Assembly: GCF_026151205.1 (NCBI RefSeq)
Contig: NC_087075.1
Span: 15,928,571 to 15,992,570, forward strand
Direction of reading: 5' to 3'
Source: Bolinopsis microptera
Taxonomy: Eukaryota > Ctenophora > Tentaculata > Lobata > Bolinopsidae
DNA: 64,000 bases
Below are positions 1 through 64,000 of this stretch, piece after piece; position 1 is the stretch's first letter, and each line of letters opens with the position of its first letter. The notes under the pieces were generated by a model that saw only the letters and a list, made by a program, of their open reading frames with translations, was not told the DNA's origin and ran no database searches. A program made the position numbers and the translations under genes.

Positions 1-126
1 CAACAAAACTGACAAGGCCACGGAGCGTTGCAACTTTGGTTTTTCATATCCTGTACACCCTGCTGTACGAAAACATTCATTCATATTATATTCATTTCGA
101 TTGTCTGGAATGTGTGAAGAAGAGAC

Positions 127-1211
127 TTATTTGACAATGGCTAGCAGAAGAGACCTGTAATCTCCACTGGTCTCATCACTAATGTAGTCACTGAGACTCC
201 TATCCAGCAGTCTTCCGAACTCTACTTTTATCTCCTCCAGATCTATTTCTGATCTCCACACTATGACCCGTATTAGTTCGTCATCGTCTGTCCCTACTCC
301 CTTCATGATCTTAAAGAGCGCCTCAGCAAAGCACGCCGTGGGTCTCCTGATCAGGTTAACGATCTGCAGATATATCTCCTGATGTTCCCCTATCATCTCT
401 GATCGTATGCTCTCCCCAATATCCTCGTACGCTTCAACCCGGTACTCCGCGAACACCAACTTCAAGTGCTCGTAACCCCGGGAAGCCAGCAGAGCGTTGA
501 AAACAGGATCCTCCGTGCCGAACCTGTTAGGTCCAGCTTCTGAGAGGTCTTTAGCGTCTTGTTCAGCTAGGGCTGGGTCCGGTATCTCGCTCTCGTTTCT
601 GCTCCCTTGCAGAATTGCTAGAACCAACCGTTTGAAACCGCTGCTCACGTTTAACATACCGCCAAGGTCCCTTTCGATTGAAACGTTGAATTTTTGGATG
701 TAGAATATTTTCAGTTCGTTAAGGCTCCTATTATCCATGCCAATTAATACCTCTATAAGTGAGTGAGGCATACTCGTTTTTATGGCTCGGTGAGCTTCTT
801 TAGCCAGCAGCTGGGGTACTGGCAGGATTAAACTTTTTACCAGTTTTAAGAAATGGGAGCTGAGCTCCGATTTCAGTTCCGTTTTGAGGGATTTGCCGTA
901 CATTTTCTGAAATTTAATGTGATCGCCATTGTTGTTATTTGTAAAGATGAAATACCATTACATTAAAATGAGACGACTAAAATCACTGTAAAATTCTCGT
1001 ATTTATATGCCAAAGTAATAAAATGACAATGTGGATAAGAAAACGTTACCTTGAATTTGGTACAAATATCTAATCTCTGTTCAACTGTCCGGTTACTCAG
1101 TATCTTAATAATTGCAGCCTCGTCTGTTCCAATCCCCTTCATTGCTTTTTTGAGTTCTCGGCTGTCATTTTCAGCATTGCAGCTCTCATCCAAAACAATT
1201 GTCCCTGTCAT
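127..1211 (-). CDS. Annexin, complete two-exon gene
   Basis: Annexins bind phospholipid membranes in a calcium-dependent way. Exon 1 is 1211-1050 (54 codons, donor GTAACG) and exon 2 is 906-127 (acceptor TTTCAG, stop at 127-129); the join is in phase and gives 313 residues, the usual size of a four-repeat annexin core. Repeat I carries the KGIGTDE calcium loop with GTIV just after the start, as in typical short-tailed annexins. Exon 2 opens with KMYGKSLKTELKSELS, a classic repeat I motif. Repeat II is degenerate without a GxGT loop, repeat III has FGTEDPVF, and repeat IV has KGVGTDDDELIRVIVWRSE with the acidic residue of the calcium site. The tail is very short. The gene is divergent from the EF-hand gene, sharing a roughly 0.9-kb upstream region. 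The ATG at 1211 lies in a GGTAATGACAG motif that recurs in the repeats directly upstream, so a non-coding first exon is possible. Confidence 0.93.
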
Positions 1212-1410
1212 TACCTCTAATATGAAATGGTTTTTACTTATTATTGATCAAGGGCACTGCAATGATAACTGTCATTACCTGGGCTCTAATATGAAATGGT
1301 TTTTACTTATTATTGATCAAGGGCACTGCAATGATAACTGTCATTACCTGGGCTCTAATATGAAATGGTTTTTACTTATTATTGATCAAGGGCACTGCAA
1401 TTATAACTGA
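1207..1410. repeat. Three tandem ~69-bp repeats abutting annexin exon 1
   Basis: The block beginning TCATTACCT occurs at 1208, 1272 and 1341; the first spacing is 5 bases shorter. Each copy on the minus strand contains CAGGTAATGACAG, the motif holding the annexin start codon, so the array seems to have grown out of the 5' edge of the coding exon. Confidence 0.8.
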
Positions 1411-1419
1411 CCACTTAGA

Positions 1420-1625
1420 AGAGCGGTCATCAAAGACCAGTGACAACCATAGACCAAACCAAATGTTAATCAGTGACCAAACTAAATGTTAATCAGTGAC
1501 CAATAATCACTGGTTAGTTGTAACCAATCACCAGTATACACTAGATTGTGGTCACTTATAATAGTGGTCAGGGACAAATCGTAATCAGTGACCCAGACAG
1601 TAGTGTTTAACTGTTGTCAACAATA
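1420..1625. repeat. Degenerate CAGTGACCAA repeats
   Basis: Short irregular repeats of ATCAGTGACCAA and variants fill the annexin to EF-hand interval. No gene is seen here. Confidence 0.5.
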
Positions 1626-1636
1626 ATCAGTGATCT

Positions 1637-1850
1637 ATACAGTTACCATTGGTTACCAGTTACCATTGGTTACCAGTTACCATTGGTTACCAGTTACCAT
1701 TGGTTACCAGTTACCATTGGTTACCAGTTACCATTGGTTACCAGTTACCATTGGTTACTAGTTACCAATGCCATTAGTTACCAGTTATCATTGGTTACCA
1801 GTTACCAATACCATTGGTTACCAGTTACCATTTTTTACCAGTTACCAAAT
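1637..1850. repeat. 17-bp minisatellite GGTTACCAGTTACCATT
   Basis: About 12 copies of a 17-bp unit with a few variants, between the annexin and EF-hand genes. It belongs to the GTTACC/GGTAAC family that recurs through the window. Confidence 0.9.
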
Positions 1851-2147
1851 TGGTTTCTGAATGGTTTTGATTTCAGACTAAAAATCAAATTTTTCTCGAT
1901 ATATTTAAACAAGTGACAGGTTTAACAAGCTTCAAACTCAAAATTACCCGTTCGGACAAAATATTACTCCTCAACAACAGTCTATAGTTCACACGACGGC
2001 ACAGTTACTATGGTTACCAGTTACCATAGTATAAGTTCACACGACGACACCTAATAAAGTAATAACAACCGACTAGAACCAAAAGAAGGAATTAAATCCC
2101 AATTATCTCCGACTACAACATAACAATCAAACTCTTTCAGGAGACCA

Positions 2148-5100
2148 ATGGCACTGAACAGGAAGTCCTCTATCCTGTGCCAGCTGTACGAGAAAAAGCA
2201 CTTCACCAGCAAAGAATTCAGGAGACTCTGTGAGTCATTTTGCGAAATTTTTTATCAATTTCCGGGAAACTTGGTGATAAGACCAAATGCAGAACTGAGT
2301 CTATCGAACTAAATCAACTATAAATAAACTAGTCCTGCATGGGCCAGGTTAACCAGGGTAACCAGGGTAACCAGGGTAACCAGGGTAACCAGGGTAACCA
2401 GGGTAACCAGGTTAACGGCCCATAGCCAGGTACCCAAAATCCTAATTAACTCGTGAGGATAAAAAGTTAACAATAGATAACAATATAAGAAGATTAGTAC
2501 AAAAAGATCAAACCAGGTTGTTCATTCTGCTAGTATTTGAAAGTTTGTACACTGACTCTTTGAGTATTATACAGCGCTTATATATAGGCTTGGTAATGTA
2601 GTGATGTGTTATGTTGTGGTGAGTAGATATGGTATAATATGACGATCTTGAATGAAAAGGTGTAATGAACGTTCAAAAGATCCAATTTATTTGAATTACC
2701 TGACGTGCACAGAAGATTGTAGTGGAGGAATTTATGCGGAGGTATTGGATGCTGTGACGTATTACCTGACGTGCACAGTAGATTGTAGTGGAGGAATTTA
2801 TGCGGAGGTATTGGATGCTGTGACGTATTACCTGACGTGCACAGTAGATTGTAGTGGAGGAATTTATGCGGAGGTATTGGATGCTGTGACGTATTACCTG
2901 ACGTGCACAGTAGATTGTAGTGGAGGAATTTATGCGGAGGTATTGGATGCTGTGACGTATTACCTGACGTGCACAGTAGATTGTAGTGGAGGAATTTATG
3001 CGGAGGTATTGGATGCTGTGACGTATTACCTGACGTGCACAGTAGATTGTAGTGGAGGAATTTATGCGGAGGTATTGGATGCTGTGACGTATTACCTGAC
3101 GTGCACTGTAGATTGTAGTGGAGGAATTTATGCGGAGGTATTGGATGCTGTGACGTATTACCTGACGTGCACAGTATATTGTAGTGGAGGAATTTATGCG
3201 GAGGTATTGGATGCTGTGACGTATGAGAAAATACTACAATATAATCAAGGTACGATGTTGGATACCTGAGTTCTATATCTTTCGATAGCAACTCCATCTA
3301 TGTATCTGCTTAGCTTCCATCACTGATCCTGGTACTTGAGATTCCAGGTGTGGCTTTAAACAATGTTTTAAGGGCCCAACACTCAGCTCACTCAGTTGAT
3401 GGTAGAACAGTGGGTCTTTGTGCGATGTTGTAGCAGGGACTCCACTTCTTGTTTTCTCTTGCTAACCAGATTGCATAGGAACATCTGAGAGCAACCAAAG
3501 CCGCCTCTTGGAACACTGCTTTCTTTACTCTCTTTGTAACACCAAAGTAGTTTAGTAGCGCTGGTAAGGTATGATGCCAGAAGCCTCTACACCCAACCTC
3601 TACCGTAAAAAGCTGAGCTTTCCACCCACTGCCATGCAGCCCAGGAATAAGCTCTCTGTTGTAACGTGCTTGTTTACGTTCTACTTGGTCACTAAAGTTA
3701 CTCTCGTCACCAACTGTCAACTCTACTAATATGACCACCTTTCCTTTATCAGACCAGACTACAATATCGGGACGTTCTGCAGTTCCGTAGATGTGCTGGG
3801 GGAACTGTGCTGGGAGGTCATCTTCGTCCCAGATAATCTGCCAATCTTGGTCTTTCTCAAAAGGGCTCTCTCTTTTCATCTTCGTCTTCGGTTTTTGGTA
3901 ACAGCTGCTAGATGACTTGAAGCCTGTCCAGTCCTGAACTTCAAGTTTAAAATCTTTGTTGTTGAACTTCTCGATTTGATCCAGTAGGGATTTCGCAATG
4001 ACCCGCAGCACGTTGTCATGCCTCCAATTGTATCGTTTGTTGTTCAGCGAGAAGTTGCAAGCTACCAAAATGTGCTTAATGTTGCAGTGTCTCCATCCGC
4101 AAAGTGGACAGTGTCCTGTGTCAGCATAGTTCCACAGGCTCATGTTTGCAGGAGTATTTGCAACGTCATGGGTTGCATTGAGGTGGAACTTAAGAAGAGC
4201 AGGGCTCATCTTGTAGTTGTAAATAAGGTTGTTCCAACCTAGGTCTAGCTGCATGGTGTTTTCCCATGTTAAGAATTGTCCTTGAACTCCCTTGTCTACC
4301 AGTGTCAACAGGATATCCTGCTCTGAGATGTGGGATACCAGTTCTTTCAGTTTTTCCTTTCCTGACGTGCACAGTAGATTGTAGTGGAGGAATTTATGCG
4401 GAGGTATTGGATGCTGTGACGTATTACCTGACGTGCACTGTAGATTGTAGTGGAGGAATTTATGCGGAGGTATTGGATGCTGTGTTGTATTACCTGACGT
4501 GCACAGTATATTGTAGTGGAGGAATTTATGCGGAGGTATTGGATGCTGTGACGTATTACCTGACGTGCACAGTAGATTATAGTGGAGGAATTTATGCGGA
4601 GGTATTGGATGCTGTGACGTATTACCTGACGTGCACAGTAGATTGTAGTGGAGGAATTTATGCGGAGGTATTGGATGCTGTGACGTATTACCTGACGTGC
4701 ACAGTAGATTGTAGTGGAGGAATTTATGCGGAGGTATTGGATGCTGTGACGTATTACCTGACGTGCACTGTAGATTGTAGTGGAGGAATTTATGCGGAGG
4801 TATTGGATGCTGTGACGTATTACCGTGGTTATGACGTCATATTAGAAAATACCGTCCAAAAATTACAGATTCTATTTTAGTTTAGACTGCGCCCTCAGAT
4901 CACCCACAATTTTAGTTGTGACGCATGAAGATTCCATCGGTCGGTTGAACGATTGGTCGAAAATTCGGTCGAAGAAACGATAAAAATATACAGAACATGG
5001 TTTAATGCAAGGAATATGTTTGTTAGCTCTGCTATTAGTTACCTACCTAGTTACCATAGCAACAGTTACCTATTAGTAACCTACCTAGTTACCTATTCGT

Positions 5101-8100
5101 TTAGGTATTGTTATTAAACAGGAATTAAACTTTAAGCAGGAATTAAACATGAAATGACCAAGGAGAACACTAACGAACTCGTCTTGGTAATACAGCAATT
5201 CATAAAGACGATCAGAACTCTAAAAATCGAGAGAGAGCTATAAAAATAAAATCTTGAAAATTAACCGCGTTACAATTTCAGAGAAAAAAATCGAATATAA
5301 TAATTTAAATACGAGTAAAAAGGTATACTCTGTAAGACAACGCTATATCGAGAGATAAAATCCATAACTTGTACTTATTAAACCTTTTGATCGACTGATG
5401 AAAACACATGTTAATTACTGATTATTCTCCTTTTCTGGATATATTATGGGTTAATACATTATATATATACATTATTATTATATCTAATTTCAGGGGACTT
5501 CTATGATAAAGACGGTAGTGGTTTTTTGGAGTACTCCGAACTTGAAAGGTTCCTAAGGTAATTGTAAAACTGAAACTTTAAATCGTTTAACAAAGAATAG
5601 GCCCTGTAATTGTTTCCATCCTACGTTTGCGTTGTACAATGATTCGGGTAAAATCCAAAAAATTTAAGTATTAAATTTCGCCCCTAAAAATCAAATAGCC
5701 TTTTTTAATCTGGCTTGATTACCTCTAAATAAGGACTGGTAAGAATGTAACCTAATGAAATCTGTCTTTGATTTCAACAAGAGACTAAGTAAAGACTTGT
5801 AGTATAGTGTAAAGACTTGCTAATAATTTGCTCAGGGATCTCACAGAGGTAACTCTTGGAGAAGACGTTGACGAAGCAGAATATGAGAAGTTCAAAACCA
5901 AGATTATGGGAATGATAGATGACAACGAGAACGGAAAGTTAGAAGCTAAAGAACTGGTTAGCTGATCTAGATAAACTTAATTAGTTTCGATCCATTTTGT
6001 AAACTTCTACTTCAGCTCACTGGGAGACTTTGGGACCGGAAACTGATCCGGCCCCCAAAGAGGGGTCAGATCACGTCACTAATTAGTGACGTATAATTAG
6101 TGATGTGATCCATGGATTGAATTTAATTGACATAGAAATGTGCTAGATCTGGGGTAGAGTTCACATGTCAATTCTGTAAACCATAGCTGTACATTAAGAA
6201 GTAAACATGATCTGACGCTCGACTCGTAGATCACATAAGGGACGGGAGCTCTTGCTAAAGGGGGGGTTTGTTCTTTCTACACGACATACCCAACTCAAAT
6301 GAACTCTACCCCAGATCTAGCCCATTTCTAGGTCAATTATATTCAATCCATGGATCACATCACTGAAATGGGTCTTTTGTTCGCATGTGAAGCTCTTAAA
6401 ATATGTTTAATATAACACATGTTATGGGAGTAGCAGCTAAATCCACATTTGATAGAAAAGTGCTTATATCACAGCAAGGTATGTCACCCCCAGAGTTGGG
6501 ATGGTCTGAGGGTCTTATCTCCTTATCTGTATGCCAAGGCACTTTCTTACCCCCCAGTCCTGTTGAAGGGGAGTTAGTCCTGTTGAAGGGGGGTTAGTCC
6601 TGTTGAAGGGGGGTTAGTCCTGTTGAAGGGGGTTAGTCCTGTTGAAGGGGGGTTAGTCCTGTTGAAAGGGGGTTAGTCCTGTTGAAGGGGGGTTAGTCCT
6701 GTTGAAGGGGGGTTAGTCCTGTTGAAGGGGGGTTAGTCCTGTTGAAGGGGGGTTAGTCCTGTTGAAGGGGGGTTAGTCCTGTTGAAGGGGGGTTAGTCCT
6801 GTTGAAGTGGGGTTAGTCCTGTTGAAGGGGGGTTAGTCCTGTTGAAGGGGGTTTAGTCCTGTTGAAGGGGGGTTAGTCCTGTTGAAGGGGGTTAGTCCTA
6901 TGCCTATGCTATATATCCTTCTCCCCCAGTCCAAGATAATCCCGACAGAAGAGAACTTCCTGCTAGCGTACAGCATACAATCCCAGAACCTGGGGGCCCA
7001 GCTCTCCAGTCAGGACTTCTTAGAGATCTGGTGCCATTATGACAAGGATTGTAGTGGGTATCTGGATTTTACAGGTAATACTGAGTAATCATTATTGATA
7101 TAATCATTATATTACTTAATAATCATTAAAAAGCGGTGTCAAATCAAAATTGAATTGATGTCGTAGATCACCGAAAATGTCGCCTTTAATTTATTTACGT
7201 GTTAAATTAAGTCTTGTTCTTCAAAACTTGAATAAAAATTCAAAATTATCATGAGTTATATTGACCCGCAGAGGCGAAGGACTTCATGAAGGACATGCTG
7301 AAAGTGAACAGTGTGAAAGTTGACCTGAATAACGTTACCTACCTGGACACTTTCTTCAAAACATTTGATACTGATGATAACGGTAAGAGAAACCACTAGT
7401 TACCACTAGTTACCACTAGTTACCACTAGTTACCACTAGTTACCACTAGTTACCACTAGTTACCACTAGTTACCTACCTGGACACGTTCTTCAAAACATT
7501 TGATACTGATGATAACGGTAAGAGAAACCACTAGTTACCACTAGTTACCACTAGATACCACTAGTTACCACTAGTTACCTACCTGGACACTTTCTTCAAA
7601 ACATTTGACACTGATGATAATGGTAGAAACGTGAACTTTGTCCCAAACCAGCAAACCATAACCTAGCTATTCTTACACCATCACTCCAAATCAGATACCA
7701 CCAGTTACCATATATGTGTTTGGGTCGAGTGTGTCCGACCTTGCGAACAATAAATCAGCCTAATGACATGGATTATGGGCCAGAGTTATCACAACTATTG
7801 TTATCATCCACACGTTGGGCGGGTCACACCGTGCAATATGTAGGTATAATCTTGATAATATGGGTACCAAGAAATATCAGGAATATTATCCTCGACCCTA
7901 ACACATATAAGGATATAAGAACAAATTTGTAGCATGACATTATCCCAGCTATTCAAGTATTTAGTGCTGCAAACTGAGCAGCTGGTGGAGCAAGTCACTT
8001 GAAATTACTTAATTACTTAATTACTATAATTAAGTAATTAAGCCATTAATTAATTAATGGTTTTAATTGCTCCTGATAACACTTCTTCCCTGTAATTTCA

Positions 8101-11100
8101 AAAGAGAAATTGTTCCAAACGTCATCAGTCTCATAAGTACTTGTATTTGTAACATTTTGATATGATCTTATCAAAATCCCAGCCAGAAATGTCAAAATTC
8201 TTGTGCAATGTTATCATTAATTATGTAATTATGTAATTGTGTAATTATGTAATAATGTAATTATGTAATTATTTAATTATGTAATTATTTAATTATGTAA
8301 TTATGTAATTATGCAATTATATTATTATGTAATTATTTAATCATGTAATTATGTAATTATTTAATTATGTAATTGTGTAATTATGTAATTATGTAATTAT
8401 GTAATTGTTAATGTTATCCAGGTGTTATTGAAATTGATGAGATGGCAGCTATCTTCCCGGTAGAAGAGAGGTTTACGAATGCTCTGAAAGAGAGGAAAAG
8501 ATTTACTAAGGAGGAATTTGATAGGTTAGTTACCACCAGTTACCACCAGTTACCACTTGTAACCACTAGTTACCACTAGTTACCACTTGTCACCACTAGT
8601 TACCACTTGTCACCACTAGTTACTACTTGTCACCACTAGTTACCACTAGTCACCGCTAGTTGCGGTATATATCACAAATCACAATGGCTCTCGCACGCTA
8701 AATATGCAAGATATCTATTTGGGATATTCAGTATTATTTATTGGGAGCATGCTTGACAAAATAATTCATTAATTCTCAACCTTGTGAAGAATTTGTCATT
8801 CAAATAAACCTATAAATCAAAGTGAGAGAATTAGTATTTACAATGAGTTATTCAACGTTAATATTATACATTTATTTTGACAACCACTGCCATAAGATTA
8901 TTTACGATAGTTTAACGATACGATTTATCAATCAAATGTCGGCAGATATGGTTAGGTGACCCAACATTTAACCATTAGTTACCACTAGTTACCATTAGTT
9001 ACCACTAGTTACCACTAGTTACCATTAATATCAAATCTTTCAGATTATTTGACCAGTACGACACCAACAAATCAGGAATGGTGACAGCTAAACAGCTCCC
9101 TAAAATGATTTCAGACCTGTCTAAGATTAGTAAAACTAACCTCAACGATAAGCAGGTCGCTGAAATAAGCGGCAGATTGATACAGGTTCGTAACCATGAC
9201 AACACTTCATAACCAATAACCACTTCATAACCAATAACCAATTCAGGTCAGTGATTAAACTGTGTATTTAATAGTGGAAGCTGGGTGGTTTATTGCTGTC
9301 AGAACATTATAAACCCACCCCCCACCACCCCACCCCCACCACTCCACCCCCCCCCCCCCCCACCACCCCACCCCCACCACTCCACCCCCCCCCCCCACCC
9401 CCCACCCCCACCACCCCACCCCTCCCACCCCCCACCCCCACCACCCCCCCCCTCCCCCCCCCTCCCCCCACCCCCACCGGAATCAACATTTATAGATCTG
9501 AGAATGATTGAAGTTAATAATGATATTTTGAGTAATTTGAAAGTGTCAGGAATAAATGGCCGGTTTTGTTAATCACATTCTACCCAAATTCTATTTTTAG
9601 ATTTTTATTCACTCATGCACTATACTTCGTAAATGTGACCCGTCAACAATTGACTCAAACATTTTGACAACATTGGGGATACCCATTATACTTATAACAC
9701 CATGAAATTCTGACAACTGTCAACTATGTGTTAAACGATCACAGACACTTCGTAACCATGACAACACTTCACAGATATTACAAACTCAACCATAAATGAA
9801 CACTAAATACTTCCAGGTGAAGTTTACAAAATATTTTATATCCGACAAAGTAGTGAAAACTGCAAGTTCGTACATTCAAAGATTCAAATACTGTTTATAC
9901 AGGTTGTTTTCCTAGTCGCAATAATAATAGAGAACACTATAAATTTTTCCCCAGAAACATTCCAACAATGCGACCAATAGATTGTGTTCCAACCCGGATA
10001 TTACACTGTTTAGACATATGACTGAACTTTCTTTACACAGTTAAACAGTGGGAATATAAAACTATTATAATTATATATTATATTATAAATTATAATGTAT
10101 AATAGTGGGTAAACTATTATAATTATCTTCAGATGTTTGGACATGCTAACAAGCTTCCAAGGGACAAGATATCCCTGTTCTTGACGACAAAGTGCGTGTA
10201 CGAAGCGTTGGCACGTGACGGACACGACGAGACTTCGTAACCATGACAACACTTCATAACAAATAACCATGACGACACTTCGTAACCATGACAACACTTC
10301 ATAACCAATAACCATGACGACACTTCGTAACCATGACAACACTTCATAACCAATAACCATGACGACACTTCGTAACCATGACAACACTTCATAACCAATA
10401 ACCATGACGACATTTCGTAACCGTGCCGATACTATACCCACTTTTATCAAAACCATGACGACATGACTTGGAACCATACAAACTCTAAACTTGGAGACTT
10501 TATGTGACGAGTCAACCTGGCATTACATGGGAACTCAGGCTTTAATGTTTATTACTATTGGTAACAAGTGGTAACCAATAGTTACCACTAGCTACCACTT
10601 GCTGCTACCTGTTACCAATAGTTACCACTAGTTACCACTTGTTATCACTAGTTACTGGCGCTGTCCAGTAAACATGACTACTTAAATACTTTTCTAAACA
10701 CTTTGGCTTACCAGACATCAACCAGCCTGGCATTTTGCCAACAGTAAAATAGTAGTTTTCCAGTTCCATAACATTTTACCTTTCAGTTATTTAACTCTTT
10801 ACTCTGGACAATTCTCCGAACATTTGATTTACAAAATATCTTTGAGAAATAATTGATGGATCATGTAAAAAACAGAAGATGTATCGCAACACAATGTTTC
10901 TGGAACAATTTGTGAATTTTTGGATAAGTTAAACAGTGTGAATATTGTGTTGGATTCGTGTTATTGAGTCTCATGATTTGATAGTTCTTTCATTCAAATT
11001 TCTGATTGTTTCTGAATAGACTCAGTGAAGACAGATTCTAATGGAAATAAATATCTGAATAACGTATCGAAATTTTTACGTCATACTCATATTCTCATAT

Positions 11101-11631
11101 TATTTGTTATATAGTAGTTTTGAAAGTATTAAGTGTGAATATTTTTGGGCTCCATTTTAAAATAAATCAAATTTCAGCTGAAACACGTACACAAAAGTAT
11201 ATCATTAATTATGAGCAATTAGTATGTTAACAGTTAATTATACTTCATGTAACTTGTCATTGTATGCTAAGACAAGCTCACAGAATATCGAATTATAACT
11301 TTACATCTTAGACTTGTTAAACAGTTTATCCTGCCTAACTTGTTAAACACTCATTAGTAGGTGTTTATCCTCAATCTCTTAAAAAACGATCAGTCTGGTA
11401 ATATGTTTCATATTTTACTAATACTGCATATTTGTAAGATTTCTAGTAATATTAGTAATATTTCCAGTAATATTAGTAATATTTCCAGTAATATTAGTAA
11501 TATTTCAGATGTTTGCTAACAAGGACATCCCACGAACAGAGCTGTCCCTCGTGATATCCTCCAACACCCCACAACACGGCGTCCAATTCAAACGGGAAAT
11601 GAACGAAAAGAGGCAGTCGTTAAGGAGTTAA
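2148..11631 (+). CDS. Six-EF-hand calcium-binding protein (calbindin/calretinin/secretagogin family)
   Basis: Cytosolic calcium buffer or sensor. Exons: 2148-2229, 5494-5557, 5836-5956, 6930-7074, 7272-7382, 8422-8524, 9044-9185, then a last exon 10133-10240 or 11509-11631; all junctions keep phase. The common part is 256 residues, total 291 or 296, near calretinin/calbindin length. EF1 is DKDGSGFLEYSE, EF2 DDNENGKLEAKE, EF3 DKDCSGYLDFTE, EF4 DTDDNGVIEIDE and EF5 DTNKSGMVTAKQ (weaker, final acidic residue replaced); EF6 is degenerate, as is usual in this family. The linker PTEENFLL after EF2 is a family signature. Exon 1 follows acceptor CTTTCAG, so a 5' UTR exon probably lies upstream. The donor of exon 3 (GTTAGC) is weak. 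Introns are packed with minisatellites, several starting exactly at a splice site. Confidence 0.92.
2346..2415. repeat. 10-bp array CCAGGGTAAC
   Basis: About seven copies of CCAGGGTAAC in EF-hand intron 1, another member of the GTAAC family. Confidence 0.85.
2698..3225. repeat. 66-bp satellite, left block, 8 copies
   Basis: Unit of 66 bp beginning TTACCTGACGTGCACAGTAG, eight almost identical copies. Since 66 is divisible by three, both strands read open through the array; these are repeat artefacts unless shown otherwise. On the minus strand every unit has CGTCAG|GTAATAC, a plausible splice donor. The block ends exactly at GTGACGTAT where a retroelement fragment begins. Confidence 0.95.
3226..4362 (-). 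mobile_element. 5'-truncated R2/HERO-type LINE fragment inside the 66-bp satellite
   Basis: The left satellite block stops at GTGACGTAT and the right one resumes at CCTGACGTGC, so the fragment sits inside one repeat unit with loss of about two bases. Only the C-terminal part of the retrotransposon protein remains; no reverse transcriptase motifs are seen. No poly-A tail is visible at the 3' end (3226). Confidence 0.8.
3388..4362 (-). pseudogene. C-terminal part of R2-type retrotransposon protein: zinc knuckle plus restriction-like endonuclease
   Basis: The frame ends at 3388. The zinc knuckle is CPLCGWRHCNIKHILVAC (C-x2-C-x8-H-x4-C), followed by RHDNVLRVI, both typical of R2-clade LINEs. The endonuclease follows: RPDIVVW then VVILVELTVGDE, the PD-(D/E)xK pattern, then RKQARYNREL, and the conserved block VEVGCRGF. 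About 310 residues are intact, but there is no ATG and no reverse transcriptase domain, so it is a dead 3' fragment. The frame stays open upstream (plus side) into the right satellite block. Confidence 0.82.
4363..4823. repeat. 66-bp satellite, right block, 7 copies
   Basis: Same unit and orientation as the left block, showing one array split by an insertion. Some copies carry variants (GTTGTATT, AGATTATAG) not seen in the left block. Confidence 0.95.
4824..5493. other. EF-hand intron 1, remainder
   Basis: AT-rich sequence with a short GTTACCTA repeat patch at 5030-5105. Nothing coding is seen. Confidence 0.5.
6092..6367. mobile_element. ~275-bp inverted-repeat MITE in EF-hand intron 3
   Basis: The left arm reads AGTGATGTGATCCATGGATT and on through AGATCTGGGGTAGAGTTCA; the right arm at about 6299-6367 is its reverse complement. 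Arms are about 65 bp around a loop of about 140 bp. No coding capacity. The superfamily cannot be assigned. Confidence 0.75.
6553..6900. repeat. 20-bp minisatellite GGTTAGTCCTGTTGAAGGGG
   Basis: About 17 copies with G-run length variants. It ends 30 bases before the acceptor of EF-hand exon 4 (6930). Confidence 0.92.
7383..7626. repeat. TTACCACTAG array with two copies of the preceding exon edge
   Basis: The array starts at the exon 5 donor (AACG|GTAAGA). The last ~50 bp of the exon with its donor (CCTACCTGGACAC to GATAACGGTAAGAG) recurs at about 7470-7525 and, more diverged with GATAATGGTAGA, at about 7576-7628. Neither copy has a usable acceptor of its own. Confidence 0.85.
7630..8421. repeat. 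EF-hand intron 5 remainder with ATGTAATT microsatellite
   Basis: A TTACTTAA/TTAATTAA patch lies at 8005-8060 and an irregular ATGTAATT octamer array at 8220-8408, ending just before the acceptor of exon 6 (8422). No gene is seen. Confidence 0.7.
8525..8662. repeat. TTACCACTAG/TTACCACTTGTC array starting at a splice donor
   Basis: The donor of EF-hand exon 6 reads GATAG|GTTAGTTACCACCAG and passes directly into the array, so the donor is the first array unit. A matching short array (8970-9028) lies just before the acceptor of exon 7. Confidence 0.8.
9310..9478. repeat. C-rich tract CCACCACCCCACCC
   Basis: About 170 bp almost only C with scattered A and T. The minus strand is G-rich with many GGGG runs and could form G-quadruplexes. 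Apparent proline-rich frames here are compositional. Confidence 0.85.
10133..10240 (+). CDS. EF-hand gene, alternative last exon a
   Basis: Acceptor TATCTTCAG followed by ATG TTT GGA; codes 35 residues ending GHDETS and a TAA. The stop lies at the first boundary of the 45-bp array that follows (GACTTCGTAACC), so the array consensus supplies the end of the protein. Phase 0, matching exon 9044-9185. Confidence 0.75.
   Translation: MFGHANKLPRDKISLFLTTKCVYEALARDGHDETS
10227..10425. repeat. 45-bp minisatellite following alternative exon a
   Basis: Four to five copies of a unit with CTTCGTAACCATGACAAC and CTTCATAACCAATAACC, starting at the last codons of exon 10133-10240. The related phrase also follows the donor at 9186. 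Confidence 0.85.
11430..11508. repeat. Tandem acceptor-like repeats before exon b
   Basis: TAATATTAGTAATATTTCCAG occurs three times, the last merging into the real acceptor AATATTTCAG at 11506-11508. Confidence 0.75.
11509..11631 (+). CDS. EF-hand gene, alternative last exon b
   Basis: Acceptor AATATTTCAG followed by ATG TTT GCT AAC AAG; codes 40 residues ending KRQSLRS and a TAA. It starts with nearly the same residues as exon a (MF..NK.P) in the same phase, which indicates an ancient exon duplication and mutually exclusive use. Three ATTTC(C)AG acceptor-like copies precede it. Confidence 0.78.
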   Translation: MFANKDIPRTELSLVISSNTPQHGVQFKREMNEKRQSLRS

Positions 11632-11734
11632 TTGATGGACCAATTATTCAATTAAATAATTATCAAACCACATGTCAAATCATGCCAGGACGCAGTATTA
11701 TTTCCCGCTTGGATCGAATATACCCAGTTTGTGC

Positions 11735-11835
11735 CAGATATACAAGCAGTCGTCGGAGGTGAGCATTAACCACGTGACACCGTAACCATGGGATACTGTA
11801 ACCACGTGACCCCGTAACCATGGGATACTGTAACA
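11735..11835. repeat. Short CCGTAACCATGGGATACTGTAAC repeats
   Basis: Two to three copies of a ~30-bp unit mixing CACGTGAC and GTAACCATGG, downstream of the EF-hand gene. Confidence 0.65.
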
Positions 11836-11982
11836 AGTATAGGATTCTGTTTCTACGTGATACTGTAGAATGAGTCAACTTGGAGGGATTTCCATAGGAT
11901 CCTATAAAATTAAACCGGGGATAGTTTAACACTACAGATTTGTGGTAAACATGTCCTCCCTCCCTCCCTCTGTGGTGTGTAC

Positions 11983-12172
11983 TATGCACACTGCACTACT
12001 CGTTACCATGGTTACTGTGCACACTGCACTACTCGTTACCATGGTTACTGTGCACACTGCACTACTCGTTACCATGGTTACTGTGCACACTGCACTACTC
12101 GTTACCATGGTTACTGTGCACACTGCACTACTCGTTACCATGGTTACTGTGCACACTGCACTACTCTGTAGT
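11983..12172. repeat. 33-bp minisatellite with GTTACCATGGTTAC
   Basis: Nearly six copies of a 33-bp unit (GTGCACACTGCACTACTC plus GTTACCATGGTTACT). Open frames on both strands follow from unit length and are not genes. Confidence 0.92.
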
Positions 12173-12269
12173 GTTACTATGGTAACTAGTAGTGTTACCA
12201 TGGTAACACTGCACTACTCGTGTTCCGATCTGACGAACAACAAGACGGAAGTGTATGTTGTGTAAATGG

Positions 12270-13480
12270 CTGCTTTGTATGTGATTTGCTGAGACCATAT
12301 CATCTGACTAAAGATTGTGTATTCTCAAGAAACAGTGGTGCCCACAATTGAGGCCGAGCTGCCTGCAAAAAAGATGTTTTTCTATCAACTTACCGATAAC
12401 ACTGGGGCTGTATCCTGCTAAAATAAGTCGCTAATTATAATTATATACTAATAAAGCTTCGTATGCCCTGAGTAGAGCCCACTAAATGTTTTACACAATT
12501 AAATAGCTTGATAAGGTTTTCATTTTCTTAAAGAATTAATCCTAGAAGTATAACATTTTACCATTATTGATGTTGACTGCTAATGTGAGTTAAGTAAATT
12601 TAAAGAAGCAGAAAGACTTTTTTTGAAAATAAAGATTACTAAATAATAACCACTCGAAGTTAAATACTTTAGTATCTTTGGGTCGCTGAGCCAAAAAACA
12701 TTTTTTTGTCAATATCTTTAAAACGGAGTACTGGAGACCTTATGTTTCTTCATAACTTGTATATAAATGTGACTTTTGCAGTTGTTTTAAGCTAAAAGTG
12801 AAGTCTCTATGACCTTCAGGAGCCAAAATACAAAAATCCCATATACGCGACTGAGGGTAATTTAGAAAATGTGCCCTGTAGGGTTGTCTCTAGCGAAACA
12901 AATTGCGTACCTTAACGATTTTGGGTCAAAATGACCTATTACAAAGGACCCTGTGTCGTCAGAAATCGTGTACATCGAAGTGCACACTCAACTATGCCCT
13001 GCTACTAGATTAAGGTTTGCGATGTACACTAATCCATCCCTGCAACCACAATGTATCTGTTCACAAAAACAGTATATATAGTATAACTATATAAATTAAT
13101 TGTAAATATACTTTAATGGAATGAGATTTGTTGTTTACTGTTTACCTTTTCGTAGGTTTTTATCAAATCATTTGGCTTCGATCGGTGAATTCAAAGTTTA
13201 ATTAAAATACGAGTTTACTAATTTTGGTTATGAAAGGTGTCATTGTCTATGAACCGGCTTCAAATGATTCCGATCTGGAAAATTGAGTGATAAGTATGCT
13301 CTTACATAGTTGATAAAATATAATTTCCTGACTGTACTTGATGATGTGACTATAAATGAATATAAGGAAAGGAAAATTAAAATTTATAGTAAAATTTATT
13401 ATTAGTAAAATTCTGAAAATCACCCCTGGCTGAGTGCCTTACTTCAAAACCAGATCTGAGTAGATGATGACTATCACTAC
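12270..13480. other. Intergenic, no gene recognised
   Basis: AT-rich sequence with no array and no recognisable coding frame. The phrase AATAACCACTCGAAGTTAAA near 12645 resembles one near 25725, suggesting an old dispersed repeat. Confidence 0.5.
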
Positions 13481-13482
13481 AC

Positions 13483-13622
13483 TCAACTGTCACGTGAGTT
13501 TTTCTACAGGTTCTCTAGCTGGCCCTAAGCGACTATTCGAAACCCTAACCCTAACCCAATCTCTAACAAAAGCATATGCTGAAACCCTAACCCTGACGAG
13601 AAATTAGACCAACTAAGATCGC
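13483..13622 (-). repeat. Dispersed repeat with telomere-like CCCTAA blocks
   Basis: Contains two short CCCTAACCCTAAC blocks. The whole segment from TCACTACACTCAACTGTCACGTGA to GAGAAATTAGACC matches 62226-62412 in reverse complement, so it is a family copy and not a chance telomere motif. Confidence 0.78.
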
Positions 13623-14164
13623 ATCATCCTCTATTTTGTGTTAAAATGAGTCAAAACGGACTTAAGGCGGCCAGGCAGGGGGAGGCCTTCAAGAACATTT
13701 TCTCGACATAGACTTTTTACTTTTAGTGCTTGTTTCTGATAGTGGTAGAAAGGAAATATTTCGATAAGGAAGCTCGCATGCGAGTATCATCCGTCAAGGC
13801 CCAGTAAAGCTTTGCGAAGTACAAAGTAGCGCTTGCCGGGTCAGTCCATAGCATAATTCCATTGCTCAAATTTTCAATTCCTTAGAATGATATTTGGTCC
13901 AAGCTGGCAGCTAAGTTTTTTGTTGAGTAGCTCAATCTTATTATTAGAATTAATTAAATTCTCAGTTCCAGAGAATGATCCCTTAGCACCAGCTCAGCTT
14001 GCAACTATTTGATTGGCCCTTTAGCTACCAGAAGCAATATTAAATTCTACTGCATTATCATGAATTTTTCTTCTTAAAGTTAAGATTAGGGAGCAATTCT
14101 TGCGAAGTAACTGATGGGAGGATATAAAATGAAATTGAAAGTAGCTTAAAACATAAAAACTTGA

Positions 14165-14542
14165 CCAGATTTTACACAATATTTTATTGCATATTATAAA
14201 CTGCACGAGATAATTCGCTTCGTTATCTCCTGGTCCTATTTCAATGATGCTGAATTTAAAATTGACTTTAATCATGCAATGTTCGTAAGCTTCTTTCAGC
14301 TATTAATTCAAATAAAGCGCCAATATGGTATACACGGTAACATTCCTTTTCCGTTGGTTTATAGCTTAAGGCTTATGAATTTTTAAACATGAATTATTCG
14401 TGGATCCTACAATTATAGCGGCCAAATTCTGCAAGAGTGGAAAGTGAGAAACTAGCCAATAGGCTTTATAAAATAAAGCCCAGGTCCCATATTGATTTGG
14501 TATACACGGTAACATTTTTAAAAGAATTTCCGTTGGTTTATA
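14165..14542. repeat. Dispersed repeat, interrupted by the 5.5-kb element
   Basis: CACGAGATAATTCGCTTCGTTATCTCC through GTGGATCCTAC and GCCAAATTCTGCAAGAGTGG is shared with about 36000-36440. The segment ...CCGTTGGTTTATA at 14525-14542 continues at 20063 (TATAGCTTTAAATCC), so the two pieces were once joined. It appears to be the upstream part of a decayed LINE. Confidence 0.72.
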
Positions 14543-15065
14543 TAGTGTAAAATAAGGTTGGCACCAGAACAGTCCTCCCGGGGCGTACCAATGGTCAACA
14601 TTGCCTGCTCACAAAGGTACGGTAACGAAGTGGCGTACACGGGTAATTAAAATGTACAAGGGTACGATAGAGAAGTGTCGTACACAGTACTTAAGAAATA
14701 CACGGGCACGATATTGAAGTATCGCACACGGTACTTAAAGAAATATACGGGTACGATATCGAAGTCTCGTACACGAATACCTGCAAATCTCTAGCTCTCA
14801 AGCTCTGCAATTTCACTTTAGCTCTTACTGGCTACTGAGTGCCGTATGACTTTAAATATGATCGAATGACTTGATCGAGTCCTAAGTTAGGTAAGAACAA
14901 AGGAAACAGGGTATTCGAACAATAAGTCTCGAAGGGCAATAAATTACTATATGATCAATAAACCAGCTAACGGGGCAAGCAAAACCTACCAGCACTGGGT
15001 CACGTGACATCACATGGCGAACCACGTGACACCGCGCGGCCCAGTCTGTCCAATAACCTAACTTA
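14543..15065 (+). repeat. Left terminal inverted repeat
   Basis: Contains about four sub-repeats such as GTACGATATCGAAGTCTCGTAC, each a short imperfect hairpin (GTACGA...TCGTAC), at about 14615-14785. These look like iterated binding sites for a transposase or other factor. Confidence 0.85.
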
Positions 15066-15960
15066 ACTAGCTAACCTGACTAACACGTGCCTTCCTCCGC
15101 AAAACCATCCATAATCTATTCCACTAATCTAATCCAATCTTATACTAATCCTTACGGTTACTTAACATTAATACTAGAATATTCTAAAAGATCTAAAATA
15201 TGACTACGTTAAAACTGCTGCAACCAGCCTACATATTACACTATATCCCCCGGGAAAATTTAATCGATTTCGTCAATATCTCCAGGAGGTATTGACAAAT
15301 TCGACTAAATCCCCCCTACCTACTAAAATACTAAATCCTACACCACTAAAAAAATATTTAAAAAAAAATGCACGTATAAACCCTCACGTGACTAACACTA
15401 ACTCTAAAAATCCCACGTGCTAACCTCACGTCTCCAACTCCATACACAAACTGAAAAATATATACACTACACGTGCAATACTATCAACTACAAATACAAA
15501 TACGCGCATGAAAAAAAATGCTCGTAATAAACAATTAAATTTCAGAAAACCCGTGATTCCATCACGTAATTCTAATAACAATCAAATATCTCTACGTGTT
15601 ACATCAATATTAAAAACAATTTTTAAAACAATTACGTGCATAAAAAAGCTCGTAACCAACAAATAAATTACACAAACCCCGTGATAACAATAACATCACG
15701 TACTATAAATGAATCCACGTGTAACACCATATGTCATACAATAATAACTTATAAATATTTTTAAAAAGTCACTTGCCACCCTCTCCTAATAAGTCTCTCC
15801 TGTAACTGTCTCTCCTTTCTGATGTTAAAAACTGAGCTGATCGACGAAGATGATGTTGTCTCCTCCCCTCCCCACTCTCTGTTGTTCCATCTCCACCAAT
15901 TCTCTACTAGGTACTCCTCTAAGTATCAGCCCACCACTCCACTACTACTAACTTATCTAA
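15066..15960. other. Element interior, AT-rich with CACGTG motifs
   Basis: Short phrases such as CACGTGACTAAC, CACGTGCTAAC and TCACGTA recur irregularly. No coding frame is seen. Confidence 0.5.
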
Positions 15961-15961
15961 A

Positions 15962-17570
15962 ATGCTCAGTACGTGATAGGTACTAACAATCTAACATACT
16001 TATCTAAAATGTTCAGTACGTGATAGGTACGAACATACTTATCTAAAATGTTCAGTACGTGATAGGTACGAACACACTTATCTAAAATGTTCAGTACGTG
16101 ATAGGTACGAACATACTTATCTAAAATGTTCAGTACGTGATAGGTACGAACATACTTAACTAAAATGTTCAGTACGTGATGGGTACGAACATACTTAACT
16201 AAAATGTTCAGTACGTGATAGGTACGAACACACTTAACTAAAATGTTCAGTACGTGATAGGTACGAACACACTTATCTAAAATGTTCAGTACGTGATGGG
16301 TACGAACATACTTAACTAAAATGTTCAGTACGTGATGGGTACGAACATACTTATCTAAAATGTTCAGTACGTGATGGGTACGAACACACTTATCTACTCT
16401 GTTCAGTACGTGATAGGTACGAACACACTTATCTAAAATGTTCAGTACGTGATGGGTACGAACATACTTAACTAAAATGTTCAGTACGTGATGGGTACGA
16501 ACATACTTAACTAAAATGTTCAGTACGTGATGGGTACGAACATACTTAACTAAAATGTTCAGTACGTGATAGGTACGAACACACTTATCTAAAATGTTCA
16601 GTACGTGATAGGTACGAACATACTTAACTAAAATGTTCAGTACGTGATGGGTACGAACATACTTAACTAAAATGTTCAGTACGTGATAGGTACGAACACA
16701 CTTATCTAAAATGTTCAGTACGTGATAGGTACGAACATACTTAACTAAAATGTTCAGTACGTGATGGGTACGAACACACTTATCTACTCTGTTCAGTACG
16801 TGATAGGTACGAACACACTTATCTACTCTGTTCAGTACGTGATAGGTACGAACATACTTAACAAAAATGTTCAGTACGTGATAGGTACGAACACACTTAT
16901 CTAAAATGTTCAGTACGTGATAGGTACGAACACACTTAACTAAAATGTTCAGTACGTGATAGGTACGAACATACTTATCTAAAATGTTCAGTACGTGATA
17001 GGTACGAACATACTTATCTAAAATGTTCAGTACGTGATAGGTACGAACATACTTATCTAAAATGTTCAGTACGTGATAGGTACGAACATACTTATCTAAA
17101 ATGTTCAGTACGTGATAGGTACGAACATACTTATCTAAAATGTTCAGTACGTGATAGGTACGAACATACTTATCTAAAATGTTCAGTACGTGATAGGTAC
17201 GAACACACTTATCTAAAATGTTCAGTACGTGATAGGTACGAACACACTTAACTAAAATGTTCAGTACGTGATAGGTACGAACACACTTATCTACTCTGTT
17301 CAGTACGTGATAGGTACGAACATACTTAACTAAAATGTTCAGTACGTGATAGGTACGAACACACTTATCTAAAATGTTCAGTACGTGATAGGTACGAACA
17401 TTACTTATCTAAAATGTTCAGTACGTGATAGGTACGAACACACTTAACTAAAATGTTCAGTACGTGATAGGTACGAACATTACTTATCTAAAATGTTCAG
17501 TACGTGATAGGTACGAACATACTTATCTAAAATGTTCAGTACGTGATAGGTACGAACATACTTATCCACT
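15962..17570. repeat. 39-bp satellite, about 41 copies
   Basis: The unit contains TTCAGTACGTGATAGGTACG followed by AACA(C/T)ACTTA(T/A)CTAAAATG. Variants (GATAGG/GATGGG, TATCT/TAACT, AAAATG/ACTCTG) are interspersed, suggesting growth by multi-unit duplication. No spacers differ as in a CRISPR array. Confidence 0.97.
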
Positions 17571-17583
17571 ACTCTTACTTAAC

Positions 17584-18971
17584 CTAAAAACGAGCGTGTA
17601 ACGTACACAGCCTCGTCAACCCCAGCATTCCCGACAGTAACATCTCTGGTGGAACTCTCTCTGCCTTCTCCGCCGTCTCTACTAACTCTCTAATCTCCTT
17701 CATGTACCACCCCAGGAACTTAACGTTTCCTCTCAAATCTGACCTATAGTGTCCGTGACCCTTACCCTCCAACATCTTTCCCTCACTCACCAACTTCACA
17801 AGCTTCCCTCTCACTCTCTCTGTCAGGTAACAACGCTGGCCTTCCATCTGAGTCTGGATGAACTTCATAATTGCCACCACGTCTTTCTTCGATCTGTCAT
17901 CTCTCATCATCATCTTCATTCTTACTCTGGACACCGCCATTAACTCCTTCCCGTGCTTCATCACCTCTTCCTCTCTGAATATCTCCACTCGGATGCTGGG
18001 GTTGGCTTCTCTTTCTTCTTTCGAGAGCTTTAAATCATATCCATCTTTCCGGAACTTCTCTATTTGCCTAACGTTGTAAAAATAGGTGGGTGGAGGAGGA
18101 GCAGGCCTTTCCCTCTCGATCTCAGGGGCCAGCCTCGGCTGTCTCAGTGGTGGTTGCTCCTTGTCTTTTCTTTCCAACTCCTTTCTTTTCTCCCCGCTCC
18201 TCGGTCTCACTGCCTTATGTTTCTGCTGTTCTCCTTCTTTCCTTTCTTCTTTTACAGGGCTCAACTTCACTTCTTCTTGGATCTCAACCAACATATCCGT
18301 CTCTTCAGGGGCCTCTACCACCATCGGTTCTGCTTCACTAGCTCTCTTCTTTATCTTCAGAATTCCTCTGACTTCTTCCTCATTTTCCTTAATCAGCTGT
18401 TCAAACTTTAGCCGCTTTGTCTCCAACTCCCTCTTCTTCAGATCCTCCTGCTCTTTCTTCTCTCTTTCCAGCTCCTCTAATCTCTTCCGTCTTTCCTCTG
18501 TCTTTTCCAGCTTCTCCAGCTCCTCTCTAGAACTCTTCTGTAGCTTCTCCAGCTCTTCCACTTCTTTCTTTTGCTTCTTTAGCTTTTCCTCCTTGGTCTT
18601 TACTTCGTTCCCGCCCCTCAATATCTCTGAATATTGCAAGGTTCCGGAGCTTTCCCCCCTCCTAGGTTTCTCTTAACTCCCTGTCTTATTCTCATCTCCT
18701 CACTCTCGTTAACTATAGCCTCATCAAACTCCTCGCTCAAGCTCCATTTCCTCGGGTGCTCATCTTTCCTCCATTCTTTCTCTCCCTCCACTTCTCCTTG
18801 AGATTTCAACCTCCTCTTGTTCTTCTGTTTTACCTTCTCTATCTCTGCTGCCAATTTCAATTCTCTTCTCTGGGCTTTTTCCTCCAGCTGGCATCTTCTG
18901 CAGAGCTCCTCGTCCAGCAGCTGCCCCTCTTCATCTTTGGTTTCCTTGCAGATGAAACATCTGTATGTCAT
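17584..18971 (-). pseudogene. Zinc-finger/coiled-coil protein of the 5.5-kb element, split by a frame break
   Basis: First frame: ATG at 18971, ends at 18618, 117 residues with CFICKETKDEEGQLLDEELC and CRRC (four-cysteine zinc finger) followed by a charged helix. Second frame ends at 17584 and has no ATG at its head; it overlaps the first by 22 nt and codes about 351 residues: a long Glu/Lys/Arg coiled coil, a Pro-rich linker (APPPPTYFYNV), then a folded-looking C-terminal region of about 150 residues. A run of six G (18654-18659) lies in the overlap; a one-base length change there would join both into about 460 residues. Function unknown; no DDE or tyrosine-recombinase motif is seen. It could be an accessory protein. 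Confidence 0.7.
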
Positions 18972-18984
18972 TCTGAATCGTATA

Positions 18985-19095
18985 AGTATTAGAGAAAAGT
19001 TACAGACAAAGCTGCAATTAACAAAAATTACAGACAAAGTTGCAATTTGTAACGAAATTACAGACAAAGTTGCAATTAGTATCAAAATTACATGA
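18985..19095. repeat. ATTACAGACAAAGTTGCAATT repeats
   Basis: Three copies of a ~24-28-bp unit just upstream of the zinc-finger ORF start, possibly part of its promoter region. Confidence 0.7.
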
Positions 19096-19459
19096 CGTAG
19101 TAGTACGTGATCAGACACAGCGTACAAAACTATACATCTCCCGGGTGAGACACGGCAAAGGAATAAAACTCTCATCACGTCTCGCCCAAAAAGGCATCAA
19201 GAGTGAATCTCTACTGGATTATAAATGCTACGCCATGTAACCTCTACTCAAAATACGTAGGTAAGAGTGCGAAAAAATAAAAATGAAGTCACCTCAACTT
19301 GACATAACCATAAAAATATGAAATTATAAAAAACATCTAGACTAAACCTTATCGGCACAAGAATATTAAAAGTCAACTAAAGGCAAATCTAGGCATCAGG
19401 AGCGATGCTCTACCGGATTTAAAGGTGACTCCCACTCTACACTCTACTCTACTCCTACA

Positions 19460-20062
19460 AACACAGGACAGACTGGGCCGCGCGGTGTCACGTGGTTCGC
19501 CATGTGATGTCACGTGACCCAGTGCTGGTAGGTTTTGCTTGCCCCGTTAGCGGCAGTTCTTAGAGGAGGATTGAACGGTAAGGTTGTGAAAGTTACCGCT
19601 TCCAAGAACAGTGTAGCGTGGCCTTCGAGTCGCTAGTCTTGGTTTATTGATCATATAGTAATTTATTGCCCTTCGTGACTTATTGTTCGAATACCCTGTT
19701 TCCTTTGTTCTTACCTAACTTAGGACTCGATCAAGTCATTCGATCATATTTAAAGTCATACGGCACTCAGTAGCCAGTAAGAGCTAAAGTGAAATTGCAG
19801 AGCTTGAGAGCTAGAGATTTGCAGGTATTCGTGTACGAGACTTCGATATCGTACCCGTATATTTCTTTAAGTACCGTGTGCGATACTTCAATATCGTGCC
19901 CGTGTATTTCTTAAGTACTGTGTACGACACTTCTCTATCGTACCCTTGTACATTTTAATTACCCTTGTACGCCACTTCGTTACCGTACCTTTGTGAGCAG
20001 GCAATGTTGACCATTGGTACGCCCCGGGAGGACTGTTCTGGTGCCAACCTTATTTTACACTA
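19460..20062 (-). repeat. Right terminal inverted repeat
   Basis: Reverse complement of 14543-15065, from ACAGACTGGGCCGCGCGGTG to CCTTATTTTACACTA, with an extra stretch at about 19552-19645 that the left arm lacks. Confidence 0.85.
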
Positions 20063-20105
20063 TATAGCTTTAAATCCTCTAACATGCACTTTTTGTGGAT
20101 CCTAC

Positions 20106-20427
20106 CTGTCACCAAGATGCAGTTAGGTCAAACCAGTTAGACAGAGTTAGGACTAAATTAGACCTAAATTAGGCCTAAATTAGGCGTTAGGCCTAACTGC
20201 ATCTTGGTATTACAGTTACTGTTAGGCATAACGCCTAATTTAGGCCTAATTTAAGCTTAACTCTGAGTTAGGTCTTAGCCCCAGTTAGACCTAACCAATT
20301 AGACCTAACCAGTTAGGCCTAACCAGTTAGACCTAACGCAGAGTTAGGAGTTAGGACTAATTTAGGCTTATAACTCTGCGTAAGGTCTAACCAGTTAGAC
20401 TTAGACTTAACTGCATCTTGGTGATAG
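20106..20427. mobile_element. 322-bp foldback MITE with TAC target duplication
   Basis: Ends are CTGTCACCAAGATGCAGTTA and the complement TAACTGCATCTTGGTGATAG. TAC flanks both ends (20103-20105, 20428-20430). The interior is built of TTAGGCCTAA-like palindromes, with an internal second copy of CTGCATCTTGGT near 20207. The 3-bp duplication would suit a CACTA-like or similar superfamily, but this is not decided. Confidence 0.82.
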
Positions 20428-20444
20428 TACAATATAATAATATA

Positions 20445-20790
20445 ACAGCAGCCGAATTCTGCAAGAGTGGAAACTTTCCAATGTTGTCCCATTTTTAAGA
20501 AAGATAAAAAGAGTGAGGTTGAAAACTAAAACCAATATCTCTTACTTGTTAAGTCATGAACATTAAAAGTAAAATTCTTTCTTTGACAAACGTCCTTCTT
20601 GATCCTAGGCAGCATGGCTTTCCATAGAGCACAAGTCATGAACAACCAATGTGGTTGATTTTTGTGATAGCTTGGCATTGTCTCTGAATGAAAACATTAC
20701 AAATCATGTTGTGTATTTTGATTTTGCTAAGGCCTTCGATTCTATAAATCACGATATCCTCCTTCATATTGAGCTTAAGATCTTATAAAT
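20445..20790 (+). pseudogene. LINE reverse transcriptase fragment, broken
   Basis: In shifting frames: PIFKKDKKSEVEN near 20490, RQHGF near 20610, and FDFAKAFDSINHDILLH near 20718-20770, all reverse-transcriptase motifs of Jockey/CR1-like LINEs. Stops and frameshifts separate them. A related piece with the same RQHGF region lies at 36136-36200. Confidence 0.82.
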
Positions 20791-20859
20791 GATAATATAT
20801 GTTCATATATTATCACAGTGCTGGCAAGCACGAGCGGTGTCTTTATTGGGGGTATACTA

Positions 20860-20945
20860 TGTACCCCCTTTACTATTGTACCCCTTTGATATTATACCCC
20901 CTTTACTATTATAACCCATTTACTATTATACCCCCTTTGGTACAC
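20860..20945. repeat. TACCCCCTTTACTATTA repeats
   Basis: Four to five degenerate copies of a ~17-bp unit. A perfect hairpin, GTGCACGCGAAGCGTGCAC, lies just after at about 20961. Confidence 0.7.
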
Positions 20946-21130
20946 GTTACAAGCCTCTTTTGTGCACGCGAAGCGTGCACTCCGGCCGAAGGCGGCAGGA
21001 GTTTTCCAGGCATTAACACTCATCGGAAGTCGTTCAGCAGATTTATTTTTAGTTCAAAACATTCTAATTTGATGTCAAAGATGACAGGAATAAAAAATAG
21101 TTATGTTGAGATTTTTAAGAAATTTGCATA

Positions 21131-22215
21131 AAATACTCGCCAGCACTGTTATACGAAATTCGGTAAAAAACCCAAAATCGCCATATTCAGGTGCCTTAAA
21201 AACCATGTTAAAATTGAGTTAGAGATCTGAAATTTTTCAGGGCGTCTAGACGTTGACCAAATCGACTGCAAAAAAGTTTCAGGTTTCAGGAGCATCGGGA
21301 AATGGGTTTTCTAGAAGCCCTGTTTTACGATAGATTGTCGTGATATATACATACATATTCAGGGATAGACGCTTTGCCAGTCAATTGTAACCTGTATTTA
21401 AGTGACCATAGATTCAAAAGTATAAAAGATACAGCCATTTCCGACCACAGGTCTTGCAAATAATTGTTTACACTTTAGTTTACATTGTATAAAAAAATTA
21501 TTTGACGTCATAAACACCCCTTGATGACGTCATCAAGTTAACCGTTTTTAAAACTTGATTTTTGACAAAGTAATAACTTTTAAAATTAATTTTACACCAT
21601 TAAGGAGTAATTTGATTCAAAATCTGAGGAAATTTTCACCTTAGATAATTGTTCAAGCATTCTGAAAATTTACCGGAAAGTTTTTCTAGCTTGCTCCTTC
21701 ATAAAGATATTCGTCATTGAAGTTTGTGCTTTTTTGAAGAATTATTTTATAAAAACGTCAATTTTGCGATTTAGTATTCTCTGGTGTTGGGCCATGCCTT
21801 GGGTTGTGGAGCTCAGTTCTGCTTCTTATAGGTATAAATTGTGCATTAGGCTAGTTTTAAAGTTGAAAATCGAAAAGTTGCACACGTGGGGACACGCCCA
21901 AATTGATAGAAAATTGCTAAAATCACTGAAAATTGCTGTTTTCGTCATTTTCTGTCAACTTTAGAGTGCCGTTGTGATTACAGTTCTTCTTGAAATACTT
22001 TGAAACTTTGCATGCTTATCAAACTATATATAAAACAATTACATGCAAAAATTTACGGCGATTCAATATTGGATGCGCACGCAACGTCCGCTCAAAGTTT
22101 GCACGTGCGAAAGGTGAGAATTTTGCTCATTCGTGATTTCCAACAAATTCTGCTTTGCCACGACAGTTTAATGTCATTATACATACATGTTACATGGCGA
22201 GATCTCCATCCAAAA
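21131..22215. other. Intergenic, no gene recognised
   Basis: AT-rich. One open frame (21734-21964) has no recognisable features and no splice context. Confidence 0.45.
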
Positions 22216-22218
22216 GGA

Positions 22219-22765
22219 TTAGTCTGCGTCGACTGCGTCATTACTTTGTATTATACAACTTCGGCGGGTAACATTTCTCCATCCCTTTCGGTCTGCAGCT
22301 AATCTTCTCATACAATCAATCGTGAGTCCATTACGATCCAATCTCTGCTCAGCATCCTCAATGAATACATCATTTAAGCTCTTCCTAGGCCTGCCTCTTG
22401 ATCTCTTCCCATGCTTGGGTTTCCATTCAAGTAAATAGTTGGGTAACCGATCTTCAGGCATTCTACTGACATGTCCAAACCAACGCAGCCGTTTTGTTGT
22501 TATTATGTCAGCAAGGGCAGTTATTGATGCCCTTCTTAAAACATCCTCATTATTTACTCGATGGAACCACCTCACTCTCAGGATTCTTCTTAAGCAGTAC
22601 TGATGGAAAGACTCCAATCTTCTTGTCTGCACTTGAGTCGTGTTCCATATCTCACATCCATAGGTCAGAATGGTAAGAACAGCTGCGATGTAGATTCGCA
22701 CTTTGTTGTTAATGCTTATGTTCTTATTCTTCCAAATGTTGTTGAGTTGGTTAAAAGCTCATTAT
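22219..22765 (-). pseudogene. C-terminal end of a LINE reverse transcriptase protein
   Basis: Motifs KVRIYIAAVLTILTYGCEIW, RLRWFGHVSRMP and RSRGRPR are the usual end of RTE/Jockey-type LINE proteins. The frame extends upstream of 22701 to about 22765 before a stop. The reverse transcriptase core is missing, so this is a 5'-truncated dead copy. Confidence 0.85.
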
Positions 22766-22969
22766 ATATGAATTTAATGCCAACTTGAATGAGTATTAAG
22801 TGGCATATTCAGTCAGTGATCGACCGATATGCTTCCCTAAACACAAGGAAATGTTTTTAAAGGAAAAATTTCGAAATCGTTGAAACTTCCTCCTTATTAA
22901 TGAAGATATCAGTTTATATTTCGACTTTATAAAGTACCCTGACATTATAATCAAAAAGAGATGATATTT

Positions 22970-23484
22970 TACCAAAACCCATAATCATGGGTAGAGTGGA
23001 CCGCTGCCAGTGTCTCTCTTTCCCAAACAAAAGGAAATGATATTAATTTGATTGACCGTTCTCAAATGCAAAATGATACCGAGAATGAAATCGGTCGCTC
23101 GCTTTTCCCATTCATTTACAATTGTAATAGATTAAGAAGAACTGCCCAAAGGCAGCTGTACTCGGCAATAAAGATTCAATAAACTTCAGCTTATTCAATA
23201 AGTTATAACTACCACCCTTGTCCCTTACCCCAAAATACTAGGTATCGACCCGAACGCAACCCAAAGAGATTTTTACAGCATCTGATTGATGTAATCAATC
23301 GAAACTTATTTATACAATTCGTAAGCCGTGAATGAATGGGAAAAGCGAGCGACCGATTTCATTCTTGGTATCATTTTGCATTTGAGAACGGTCAATCAAA
23401 TTAATATCATTTCCTTTTGTTTGGGAAAGAGAGACACTGGCAGCGGTCCACTCTACCCATGATTATGGGTTTTGGTAAAATATA
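22970..23484. mobile_element. ~515-bp MITE with ~150-bp inverted arms in the GPCR promoter
   Basis: Left arm 22970-23122 (TATTTTACCAAAACCCATAA to CTTTTCCCATTCATT); right arm 23330-23484 is its near-perfect complement. The middle of about 200 bp has no coding capacity. It ends 78 bp before the GPCR start codon. Confidence 0.85.
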
Positions 23485-23561
23485 ATTATAATAATTAATT
23501 GAATTTTAGCATGAATTGAATATATACCATATATAGCCACCTCTAAAGATTTTTTGGAGTT

Positions 23562-25025
23562 ATGACCACTTCAAACAACTACTCGGACATCGAATTCGGG
23601 ATGCACAACAATGCAGAGAGATACTTTTGGGCGTCTTACCATTTATTTGGCGTCCTGTCATCCCTTATTGGAGATACTCTGATCTTGATTGCATCGTTCC
23701 AGAAGGACGCCTTTAAAATTAAAAAAATCTTAGTCACAATAATCCAGCACATCGCAGTTTTTGATTTAATTTATACTATCTCTACCCTTGCTCCTGCTGC
23801 TATCTCCTTGCTAGCCAACTCGTGGGTCTTAGGAAAAACACTTTGCTATGTTAAGGTATATGTCGGCTATTTCACTTTCCCAGCTGGGATGTCCCTCATC
23901 GCAGTTCTCACTACAAGCAAGTTCCTGATACTCAAATATCCTCTCCGAGCTGCAAGTTGGTCAACAAAAAGAGCTCATCAAGTTTGCAGCTTCATTTGGG
24001 CTTATGGCCTTATCTTACCGATACTCGTCCTCGCTGTCGACAAGGATGATGTTCACTTTGACTACCGAGTCTACAGCTGTCACTACGGTTATAGCTCTGA
24101 TGCCTGGAAGACATTATTACCGATATTTGGATTTTTATTCGGTATAGTTCCAAACGTAATCATCGTCACCACTACAGTTCCTATACTGAAGTACCTAGCT
24201 GATGCAGGGAAATCTGCAAGACGAGTTGGTGGAAGTGTTCCATGGCAAGGAGCCCTCACTGTGGTCCTCACTGCTGTCATCTACTGCATCTCCACCTTAC
24301 CTTACGTTGTTAACGAAATCGCCATCAAGTGCATGAAAGATCCCTCCGAGTTATTTCTTGTCCAATTCTATAAATTTTTCTATTTCTTGACGATGATAAA
24401 TGTTGTGGCAAACTTTTACATATACGTTCTGACGATCAGAAGTTTCCGACAATTCCTCCTTTCCAAAACTCGTTCAGTTGTTTCGCTACTAGTCTCGTTA
24501 CAAACCTCGAACATAAGATCCACAGCAGGTAAGTTACAGTTACTAAACTAACAATTATTCAACCAACTATCACTGTTACAGTTACTTGACTAACTAAAAA
24601 TTACTCAACTAATTATTTATCACTATTTTATCAATTTTCAAGCAATGGACCCAGTACTCACAGTGAGGAATCCTGATCAAATATATTTCCAGCAGGTGAC
24701 AACCAAGAAATAAAACCAACTGACAAGAAAAATTCACCGCCTAACCAGATGATCTCACTACAGAACTCCCGGCACATTACAGGTTTTTTAAATTACCGTT
24801 TTTATTAATTTAAGTTTGGTTATATATTTACAATACAATACAGACAGTATCTTCTAAAAATCTAATATGATACTGATAAAACGCCTGTTGAATGAGTCAT
24901 GGATAGATAATATTGATAATAAAATGACATGTTATATTTAATTTTATAACTTATTCCCTGTAGATAAAGACAGCGGAGGAATAATACCTGATGAGAAGGC
25001 GCCATCTAACGAAACCTCAGTTTGA
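23562..25025 (+). CDS. Rhodopsin-like (class A) G protein-coupled receptor, three exons
   Basis: Seven-transmembrane plasma membrane receptor; ligand unknown. Exons 23562-24528, 24696-24782 and 24964-25025 join in phase to give 371 residues; exon 1 holds all seven helices, the others a Ser/Pro/Lys-rich cytoplasmic tail. Approximate helices: 25-46, 57-82, 93-118, 140-160, 184-206, 229-252, 266-290. C95 (start of helix 3) and C173 (second extracellular loop) can form the conserved disulfide; D68 matches position 2.50. N6 is a possible glycosylation site. Odd points: the DRY motif at the end of helix 3 is SKF (119-121), the helix 1 Asn is Asp (IGDT), and NPxxY is replaced by NFYIY. Exon 2 has a tandem acceptor CCAG|CAG, allowing one extra Ala. 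Family assignment beyond class A is open. Confidence 0.87.
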
Positions 25026-25029
25026 AGCA

Positions 25030-26400
25030 TGTTCGTACGTTGATAAGGAAACTCAAGAGAATAAGTTAAATATGAACTTAAACTCCTCCGGCCACGCCGA
25101 TAGCTAAATGTGGCATTTACTAGAAACTAGAACATTTATTTCTAACGGTTATTCGGAGAACGCATCCATAAATTTGTGTTGGATTTTTTGAGATAAATTG
25201 AGTGGCAAATATTCATCCTTGTCTGGTTGAGTGATTAAAGGATCAAGGATAGAATCGATTTTTGTGATCAGACTTTCAGTTTGAATACTCTTTACTGTAA
25301 TTTCGAAGGGGTATCCCTTGACTTTAAGTTTAATAATTACATTTTAATTTCAGTTCGTTAACTCTTGTATTCATCACCTTCTATGTTTTTATTTTTCATT
25401 ATGATTTCCTATTTGTGCACAGAAAGTTAATGCTAATGTGAATCCTAATATTTCATCTGTGCCTATTTGTGCAAATTTTAAGTAGCGATAATTATGATAT
25501 TTAATTATTGAACCCGGTATCTGATCTTGATTTCTCATCTTCTAGGATTAATAAAATATTATGAATCTTTTGATTTTCGTAGATTATGTTCGTGTTCAAT
25601 AAATATTAAATTTGACAACTTTGACAAAGAAGTTCGTTTCACTACTCAAATGCTCATACATTTCCAAAACTTCCAAGATGCTAAAAGTAAATATGATGTA
25701 GCGGAATGTTTATTTTATAAAGACAATAACCACTCCAAGTTAAAGCTTTGCAATGAAATAAATTTACTATTTACATCAATTCATCTCCCACAACTGTAAA
25801 TATATTTTAATCTGTTATTCAGCTTTTTTAATCAAACCATTTCGCAAATTAAAATGTAATTAGATAATCTTATAATTTGGTAGATTAAGTTCCCTTCGAA
25901 GCAGTTTTAATTATTTCGATCGACAGAAATCTGAATAAAGCTTTAAAACTGGCTTGGTATAAAAAGTAACTTCTATTATTTGATAAAATATCAATTTTTA
26001 ATCATTTATTGGTTCAAGAAATTCAAGGATTGTCAGTAAAATTAAACAAATAGAAATAATCCCTGAACATGTTGCGACACTTTTACTGGACAGTCGGCAG
26101 AATACAGTACCTTGACATAAACATAACTATTTGTCGCAATCCAGACCATTTGAGAAGTTTTACGTAAACGCATATTGCATTAGTAAATATTATAAAATTA
26201 TGTGTCCTAAAAATGTTTTCATGCACTTAAGTAACAAGTTATAAAAATAAATTAGTTCGGTTTAAAATTAAATTAAATCTATTAAAGCAACCTGCAGAGT
26301 AATATAAAAACAGTAACGATAAAATAAATCTGACTCAAGAAAATCTAAATCAACTAAGAACTCACCAAGCATTCACATAAATAAAAAATGTTAAAGTATC
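25030..26400. other. Intergenic with a copy of a LINE 5' region
   Basis: About 25140-25660 matches 34950-35610, the region upstream of the LINE ORF1 (shared phrases GGTTGAGTGATT, CAGACTTTCAGTT, AAAGAAGTTCGTTTCA), in the same orientation. It is probably a solo fragment of that element. The rest is AT-rich and shows no gene. Confidence 0.6.
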
Positions 26401-26417
26401 TGAAGAATTGAAAGTCT

Positions 26418-28278
26418 TTACACATTAGTCTTCTGCTTCTTCTCCCTGGCACGCTTGTTCTGAAACCACATCAACACAGTACTGAGCTCCAGTCCAGTAA
26501 CCTGACACAAAGTTCCTTTGTTTGTCCCGGTTACATATTTATTAACGTTCTGATAATAGTGCTCCAGAACTCTGATCTGTTCGTTGGAAAACTTGGTCCT
26601 TTTCCCCGCCGGATTAACGTCTGAAGCTGCTGTATTTTTCTTCTTCGACAACATCTTGCCAATAGTTTCTTTGAAACTGAAGTTAAATCGCTCTTTAGCA
26701 GAGCTATTCGTAAAGAATTCCCCTCCGGGGATATAAGGTTTACTCATCGTATCAGGGTATGGTAAATACCCTGCAGCTAAGTTGTCTGGTACTGCTTTGT
26801 TACCAGGGTTACCAAGGTACACCTCTCCTCTCTCTTTGTCCAGGGGCATGTTGACGGTATTTCGGGACAGCCCTCCCTCTCCTAGACCCCGCGCGGCGTC
26901 AAAATACCCCATATCAAGTTGAGGCATGGGCTCTTGTTTGGGTCTCATGGTTTGAAGAAAGTCTCCTCTAACGTTGTGTAGAGGTAGGTTAGCTGATCTG
27001 GGCCCTGACGGTAGTGGGGGCTGGAACCCTCTGGTAGGGGGTGGGGTGTGGAATTGGAGAGGTCTCGTATCGTTAGGGAACAGATGGGAGGGTAGGTTAG
27101 GAGGTCTCCCTCCTAAGTGAGGTGGTCTGTGGGCCGGGTGAGGCGCCTTGTGTAGCTCTGCTGGTCGCGCGGCTCGGTCCAGGTCACGTGGGCCATCAGG
27201 TGTCTGATCACGTGGGCCCTGATCACGTGGGCCCTGGTCACGTGGGCAAGTGTCTTGATAGTTCTTCTCGGAACTGTCTCTGAACTGAGTGGGAACTCTG
27301 GGTGTGGGACTGTGAGGTGATCTCTGATCCTGGACTTCTTGAGCCTTGGCATGGTGTTCGTGTTGGAGGGTTGGTCGGATTGATGACAGGGATTCTCCTC
27401 GTTCTATCACGTGGTCTGAACCAGGCAGTCTAGAACTTTCTGACTGAGGAACTGAAAGTTTGGAATGTTGTGGTATTCTAGAATGTTCCGGAAGCGGTAA
27501 TCTAGCACTTTCTGGTAAGTTTGTTCTGGGATACCCCGCAGAAGTGCCGCTATCTGTTCTGTTGTAATACCCAGGGCTAGGTCCGAGAACAGCAGCTGAC
27601 TGATCGAGGGAGGGCCCCATGATGGGTGTGGCGGGGTTGGGAGTCTGTGGGGGCGGTAGTCCGGTCTGGTCAGGCGCTGGGCCCACGTGACCAGTGCCCA
27701 CGGGACCTGGGCTAGGGAAGTTGAAGTGTAATCTCTGGGGTTTTACATCCATACCTGCGAGAGGGAAGCTATTTAGTTTCTCAGGAAATGTTAACATTTT
27801 GAATTTTATCAACTCAAGTACAGAATTCGATACTGTCAAAGAGATTGTTCACATTAATTACGTAAGCAGGAAGTTTTGGAGGAGGAATGTTTGGAAAGCT
27901 TACTCTAGTGTTATTTCTACACAATAGCTGTGAGTAAAGTGGCATACGGAAAAGGGGTCTAAAATAGAAAAATTACAAAAGTTTAGCTTACGTAATATGT
28001 GAACGATCCCTAACCACAACAAAACCAACTCCTAGTATTCTCATTTAAAACTGTTCTTCAGCTGAAAAATGCAACTCACCTTGATTAGGTACTGGAGGTG
28101 AACTATATTGACAACTCTGATCTGGCTGGAATCTTGTCTGAGGGGAAGGGTTGAAGTTCTCTTTGTTTTCCAAATACTGGGGGTGAATGGGAGAGGTGGT
28201 GCTGTCAACGAATCTTTTCTCTGACTGGTTAAGAGGACTTGCCTGTGACGTCATCATACCACCACGTGACGTCATCAT
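26418..28278 (-). CDS. Homeobox protein with C-terminal, cut-like divergent homeodomain
   Basis: Probable nuclear DNA-binding protein. Exon 1 is 28289-28080 (acceptor CCCTTCAG, so a 5' UTR exon should exist; first ATG at 28278), exon 2 is 27754-26418; the join is in phase (Q-G-M) and gives 511 residues. Residues 1-450 are Pro/Ser-rich and low complexity, with the repeat GPRDQ near the middle. The homeodomain is the last 62 residues (26421-26606): GKRTKFSNEQIRVLEHYYQ, then GLELSTVLMWFQNKR. W48, F49, Q50, N51 and R53 are present; helix 3 has MWFQNKR. The spacing between LE and WF is one residue longer than usual, and GLELSTV recalls cut/onecut homeodomains, but no CUT domain is seen. More coding exons upstream cannot be excluded because LINE DNA begins about 120 bp above exon 1. 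Confidence 0.8.
26421..26606 (-). other. Homeodomain-coding segment
   Basis: Codes the basic N-terminal arm (GKRTKF), helix 1 (NEQIRVLEHYYQ), a lengthened loop (NVNKYVTGT), helix 2 and the recognition helix (STVLMWFQNKRAREKK). All invariant recognition-helix residues are kept, so it should bind DNA. Confidence 0.85.
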
Positions 28279-28399
28279 GCTAGTTCCCCCTGAAGGGAAA
28301 CATGGCACGTTATTATTAGGTGGAAATATTAATAACGGATAGATTGAAACAGGCGACGAAAAACGCCGTGAATTTATTACCCAATCTAGATTAGATAAC

Positions 28400-29357
28400 T
28401 CAACTTGTAAGTAAGTAATGAACATCAACAAGTCGAGTACCTTTTTTGTGCAGCGGGGTTACGACTGAGGTGCTCCAGGGGTAGACACCAAAAGAGAGGC
28501 ACTGATTGAACAAGTGTAAGATAGCGGTCTGCATGTTCATGTTCGAAGATTTAAGAAATTCGTTCAGGACACAATCCTCGGAAACTGCTTTGCCTCTTTT
28601 AAGGGAGTTGATGCATCTAAGGAGTTCTTCGTGTGTTATGTTTTGATCGAGAGATTCAGAGAGTTCCGACTGCAAATTACTCCTAGTCATCCCGTTCTGC
28701 AGTTGCTCGATTCTAGTTTCATCGATTGAAGGTTTGCCATATAGATCTTTAAAGAATTTGCAGAAGTTTAGCATGTCAAAGACGTCAAGTTTGCTACCTT
28801 CTGTCTTCAGTTCTTTAAGTTTCTTGAATCTTGCCCAATTAATATTGTCACCTGATTCAATATCACTACACAGTTCTTTAAAGAAGGATGACTTCTTAAG
28901 TTTGATGAGTTTTCTGTGAAGACGACGTTTCTCATAGTAGCTGTTTCTAAGGTATTGGCTTGCCGGGTTTTTTTCCGTATGACTTGGCGAGACGATTCAG
29001 TTCTCGCTTGCTATTGATGCACGCAGCATCAAACCAGGGTGCTTTGGGTTTCATTCGAGCCTTTTTTCCTCGGTATTTTTGGCGCTTTTTCCTATTTTGT
29101 TTTGTATTATTATTAGGAGTCATTTTGTCGGCAACATCATTTAGAATCTTAACAATAACTTGACTTAAACGTATCACGTCTTCTTTGTTATAACATTCAG
29201 TTCCTATTATACTTTCAATTTGGTCTGCAAACTGAGGGGTATTTTGTACTGCAATATAGCGATACCGGTTCGCTTCATTTTCAGCCCCGTTCCATTTATG
29301 GGGGGTGCATCTTCCAGGGTTTCTGTTAGCGCTTCCGCGTCGGAGATAACACTTCAT
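28400..29357 (-). pseudogene. LINE ORF2 linker and start of reverse transcriptase, frameshifted
   Basis: 29357-28950 codes a basic linker (KNRKKRQKYRGKKARMKPK, APWFDAACINSKRELNRLA). Near 28950 the frame shifts by one base; it then continues (SYYEKRRLHRKLIKLK, FKDLYG, HEELLRCINSLKRGKAV) to VVTPLHKKG, the first reverse-transcriptase block, before the element breaks off near 28440. Confidence 0.8.
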
Positions 29358-31088
29358 CTGAGAGCCTAAAGGAGAGATTTAATGTACAAGTTGAAGATAA
29401 AAACTTGCGACTAGCACGCATCTTCTGGAACCCTAAGCTTCATAAGAACCCTTACAAGGCGAGGTTCATTGCAGGTGCCCGTTTTTGCGTTACGAAACAA
29501 CTTAACGTCCAAGTTAACTGTTGTCTGAAACTTTTGAGGAAATACTTCAAGAAATACTGCGAGGCAATCTACAACAACAGCGGTATAAACATGTTTTGGA
29601 GCATAGATTCCTCAAGTGAATTCCTTGAAGCTATCAAAAATAGCGATGTTTATAATATACAAGTATATGATTTTACTACTCTTTATACCAGATTAGACTT
29701 GATTGAAGTAGAGAATATGATTAATGAAGTTGTTGATTTAATATTTTCAGACCGTAATAGATATATTTGTATTTCTAAAAGAGACAGTAATACATGTTTC
29801 TTTTCCAATAAAACCTATAATTCTCATGCCTGCTTTAGTCAAGATGACCTAAAAGAGGCTGTTAAATTTATTATTTATAACACTTATGTCGTCTTCGGTG
29901 GGATTGTATTCATACAAACCAAGGGTATTCCTATGGGTGGAAATTCAAGTTCCCCTATAGCTGATCTCACTGTTGGCAAAAAGGAATTTAATTATATGAA
30001 ACGTTTACTTCAGGAAAAGAAAATGGGATTAGCAAAGATATTATCCAATAATAAACGATATGTTGACGATTTATCTATTATTAACTACCTTTACTTTCAT
30101 AAATTGATTAAAGATATTTATCCTAATTCATTGGAGATGGAGCGAGCTGGTTCCAATAATAAAATCATTAACTACCTTGATTTAAATATTAATATTTCCA
30201 CAGAAGGACTTGAAATATCAGTGTATAACAAAACTGATGATTTTAATTTTCATGTTGTATCCCTTACATTTCCTCACAGTAACATCCCAACCGAGGTTGG
30301 CTACAACGTTTTTTCAAGTCAAGTTCTTAGATATGGTAATGTTTGCACTAGATTGGATATCTTTACCTCCCATCTTCACAAAATATTCAAAATTCTAATT
30401 GATAGAGGATATAGCCGTGATAGACTGATTAAAGGCATTAAACGTTGTCTGAGGAAATATGATAACGTTTTCAGGAAGTTCGGTATTCTAGATGACCGTA
30501 ACATTATTAAAGAACTCCCCTGATATCTTTTGATTTATTGAAACACGGGTACTAACTCTGCTAAACTGAACAAATTCTGAAACTTAGGTGAATAAGTGTA
30601 CAACGTGCTAAACCGAAGTTCAGACTGACCAGTGAAAATGGGCGAGCGTACCAAGTATCATTTTAATTAGAAGTTTTAGTCAGTGATTTATTATTGAAGC
30701 TTGTAATTACAATATCTAATACTCCTATAAATACTTTAATTAATTGTTTGTCCCGTTATTCTTTTTCCTTCCTCTTTTCCTTGTCATCCCCTTTAGTTTT
30801 AAGATTCTTGCTATAAATGGCTACAGCTAACACTATTAATGCTAAGTACCAAACAACAAGTGGGAGGTGGATCGTTGGTACCATTAAATCGATTTAACAC
30901 CGCAATTCCAGTCGCAAGCCTGGGACCACTACTAGCATAGTCACAACATCTACAAAGCTGCCATATAGCCTGACTGACAATTTTCTCGACTGACTGACAA
31001 TGTTTCTTCTTTTTCCCCATTTAGAATACAAAGATTAGTACATTTTAGCTTATGATTAATATTATATTTTTACCTATAGTTTACCTAG
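29357..31088 (+). mobile_element. Penelope-like element fragment inserted in the LINE
   Basis: Opposite in strand to the LINE. Both borders fall in the same LINE codon region (AAGTGT on one side, AAATGT on the other), which suggests a short target duplication. It lacks the 5' part and any recognisable GIY-YIG domain; 30524-31088 is non-coding 3' sequence. Confidence 0.75.
29366..30523 (+). pseudogene. Penelope-like reverse transcriptase, N-terminally truncated
   Basis: Open from about 29366 with ESLKERFNVQV before the first ATG-like codon; about 385 residues. Motifs: NPKLHKNPYKARFIAGA, VYDFTTLYTRL (first catalytic Asp), GIPMGGNSSSPIADL, RYVDDL (catalytic YxDD), NYLDLNI. This pattern belongs to Penelope-like elements common in cnidarians, molluscs and fish. 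The reading frame is intact, so insertion may be fairly recent, but the upstream region and C-terminal endonuclease are absent. Confidence 0.8.
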
Positions 31089-31981
31089 ATTTTACATTTT
31101 AGTTTGCAGAAACACGGTTTGTGGTCAGAGAACTTGGTGAGTTCTAGGATTTGGAATGAAGATACTCTCTCGCAGGTATTAGGGGTAGCAGCAAAATAAT
31201 CAACTACACTGCTTCCGTTGTAGTTAACCGAGGTGAAATCTCCGAATATATCTCCAAGTGTACACCCATTTAGGATTGGTAGATTGTTGCATGCTAAGAA
31301 GTCTAGAAAAAGCGCTCCCCTTGAGTTGTGTATTTGGTCCTTACTAATTCTCTCGACCGACTCAGGAAAACTTATAGGGTAATTTACTTCCGGTTCATGT
31401 TCATCACTGAGCTCTTCTGGTGTGGTGTTTTTACCGGCAGTTCTTGCATTCAGATCACCTACCAGGAGTGTTTCTCCTAAATTGGGGGTTTTGGCCCTAA
31501 ATTCCAATAAGAGATCTAATGTACTCGGTTCTGACAATCCTTTTCGTCGTGCTTTGTAAGAGGATTGTTCAGGGGAGTCATACACATTTATAATAGTGAA
31601 TTTCCGACTATCATCTTGGGGGAATACAGTGATGGCCTGGAAATCCGAACATCCCGTTCTTAACAGCTTGACGTTCGAAGTGAGGGAACGGTGTACACCA
31701 ATACATATGCCACCAGAGCGAGAGTCAGCTCTTAAGCTATTGAAACACTCGTAATTGGGAAGCGAGAAGTTTTGTTTGGTTTCTTGGAGACAGAAAATCA
31801 AGCTTTGCTGCAGTATTTCCACAAAATCACTGTCATTTGTTTTAAGGCCCTCTTCGCTCATCACGGTGTCGTGGATGTTCCAAGATAAGATCGGGAGTTC
31901 CGAGAGGATTTTGGTTTCCAGTCTAACATTGGGCTGCGATATTTTAAGAACGGAAGAGCAAGACTCGATTGTGCTAGTCAT
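31085..31981 (-). pseudogene. LINE ORF2, N-terminal APE-type endonuclease, cut off by an insertion
   Basis: ATG at 31981. Motifs in order: LSWNIHD, CLQETK, GGICIGV, INVYDSP, LVGDLNARTA, GDFTSVNYNGSSVVDYF, SDHKP. All expected residues for the apurinic-like endonuclease fold are seen. The frame ends at 31085 within the inserted element shortly after KLKC; the LINE frame continues at about 29355. Confidence 0.85.
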
Positions 31982-33587
31982 TGTCTCTGTCCTTATTTGT
32001 GTATCTTGAGATATTGAGTTTTCTTACTCTATCTCTATTAAGTCCAAGGGTTCTTTGCAAGGAATCCTTAACTAGCAGCCAGATTTTCCTTTTACCCTCA
32101 GGCGATAGGGTTAGTTCAATTCCATGACTTCCAACAGTCCTTGTGATAAGGTTAGCTAAATTGTCATTGCAGGAAGTGAAGATACGTTTTTTGTACTCAT
32201 AAGTAAGCCTGATCGAGCTTATCAGGGAGGACATCATTTCATTGACTTGTTGTATCCTTTCGTTCAGGTACGGATATCCCTTGATGGGGATGATTTGAGA
32301 AACACAGATTCTGGTATTAGTTGTTTCTAGGAGTTTATAAATAAGCTGTTTGTACTTATTGTGTAGATCTTCAGGGGTTGTCTTAAGCCAGTGTAGATCT
32401 TGAAGTCCCACATGGAGAAAGACTGTGTCGTATGAGACATTCTTTATTTTTGTTACCAGGCCGCCTCTTGACAGGATATCATTTACAGAAAACACCTTGT
32501 ATGTGTTGATATCAAACTGTTTACTGAATTTATCACTTTCGAATTCGTTCAGCTGGTCGTCAAAAACAAGAAGGCATCGTGGCTTTTTATTAGTGTCATT
32601 TGTGCTACGTGGTGGTGTCGTCTCTTTATTTTTCTCCTGGTGACTACTAATAGAACCATCACGGTGGCTGTAGTTTTTATCATACTGGTTATCTTTTTTG
32701 GAGCCGTCTTGCTTGGCAGTCTTTTTTCCAGCATGTTGGTCGTGAGCTTTCTTAGCGACGAATGGTGTAGGTAAAAGAACTTTGTTCGCTTGTGATGGAG
32801 TACTGATTTGGGGTTTTTCTTCAGTTTGGTCAGCTCCGCTGGGAGGAGTTTCTTTGTTTTCCGGCTGTCGTTCAATCTTGTTAGCTGTAGCCCTACAAGT
32901 GGTAGATCTCTGGTTTGGCGAGGGCGCTTCTCTGATCATAAGGATGGTCTGGGTTTCTTTGCTTTCAATCAGAGATGGTGATGTATTATAAGCTGGTTGA
33001 TCTGTTTGACATGATGTTTCGGTATGAGTCCCTCTGTCATTTATTTTGTGATCATGGGGGTTTGTAGTTTGGGTTTCTCTGTTCATCATTTGTTTGGGTG
33101 GATTTGTAAGTAGAGCTTTGGAAGTCCCAACTTGTTGCTCTTGAGTCGATCTTTGATTAACAAGGTTGTCAAGGGTGCTTTGCTGAATCTTTATCATCTC
33201 TAAGAGAGATAGCACTTTGCTTTTCAGGTCTGACAACTCTGCGTCGACGCTTTTGGCTATTTGGTCTTTCTTGAAAAGTTCCAGCTGAGCTTGTTGATTG
33301 CTCGTTGTTTCTTGGAGCTTGAGAATACTATTCTCAAGTATTTTGAGGGGTTTTTCAAATGCTGGATTGCTCATTCCAAGGCTTCCAGTAGCTTGATTTG
33401 TTGGGTCTGGTTTTTTTTTCCTCTGTTCTTCCGATTTTTGGTTTGCCTTTCTTGGGGACAAGTTCATGTGGTTCAGCAGATTCTTCTGGTGTGGTAGGAA
33501 AACACCTAGCAGTCTTTGAGTCTTGTGCAGACGGTTCATCGGTGTTTTCAGTGATTTTATCATCCTCTCCGTTCTGCTGAGTGGCAT
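31974..33587 (-). CDS. LINE ORF1b with coiled coil and SGNH-esterase-like fold lacking catalytic residues
   Basis: 537 residues from ATG at 33587. Residues about 70-140 form a coiled coil (ILENSILKLQETT, SDLKSKVLSLLEMI), then a low-complexity linker, then about 200 residues with the block order of an SGNH hydrolase: CLLVFDDQL (usual GDS), VFLHVGLQDLH (usual GxND), and GIELTLSPEGKRKIW (usual D-x-x-H then L(S/T)PEGK). CR1/L2 LINEs often carry such an esterase in ORF1. Here the nucleophile Ser and the Asp/His pair are not at their places, so it is probably not an active esterase. The stop overlaps the ORF2 start in ATGACTAG. Confidence 0.72.
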   Translation of the reverse strand: MPLSRTERMIKSLKTPMNRLHKTQRLLGVFLPHQKNLLNHMNLSPRKANQKSEEQRKKKPDPTNQATGSLGMSNPAFEKPLKILENSILKLQETTSNQQAQLELFKKDQIAKSVDAELSDLKSKVLSLLEMIKIQQSTLDNLVNQRSTQEQQVGTSKALLTNPPKQMMNRETQTTNPHDHKINDRGTHTETSCQTDQPAYNTSPSLIESKETQTILMIREAPSPNQRSTTCRATANKIERQPENKETPPSGADQTEEKPQISTPSQANKVLLPTPFVAKKAHDQHAGKKTAKQDGSKKDNQYDKNYSHRDGSISSHQEKNKETTPPRSTNDTNKKPRCLLVFDDQLNEFESDKFSKQFDINTYKVFSVNDILSRGGLVTKIKNVSYDTVFLHVGLQDLHWLKTTPEDLHNKYKQLIYKLLETTNTRICVSQIIPIKGYPYLNERIQQVNEMMSSLISSIRLTYEYKKRIFTSCNDNLANLITRTVGSHGIELTLSPEGKRKIWLLVKDSLQRTLGLNRDRVRKLNISRYTNKDRDND

Positions 33588-34864
33588 GTATCCGAAGTGA
33601 CATTAGCACAATTTCTCGTTTCTGCGGTAGTGTTAGCTGCATTGTCGTTAGTTTTCTTGGTTGCCCTAGTCTTTTTGTTGCTCTCGTTTTTCTTTCCCTT
33701 TGGGTTTTGTTTTTTTGTCTTAGGGCTTCCGATTCTACTTTTTTCCAAGCGACAGGTTTCATTGAAGTCACTTGAGTTAAGAGTACTGAATTCATTATTG
33801 AGGTAGGTTTCAAGGGCGTTTTTACGCATTCTAGCACTTTGAGGCACCTCAAGACCCATGTTCATCAGTTCGGCAGTGACTGCTTCATCATTAAGTCTCT
33901 TGACAAGTTTATCGATTAGACTCGGCTGGAGTTTCACTTTTCCTTGCGAAGCATCCAACAGGTGGTCAAGAACCATCTTCCTGTTTTGTTCTGAAGTATG
34001 CGCTACTCTCATGTGGCACAGCTTCACCAGCTCGATGATTTTAGATTTCGAGTTTCGGTCAGCAAGTTGCACCAATGTTTCTTTACTCAGAAACAGTTTA
34101 AGAGTTTTGGTATCAATGAATGCCGCGTCCGGTGCCGACTCTTTCGAGGGGTCGATGGTGCTCTGTGTCTCCACACTCGGTGGGGCAGGAGCTGTCGTCT
34201 CCTCAGGATGAGAAGTATTTGAGGCAGTCTTTATAGTTTGTTCTGCTTTATTGGAGTCAGTAACTGTCGCCTTCTCAGGGGTAGACGAATTTATGACAGT
34301 CATAGCGTGATCTGCTTCTGCGGACTCAATTGCTGTCGTCTTCTCAGGGGTAGAAGTATTTGAGGCGGTCTTAGTTTGTTCTGCTTTATTGGAGTCAGGA
34401 ACTGTCGCCTTCTCTACGGGGTCATTTGCTGTCGTCTTCTCAGGGGTAGAAGTATTTGAGACACTTTTAGTTTTTTCTGCTTCTGCGGGATCAGTGTCTG
34501 TTGTCTTCTCAGGGGTAGAAGTATTTTGGACAGTCATAGCGTGCTCTACTTCTATGGGGTCATTTGCTGACGTCTCCACAGGGACACAAGAATTCGAGAC
34601 AGTCTTAGTTTGTTCTGCCTCATTAGGATCAGTAGGTGTCGTCTTCTCAGGGGTAGAGGAGGAATTTGAAACAGTCTCTTCAGGGGTAGACGAATTTGGG
34701 ACAATTTCGGTGTGTTCTACTGAACAATTGAGGACTTCGGTTTGTTGCTTTTCAATCGCAAGATCCAGAGTGTTCTCTGTTTTGACAAAGCAAGGTGTTA
34801 TGATAATACTAAAATCTCCTTTGCCCTTTGGATGAATCCCTTCGCTAGGCAAGCTGATGTTCAT
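33560..34864 (-). CDS. LINE ORF1a, Ser/Thr/Pro repeat protein
   Basis: 434 residues from an ATG at 34864. Residues about 50-220 are imperfect ~25-residue repeats around STPEKTT. The later part (KETLVQLADRN, KSKIIELVKLCHMRVAH, LIDKLVKRLNDEAV) is helical and could be a SAP- or coil-like fold; then a basic tail of Lys/Asn/Arg. No zinc knuckle is seen. It overlaps ORF1b by 28 nt. Function in the element, probably RNA binding, is inferred from position only. Confidence 0.65.
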   Translation of the reverse strand: MNISLPSEGIHPKGKGDFSIIITPCFVKTENTLDLAIEKQQTEVLNCSVEHTEIVPNSSTPEETVSNSSSTPEKTTPTDPNEAEQTKTVSNSCVPVETSANDPIEVEHAMTVQNTSTPEKTTDTDPAEAEKTKSVSNTSTPEKTTANDPVEKATVPDSNKAEQTKTASNTSTPEKTTAIESAEADHAMTVINSSTPEKATVTDSNKAEQTIKTASNTSHPEETTAPAPPSVETQSTIDPSKESAPDAAFIDTKTLKLFLSKETLVQLADRNSKSKIIELVKLCHMRVAHTSEQNRKMVLDHLLDASQGKVKLQPSLIDKLVKRLNDEAVTAELMNMGLEVPQSARMRKNALETYLNNEFSTLNSSDFNETCRLEKSRIGSPKTKKQNPKGKKNESNKKTRATKKTNDNAANTTAETRNCANVTSDTCHSAERRG

Positions 34865-35610
34865 ATGCTGGTAAGTGTCTAGGAAGATTGTTAGGAGAGA
34901 GTTGTTCTCCAGTTCGATGTCATAAACACTTAGGCATATACCCGTACGATTTATTTCTCACGGGAATTCGGAGGTACGTTTCCAGGAAATTTTGTTAGAT
35001 TTTGTGAGTAATTAAGTGACAAATATGTATCCTTGCCCGGTTGAGTGATTGTAGGATAGAACTGATTTTCGGAATCAGACTTTCAGTTAGACTGTGAATT
35101 ATACTTCTGACTATTATTAAGTTGAAATTAACTGTAAGATTTATCACAAATCAGAAAATCTTAGAGTTACTGTTAGCCAAAGAAAATTTAAATTATGATT
35201 GTGTTCCACTTCTAAAGTGAGGACAATTTAACAATGACAGATTTTAGTTGGGGTAACATTTGATCTCAATAATGTCATTTTAATTTCAATGTGTTAATTA
35301 ATCTTGTATCATTATTATTCCTATTTGTGTTTTTATTTAATATCTTTCAAGATGATTTCCTATAATAGCTCACAGAAAATTTATGCGAATGTTCATACAT
35401 AATAAGTAATCTTGGTCTATCTGTGTGAATTTTAAGTATTGATAAATATTTGATCATCGAAGACCCGTTATCTGAGTCCTGACTTGATTTCCCATCTTCT
35501 ATAATTAAAATATTGTGAATTCCTAACTATTGATTTTCTCAGATTTTAGTGTTCAATAAAATAATAAATATGACCAGTTTTTACAAAGAAGTTCGTTTCA
35601 TTGCTCATAT

Positions 35611-37100
35611 TATATGGAAATCACCCAATTTCGCCTTGATAAAAGATTCTGTCTGGAGATCCAATAATATAAAGGATACCGAATTATGCGGATACATTTG
35701 ACTATCCTACAGCTGCTATTCAGATATGAAGGGACTTGATTATGACGTAACAATTGGGTCACTAGGCCACCTCTAATATAATACAAATTGGAACTAATAG
35801 TGCATATTTTGTAGGTGAATTATCAAAATTATTGTCAAGATACAATTGCAGAATACAATTCTATGGGAAATTGTCCAGGTTTTGCGGGTGAGTAGTTTTT
35901 TGTACGATTTGAGTAGCCCATTTTGTGAATAAAAATGAGAATTTTAGGTTTTGTGGGGTAAGCTGTTTCTTTGTAGGATTTGAAAACACGTAAATTACAC
36001 AATATTTTATTGTATAGTGCACGAGATAATAATTTGCTTTGTCATCTCCTAGTCCTAACTCCTATGTCAATGATGCTGGTTTTAAAATTGACTTTGATCA
36101 TGTTAGTAAGCTTCGTTCAGCTATTAATTGGTTTAAGTTTCTTTCTTTGACAAACGTCCTTCTTGATCCTACTCCTAGGCAGCATGGCTTTCTATAGAGA
36201 CCTTCTATATAAAGACAGCGGAGAATTAAATAGGTAATAATTATGTTAGTCTCTTGAGTCTTGACACCATACGGGTTTCTGCTAGTTCAAATAAAGCCCA
36301 GGGCTAATATGGTGTACACGGTAACATTCTTAAAAATTTGTCCGTTGGTTTATAACTTAATGCTTATCCTCTAATATGAATTTTTCGTGGATCCTACAAG
36401 TACAATAGCGGCCAAATTCTGCAAGAGTGGAAACTAGCGTTTTGAAGCAATCCAATATCTCCGATCACAAGGGAAGCGGAGTTATTTCCATGCGAGTGAC
36501 ACTCCTAATACAATGTAAGCCGTCGTAAAGGCTGCAAGCGGCATGATTGAACATTGAACGTTAATGAGTGGCAGTTTTGTGGTTACCAAAAGTAAACTTG
36601 CAAGCATCCATCTTTGGTGCAGAGAAAGTGGCTGATAGCTTCATTCAAACTCAATTTTTACAAGATTCGAACCAGCACAGTACAAAATGTGTAACAGGAA
36701 TCTAAGTTTGTTATAGCTGGAGTCCGAATTGAGAGTTGAAATCTCTGCGGGGTTCTATTGATTGGCTCCGGACATGATAGGAATCATCCAACAAAAACAC
36801 CCATCTTCTCCATTGTCAAACTTAGCTGCAGTTTTAATAAGTGTTTTAAAACTGTCGAGGTTAACTTATTCTGTGTACAGATTAATATTTTGTTCAAATT
36901 TCACGTTACCATCGTTATAAACGTTGTGAATTGACTAGATGCTAAAACACTTTACTGATTTACAGTACCAGACATTAATTTCCCAACTCATACAATGTTT
37001 GCCAAAACTCGCTCTGGGATATTCTGATGATCCATAAATTTATTAATCAAAATTTAAGCCAAAAACGAAAATATCCACTAACTCTATAAGCACGTAAAAA
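35611..37100. other. Intergenic with decayed LINE pieces
   Basis: About 36000-36440 is a second copy of the dispersed repeat seen at 14165-14460 and 20445-20630, including GACAAACGTCCTTCTTGATCC and CAGCATGGCTTTCTATAGAG of a reverse transcriptase. Nothing recognisable in 36440-37100. Confidence 0.55.
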
Positions 37101-37105
37101 TTGCA

Positions 37106-37755
37106 AGTGATCCCCACTGTGCAAGTGATCCCCACTGTGCAAGTGATCCCCACTGTAAAAGTGATCCCCACTGTGCAGTGGTCCCCACTGTGCAAGTGGT
37201 CCCCACTGTGCAAGTGGTCCCCACTGTGCAAGTGGTCCCCACTGTGCAAGTGATCCCCACTGTGCAAGTGGTCCCCACTGTGCAAGTGGTCCCCACTGTG
37301 CAAGTGGTCCCCACTGTGCAAGTGGTCCCCACTGTGCAAGTGGTTCCCACTGTGCAAGTGGTCCCCACTGTGCAAGTGGTCCCCACTGTGCAAGTGGTCG
37401 ATCCCCACTGTGCAAGTGTTCCCCACTGTGCAAGTGGTCCCCACTGTGCAAGTGGTCCCCACTGTGCAAGTGGTCCCCACTGTGCAAGTGATCCCCACTG
37501 TGCAAGTGGTCCCCACTGTGCAAGTGGTCCCCACTGTGCAAGTGATCCCCACTGTGCAAGTATTCCCCACTGTGCAAGTATTCCCCACTGTGCAAGTGAT
37601 CCCCACTGTGCAAGTGATCCCCACTGTGCAAGTGATCCCCACTGTGCAAGTGTTCCCCACTGTGCAAGTGATCCCCACTGTGCAAGTGATCCCCACTGTG
37701 CAAGTGATCCCCACTGTGCAAGTGATCCCCACTGTGCAAGTGGTCCCCACGGTAA
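37106..37755. repeat. 18-bp satellite CAAGTGGTCCCCACTGTG, left block
   Basis: About 36 copies with GTGGT/GTGAT/GTGTT/GTATT variants. All open frames across it, on both strands, are products of the 18-bp period. Confidence 0.97.
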
Positions 37756-38975
37756 TCGTACTGTAATGCGACACGTACTCTAGTGCGACACGTACTCTAG
37801 TGCGAAGTCCGACAAAAACACCCTCTGTCGCACTACAGTACGTGTCGCACTACGATCCAGGTAGCGTACTCTAGTGCGACAAAATATCCTGACTTATTTT
37901 CAAGTTCAGGTCACATCCTATCCTTCTTATGGACCATTAAGTGATTCGTCGGGTCGGTTCACGTCACTTATTTCGAAGTGATCTTGAGAATACGATTCGT
38001 CGGTTCACATCACGTGTTTCGAAGTGATCCACTGATCACAACCCTTCGGGTCAGTTCAAGCCACGTATGCAGTGTGTGATCCACCGGGTAACTCGTAAGC
38101 AGCATATGATCCTCATTCCTATCACGCATCGTATGAAGGTATATCTCCGATTGGGATAACAAGTTCATATGCTTGGGCCATATATATAAAGGTCACGATG
38201 ATTCTACCAAAGCATCGAACAACATCAACATGTCTTCATTCCTAGAAGCGCGACGACATGACCTACTGGCGATGCACTGAGAAGATCTGCTCCGGACTTC
38301 TCAGTTTGATGAACGACACTACTGTGACCAGTAAGAAGACCCATTCCCACCCTCCTACTCCTGCAGCAAACTCTGTCTACACAGCAAAGCAGAACATGAA
38401 ACGGAAAGCCTCCGATACTGACCTCCCTACGAAACACCTAATTGCTGACGCTGTTGGACCCCTCTCCTTCGAAGCCATGTCAAAACTCAACTGTCAGCAG
38501 GAATCCCTCGCTAAGATGGCACGCACAGCTCCTAACTCCTGACTACATCCGAACGAACGGTGGTGAAACCTTCCTTCTTTCGGATTCTACCTTTTCAGCA
38601 GAGAGAAGAAGATCTTTCCTGTTCGGCAAAATATGGATTGTTTAGCTGAGGCCCCTCATCTTGTCATCGATGGTACCTACAGCACCTCGACTAACTTGTT
38701 CACGCAGCTGGTGACTATCCACTGACTCTATCCTGACGGCTGGAGAAGGAAGATGCAGCAACATGACCTAGTGAATGTGTAAAGTGCTTTGTCGCACTTT
38801 AGTTCGTGTCGCACTACAGTCCAGGTAGCGCACTGTAGTGCGACAGTGTCGGCCTTGAACATTCTCTGTCGCACTAGGGTACGTGTCGCACTACGATCCA
38901 GGTAACGTACTCAACTGCGACATGGTCGATCTTGGAGGTTTCGCACTAGGGTACATGTCGCACTACAGTACGTGA
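37756..38975 (+). mobile_element. FLYWCH-MULE DNA transposon remnant splitting the 18-bp satellite
   Basis: Flanked on both sides by the same satellite in the same orientation. Both ends carry inverted and direct copies of GTGCGACACGTAC (left 37765-37885, right 38785-38975), so the termini are complex inverted repeats starting GTACTGTA(A/G)TGCGAC. No clear 8-9-bp target duplication is seen because the flank is itself repetitive. Confidence 0.78.
38255..38760 (+). pseudogene. FLYWCH zinc finger and start of MULE transposase, broken
   Basis: MTYWRCTEKIC then THSHPP at 38258-38360 is the end of a FLYWCH finger (W-x-C...C...H-x-H). After a stop and frame changes, HLVIDGTYSTSTNLFTQLV at about 38657-38716 matches the first catalytic block of MULE transposases (DGTF...QLYTIH); the Asp is at 38669. 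A TGA at 38723 interrupts it, and the rest of the transposase is missing. Confidence 0.82.
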
Positions 38976-39368
38976 ACCGGTCCCCACTGTGCAAGTATTC
39001 CCCACTGTGCAAGTGATCCCCACTGTGCAAGTGATCCCCACTGTGCAAGTGTTCCCCACTGTGCAAGTGGTCCCCACTGTGCAAGTGTTCCCCACTGTGC
39101 AAGTGATCCCCACTGTGCAAGTGATCCCCACTGTGCAAGTGGTCCCCACTGTGCAAGTGGTCCCCACTGTGCAAGTGGTCCCCACTGTGCAAGTGGTCCC
39201 CACTGTGCAAGTGGTCCCCACTGTGCAAGTGATCCCCACTGTGCAAGTGATCCCCACTGTGCAAGTGGTCCCCACTGTGCAAGTGGTCCCCACTGTGCAA
39301 GTGTTCCCCACTGTGCAAGTGATCCCCACTGTGCAAGTGATCCCCACTGTGCAAGTGGTCCCCACTGC
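38976..39368. repeat. 18-bp satellite, right block
   Basis: About 21 copies of the same unit and orientation as the left block. Confidence 0.96.
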
Positions 39369-39469
39369 GTCCGTATTATACACGTACTTTTAAAAGACCA
39401 ACTATAACGTAAGCAAGAAAACGAAAGTTTAATTGTAAAAAAAGTAAAAATGATATCAAAATATCTGAC

Positions 39470-39576
39470 CTGTATGAACTTGTCAGTTGAAAGCGTGTCC
39501 CCCAGGTAGCTGACAACGTATTCTCGAACCTCTCTCGGAGACTCAACATCACGGAGAAACGAGATAAACGTCGGAA
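39470..39576 (-). CDS. GIGYF: GIGYF exon, conserved C-terminal helical region
   Basis: Codes VPTFISFLRDVESPREVREY and SYLGDTLSTDKFIQ; near-identical in pattern to vertebrate VPTFVSFLKEVESPYEV...YLGDT. Acceptor AATAACTCAG, donor CAG|GTCAGA. Confidence 0.9.
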
Positions 39577-42500
39577 CTGAGTTATTGATTGTTCAATTTA
39601 ATTTATCAAATATATAAATTAGTCAATCAAATATTTAATCGAATTTGTCTGTTTTTTATGTTTTAGATCAAAATACCAGCGAACAGGTACGAAGAAAAGT
39701 GATCAAAAGTTCGGACATTAAACTTTTGCTCAGGATTTCCACAGAAGCGTAAAAGTGAAATAAGTGAAATAAAACACACAAGAATGATAGTAATATGCAC
39801 GTTTTAGGGTAAGATTAAATAATTACTGCAGTTACCATGGTTACTGCAGTTACCATGGTTACCACCTAGTTACTGCAGTTACCATGGTTACTACAGTTAA
39901 CATGGTTACCACCTAGTTACTGCAGTTACCATGGTTACTACAGTTACCATGGTTACCGCCTAGTTACTGCAGTTACCATGGTTACTACAGTTACCATGGT
40001 TACCACTTAGTTACTGCAGTTACCATGGTTACCACCTAGTTACTGCAGTTACCATGGTTACTACAGTTACCATGGTTACCACCTAGTTACTGCAGTTACC
40101 ATGGTTACTACAGTTACCATGATAACCACCTAGTTACTGCAGTTACCATGATTACTACAGTTACCATGGTTACCACCTAGTTACTGCAGTTACCATGGTT
40201 ACTACAGTTACCATGGTTACCACTTAGTTACTGCAGATACCATGGTTCCTACAGTTACCATGGTTACCACCTAGTTACTGCAGTTACCATGGTTACTACA
40301 GTTACCATGGTTACCACCTAGTTACTGCAGTTACCATGGTTACTACAGTTACCATGGTTACCACCTAGTTACTGCAGTTACCATGGTTACTGCAGTTACA
40401 ATGGTTACTACAGTTACCATGGTTACCACTTAGTTACTGCAGTTACCATGGTTACTACAGTTACTATGGTTACCACCTAGTTACTGCAGTTACCATGGTT
40501 ACTACAGTTACCATGGTTACCACCTAGTTAGTTACCGTCTATGTGCTGGTTCTTGAAACCGGACACTTGAGATTCACACCAGATTGTAAACTCGTCCTTT
40601 GGGGTAGAGTTGGCGAACATGTCTAGTAATGGTGCCTGGTTGTTCTTCTTCCTGTGGGCAACATCCGGTTATAAGCGGTCACTGACTGGTCACCATGGGA
40701 TCACCAACAGGGCAGTCGGGGGAAAGAAGCGGTTGTTCAAGGTCACTATAATTGAAGCTTTCAAAAGTAGATTCAGGGTGTCGAAAACAATTTGTGGACA
40801 CAAAGTAAGTGGTATCCATATTCCTTGGCTAACGTTAGCACTTTATCAGAAATTGCAAATCACCAAAACCAATAATAAATGTTGATCCTGTCCGAAGAAG
40901 CACATGAAAGTTGAGAGCTACTTCAAGAGGCAGGATAACTTACTTAGAGGGAGCTTTAGGTTGCTGCTGCTGTTGCTGTTGCGGTTTCTTCGGCGGAGGT
41001 TTGGTCTGTTTCTTTGGAGAAGGTCTGGGATCATCTTCTAACATTCCCGCTACTGGGTTCCAGTCGTTGTTTTGGGCCTGTGTTCAAGGTTGGGTCAGTT
41101 CAAGATACTTTTAGAAGTTTTACAGAAAATGCGAAGCTGGCTGAATGTGAAACATTATATCCCCATGTCAGAACAATCGCAAAGTTTCCAAAATATTTGA
41201 AACCTAAAATTCGTTCCCTTCAATACAGATCATTCATTAAACAACACGCAAAACATCAGTCCACCTTACGAATCAACGCCAGCAAAAGTTACCACGCCCT
41301 CCCCCACTTACGTAGTTAAGATTCTGTTGCTGGGTTACCTGGAGGTTACTATGGTTACTCACGTAGTTAAGATTCTGTTCCTGGGTGGTCCTTCTCTCCT
41401 CCTCGCGCTGAATCTCCGCCAGAGATCTGGTCTTTGAGGGCTGCTTCTGTGTGGCCCATGTTGTAGCTCTAGATACTACTGGCTCAGGATGCGCTTGCGT
41501 TCTCTGAGGACAGTGAGGACAATGAGGACATTTGTTTATTAAAGCTAATCATAAAATCATCTTTGAATAAATTTCTAATTTGAGATACTTTGCTATGACC
41601 CAATTCTGGCAAATTTTAAGTTGTTCTGAAACATATAAAAGGTTCTTACAGGGGCGGATTTCTTCATCTTGGCCTCATCTTGCTGAATTTGAGAGAGCGG
41701 TATTGACACAGCATCAGGTTTACCCCACGTTTTCGTGGTGGGTTGATGAGTTCGTGTAGCAGATTTGGTAACGTTCGTTTTAGGCTGAAACAGTGGTAGT
41801 GTAACAAAATGTGTAGATTGTTTAACAGCTTGTGAGAGAGGTTGCTGGCGCCTTGCTAAGCAAGCATCTTCCACCATCTTCACCAAAACAAACACTGGCA
41901 GCTCAGGCAGTAAGTAGTCATGCTTCTAATCTATGTAAATCTGTACGAATCCCTTAATTTTTCCTTTTGTAAAGCTAGCCGCACAGGACTAAACTTGAAT
42001 GTCGACTGAAGAAAACCAACAACAAGTTGCCCCCCCCCCCCCTGCCCCCTCCCCAAGTTGTCCCCCCCCCCTGCCCCCTCCCTAAATTGTCCCCCCCCCG
42101 GCCCCCTCCCTCAGTTGTTCCACTAACCATGTTAGCCCAAGGATTCGTGTTCTCCTGCGCTGGAGGTGATTTAGACACCTTTGTTGCCCAAACATTTTCC
42201 TGTTCTCGTCTCTTTACAGCAGCAGCTTGTTCAGCGGCAGCATGCCGTGCCTGTTCTTCCCTTCTCGATTGTTCTTCACGGCGTAATTGCTCATCACGTT
42301 TGGCCTTCGCGTCAGCTTGACGACGAGCTTCTTTGATGGCTGATGCCTGAGAGAGTAACCCTGGTAACTGAGAGCTAGAGGTGTCTAGAGAGGTGTCAGA
42401 GTCACAAGATCGAGAGGTGCTCAGAGTCACAAGATTGAGAGGTGCTCAGAGTCACAAGATTGAGAGGTGTTCATAGTCACAAGATTGAGAGGTGCTCAGA

Positions 42501-45500
42501 GTCACAAGATTGAGAGGTGTTCAGAGTCACAAGATGAGAGGTGCTCAGAGTCACAAGATTGAGAGGTGCTCAGAGTCACAAGATGAGAGGTGTTCAGACT
42601 TCAGAGTCACAAGATTGCTTCTGAATTCAGTAATGATATATTTCGATTTTGGGAGCAAGCGAGGACAATCAGCTTATCAGTTAACCAGAGTCCCGATTAC
42701 TGTGGATAAAATGATTTAAATTGCACTGTCGAGTAATAGAAAAAGGTCACTTGAAACTCACGGTGGCTTCCTCCTGGGCCTTTGCGAGGGCCTTGGCTTC
42801 AGCAGCTGCCTGCTGCGCGGCTCGTCTCTCTTCAGCTACCCTGACTTCATCATCCCGCCTTTGCCTTTCTTCTTCATCTCTTCGACGCAGTTCTTCCTCC
42901 TTCAGTTTCACAAGATGTCGTTCTCTGGAAAATTTCACAGGTTAGGGTATGTACTGGGTTGATGGACGTAAAGTTAGGTGTTACATGTACAAGAAATAAT
43001 TAGAAGGTGGGCATTAGATTAAATAAGAGTGCACTGAAGAGAGTCGCATGATGTAACAATTATCTTTTGTTCCATCCTTATGTGGCAAAGAAGCGTTTTA
43101 TAAATCTTTATTCCACTGGGAAGTTTAAAAAATAGGATAATGTTTTTTTTAAATAGTGTATTTGATAAATAATTAATGTTGGTGGGAAATATCCATTATA
43201 TATTTTTCACATAATGCGATGATGTTTTGTAGACATGTGTGATGATGTGATGTCATAAATTTTACTTTACTTTACTACTTTACTTAACACATTTGAGATT
43301 TACGTTAAATAACTGACCGTTTTTAAGACATGCACATTTGTTTGGCTGTCAGTTGTCAGTTTCTCGACATGAATAATATAATATAAGGTTCCCAAAATAC
43401 ACGGAACAGTCTACGAACGGATTTAGCCCCGGCCTGCGCGGCTGACCTGGATAGTTAATTGCGCGGCGCCCGCGCGGTAAATGACGATTGCGAACAAAAA
43501 TAGGGACTAACTTTCGCCGTAAAAATGTTTTCGCGCGTTACGCATACTAACCTTGAACGTCGTATCTTGGCATTTTGCCCCAAATTTATGTTGAAACTTC
43601 ATGATGATCTACTACGGCTTACTCAAAGTACAAATTACGCAAGGGTAGCATTTGTGTCGGGATACAAGATATAAATCTTACAGCAATTAGTCTGGGAATC
43701 ACAAGCAACAAACTTTTCTCTCTCGCAATAATACTCAGAGCAACGTAACGCAGACACTGATTTAAAATCCACCAATAAGGTACATGATTAATGTAGAAGC
43801 AAGGTATTGAGACATTATCTAACGCTGAATAAAGATGATGCTATCGCACTACACTGTCACCATCGCACTAAATTAGTCCATTTTTGGCAACGATTGAGTT
43901 CACCTGGTCAATATTCTAAACTATTTATAGACAACCCTTTTATCGTGTTTATTGGTCCTGCAACACCATGTACGCCATAATTCATTGTGTCCCTGTACAG
44001 TATTTCCCGTTATGTCATGTATTTTATCGAATGACATTCTAATTTGTTTTTGAGCATGAAAATGTGAGAAGTATGAAATTTGACCTGATTCATACAGTAC
44101 CACTTCTAGCAAGTTTAACTTTTAATATTTGCGGTATATTTTAAAACATTTTCTAACTGCACATTCTGCAGAAACCCATGGGTAAATACATCCAGGTTCT
44201 TTTCAGATACCGTAATTATATGACACTAGTGACTAGATGCTAATATTAATTATAGTAATTATATGGAATCATCAGGAATGTTGTATCCAAAATTAGGGAT
44301 GAGATTATGTTGATCAAATAAAGATTACCTTTATCAGGAGTATTACCTGCTCAACAAGGTACCCATAATATTAGCAATATCATAATATATAAATGAAAGG
44401 AAGGTTAACTAGACATACTCATCTAGTGACTAGATGCTAATATTATGTGCATTATACTATTATACACCTGACAAAGCTACACAGAATGTCTTTCCGAAGA
44501 GTTTTGGTGTTCAATCGGTTCAATTACCAGTTATTTGTTGGAACAAGGGTAACCATGGTTTACAACTAGCCGGGTTAAGAAGACACCATGATGACGTAAT
44601 TTATGTTTCTCGGACACCGATCAGTATAATATGTACTTGTAGGGGTATTTTAAGAGTTAACGGACGTTATCTGTATTTGAGAGACAATTATATTATTTAC
44701 ATTCATTATTATTTGATTGTTTCACACTTTTCACATTTCATAATTTTATTACTAGGTGGAGGTGATGTTATTGACTTATTGAGGATTTGGGCGGCCAAAA
44801 AACTCCTGTTCTGAAAGTTGTCTTTTGTACTTGTTTCACTGACCCACGCTTTTTAGCATTTATACATTTCGGCCCATTTTATATGTTTGTTCGAATTGCT
44901 GTACATTTGTATACTTGCTATTTTGTAAAAGTTTTAAATCAAATCATGGTAACAAGGATGCTTTTCTATAAAAACTATTTCTTTGGCTACTCTTTTAGTA
45001 CTCGATATCTTTTAACACCAAAATATTATTACTATACACAACATCCAGATATTCTAACACATTGTAGACTTAAGATCCCCGAAAGTTACAAATTTGCTCC
45101 AACTAAATGTTTGTAACCCAAAAACCCAAAAAATTCAATCCAATCTGTACTGACGATTTTTTTTCTCTAAGGGATTTGTTTTTCAGGTTTCTTTTGGTTT
45201 TTTGGTTGGTTTTTTTGTTTTTAGTTCTACAATAAGCATACATTTAATCTTTAACTGTAATTCAAAAATGACCACATTAATTCAAAACCAAATTCAGAAG
45301 ATTATGAATTACTGTAAAATTTAGCAACTGATTCTAGATATTCTAGATATCAACTACTCTAGTAATATCTTAGTAAACTTTTACTGGAACTACTAATAAT
45401 TGTGTGCTCCTTCACAAATACTACTACTTGTGTGCTCCTTCATCAATACTACAACTAAACTAAAAAGTGGAATGAAATGCTCCCCTTCCTGGAAATGAGT

Positions 45501-48500
45501 GACTAGTGGTTACTAATGGTTACTAATGGTTACTAACTTACTAATGGTTACTAATGAAATGCTCCCCTTCCTGGAAATGAGTGAGTGATGTCGGACCACT
45601 TTCCACGTGGCTTCCACAATTCCGCCTAATTTTGTCATTGACATAAAGTAAGACAGCACAAATTGAGCACAAATCTTCGTAAAATAATTAATAAATGAAT
45701 ACAAGAAAACAGTGAAAAGGAGTGTAGATAAAGTGTAGATATAGCGGTATTAACTGTTTTTTAGGGCAGCAACTGGATGGAAAAAAGGCGGACAAAGATA
45801 AAAAAGGTTATTTTTCTATTTTTTTTCTTAAAAACAACAATTATATGCGCTTTTTAAAACAAGATCTTTCATTGTCCACTAAAAAAACCATCCAAATCAC
45901 TGCTTTGTTTTAAAGTTTTAAGAACCCATCGTAAAATTAAACATTCCAGTGCAATTCAAATTTCGAAGGTTAATATCAGGTTTCCTTTTCATAACATAGT
46001 TTCCTTTTCATAACATATTAAGGCAATTTTCAGTTTTGAAAACCACATTCTTGTAGTTGCTTTTCTTATATATTTGAAACGGTAGGTGTCCCCTTCCCCT
46101 TGATTTGCAAAACCAACGTCGAACACATGGTTAATGGTTATGTTAAAAAAGAAGGTAGCAGCCTCCTTTTCGGTTCCGAATAAATTTGTATGAAAATTAG
46201 AAATTTAAGTGCACTCGAAGTTCTAATTTTACGATGTAGTTCACACTAAGAGATAAATCATCCGGAATCATGCAAGGTAACCATGGTAACAAGGTAACCG
46301 TGGTAACAAGGTAACCATGGTAACAAGGTAACCATGGTAACAAGGTAACCATGGTAACAAGGTAACCATGGTAACAAGGTAACCATGGTAACAAGGTAAC
46401 CATGGTAACAAGGTAACCATGGTAACAAGGTAACCATGGTAACAAGGTAACCATGGTAACCAACTAACCATGGTAACAAGGTAACCATGGTAACAAGGTA
46501 ACCATGGTAACAAGGTAACCATGGTAACAAGGTAACCATGGTAACAAGGTAACCATGGTAACCAACTAACCATGGTAACAAGGTCGTTTAAGACCAGTTT
46601 AAGGTTTAATTCCAATGTCCATGACCCCTCATCTTACTCTCAGAAGCAGTTAAAGAGGGGTATGCAGCTGTAGAGGGTTTTAGATTAGTATCTTCCGGCA
46701 GTATGCTGTTTTATCATTTCCACCTCCGCTTGACCAGATTGATCTTCTGTCGGCAGAGTTAATCTGGTTCCAAGGACTCCCTGCCCTTATCATGAAATGG
46801 CCATCACCCCGGTCTTGGGGTTGCTTCCAGTTTTCTCCTTCAATAAAGTCAGGTTTTTCCCAGCCACTCTCCTCCACTCCAGCACATCTCCAGGAATTGT
46901 CCGAGACCATGAAATCGTTTCCTTCCGCATCCTTCATGCCTGCTACGATACCATAGCCACCACCACCATTGTAACATTTAACTGCTATGACCCGGGTGGG
47001 TGATGGAACACTGAGTGACGCTAGTGCCTGCCAGTTTGTGTCTGTGTACTTCTGAACTCCATCTATATAAACTGTTGTATGATCGTCACAGAATACCTTT
47101 AACGAGTATTCGCAAGGCTGGTCGTTGCATTCTTGTGTCTCCTCAGCATCTCCTACACAGTTAGATCCACCGTTAGCAGGGGCTGGGTCGGAGCAGCTTC
47201 TCGTTCTCTTCTGGGATCCTCCTCCGCAAGCAGCCGAGCAGTCTGACCAATCCCCGAAATCACTCCACTTCCCATCGATTATGCAAGGCTGATCGTTGCA
47301 TTCTTGTGTCTCCTCAGCATCTCCTACACAGTTAGATCCACCGTTAGCAGGGGCTGGGTCGGAGCAGCTTCTCCTTCTCTTCTGGGATCCTCCTCCGCAA
47401 GCAGCCGAGCAGTCTGACCAATCCCCGAAATCACTCCACTTCCCATCGATTATGCAAGGCTGATCGTTGCATTCTTGTGTCTCCTCAGCATCTCCTACAC
47501 AGTTAGATCCACCGTTAGCAGGGGCTGGGTCGGAGCAGCTTCTCGTTCTCTTCTGGGATCCTCCTCCGCAAGCAGCCGAGCAGTCTGACCAATCCCCGAA
47601 ATCGCTCCAGTTTCCATCAGTTGGGCAAGTGTGGCCACACTTTTTCAGGACTTGTTCAAGTTTACCGCATTTCCTCGAAGCCTTTTTCTTTAACTGACCA
47701 TCGCTGGATTCACAGCCCAGAGACGACTGGAAACCTTTCTGTAGGCACTTCCTGTTGTACTGCTTGATTTTCTTGTTGAGCTTCTTCTTCTTCAATGGAC
47801 ACTCGTACGAAGTAACGATTAACACTAAAAGTGTTAGCAAAACTACAGATGCGCAGAAATGTTTCATTGCTCGAGAGGGTTAAGTTGATAGGAGTAAACA
47901 AATTTGAATCGCCAAGTCGAAGTAATTTATGACTAAGTAAACTGTGAGTTTTCTTTCTAGGCGGGGATTCAGCCGTTTTTGAGTCGGTACGTAACAGCTG
48001 CATAACAATAGTCCTCACTCGTTTTGCCCTGAATGTCTCAATCCTTTAGATTCAAATCTCAACTACATTGTTCAATTATCTAGAAGTTTCATTATCGTCG
48101 GTCTTGCACCGAGGGCTAAATTTGACGACCTAACCAATTGTTTAATCTTCCAGCTCTCAAACTTTCAAGTTTAGACTGTCCCTCATTATTACATCGGAAC
48201 CAATATAATGGATATATTTCTTTGGTGCACAATTATAGTAGTGGTATGTCAACAAACTCCACCCCCAGTATAATAGTACTCCGTGCATATTAGTCATGAT
48301 GCGATGAGGGAAAGTCTTGACTGAAAACACAAAAACACAAAGACTTATTAAGAGACAACCGGTGCCAAACCTTGAAATTGTTGTTTTCTTGAAAACTGAT
48401 AAAACTTTGAAGGACGTGTTCAAACCTGGTTGGTGGTTTTGTTTCATTTTTCCCACTCATTACTTCTGGGCCCCCAGATTGAAATCTGTAACATTTTAAG

Positions 48501-51500
48501 AAAAACTGAAACTACTGACAAAAACTAGACCCTTTGACTGAGGGCACCCCTGAATCAGAATTTTTGTAACATATTCAGGTCCTGAGATATAGCAGTTTAG
48601 TTGGGGGCCCTGGATATTGAATTTTGTAACACATTTCTATGTTACACTTTTTCAATGGGTTTTTAGAGAAGCTTTTTGATAGTTTTTCAAGTTCAGACCA
48701 GTTTTTCTAGGTCACAAAGGGTTCCATCAACCATATTCTTGACTAAATTTTGTACTTGGGCCCAAAACATTGAATTCTGTAACATATTTATGTTTTCACT
48801 GCCAAGGTCATATCTGGAATATTCAATATATTTTTGTATTGGTAACATGGTTTTTAGATTCTCATACAAAATTCTGAAGCGATCCTTATTCATACAATTT
48901 GATAAAATGGCTGCGGAACTTGAATTATGTAACATTAGAAAGTAAGTGTATAGGGTATGTATCCTAGTGTGAGGGGTGTTAGGTAAGCTATATTATAGTT
49001 TTTGAAGTTCAGACCAGTTTTTCCAGGTCACAAAGGATTCCATCAACCATATTCTTGACAAAATTTTGTACTTGGGCCCAAAACATTGAATTTTGTAACA
49101 TATTTATGTTTTGACTACAAAGCTCATATCTGTAATGTTCAATATATTCTTGTACTGGTAACATGGTTTTTAGATTCTCATACAGAATTGTAAAGCAATC
49201 CTTATTCGTATAATTTGATAAAATGGCTGCGGAACTTGAATAATGTAACAATAGAAAGTAAATGTATAGAGTATAGTATATATAGTATGTATCCTAGTGT
49301 GAGGGGTGTTCGGCAAGCTATATTATAGTTTTTGAAGTTCAGACCAGTTTGCCTAGGTCATGAGGGTTCCATCAACCATATTATTGACCATATTTTGTAC
49401 TTGGGCCCAAAACATTGAATTTTGTAAGTCCACAGATGGACATGGAACTCTGCCATTTCAGTGGATAAACTCGTGACCTGGCATTTTATTGTTACAAATT
49501 TCAATATATAGGGCCCAATTTCTATTTTCTATACAATTTGATATATAAATTAAAAGTTTTTAAATATCCAACCTTTAATCTAATTAGCTATATTCATTTG
49601 ATTAAATATACCGCGTTCTGTCGCGGATTGTCAATTTAAATTACATTACATTTAAATTGTTACAAAATTCAATAATTTGGTCCCAATTATAATTTTTTTA
49701 ATTTGTTAAGTTGTTTCATGTCTTTATTTTAATGCATCAACCAACTTAAAACCAATACTAGATCAAACAACTCTGTATATAAACATACTCATTTGTAACC
49801 ATGTTACGTTATTCAAAGAAATGGGCCTTTTATTGATTATGAACCATATACCAAGATTGTGGTAATGCCTTTATACAAGAATTGCTGCACTAATAACCTG
49901 GTTTGAGAGTTAAATACATATCGTACACTAGCTGTGGTTGTAACAAACTATAAAGATAGATTCATGAAAACAAGATGTTACAAAATGTCCATTTTGGGCC
50001 TTTTTATGAAATCAAAAGTGGGCCTTTTTTCATTCCACAGCTAAGCAAATACCTAAAGTACATTTTTGTGAAGCAAGAATCTTTAAAATTTAATAATTGG
50101 CTGAGCCATTGAAAAGTGTAACCAAATGTTACATTTTTCAACATAACTGGGCCATTTTACAATATTATTCATAGCCGATGACCTGAGACTATTTGTTATC
50201 ACAATTATAATCATCTCTGAAAGTTTCAAGACCATCGAGTAATTATTAATGGAGTTATTGTAAAAATGAGAAAATCGCCCATTTTGGCAGTGAAACAAAA
50301 CCACCAACCAGGTTTGAACATGTCCTGAAGGAGAGCCAAGTTTGAGCTAGAATATGAAACAATTGCACTGCCACACGTGAAATGTTTATCTGATGAGGGC
50401 GGTAGTAAACTGACCACAGCTATATAATTAAACCATATCATTAACAATAGGGGGGCCGAAATCTTATTCTAACTTGCTAACCCAACTATAACCGTCCAAA
50501 AGCAGTCGAATAATTAATAGGCAGATCCAATTACGGTGAATATGGTAACCCTAGTAACCCTAGTAACCAGACTATCATAGTGTTACTAGTAACCCTAGTA
50601 ACCACAATATCACGGTGTATATGGTATCTCTAACTAGCCTCAAAATCTCCCAAAATTAGGTGGGTCATTGGTTCTTTATCTAAAATTGTGCAAGAATTTT
50701 AGATTTGTGCGGAAAAGTGTGGAAAACGATTGTTAGAGTGAATGTGTGCGGTAAACAGCTAAAAGTTCGTTGTGTGCGGCCAACGGCAACAGATTTAGCT
50801 GCACTTAAATACTGGTTTTGATGTTAAACTATAGTACGTGAATCTCAATTTGAGTTATCTCGATAACACTATGATATAGTGTGGTTACTAGGGTTACTAG
50901 GGTTACTAGGGTTACTAGTAACACTATGATATAGCCTGGTTACTAGGGTTACTAGTACAACACTATGATATAGCCTGGTTACTAGGGTTACTAGTAACAC
51001 TATGATATAGCCTGGTTACTAGGGTTACTAGTAACACTATGATATAATCAGGTTATGTATTAAGCTGTTAAAAAATTAAGCTAAATTCTAATATACTTCT
51101 GATGATTGATATCTCATGTTAGAACCAATAATGTAATAAAGTGAAACTTCTATACCCATACAAAAATCACGTTTTGTTCAAAAGTGGAGTTTGTTTGGTA
51201 AACAAATTGTTTGTAAACAATTTGGGGGGGGGGGGCGGACCTGCTAATTACTGTTACTATGGTTACTAGGGTTACTATGGTTACTATGGTTACCCCCGGA
51301 CCTGCTAATTACTGTTACTATGGTTACTAGGGTTACTATGGTTACTATGGTTACCCCCGGACCTGCTAATTACTGTTACTATGGTTACTAAGGTTACTAT
51401 GGTTACTATGGTTACCCCCGGACCTGCTAATTACTGTTACTATGGTTACTAGGGTTACTATGGTTACTATGGTTACCCCCGGACCTGCTAATTACTGTTA

Positions 51501-54500
51501 CTATGGTTACTAGGGTTACTATGGTTACTATGGTTACTATGGTTACCCCCGGACCTGCTAATTACTGTTACTATGGTTACTAGGGTTACTATGGTTACCC
51601 CCGGACCTGCTAATTACTGTTACTATGGTTACTAGGGTTACTATGGTTACTATGGTTACCCCCGAACCTGCTAATTACTGTTACTATGGTTACTAGGGTT
51701 ACTAGGGTTACTATGGTTACCCCCGGACCTGCTAATTACTGTATGATACAAAGCGCCTTATTTTTGAGATTCTAGAGCACTCTAGATCCATTGACAATAT
51801 TAAATGATTCGGGAAGTGTTTGAAGTATGCAGCGCTTAAATGCTCCCGTTTAAAATAATATACATTTTCTGTCATGGATGACATTTCATCAAAGAAAGTG
51901 TCAAATGATTGTCAATTTTCAGCCAAAATTTTGAGATATGGGCAAAATGGGCATAATTTTCATTATTTTCAGGTCAAAATCAAAAAATCAAAAATAAATA
52001 TGTCTAACACATTATGCATTATTCATTGAGCTGAAATATAACTCTACCTCGCAACTAAAGATCAGCGAACACGATGTTTGGTTTTCACCACAACTCACAT
52101 TTAATTAAGCTGCTTTTAAGCCCATGCCCCCGCCCCCCGCCCCCCCCCCCCCCCCCCCCCCCCGGCCCCCCCCCCCCCCCCCCCCTAGTTAGTAGTTTGA
52201 CAGCCACTAAATGAATTGAGAGGTATCACACATGAACACTAAATGAATTGAGAGGTATCACACATGAAACACATCAGAATTATACATGGCAAATGACTCT
52301 CAGAACATTTTGATAGAAGACGTTACTCGCTCATTCCATTTGAAATGTGAGCTGATTAACAATACATTCTTAACATGCAGGGAATCTGAAGGAAGCAGCC
52401 AGCAGGACACACATTTATCAGAACGTGTTTATCTGATTGAGACGGTCAGTGGACAGATTGGTTACTAGGGTTACTATGGTTACTAGGGCTACTATGGTTA
52501 CTAGGGATACTATGGTTACTAGGGCTACTATGGTTACTAGGGCTACTATGGTTACTAGGGTTACTAGGGTTACTAGGGTTACTAGGGCTACTATGGTTAC
52601 TAGGGCTACTATGGTTACTAGGGTTACTAGGGTTACTAGGGCTACTATGGTTACTAGGGTTACTAGGGTTACTAGGATTACCAGGGTTACTATGGTTACT
52701 ATGGTTACTAGGGTTACTATGGTTACTAGGATTACTAGGGTTACCAGGGTTACTGTGGTTACTATGGTTACTAGTTGTACAGTACAAAGCAATCTACAAA
52801 TATCAGGACTTGACAGTTCAATTTGCCATCAAATTATATTACAGTTTGTACGAGGGTTGCCATGATGTCATGTCAAGTATACCGGCATATTTTTAAAGAT
52901 AAAACCATAATTTATACGGCAAATTACAGAGTTGACGAAGAACACCTTAAAATCTAAAATACCAACAACCTCTCCACTTTCTAGCTTTCTCAAAGTATTT
53001 CAAAATAAAACTTACTTCTCAAGTTTTATCCTCTCCTGTTCCAGTGCGTATCTAGCTTTCTCAGCCTGCTCCAGCTCGTGTCTCACCATAGTAACCATAG
53101 TAACCCTAGTAACCCTAGTAACCCTAGTAACTCTAGTAACCCTAGTAACCCTAGTAACTTACTTCTCAAGTTTTATCCTCTCCTGTTCCAGTGCGTATCT
53201 AGCTTTCTCAGCCTGCTCCAGCTCGTGTCTCACCTTAGTAACCCTGGTAACTCTAGTAACCCTAGTAACCCTAGTAACCCTAGTAACCCTAGTAACCCTA
53301 GTAACCCTATTAACTTACTTCTCAAGTTTTATCCTCTCCTGTTCCAGTGCGTATCTAGCTTTCTCAGCCTGCTCCAGCTCGTGTCTCACCTTAGTAACCC
53401 TGGTAACCCTAATAACCCTAGTAACCCTAGTAACTCTAGTAACCCTAGTAACCCTAGTAACTTACTTCTCAAGTTTTATCCTCTCCTGTTCCAGTGCGTA
53501 TCTAGCTTTCTCAGCCTGCTCCAGCTCGTGTCTCACCTTTTCTGCTTGTCTTATTCGCTCTAGTTCCAGTCTGGTGAAAGTGAATTAGTGAAAGTGAAAT
53601 CATTTACAAATAATTGAGGGTTTTACACAGTTACAATACTGAGTCAGCTCTTGATAGCAGATAATTTAAATTATATTAATTATGGATTCTGGTACCGGTG
53701 GGAGGCATATAGTTTTGATACCTGACAGTTAATCAAACACCAATCAAATCCCTGAGTCACTGTCACGTGTCAAAACAAAATGCCTCACTCCCGGCACTCC
53801 CCGCTACAATCCACATCTATCTATTATGAGTAACTTATCTAAATATTTTCAAACAATACATAATTATACAGAATTGCATGCTTCTAAATAAACCCAGATA
53901 TAAAAGGATAAAACCTATATATAGCCCAAATTTCCAGTAGCCTAGTATATTATTATATAGGATAGGACAAAGAAGACACTATCTGCCACACTTATAGAGC
54001 CTGGCAAACTCTAATCAAAGGTAAGTCTGGCAGTGGTTCACACTCTGTTGATATCTCTTTAATGAGACTTGATTGAGGCCTCTCAACTTCCCTAGTTGAG
54101 TGTGTCCCACAACCAAGCTCATTGCCTAGAAGTCCCACATTATTATAATGAACCTGGACATACGTGGCAAGTATCAGCTCTTGAAACCAAACCAAACCAA
54201 ACCAAATATTATTATATATAATATAGTATGCAGTCCATCAAGTACAAGATAAGTTTGTTGAGAGCAGTGACCTGCTAATTAATTAATTAAGTTACAAAAA
54301 CATGATTTCAGAATCGATGAAAAATTGAAGTTAGCGAAGAATTTTAATTAATAATAACTATTAAGTACTTAGTTAGTACTTCGTTAGTACTTAGTTAGTA
54401 CTTAGTTAGTACTTAATTAATACTTAGTTACTACTTAATTAATACTTAGTTAGTACTTAGTTAGTACTTAGTTAGTACTAAGTTAGTACTTAGTTAGTAC

Positions 54501-57500
54501 TTAGTTACTACTTAGTTAGTACTTAGTTAGTACTTAGTTAGTACTTAGTTAGTACTAAGTTAGTACTTAGTTAGTACCTAGTTAGTACATACCTCTCTTT
54601 TTCCTTTCTTATCTTTTCAGCTTCTTCCTCGAATAATTTGCTCTTTAATATTTCCTCCTCTCTTATCTTCCTCATCTGTTCCTCCTGGAATTACAGATTA
54701 TTGTATTGTATTGTATTGTATTGTATTGTATTGTATTGTATTGTATTGTATTGTATTGTATTGTATTGTATTGTATTGTATTGTATTGTATTGTATTGTA
54801 TTGTATTGTATTGTATTGTATTGTATTGTATTGTATTGTATTGTATTGTATTGTATTGTATTGTATTGTATTGTATTGTATTGTATTGTATTGTATTGTA
54901 TCAGACCTTTACAGATTAACTTGTGAGAGATGTTCGCGATTAAAAAGCTATAACTTGTAGCGAATAGCAAATTGCTAATTACAAATTAAATTATCATTCA
55001 AAATAAAAAATTACAAATAATCCCTCGCTAGACCTGTACCTGTTGTCTAATTACTAATTACTAATTACGCTAGACCTGTACCTGTTGTCTAATTACTAAT
55101 TACGCTAGACCTGTACCTGTTGTCTAATTACTAATTACTAATAACGCTAGACCTGTACCTGTTGTCTAATTATTAATTATTAATTACGCTAGACCTGTAC
55201 CTGTTGTCTAATTACTAATTACTAATTACGCTAGACCTGTACCTGTTGTCTAATTATTAATTACTAATTACGCTAGACCTGTACCTGTTGTCTAATTACT
55301 AATTACTAATTACGCTAGACCTGTACCTGTTGTCTAATTACTAATTACGCTAGACCTGTACCTGTTGTTGTTGTTCTTCAGCCAGTTTTGCTTCCATGAT
55401 TTGTCGCTGTGCTAAGAGGTATTTGTCGTTTTCCAGCTGGGCCAAGTGCTGTATTTCCTCCTGAAATTTAAAAAGGTTTTAATTATTTTGGATTTTTAAT
55501 TAGCAATATTAGATTGTTAGGGCTGAGATAAACTCTTTCTAAATCTCAAAAGATTTGGGTATGTTAGCCTAGCAGATATTAGTGGTTACTATTGGTTACT
55601 GGGGGTTACTATGGTTACTAGCAGCTATTAGTGAATCAAGGGAAGATTGTAAGTTGCTTTTCTATGGTATATATATATATATACAGGGTATTTCAAGAAT
55701 AATGTCCTGATTTTTAAAAACAATACATTTTTTTATAAAGGAGCAAAATGCCCATTATTGGTTGCCATTAGTTCATAAAGCTTACAAATTTAATTTGTTA
55801 AGCTCATTTGTTCCAGCGATTCAACTTTGTTAATTTTTTTGGCTCTGTTCCAAAAAGTCGAATTTTGAGAAAAATGGGGTTCACAAAAGAAACAAAACTC
55901 GATATTGTGAAGACTTATTGGATTTGTGGAAGCAGTGTGACAAGTGCTAGGCGTTTGCTACAGAAAAAGGACAAGTCTAAATTCAGCAATGATGAAAGGA
56001 CAATACGACGTCTTGTAAAGAAGCTAGAAACTGATTGTACCCTGATAAAGAACATGCGTACGGGTAGGCCGAAATCTGCTCTTTCTGAGAAGAATATCAA
56101 AAGGGTGCAAAGAAAATTAGAGAACAGTCCAAGGAGGTCAACCAGAACACTTGGTAGGGAGCTTAAGTTATCGACAACTTCAGTTTGGAGAATTTTGAGG
56201 AAAGAGCTGAAGAAGTTTGCCTAAAAAATTAAAATCAAACAGACACAAACTCCAAAAAATAGAGAACAAAGGACCGAATTTGGCAGCATGATGGCTGATC
56301 GCATCGAATCTGACTCAGAATTCTTGAAACAGATATTTTTTTCAGATGAGGCTCATTTTCATCTGAGCGGTCATGTCAATCGCCAAAATTGTAGGTTTTG
56401 GGCAGATGAGAACCCCTATGCAACAGTTGAGTCGCCTATCACTAGAGAGAAAGTCAGAGCTTGGATGGGGATCGGGTATCATGGTATTTTTCTCAAAATT
56501 CGACGTTTTGGAACGGAGCCAAAAAAATTAACAAAGTTGAATCGCTGGAACAAATGAGCTTAATAAATTAAATTTGTAAGCTTTATGAACTAATGGCAAC
56601 CGATAATGGGCATTTTGCTCCTTTATAAAAAAAATTATTGTTTTTTAAAATCAGGACATTATTTTTGAAACACCCTGTATATGGTATATATATATATTTC
56701 TGAACAGACTCGAGTAAAAACAGGATCAAGTCTTACAATGACATCATTAACACAGTAAACAAACAACCCAATTTATTTGTTAGTGAGTAGTGTTTAAGAA
56801 AAATAAACCTTTCCCTTGTCACTGTAGTTTTCTCCACAGTGTATTTAAGCAATAATTTATTAATTTATTCTAATAATTTATTAATTAATAAGTATATTTC
56901 ACCTCTTCTTTGACAAGTTTGCGTTGTTGTTCCAGTTTCACCGCCCTGTCTATCTCCTTTTTAATCTCCTCCGCTCTCCTTACCTGCTCACTATCCTGCG
57001 GGTTTTATAGCGTTACACACAGCCTCGTTACACACAGCCACGTTACACATAACTGCGTTACACACAGCCACGTTACACACAGCTGCGTTACACACAGCCA
57101 CGTTACACACAGCCACGTAACACACAGCCGCGTTACACACAGCTGCGTTACACACAGCTGCGTTACACACAGCCACGTTACACATAGCCACGTTACACAT
57201 AGCCACGTTACACATAGCCACGTTACACATAGCCACGTTACACATAGCTGCGTTACACATAGCTGCGTTACACACAGCTGCGTTACATAAAGTGAAAGCA
57301 ACGCGTTACACACAGCCACGTTACACACAGCCACGTTACACATAGCTGCGTTACACATAGCCACGTTACACACAGCTGCGTTACACATAGCTGCGTTACA
57401 CACAGCTGCGTTACATAAAGTGAAAGCAACGCGTTACACACAGCCACGTTACACACAGCCACGTTACACACAGCTGCGTTACACATAGCCGCGTTACACA

Positions 57501-60500
57501 CAGCTGCGTTACATAATGTGAAAGCAACGCGTTAGTAACGCCTAACAACTACGTTACACACAAGTAAAAAAGGTCACTTCAATGATCAAACCAAAAACAC
57601 CAAAATTGGCCCTGAAATCTAAATTTCTAGTTTATAAGACCGTTATAGCTGCTGGTTATTTGCACTTACCACGTTGAAGGTGTTAGTGAGACCGTTATAG
57701 CTGCTGGAGGTTTCCACCGTGCTCCCCCAGATACTGCCACTAGCACTGGTCGTCCAGGCGGGTACAGCTGCTGCTGAGGGGGTATGTTAGTTAGTGGGGG
57801 TTTTTATCCTTGAGGTCCCATATCACTTTTGATAGCTCGGTACTCAGTCTGTGCTTAGGATTTTTGAAGCTTTGTCGATGATTGTACCATCGTGTCTTAA
57901 AGCTGTTTTCTGTCAATCCAATATATGTCGAGTCCTTGTTTAATGCAGTTTTAACGGCTGCTTCGTAGACTATACATTTGGCCAGACATTGTCCTTTTAG
58001 GGGGCACTTTGAGGCGTCTCTGCAATTACACTATTTTTCTGGAGCTTTTCTCTTTTCAGATTGTTTCTCCAGGACTGATTTGTTGTGTCCTTTGAGTATC
58101 CTTTCCAAACTGGGCATGCAGCAATAGCTTATTTTCACGGTATTCCTATTGATTATTTTGTGTAACAGCAGATTTTTCGGGAAGTGCTTATCAATGAGAG
58201 CGAAGAACTTTCTTCCGATGTTGGTTGAAACATTTGCGCTGAATGGGGAAACGGATCGTTTGCCCGCCAATTTGATTTGGTTCAATTGTTCGAATTATAA
58301 TGCTCCTGCTTAAATGCAGTCGAGCACTCTCTTTGGGAAACCAACAACTATTTATTATTATTATTATTTACATATACGTACTTATATATAGATGGAACCG
58401 TTAAACTGCTAGATTTTTATGTGTGAATTCTTTCAGTCGAGGTTTCATTTTTGTTGACATTAAAAGCTAATCAACGTTTTTATTTCCACGTTTTTATTTC
58501 TACGGTCTAGAAGGTCATTAAAAGTTGTTCATCCTAAAAATATTAAAATTATCTCAAGCACATGTTAAAAATTGATCTTCAACTAAGTAAATTAACGTTA
58601 ATGTAGCTAAAGACATTAAACGATTCAATTATGTAATTAAGCTGCTCAAGTGATTCAATTATTTAATTAAATCTAATTAAATGATGAAGCTCAACTGAAA
58701 TAACCTCTTAACCTCCCCGTTAACTCCACTACCACTGTTCACACTGAATACAATAAGAACTCGTAACCAGCTTCACACGTATAATACACATAACAGGCGG
58801 GGTGTAACAACTAACACTCATGACTCAGTACAGAGATGTATAATGTATAATAATGTATTTAATGTATAAGGTCCTCGCTGCTCTTAGCCTCTTTAAATGC
58901 TTATTATTATTGCGTGGAGCTGCTGCATTATTGGGTATGTTAGGAGCATGCGGCTTATATTTCTAGAAGTTTTCAGATTATAGTTTGTGGATGAGTTTTT
59001 AACAAGATTGTGTTTTAAGTTCGTCTAGAAACCCCGGTTTAGGTAAATTATACTGACACGTACAGCATTGCATTTGTAATTTAGAGTGTAGACATTTGGT
59101 AAGATGTATAAAATATACACAATATGAAGGAAAACCACTCACATCAATATGCAATATGATACTAAAGTGCAACGTTACATGATTTACTTTGTTTACAATA
59201 CTATAAGTTATAGATCTTTAGTTTTACTGAAATATATAGAGTGAAGTCTGTAAGTAAAGTAGATAGAGTAATATGTAGAGTGAAGTGTTTAAGTAAAGTA
59301 GATAGAGTAATATATAGAGTGAAGTAGATAGAGTAATATACAGAGTGAAGTGTTTAAGTAACATAAACTGTGCTCTTTAATGTAGTCCTGAACAGAAACA
59401 TGCTTCAGAATTCTAATGTACTAGTATTGAAATGTAAAGCAATTTAAGTCCGGTATTTTCGTATGACATTTGCAATTCTAATGCCCACATTACAAAGATC
59501 AAATTGTATTAGAATATTATGTTGATCACATGCTATAATCTCACATTTTTTGAAAGTTATTAACTTTATTTAATTACGAGTATCACAAAGGTTATCATTG
59601 GTTGACACTAAGTGAGTAAGTGGGTTTATACTTTATTGTATTTACATAATATGTTTGAAAAAACTAAAAAAGAAGAACTGCCATTCAGAAGACTGAGAAA
59701 CACGTTCCCTCTATGTTCTGTCCAATCTCACTAATTGTACCACATGCCATAGAACACGTTGGATGACGTCATTATTGGATGACGTCATTATTGGATGACG
59801 TCATACCATAATAACAGGGGGCGACTTACCAGGGGACTGAGTGATGTGTCCTAGTTGGGATGTTTGCGGAGGGGGTGGCGACTTACCAGGGGACTGAGTG
59901 ATGTGTCCTAGTTGGGATGTTTGCGGAGGGGGCGGCGACTTACCAGGGGACTGAGTGATGTGTCCTAGTTGGGATGTTTGCGGAGGGGGCGGCGACTTAC
60001 CAGGGGACTGAGTGATGTGTCCTAGTTGGGATGTTTGCGGAGGGGGCGGCGACATACCAGGGGACTGAGTGATGTGTCCTAGTTGGGATGTTTGCGGAGG
60101 GGGTGGCGACTTACCAGGGGACTGAGTGATGTGTCCTAGTTGGGATGTTTGCGGAGGGGGCGGCGACTTACCAGGGGACTGAGTGATGTGTCCTAGTTGA
60201 GATGTTTGCGGAGGGGGCGGCGACTTACCAGGGGGCTGAGTGATATGTCCTAGTTGGGATGTTTGCGGAGGGGGCGGCGACTTACCAGGGGACTGAGTGA
60301 TGTGTCCTAGTTGGGATGTTTGCGGAGGGGGCGGCGACATACCAGGGGACTGAGTGATGTGTCCTAGTTGGGATGTTTGCGGAGGGGGCGACTTACCAGG
60401 GGACTGAGTGATGTGTCCTAGTTGGGATGTTTGCGGAGGGGGCGGCGACTTACCAGGGGGCTGAGTGATGTGTCCTAGTTGAGATGTTTGCGGAGGGGGT

Positions 60501-63500
60501 GGCGACTTACCAGGGGACTGAGTGATGTGTCCTAGTTGGGATGTTTGCGGAGGGGGCGACGACTTACCAGGGGACTGAGTGATGTGTTCTAGTTGGGATG
60601 TTTGCGGAGGGGGCGGCGACTTACCAGGGGACTGAGTGATGTGTCCTAGTTGAGATGTTTGCGGAGGGGGCGGCGACTTACCAGGGGGCTGAGTGATGTG
60701 TCCTAGTTGGGATGTTTGCGGAGGGGGCGACTTACCAGGGGACTGAGTGATGTGTCCTAGTTGGGATGTTTGCGGAGGGGGCGGCGACTTACCAGGGGGC
60801 TGAGTGATGTGTCCTAGTTGGGATGTTTGCGGAGGGGGCTGCGACTTACCAGGGGACTGAGTGATGTGTCCTAGTTGGGATGTTTGCGGAGGGGGCGACT
60901 TACCAGGGGACTGAGTGATGTGTCCTAGTTGGGATGTTTGCGGAGGGGGTGGCGACTTACCAGGGGACTGAGTGATGTGTCCTAGTTGGGATGTTTGCGG
61001 AGGGGGTGGCGACTTACCAGGGGACTGAGTGATGTGTCCTAGTTGAGATGTTTGCGGAGGGGGTGGCGACTTACCAGGGGGCTGAGTGATGTGTCCTAGT
61101 TGGGATGTTTGCGGAGGGGGCGGCGACTGCTTGTCTTCAGGCTGGAATGGTATGCGGCCACACTGCTGAATCATTATCTCTGTGGAAATTGGTGGAATGT
61201 TTATTTTGTTGGAGAAATTACAAAACATGCAAAATATTTAAGAGTTTGGTATATATATATATTATATGCTAGAGATATCTACTAGTGCGTTTGGAGTAAA
61301 ACGCCGATTACAAGAATAACTTTTAAATATAATTGAATTTCTCAAACTCTTCAAAATATATTATACCATAGGCCATAAAAACAAATCAAGATAAGATGAT
61401 GTGTTTTATAATTGCCGATACTCCAACATATTATCTACCTAATTTAGTAAACTGTTTGTCAGCAGAACGGTTCTTTTGCGATAGTCAAAACGCGACAACT
61501 AGCGCTGGATGGCGACAACTAGCGCTATCCAGCGCTAGTTGTCGCCATCCAGCGCTAGTTGTCGCTATCCAGCGCTGGATAACGCTGGCCAGCGCAAAAT
61601 ATATATGTTCGATAATTGTCGCTATCCAGCGCTAGTTGTCGCCATCCAGCGCTAGTTGTCGCCATCCAGCGCTAGTTGTCGCTATCCAGCGCTAGTTGTC
61701 GCTGGCTATGCGACACTGTCGCACGCGATAGTTTGCGATGGCCAGCGCAACTGGCCATCGCAGAAAACAGTTCGATAACTAGCGCTGGATAGCGACAACT
61801 AGCGCTGGATAGCGACAACTAGCGCTGGCCAGCGCTGGCCAGCGCTGGCCATCGATATCCAGCGCAAAATTTTTGCGCTATTACTCGTCAGCTAGCGCTA
61901 GCCAGCGCTAGCCAGCGCTAGCCAGCGCTAACCAGCGCTAGCCAGCGCTAGCCAGCGCTAGCTGACGAATAATATCGCAACTATATTGCGCTGGCCAGCG
62001 CTGGCTGACGAGTAATACTAATATCGAGCGTGCTAAATCACTTTACAGTCGATCTTCGAGATTGTTCTAAAAGGGCCCCCGATGGTTGTAAGTGTAACCA
62101 ACTTCAATCGATGCAATGTATTTTCGGACGCTAATTCCGAATCAACCCCCATGACATAGGGTTAAAATGCTCTCCTGACGAGATATTGGCGAAAAACTGT
62201 ATCGATCACGTGATATGACCGTATAAGGAAGTTAGTCTAATTTCTCGTTAGGGCTAGGGTTTCAGCATATGTTTTTGTTAAGGATTGGGTTAGGGTTAGG
62301 GTTGGGATCAGATTTATAGAGGGTTAGGGTTTCAAAAAGTCGTTCAGAACCAGCTAGAGTCAGAGAATGGGTTAAAAAGTCACGTGACAGTCGAGTGTAA
62401 AGTGATTAATCATCATCCGAGTAATATCGCAAGCATATGATTTTGATACATTGCGCTGGCTAGCGCTGGTTAGCGCTGGTTAGCGCTGGCTAGCGCTGGT
62501 TAGCGCTGGTTAGCGCTGGCTAGCGCTGGTTAGCGCTGGTTAGCGCTGGCTAGCGCTGGTTAGCGCTGGCTAGCGCTGGCTAGCGCTGGCTAGCGCTGGC
62601 TAGCGCTGGTTAGCGCTAGCTGACGAGTAATAGCGCAAAAATTTTGCGCTGGATATCGATGGCCAGCGCTGGCCAGCGCTGGCCAGCGCTAGTTGTCGCT
62701 ATCCAGCGCTAGTTGTCGCCATCCAGCGCTAGTTATCGAACTGTTTTCTGCGATGGCCATTTGCGCTGGCCATCGCAAACTATCGCGTGCGACAGTGTCG
62801 CATAGCCAGCGACAACTAGCGCTGGATAGTGACAACTAGCGCTAGATGGCGACAACTAGCGCTGGATGGCGACAACCAGCGCTGGATAGCGACAGTTATC
62901 GAACATATATATTTTGCGCTGGCCAGCGTTATCCAGCGCTGGATAGCGACAACTAGCGCTGGATGGCGACAACTAGCGCTGGATAGCGCTAGTTGTCGCC
63001 ATCCAGCGCTAGTTGTCGCGTTTTGACTATCGCAAAAGAACCAGCAGAAAGTCTAATCTGTGGTTACTAGTGGTTACTAGTGGTTACTATTGGTTACTAT
63101 TGGTTACTGGGGGTTACTATGGTTACTATGCAATGGTTACTAGAGGTATTTACCTAATTTAGTAAACTGTGTGTCAGCAGAACGTCTAATCTGTGGTTAC
63201 TAGTGGTTACTAGTATAGTGGTTACTATTGGTTACTGGGGGTTACTATGGTTACTATGCAATGGTTACTAGGGGTATTTACCTAATTTCGTAAACTGCGT
63301 GTCAGCAGAACGTCTAATCTGTGGTTACTAGTGGTTACTAGTGGTTACTAGTGATTACTATTGGTTACTATTGGTTACTATGGTTACTGTGGTTACTATG
63401 GTTACTATGCAATGGTTACTAGAGGTATTTACCTAATTTAGTAAACTGTGTGTCAGCAGAACGTCTAATCTGTGGTTACTAGTGGTTACTAGTGGTTACT

Positions 63501-63669
63501 ATTGGTTACTATGGTTACTATGGTTACTATGCAATGGTTACTAGAGGTATTTACCTAATTTAGTAAACTGCGTGTCAGCAGAACGTCTAATCTTAAGATC
63601 CATCCCGAAGTAACCCTCTTTAAACCAACCAAACATTTTGACAGAGTCGAACGGTCCTTGAGTGTTACC
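39470..63669 (-). CDS. GIGYF: GIGYF (GRB10-interacting GYF protein), partial at 5' end and probably at 3' end
   Basis: GIGYF proteins are cytoplasmic adaptors that, with 4EHP and CCR4-NOT, repress translation of chosen mRNAs; the GYF domain binds proline-rich PPG motifs. Exons in transcript order: 63669-63555, 61179-59830 (or shorter), 57773-57670, 56995-56903, 55460-55362, 54684-54593, 53570-53466, 42924-42762, 42346-42128, 41784-41650, 41503-41363, 41077-40944, 40651-40536, 39576-39470. Every junction keeps phase. Recognised parts: GYF domain (exons 1-2), SIWGS motif, a long charged coiled coil (exons 4-8), SLAEIQREEE, a polyglutamine and Lys/Pro stretch, FTIWCESQ, and VPTFISFLRDVESPREV...YLGDT, all colinear with animal GIGYF1/2. 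Exons before the GYF domain lie beyond the right edge. The exon after 39470 was not found. Confidence 0.92.
39835..40535. repeat. 47-bp minisatellite starting at a GIGYF donor
   Basis: About 14 copies of GTTACCACCTAGTTACTGCA plus GTTACCATGGTTACTACA. On the coding strand the array begins at the donor of exon 40651-40536. Confidence 0.93.
40536..40651 (-). CDS. GIGYF: GIGYF exon, start of conserved C-terminal helical region
   Basis: Codes KKNNQAPLLDMFANSTPKDE, FTIWCESQVSGF; corresponds to the FTQWCEQML segment of vertebrate GIGYF2. Donor GACG|GTAACT is the first unit of the 47-bp array. Confidence 0.88.
40944..41077 (-). CDS. GIGYF: GIGYF exon with Lys/Pro and Gln stretch
   Basis: 44 codons plus 2 nt; NNDWNPVAGMLEDD, then Lys/Pro-rich and a seven-Gln run. 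Donor TCTAA|GTAAGT. Confidence 0.82.
41363..41503 (-). CDS. GIGYF: GIGYF exon with SLAEIQREEE motif
   Basis: 47 codons, phase 0 to 0. The SLxEIQxEE motif is a GIGYF hallmark. The 3' edge (CAGAATCTTAACTAC|GTGAGT) is duplicated at about 41312-41340 with its own GTAAGT. Confidence 0.88.
41650..41784 (-). CDS. GIGYF: GIGYF exon
   Basis: 45 codons, phase 0 to 0, acceptor CTGTTTCAG, donor CCT|GTAAGA. Contains KTWGKPD and SIPLSQIQQDEAKM. Confidence 0.8.
42027..42121. repeat. C-rich tract downstream of a GIGYF donor
   Basis: Three ~30-bp degenerate units of C-runs plus CCCTCCC(T/C)AA(A/G)TTGT. On the sense (minus) strand this is G-run-rich, starting 7-20 bases after the donor at 42128. Confidence 0.85.
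42128..42346 (-). CDS. GIGYF: GIGYF exon, coiled coil end and Trp motifs
   Basis: Codes ASAIKEARRQADAKAKRDEQ to ENVWATKV and NPWANM. Two acceptors in the same phase are possible (42346, or 42367 adding LPGLLSQ). The donor ATG|GTTAGT is followed by G-rich DNA. Confidence 0.83.
42385..42612. repeat. 25-bp minisatellite GAGTCACAAGATTGAGAGGT
   Basis: About nine copies directly upstream (sense) of the acceptor at 42346/42367; some units lack TT. Confidence 0.88.
42762..42924 (-). CDS. GIGYF: GIGYF exon, coiled coil
   Basis: Codes ERHLVKLKEEELRRRDEEE to AKALAKAQEEAT; acceptor TTTTCCAG, donor ACC|GTGAGT. Joins in phase across a ~10-kb intron that holds the TSP1 gene. Confidence 0.87.
42930..46195. 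other. GIGYF intron, 3' part
   Basis: Mostly AT-rich. Open frames at 44434-44814 and 44787-45116 (+) have no recognisable features. A duplicated TGGTTACTAA / CCCCTTCCTGGAAATGAG phrase lies at 45478-45585. Confidence 0.5.
46272..46585. repeat. 17-bp minisatellite GGTAACCATGGTAACAA
   Basis: About 18 copies; two positions have CCAACTAACC instead. The core GTAACCATGGTAAC fits the RFX X-box consensus GTHNYYATRRNAAC. It lies about 95 bp past the stop codon of the TSP1 gene. Confidence 0.95.
46680..47867 (-). CDS. Secreted protein with three thrombospondin type 1 repeats and a C-terminal galactose-binding-like domain
   Basis: 395 residues in one exon; ATG at 47867. A signal peptide (about 1-20, VVLLTLLVLIVTS) is followed by a Lys/Cys-rich segment (21-82), then three TSP1 repeats of 57 residues (about 86-252), each with WSDFGDWSDCSAACGGG and GDAEETQECNDQPC. 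The 171-bp DNA units (47116, 47287, 47458) are almost identical, so they are recent copies or kept alike by conversion. Residues 253-395 form a domain with DDHTTVYIDGV, VIAVKCYNGGGGYGIVAG, DNSWRC and a final YCR, resembling jelly-roll carbohydrate-binding domains of invertebrate secreted proteins; exact family unsure. It is nested in a GIGYF intron on the same strand. Confidence 0.85.
   Translation of the reverse strand: MKHFCASVVLLTLLVLIVTSYECPLKKKKLNKKIKQYNRKCLQKGFQSSLGCESSDGQLKKKASRKCGKLEQVLKKCGHTCPTDGNWSDFGDWSDCSAACGGGSQKRTRSCSDPAPANGGSNCVGDAEETQECNDQPCIIDGKWSDFGDWSDCSAACGGGSQKRRRSCSDPAPANGGSNCVGDAEETQECNDQPCIIDGKWSDFGDWSDCSAACGGGSQKRTRSCSDPAPANGGSNCVGDAEETQECNDQPCEYSLKVFCDDHTTVYIDGVQKYTDTNWQALASLSVPSPTRVIAVKCYNGGGGYGIVAGMKDAEGNDFMVSDNSWRCAGVEESGWEKPDFIEGENWKQPQDRGDGHFMIRAGSPWNQINSADRRSIWSSGGGNDKTAYCRKILI
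47900..48680. other. Upstream region of the TSP1 gene
   Basis: Probably holds the promoter of the TSP1 gene; no clear TATA box at a standard distance. The phrase TTCAAACCTGGTTGGTGGTTTTGTTTC (48420-48446) recurs inverted near 50290-50320. Confidence 0.45.
48684..49435. repeat. ~316-330-bp tandem repeat, two full and one partial copy
   Basis: Copies start with GTTCAGACCAGTTT at 48692, 49008 and 49338. Each has ATCAACCATATT and TTGTACTTGGGCCCAAAACATTG. Weak open frames inside are not convincing genes. Confidence 0.85.
49436..50520. other. GIGYF intron, no gene recognised
   Basis: AT-rich; shares the inverted CTGGTTGGTGG phrase with 48420. No coding signal. Confidence 0.45.
50535..51060. repeat. 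Inverted GTTACTAGGGTTACTAG blocks
   Basis: GTAACCCTAGTAACC copies at 50542-50605 face GGTTACTAGGGTTACTAG copies at 50882-51035, each joined to TAACACTATGATATAG-like text; together they could form a long hairpin. Confidence 0.75.
51229..51745. repeat. ~63-bp minisatellite GGACCTGCTAATTACTGTTA
   Basis: Eight to nine copies; the rest of the unit is GTTACTATGGTTACTAGGG steps ending in CCCCC. It starts after a run of ten G. Confidence 0.92.
52127..52187. repeat. Poly-C tract
   Basis: About 60 bp, nearly all C with a few G. Run length is likely uncertain in an assembly. Just after it a 33-bp phrase (ACTAAATGAATTGAGAGGTA) occurs twice. Confidence 0.85.
52458..52772. repeat. GGTTACTAGGGCTACTAT array
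   Basis: About 30 nine- to ten-base steps of GGTTACTA(G/T) with GGGCTACTAT variants. On the GIGYF sense strand each step is GTAACC. Confidence 0.92.
53010..53465. repeat. Three further copies of a GIGYF exon end alternating with GTAAC arrays
   Basis: Each copy has ~75 bp of the exon (sense: GTGAGACACGAGCTGGAGCA to AAACTTGAGAA) plus GTAAGT, separated by 60-90 bp of CTAGGGTTA steps. The copies are almost identical to the exon. Confidence 0.9.
53466..53570 (-). CDS. GIGYF: GIGYF exon, coiled coil, with 3' part repeated downstream
   Basis: Codes LELERIRQAEKVRHELEQ, AEKARYALEQERIKLE; phase 2 in and out. The 3' two-thirds with donor GAA|GTAAGT occurs again at about 53318-53396, 53155-53232 and 53012-53090. 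Confidence 0.85.
53600..54355. other. GIGYF intron, no gene recognised
   Basis: AT-rich; the only repeat is a short AAACC run near 54185. Nothing coding is seen. Confidence 0.45.
54358..54590. repeat. AGTACTTAGTT array at a GIGYF donor
   Basis: About 20 units of 11-12 bp. On the sense strand the array begins with the donor GTATGTACTAAC. Confidence 0.92.
54593..54684 (-). CDS. GIGYF: GIGYF exon, coiled coil
   Basis: 30 codons plus 2 nt; EEQMRKIREEEILKSKLFEE and following. Donor GAGAG|GTATGTACTAAC leads directly into the AGTACTTAGTT array. Confidence 0.87.
54700..54899. repeat. (TTGTA)n pentanucleotide microsatellite, about 40 copies
   Basis: About 200 bp of perfect repeat, ending 15 bases upstream (sense) of the acceptor of exon 54684-54593. 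Confidence 0.98.
55022..55361. repeat. ~35-45-bp array carrying an exon edge and donor
   Basis: Eight to nine units of CGCTAGACCTGTACCTGTTG plus TCTAATTACTAATTA steps. Sense strand: CAACAG|GTACAGGTCTAGCG, identical to the end and donor of exon 55460-55362. Confidence 0.92.
55362..55460 (-). CDS. GIGYF: GIGYF exon, coiled coil ending in Gln run
   Basis: 33 codons, phase 0 to 0; EEIQHLAQLENDKY to AEEQQQQ. Its donor CAACAG|GTACAG is the seed motif of the following array. Confidence 0.88.
55684..56677 (+). mobile_element. Internally deleted mariner element with ~190-bp inverted repeats
   Basis: Ends CAGGGTATTTCAAGAATAAT and complement ATTATTTTTGAAACACCCTG, flanked by TA on each side (55682-55683, 56678-56679) in a TATATA tract. 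The inverted repeats are long (about 55684-55875 and 56490-56677) and mostly matching. Confidence 0.88.
55874..56557 (+). pseudogene. Mariner-type transposase, broken and lacking its C-terminal half
   Basis: First frame 55874-56224 (116 codons) has the paired helix-turn-helix region: MGFTKETKLDIVKTYW, ARRLLQKK, GRPKSALSEKN. After a stop, a second frame (56288-56557) has IFFSDEAHFHLSGHVNRQNC, the first catalytic Asp block, then KVRAWMGIGYHGIFLKI. The sequence then jumps into the right inverted repeat, so the second and third catalytic acids are gone. Confidence 0.87.
56700..56902. other. GIGYF intron between mariner and next exon
   Basis: AT-rich spacer, no features seen. Confidence 0.4.
56903..56995 (-). 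CDS. GIGYF: GIGYF exon, start of coiled coil
   Basis: 31 codons, phase 0 to 0; DSEQVRRAEEIKKEIDRAV and following. Acceptor AACCCGCAG stands at the edge of the 15-bp array. Confidence 0.87.
57003..57535. repeat. 15-bp minisatellite GTTACACACAGCCAC
   Basis: About 33 copies with CTGC/CCAC/CCGC and CACA/CATA variants, broken three times by ACATAAAGTGAAAGCAACGC. It starts eight bases from the acceptor of exon 56995-56903. Confidence 0.94.
57670..57773 (-). CDS. GIGYF: GIGYF exon with SIWGS motif
   Basis: Acceptor CCCTCAG with NAGNAG variants (CAGCAGCAG), donor GTG|GTAAGT. Codes AAVPAWTTSASGSIWGS and a Ser/Asn tail; matches the SxWG-rich segment of GIGYF proteins. Confidence 0.85.
57790..58290 (-). 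pseudogene. Penelope-like GIY-YIG endonuclease fragment
   Basis: Frame: NVSTNIGRKFFALIDKHFPK, HKIINRNTVKISYCCMPS, an in-frame TAG, then CNCRDASKCPLKGQCLAKC (cysteine cluster), STYIGLTENSFKTRW (GIY-YIG core) and ELSKVIWDLKDKNPH with a stop. These are the C-terminal modules of Penelope-like proteins. The reverse transcriptase is absent here. Confidence 0.85.
58300..59760. other. GIGYF intron, AT-rich, with short tandem patch
   Basis: A patch of AGATAGAGTAATATATAGAGTGAAG repeats lies at 59228-59360. Otherwise nothing is recognised. Confidence 0.5.
59764..59803. promoter_or_regulatory. Three tandem palindromic CRE motifs TGACGTCA
   Basis: TGACGTCA at 59764-59771, 59780-59787 and 59796-59803, in a 16-bp repeat. 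This is the full CREB/ATF site. It lies in the GIGYF intron just past the last repeat donor; function is inferred only. Confidence 0.6.
59820..61130. repeat. 57-bp coding minisatellite with 23 splice donors
   Basis: Units of 57 or 54 bp (one or no extra Pro codon), spacing always a multiple of three. Sense strand ends CCCTG|GTAAGTCGCC in each unit. Confidence 0.95.
59830..61179 (-). CDS. GIGYF: GIGYF exon: end of GYF domain plus in-frame Pro/Gln repeats, 23 possible ends
   Basis: Acceptor TTTCCACAG; begins EIMIQQCGRIPFQPEDKQ, the conserved end of the GYF domain (GRVPF in vertebrates). It then enters 22 repeats of 18-19 residues, SPPPPQTSQLGHITQ(S/P)PGK. Each unit ends CCTG|GTAAGT (two have GTATGT), always phase 1, so the exon could end at any of 23 donors between 61075 and 59830. 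The shortest form has 105 nt, the longest 1350 nt; all stay in frame with the next exon. The longest form would add about 415 residues. Confidence 0.8.
61180..61460. other. GIGYF intron with one copy of the GYF-exon edge
   Basis: 61433-61468 has CTACCTAATTTAGTAAACTG and GTCAGCAGAAC, a diverged copy of the GYF exon 3' edge, which is cut by the foldback element. Confidence 0.7.
61469..63042. mobile_element. 1.57-kb foldback element with 8-bp target duplication
   Basis: Ends GGTTCTTTTGCGATAGTC and complement GACTATCGCAAAAGAACC. AGCAGAAC (61461-61468) and AGCAGAAA (63043-63050) flank it; the uninterrupted copies of the target nearby read AGCAGAACGTCTAATC. Arms of about 540 bp consist of AGCGCT-based palindromes (CCAGCGCTAGTTGTCGC and CTAGCGCTGG) and mirror each other. 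No coding capacity. An 8-bp duplication suits hAT or MULE families. Confidence 0.88.
62009..62435. mobile_element. Repeat nested at the centre of the foldback element, with TTAGGG-like blocks
   Basis: Not made of AGCGCT units. AAATCACTTTACAGTCGA (62035) and TCGAGTGTAAAGTGATT (62393) form short inverted ends. 62226-62412 matches 13483-13622 in reverse complement and includes GGGTTAGGGTTAGGGTTGGG. Confidence 0.75.
63050..63554. repeat. Array of GYF-exon 3' edges and GGTTACTAGT steps
   Basis: Four blocks. Sense strand of each: ATTAGACGTTCTGCTGACAC, CAGTTTACTAAATTAG|GTAAATACC, then GTAACC steps. Copies lie at about 63043-63057 (partial), 63150-63192, 63280-63322 and 63428-63470, next to the true edge at 63552-63592. 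Confidence 0.92.
63555..63669 (-). CDS. GIGYF: GIGYF exon: main part of the GYF domain
   Basis: Acceptor ATATTTCAG, donor TTAG|GTAAAT, phase 1 out. Codes QGPF, MFGWFKEGYFGMDLKIRR and DTQFTKL, which are the GP[YF]xxxxMxxWxxxGYF signature of the GYF fold. Both of its edges are multiplied in flanking arrays. Confidence 0.93.
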
Positions 63670-63671
63670 CT

Positions 63672-64000
63672 GAAATATTTTATTAAGTTATGTAAACGGT
63701 CCTTGAGTGTTACCCTGAAATATTTTATTAAGTTATGTAAACGGTCCTTGAGTGTTACCCCGAAATATTTTATTAAGTTATGTAAACGGTCCTTGAGTGT
63801 TACCCCGAAATATTTTATTAAGTTATGTAAACGGTCCTTGAGTGTTACCCTGAAATATTTTATTAAGTTATGTAAACGGTCCTTGAGTGTTACCCTGAAA
63901 TATTTTATTAAGTTATGTAAACGGTCCTTGAGTGTTACCCTGAAATATTTTATTAAGTTATGGAAACAGTCCTTGAGTATTACCCTAAAATATTTTATTA
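63672..64000. repeat. 45-bp array of GYF-exon acceptors, runs to window end
   Basis: Seven-plus units of ACGGTCCTTGAGTGTTACCC plus TGAAATATTTTATTAAGTTA. Sense strand: AATATTTCAG|GGTAACACTCAAGGACCGT, the acceptor and first bases of the GYF exon repeated upstream. Confidence 0.95.

Follow-up and report, generated by a model that had tools for sequence, protein, structure and literature searches.

In two genes of Bolinopsis microptera, exon edges are carried within tandem minisatellites at the level expected by chance for arrays this dense, and the closeness of arrays to splice donors is about twofold over expectation. These results derive from a 64,000-base stretch (hereafter the window, C4:15928571-15992570), located on a contig of 16,326,010 bases in a genome read of 264.65 Mb and 232 contigs. 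The pattern is probably attributable, with a probability put at about 0.6, to dense and fast-turnover intronic minisatellites of the ordinary kind, in which the capture of exon edges is tolerated without any dedicated machinery. A modest extra donor bias stays beyond this explanation. The resulting runs of 2 to ~30 near-identical donors or acceptors (46 at a locus on contig C7 if its donor is confirmed), with the exon partly copied, provide a natural test bench for spliceosome choice among equal sites, including proximal use and exon definition.

Genes and arrays of the window

Three genes of the window were considered:

1211 downward, minus strand: annexin gene
2148-11631, plus strand: six-EF-hand calbindin-like gene
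64000 down to 39470, minus strand: GIGYF gene

The gene models were verified against annotated proteins. The EF-hand model (8 exons, 296 aa) agreed with P0001 with 0 gaps, 9 differences and 7/7 continuous junctions, and the GIGYF model (14 window exons, 575 aa) agreed with P0015, the B. microptera protein named GIGYF2-like by NCBI (isoform X2), with 0 gaps and 4 differences. P0015 is identical to a second genomic GIGYF copy (copy B) at 1007/1007 residues, and over the same 1007 residues the window copy differs at 9 positions and is one residue longer. A further seven GIGYF exons are located upstream, in the 20 kb beyond the window. The acceptor of GIGYF exon 3 is a tandem one whose second AG sets the exon start at 57770, and intron lengths vary widely.

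In total, 107 TRF rows were merged into 66 arrays covering 16,174 bases (25%) of the window, and the minisatellite share of the tested intron sequence of the EF-hand and GIGYF genes reached ~35-36%. Arrays are nearly excluded from exons, as locally duplicated 24-mers occupy 32.8% of intron windows versus 4.7% of exon-interior windows.

The earlier note had listed 12 places where arrays begin on, or include, an exon edge with its splice site. At half of them, namely EF-hand exon 5 and GIGYF exons 63669, 61179, 55460, 53570 and 41503, the junction is verified and the unit does include exon bases:

7334..7625, plus strand: EF-hand exon 5 array, with a 135-bp unit of 49 nt of exon end, donor GTAAGA and ACCACTAGTT repeats; 3 exon-end copies
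63650..64000, minus strand: 45-bp array (TRF) of intron end, acceptor TTTCAG and the first 20 nt of exon 63669-63555 (GNTQGPF), an exon verified by P0015
63060..63593, minus strand: exon 63669 donor array (TRF), with a unit of 39 nt of exon end, donor GTAAAT and the TAGTAACC minisatellite
59820..61128, minus strand: 57-bp array with 54 nt of exon 61179 in the unit and 23 donors
55026..55368, minus strand: 42-bp array with the last 7 nt of exon 55460-55362 and donor GTACAG in the unit
53009..53539, minus strand: 147-bp higher-order array of 74 nt of the end of exon 53570-53466, donor GTAAGT and the GGTTACTAG minisatellite
41310..41377, minus strand: two-copy duplication of the end of exon 41503-41363 with its donor (GTGAGT / GTAAGT); two exact 17-nt copies, no TRF call

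The 45-bp acceptor array of exon 63669 extends beyond the window. On the donor side of the same exon, the 45-nt exon-plus-donor part is present four times with 0 or 1 mismatch each (3.0 units in copy B). The array of exon 55460 contains ACAACAGGTACAGGTCTAGCG (21 nt) in 9 exact copies, each with 7 exon nt, and the 147-bp array, located in GIGYF intron 7, holds four exon-plus-donor copies that are identical across 77 nt. A functional donor lies within the unit, as defines a splice-donor VNTR, at EF-hand exon 5 and GIGYF exons 63669, 61179, 55460 and 53570.

At four other places the array adjoins the donor and its unit is free of exon bases:

8527..8661, plus strand: ACCACTAGTT-type array starting at +3 of the EF-hand exon 6 donor
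9203..9245, plus strand: EF-hand exon 7 array starting 18 nt into the intron
54364..54588, minus strand: 11-bp array beginning 5 nt inside the intron after exon 54684-54593
39823..40511, minus strand: 47-bp-based array starting 25 nt past the end of exon 40651-40536 (TRF)

Two more arrays lie close to exons:

42023..42118, minus strand: G-rich array starting 10 nt past the end of exon 42346-42128
11428..11506, plus strand: 21-bp array reaching 3 nt before the last EF-hand exon (11509), with a unit that repeats TTTCCAG

At the last two of the 12 places, annexin exon 1 and EF-hand "9b", no splice site was demonstrated:

1215..1409, minus strand: 69-bp array immediately upstream of the annexin ATG (1211)
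10226..10422, plus strand: 45-bp array covering the last 15 nt and the stop codon of ORF 10133-10240 (EF-hand "9b")

The annexin array stops 4 nt short of the putative start ATG and is unlinked to any demonstrated junction. The "9b" edge is not regarded as a splice site; P0001 uses exon 11509-11631 and not ORF 10133-10240.

Array placement against chance

Placement tests took the EF-hand and GIGYF gene spans, leaving out other arrays, the annexin junctions and the 41503 duplication. Among the 21 donors, 20 are at junctions within gapless protein matches and one, the GIGYF donor 39470, is the match end; the 22 acceptors include that of EF-hand ORF 10133-10240, which is without protein support. 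Arrays were rotated freely within gene spans (null 1), confined to introns (null 2, labelled B) or allowed to span one exon edge (null 3).

Under null 1, 10/21 donors were located in an array or no more than 25 nt from one, versus 8.5 expected (p 0.33), and sites inside arrays were fewer than expected for donors (4 vs 7.1) and for acceptors (1/22 vs 7.5), a deficit that fits removal of arrays from exons. The donor enrichment under null 2 (7 vs 0.68) was set aside, four spanning arrays being clipped to zero distance by construction. Null 3, applied to 20 introns of which 14 contain arrays, gave 4 spanned donors versus 3.45 expected (p 0.47) and 10 donors within 25 nt of an array versus 4.29 expected (p 0.001). 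No excess was seen for acceptors under this null, either within 25 nt (5 vs 4.33) or spanned (0 vs 3.5). Across six TRF settings the p values lay between 0.0007 and 0.0087 for donor proximity (25 nt) and between 0.36 and 0.66 for spanned donors.

Addition of the upstream exons extended null 3 to 27 introns in each gene copy. Donors within 25 nt of an array numbered 10 versus 5.04 expected in copy A, the window side (p 0.008), and 13 versus 7.04 in copy B (p 0.007), in two copies that are not independent and represent two genes only. Spanned donors amounted to 3 versus 4.07 in copy A and 7 versus 5.50 in copy B, and spanned acceptors to 2 versus 4.02 and 2 versus 5.94, respectively. The exon 63669 donor array counts as spanning in one test and as +25 in the other because TRF edges depend on the strand supplied, hence the 4 and 3 spanned donors. 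With the mask of local duplications rotated inside introns, their density 12-60 nt into the intron was 0.52 at donors versus 0.31 expected (p 0.005), with no excess at acceptors (0.26, p 0.74). These tests do not demonstrate the genome-wide process proposed by the earlier note, which would seed arrays at exon-intron borders; spanning stays at chance, and donor proximity is about twice the expectation.

The word GTAAC, which the earlier note had listed with GTAAGT as shared by most edge arrays, was rejected as a splice signature and instead marks a dispersed minisatellite family. GTAAC/GTTAC is present in 27/66 arrays, intergenic ones included, and on the sense strand of the 19 in-gene arrays with the word, 11 have mostly GTAAC and 8 mostly GTTAC. 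GGTAAC is found in 18 arrays versus 1.85 in controls. Exact genome matches to GGTTACTAGGGTTACTAGGG number 78 (42 and 36 by strand), with 39/78 in this C4 stretch, and its reversed word has 0 exact genome matches. IMG/VR contigs with GGTTACTAGGG turned out to be unrelated, their ORFs being phage-like with repeat-rich proteins. GTAACCATGGTAAC may resemble RFX X-box sites.

The two genomic copies and other loci

The annexin/EF-hand part recurs in inverted orientation elsewhere on its contig, and copy B of the GIGYF gene is located 312 kb away; the two copies may be unmerged haplotypes or paralogues. Identity is 98.4% in exons, not counting a GIGYF exon whose length differs between the copies (121 and 118 nt), and 97.3% in alignable unique intron sequence, with gaps uncounted.

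Copy-number turnover between the two is extensive. From the window side to the second copy, the units change from 28.0 in total to 2.0 for the exon 63669 acceptor array, from 23.1 to 33.5 for the 57-bp donor array, from 7.9 to 15.5 for the 42-bp donor array of exon 55460, from 20.5 to 3.3 for the 11-bp array after exon 54684, from 8.6 to 196.8 for a 25-bp unit, from 13.5 to 45.5 for the EF-hand exon 6 array, and from 3.8 to ~1.3 for the 21-bp array before the last EF-hand exon. No second-copy counterpart of the annexin 69-bp array is present among the TRF rows listed. Among the 91 indels of at least 12 nt in the 27 introns and flanking exons, 29 are tandem copy changes.

The two copies also display steps from a plain intronic array to exon-edge capture and then expansion. 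EF-hand exon 5 provides one case of secondary capture: in the second copy, a plain 10-bp ACCACTAGTT array begins 10 nt past the exon without exon-end copies, and in the window three exon-end copies join the array at a shared GTTACC. Read most simply, these sequences place the capture of the edge later than the origin of the array, the alternative being loss in the second copy. Two GIGYF donors upstream of the window, N1 and N2, are single in copy A; in copy B the units that carry them number 3.2 and 20.6, and CTGATTG flanks both sides of the N1 stretch. The acceptor of exon 40651 is likewise single in copy A and arrayed in copy B, where an 18-bp array after this exon starts on the last exon base.

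In total, 9 arrays are private to one copy, 3 of them on donors and 1 on an acceptor versus 0.54 expected for each. Edges therefore hold 4/9 private arrays versus 1.1 expected (p 0.013), or 5/10 under a looser identity limit (p 0.004), but this excess is weaker than the p value indicates because exon-bearing units are easier to recognise.

The annotated protein, one per gene, exhibits the exon-proximal splice site only. P0015, which represents copy B over 1007 aa, contains no second exon-edge copy in spite of the 33.5 donor units after exon 61179, and the 2.0 and 11.8 acceptor units also found in copy B are not duplicated in it.

Outside the locus, six DNA pieces were read, comprising L007, L008, L009, L036 and two CCT genes. 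L009, an annexin exon on contig C7, has copies of CCTCAG plus GGTCTGGGAA on its acceptor side and, beside a presumed donor, 46.2 units of 33 bp composed of 24 exon nt and GTTAGTAAC, which are in frame where read; both edges of this exon thus seem to have been captured by arrays. In the second C7 annexin piece, L007, the donor that follows the matched exon is clean, and an array begins 24 nt beyond the next presumed donor. L008 and L036 showed no arrays. In the CCT genes (14 matched exons with 12 gaps between them, one containing 68 N), no array was detected within 90 nt of a matched exon; one gene is free of arrays, and the other has one array, of 2.2 copies, at a distance of 95 nt from the closest matched exon.

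Genome-wide, the donor word AGGTAAGT forms 1797 tandem pairs at 28-58 nt versus 44 for its reversed word, the single-word counts being 10,758 and 7,965. This ratio was not counted as support for donor seeding, because composition-matched words vary widely and one control word is weak. Within the 234 kb examined, 18.8% of the pooled copies of 560 composition-matched words had a tandem partner, the share ranged from 0 to 88% (90th percentile 36%) among the 246 words seen at least 8 times, and AGGTAAGT itself had a partner in 0/10 copies. The AGGTAAGT pairs among the 100 matches listed belong to five C1 loci, two of which share one 32-bp unit. At C1 428574-430927, a 54-bp unit resembles an exon end followed by a putative donor.

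Explanations and known systems

In the favoured explanation, new arrays would arise via tandem duplication, which in one closely read case may have occurred between short direct repeats. Where a duplicated stretch reaches across the border between intron and exon, the unit would include the edge of the exon along with the splice site there. Edge-carrying duplications of this sort would be tolerated because the exon-proximal site, the first of the donors or the last of the acceptors, could stay in use; the additional copies would then be spliced out as part of the intron, and the old mRNA would still be produced. Duplications lying wholly in exons would mostly be removed, and array edges would accumulate at exon edges as a consequence of this tolerance and removal. 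Survival may be easier at donors, which need few bases, than at acceptors, where the branch point, pyrimidine tract and AG must stay. On these grounds tolerance rather than directed seeding would account for the pattern, and the extra splice sites are probably seldom used, although one annotated isoform per gene does not demonstrate that distal sites stay idle.

The excess of donor-proximal arrays and that of private arrays are not predicted by a simple tolerance model, and both would fit a mutational process that starts tandem duplications preferentially at intron 5' ends. Exon edges, donors above all, would then seed duplications through a process tied to splice-site sequence or transcription, for instance template switching or slippage aided by donor-proximal dyads such as GTAAGGGCTTAC. 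The private arrays on donors (3/9), the L009 exon with arrays on both edges, the array beyond the presumed donor of L007 and the raw AGGTAAGT pair count point in this direction. Such seeding is nevertheless considered rather unlikely, since spanning itself stays at chance, the private-array count is inflated by the conserved exon part that eases recognition, the single AGGTAAGT control word is weak against matched words, and the 12 gaps of the two CCT genes are free of arrays near matched exons. If seeding were true, many splice sites would belong to expanding arrays of identical spares (28 units at an acceptor, 33 and 46 on the donor side in the cases read), and new arrays would appear between gene copies differing by <3% in alignable unique intron sequence. 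Should the donor-proximal excess hold genome-wide, it would indicate that mutation is biased in connection with splice sites; no paper describing such a bias was present among the open-licence literature matches listed.

The 57-bp array (GKSPPPPQTSQLGHITQSP) bears on two further readings. Its 23 donors, 21 GTAAGT and 2 GTATGT, are separated by 54 or 57 nt in 22/22 spacings, the frame is open across all 23 units, and each donor leaves an identical phase. Retention of the array in some isoforms, which would add proline-rich repeats, is compatible with these features and with the in-frame 33-bp array beside the C7 annexin exon, but it is very unlikely, as P0015 (isoform X2) includes one 57-bp unit only and no sign of coding constraint was found among the units. 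Selection for arrays whose spare sites buffer splicing is hardly probable. The 23/23 donors that keep GTAAG or GTATG would suit it, although they were found by that very pattern, as would the spacings divisible by 3 and the four identical copies in GIGYF intron 7, but the homogeneity of young arrays needs no selection. Variants of the 57-bp unit comprise 3 synonymous and 5 non-synonymous changes versus 50 and 121 opportunities. Donor-like sites, scored with a matrix built from real donors, total 41 sense and 27 antisense, with 23/41 sense sites contributed by the 57-bp array alone; counted by array, 6 are sense-richer, 7 antisense-richer and 35 equal, so that a sense-donor excess was rejected (6 vs 7). 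With that balance, and with only exon-proximal sites in the annotated protein, the suggestion that selection keeps many splice signals found no support. It is extremely unlikely that the introns themselves stem from the arrays, through tandem duplication of exon sequence containing AGGT, a route documented in other organisms (PMC3443670; potato case, PMC4974935), because the intron is already present in the copy without an exon-edge array at N1, N2, the exon 40651 acceptor and EF-hand exon 5.

Tandem repeats that carry splice sites have individual precedents in print, human ABCA7 and IFI6, in contrast to the previous statement that no named system was known. Since the two gene copies exhibit successive steps, the origin of splice-site VNTRs like these becomes observable. 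Among comb jellies, the genome paper on Hormiphora puts tandem repeats at 13% by TRF and describes many nested genes, and the word "minisatellite" is absent from its text. No paper on splice-edge arrays in comb jellies was present among the open-licence literature matches listed.

In ABCA7 (PMC5954066), the first two bases of the 25-bp intron 18 VNTR unit are the exon 18 donor GT, alleles range from ~12 to ~427 units, and one-unit retention occurs. The array is likewise placed on a donor, but ABCA7 is a single locus and its unit starts at the donor without exon bases. The effect of the ABCA7 VNTR on splicing has been measured, whereas the Bolinopsis arrays are known from sequence. The repeat units of human IFI6 act as alternative donors (PMC4526556, citing Turri et al. 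1995); this is again a single locus, with alternative donors in transcripts, whereas the annotated Bolinopsis protein reflects use of the first donor alone. For segmentally duplicated human genes, De Grassi and Ciccarelli (2009, PMC2812944) described internal tandem repeats at exon-intron boundaries, which similarly represent minisatellite copy changes at these boundaries in recent gene copies. Those repeats can create new introns, whereas in Bolinopsis the arrays are added to introns already present, with no change in the annotated protein. Intron gain by tandem duplication, as presented in PMC4974935 and PMC3443670, also crosses the exon-intron boundary and copies splice signals, but it yields a new intron, in contrast to the four compared Bolinopsis cases, where none arose. 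The pattern described here is the dense form of one known from single human genes.

The 3' end of GIGYF and the second gene copies

The GIGYF2-like protein P0015 of B. microptera is identical over 1007 aa to the translation of a second GIGYF copy (copy B), which lies 312 kb off on the same contig. For the last GIGYF exons, encoding P0015 residues 1008-1089, tblastn over the window and the adjoining 20 kb gave no match, but copy B contains them; below 39470 either the window GIGYF (copy A) is truncated or the assembly switches between different haplotypes. Annexin and the EF-hand gene are duplicated as well, and the second copies are placed as follows.

G000:C4 (contig NC_087075.1) 15.65-15.68 Mb, second copy of GIGYF, same orientation as the window GIGYF
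G000:C4 15.773-15.817 Mb, second copy of annexin/EF-hand, inverted

Both show ~97% identity in alignable unique introns and are possibly unmerged haplotypes, in which case gene counts would be too high.

Splice sites of GIGYF

A tandem NAGNAG acceptor precedes GIGYF exon 3 (window 57770-57773), the second AG being the site used in P0015. For the VGGEMLRG-coding exon, in the DNA piece adjoining the window (L020), the acceptor fitting P0015 lies inside a minisatellite, TAGTAACCACAG, of 3.0 units in copy A versus 11.8 in copy B, and a clear pyrimidine tract is absent from this acceptor. The donors of N1 and N2, two GIGYF exons upstream of the window, each begin a dyad, GTAAGGGCTTAC and GTAAGTAAACTTAC, and in copy B they have TTACCTACTTTATTATTGC in common, which gives the impression that part of intron N1 was copied into N2.

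Arrays and an inserted element in GIGYF introns

Copy numbers of two intronic features differ between the GIGYF copies.

47112-47618, GIGYF strand, ORF with 171-bp repeats nested in GIGYF intron 7
42388-42598, 25-bp array between the GIGYF exons at 42924 and 42346

The 171-bp repeats count 3.0 units in the window versus 4.0 in copy B, and the 25-bp array 8.6 units versus 196.8 (4.9 kb).

Intron 1 contains an inserted element with inverted arms (61470-63041), in which 512 of 529 aligned nucleotides are identical and AGCGCTGG is abundant. The element interrupts one tandem-array unit carrying an exon edge with its splice site and is flanked on either side by TTCTGCTG; the intron of copy B at this place measures only 622 nt.

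Interrupted and flanked arrays outside GIGYF

A 66-bp array (2695-4824) is divided into two blocks of 8.0 and 7.0 units, separated by ~1.1 kb holding part of a long minus-strand ORF, while its second copy is unsplit with 14.1 units. Two further arrays have mutually complementary units.

14611-14775, 45-bp array
19830-19989, 45-bp array, units complementary to the former

The 5-kb stretch between them contains a 39-bp array of 40 units as well as ORFs, and together with its flanking arrays it resembles a transposon bounded by long terminal arms.
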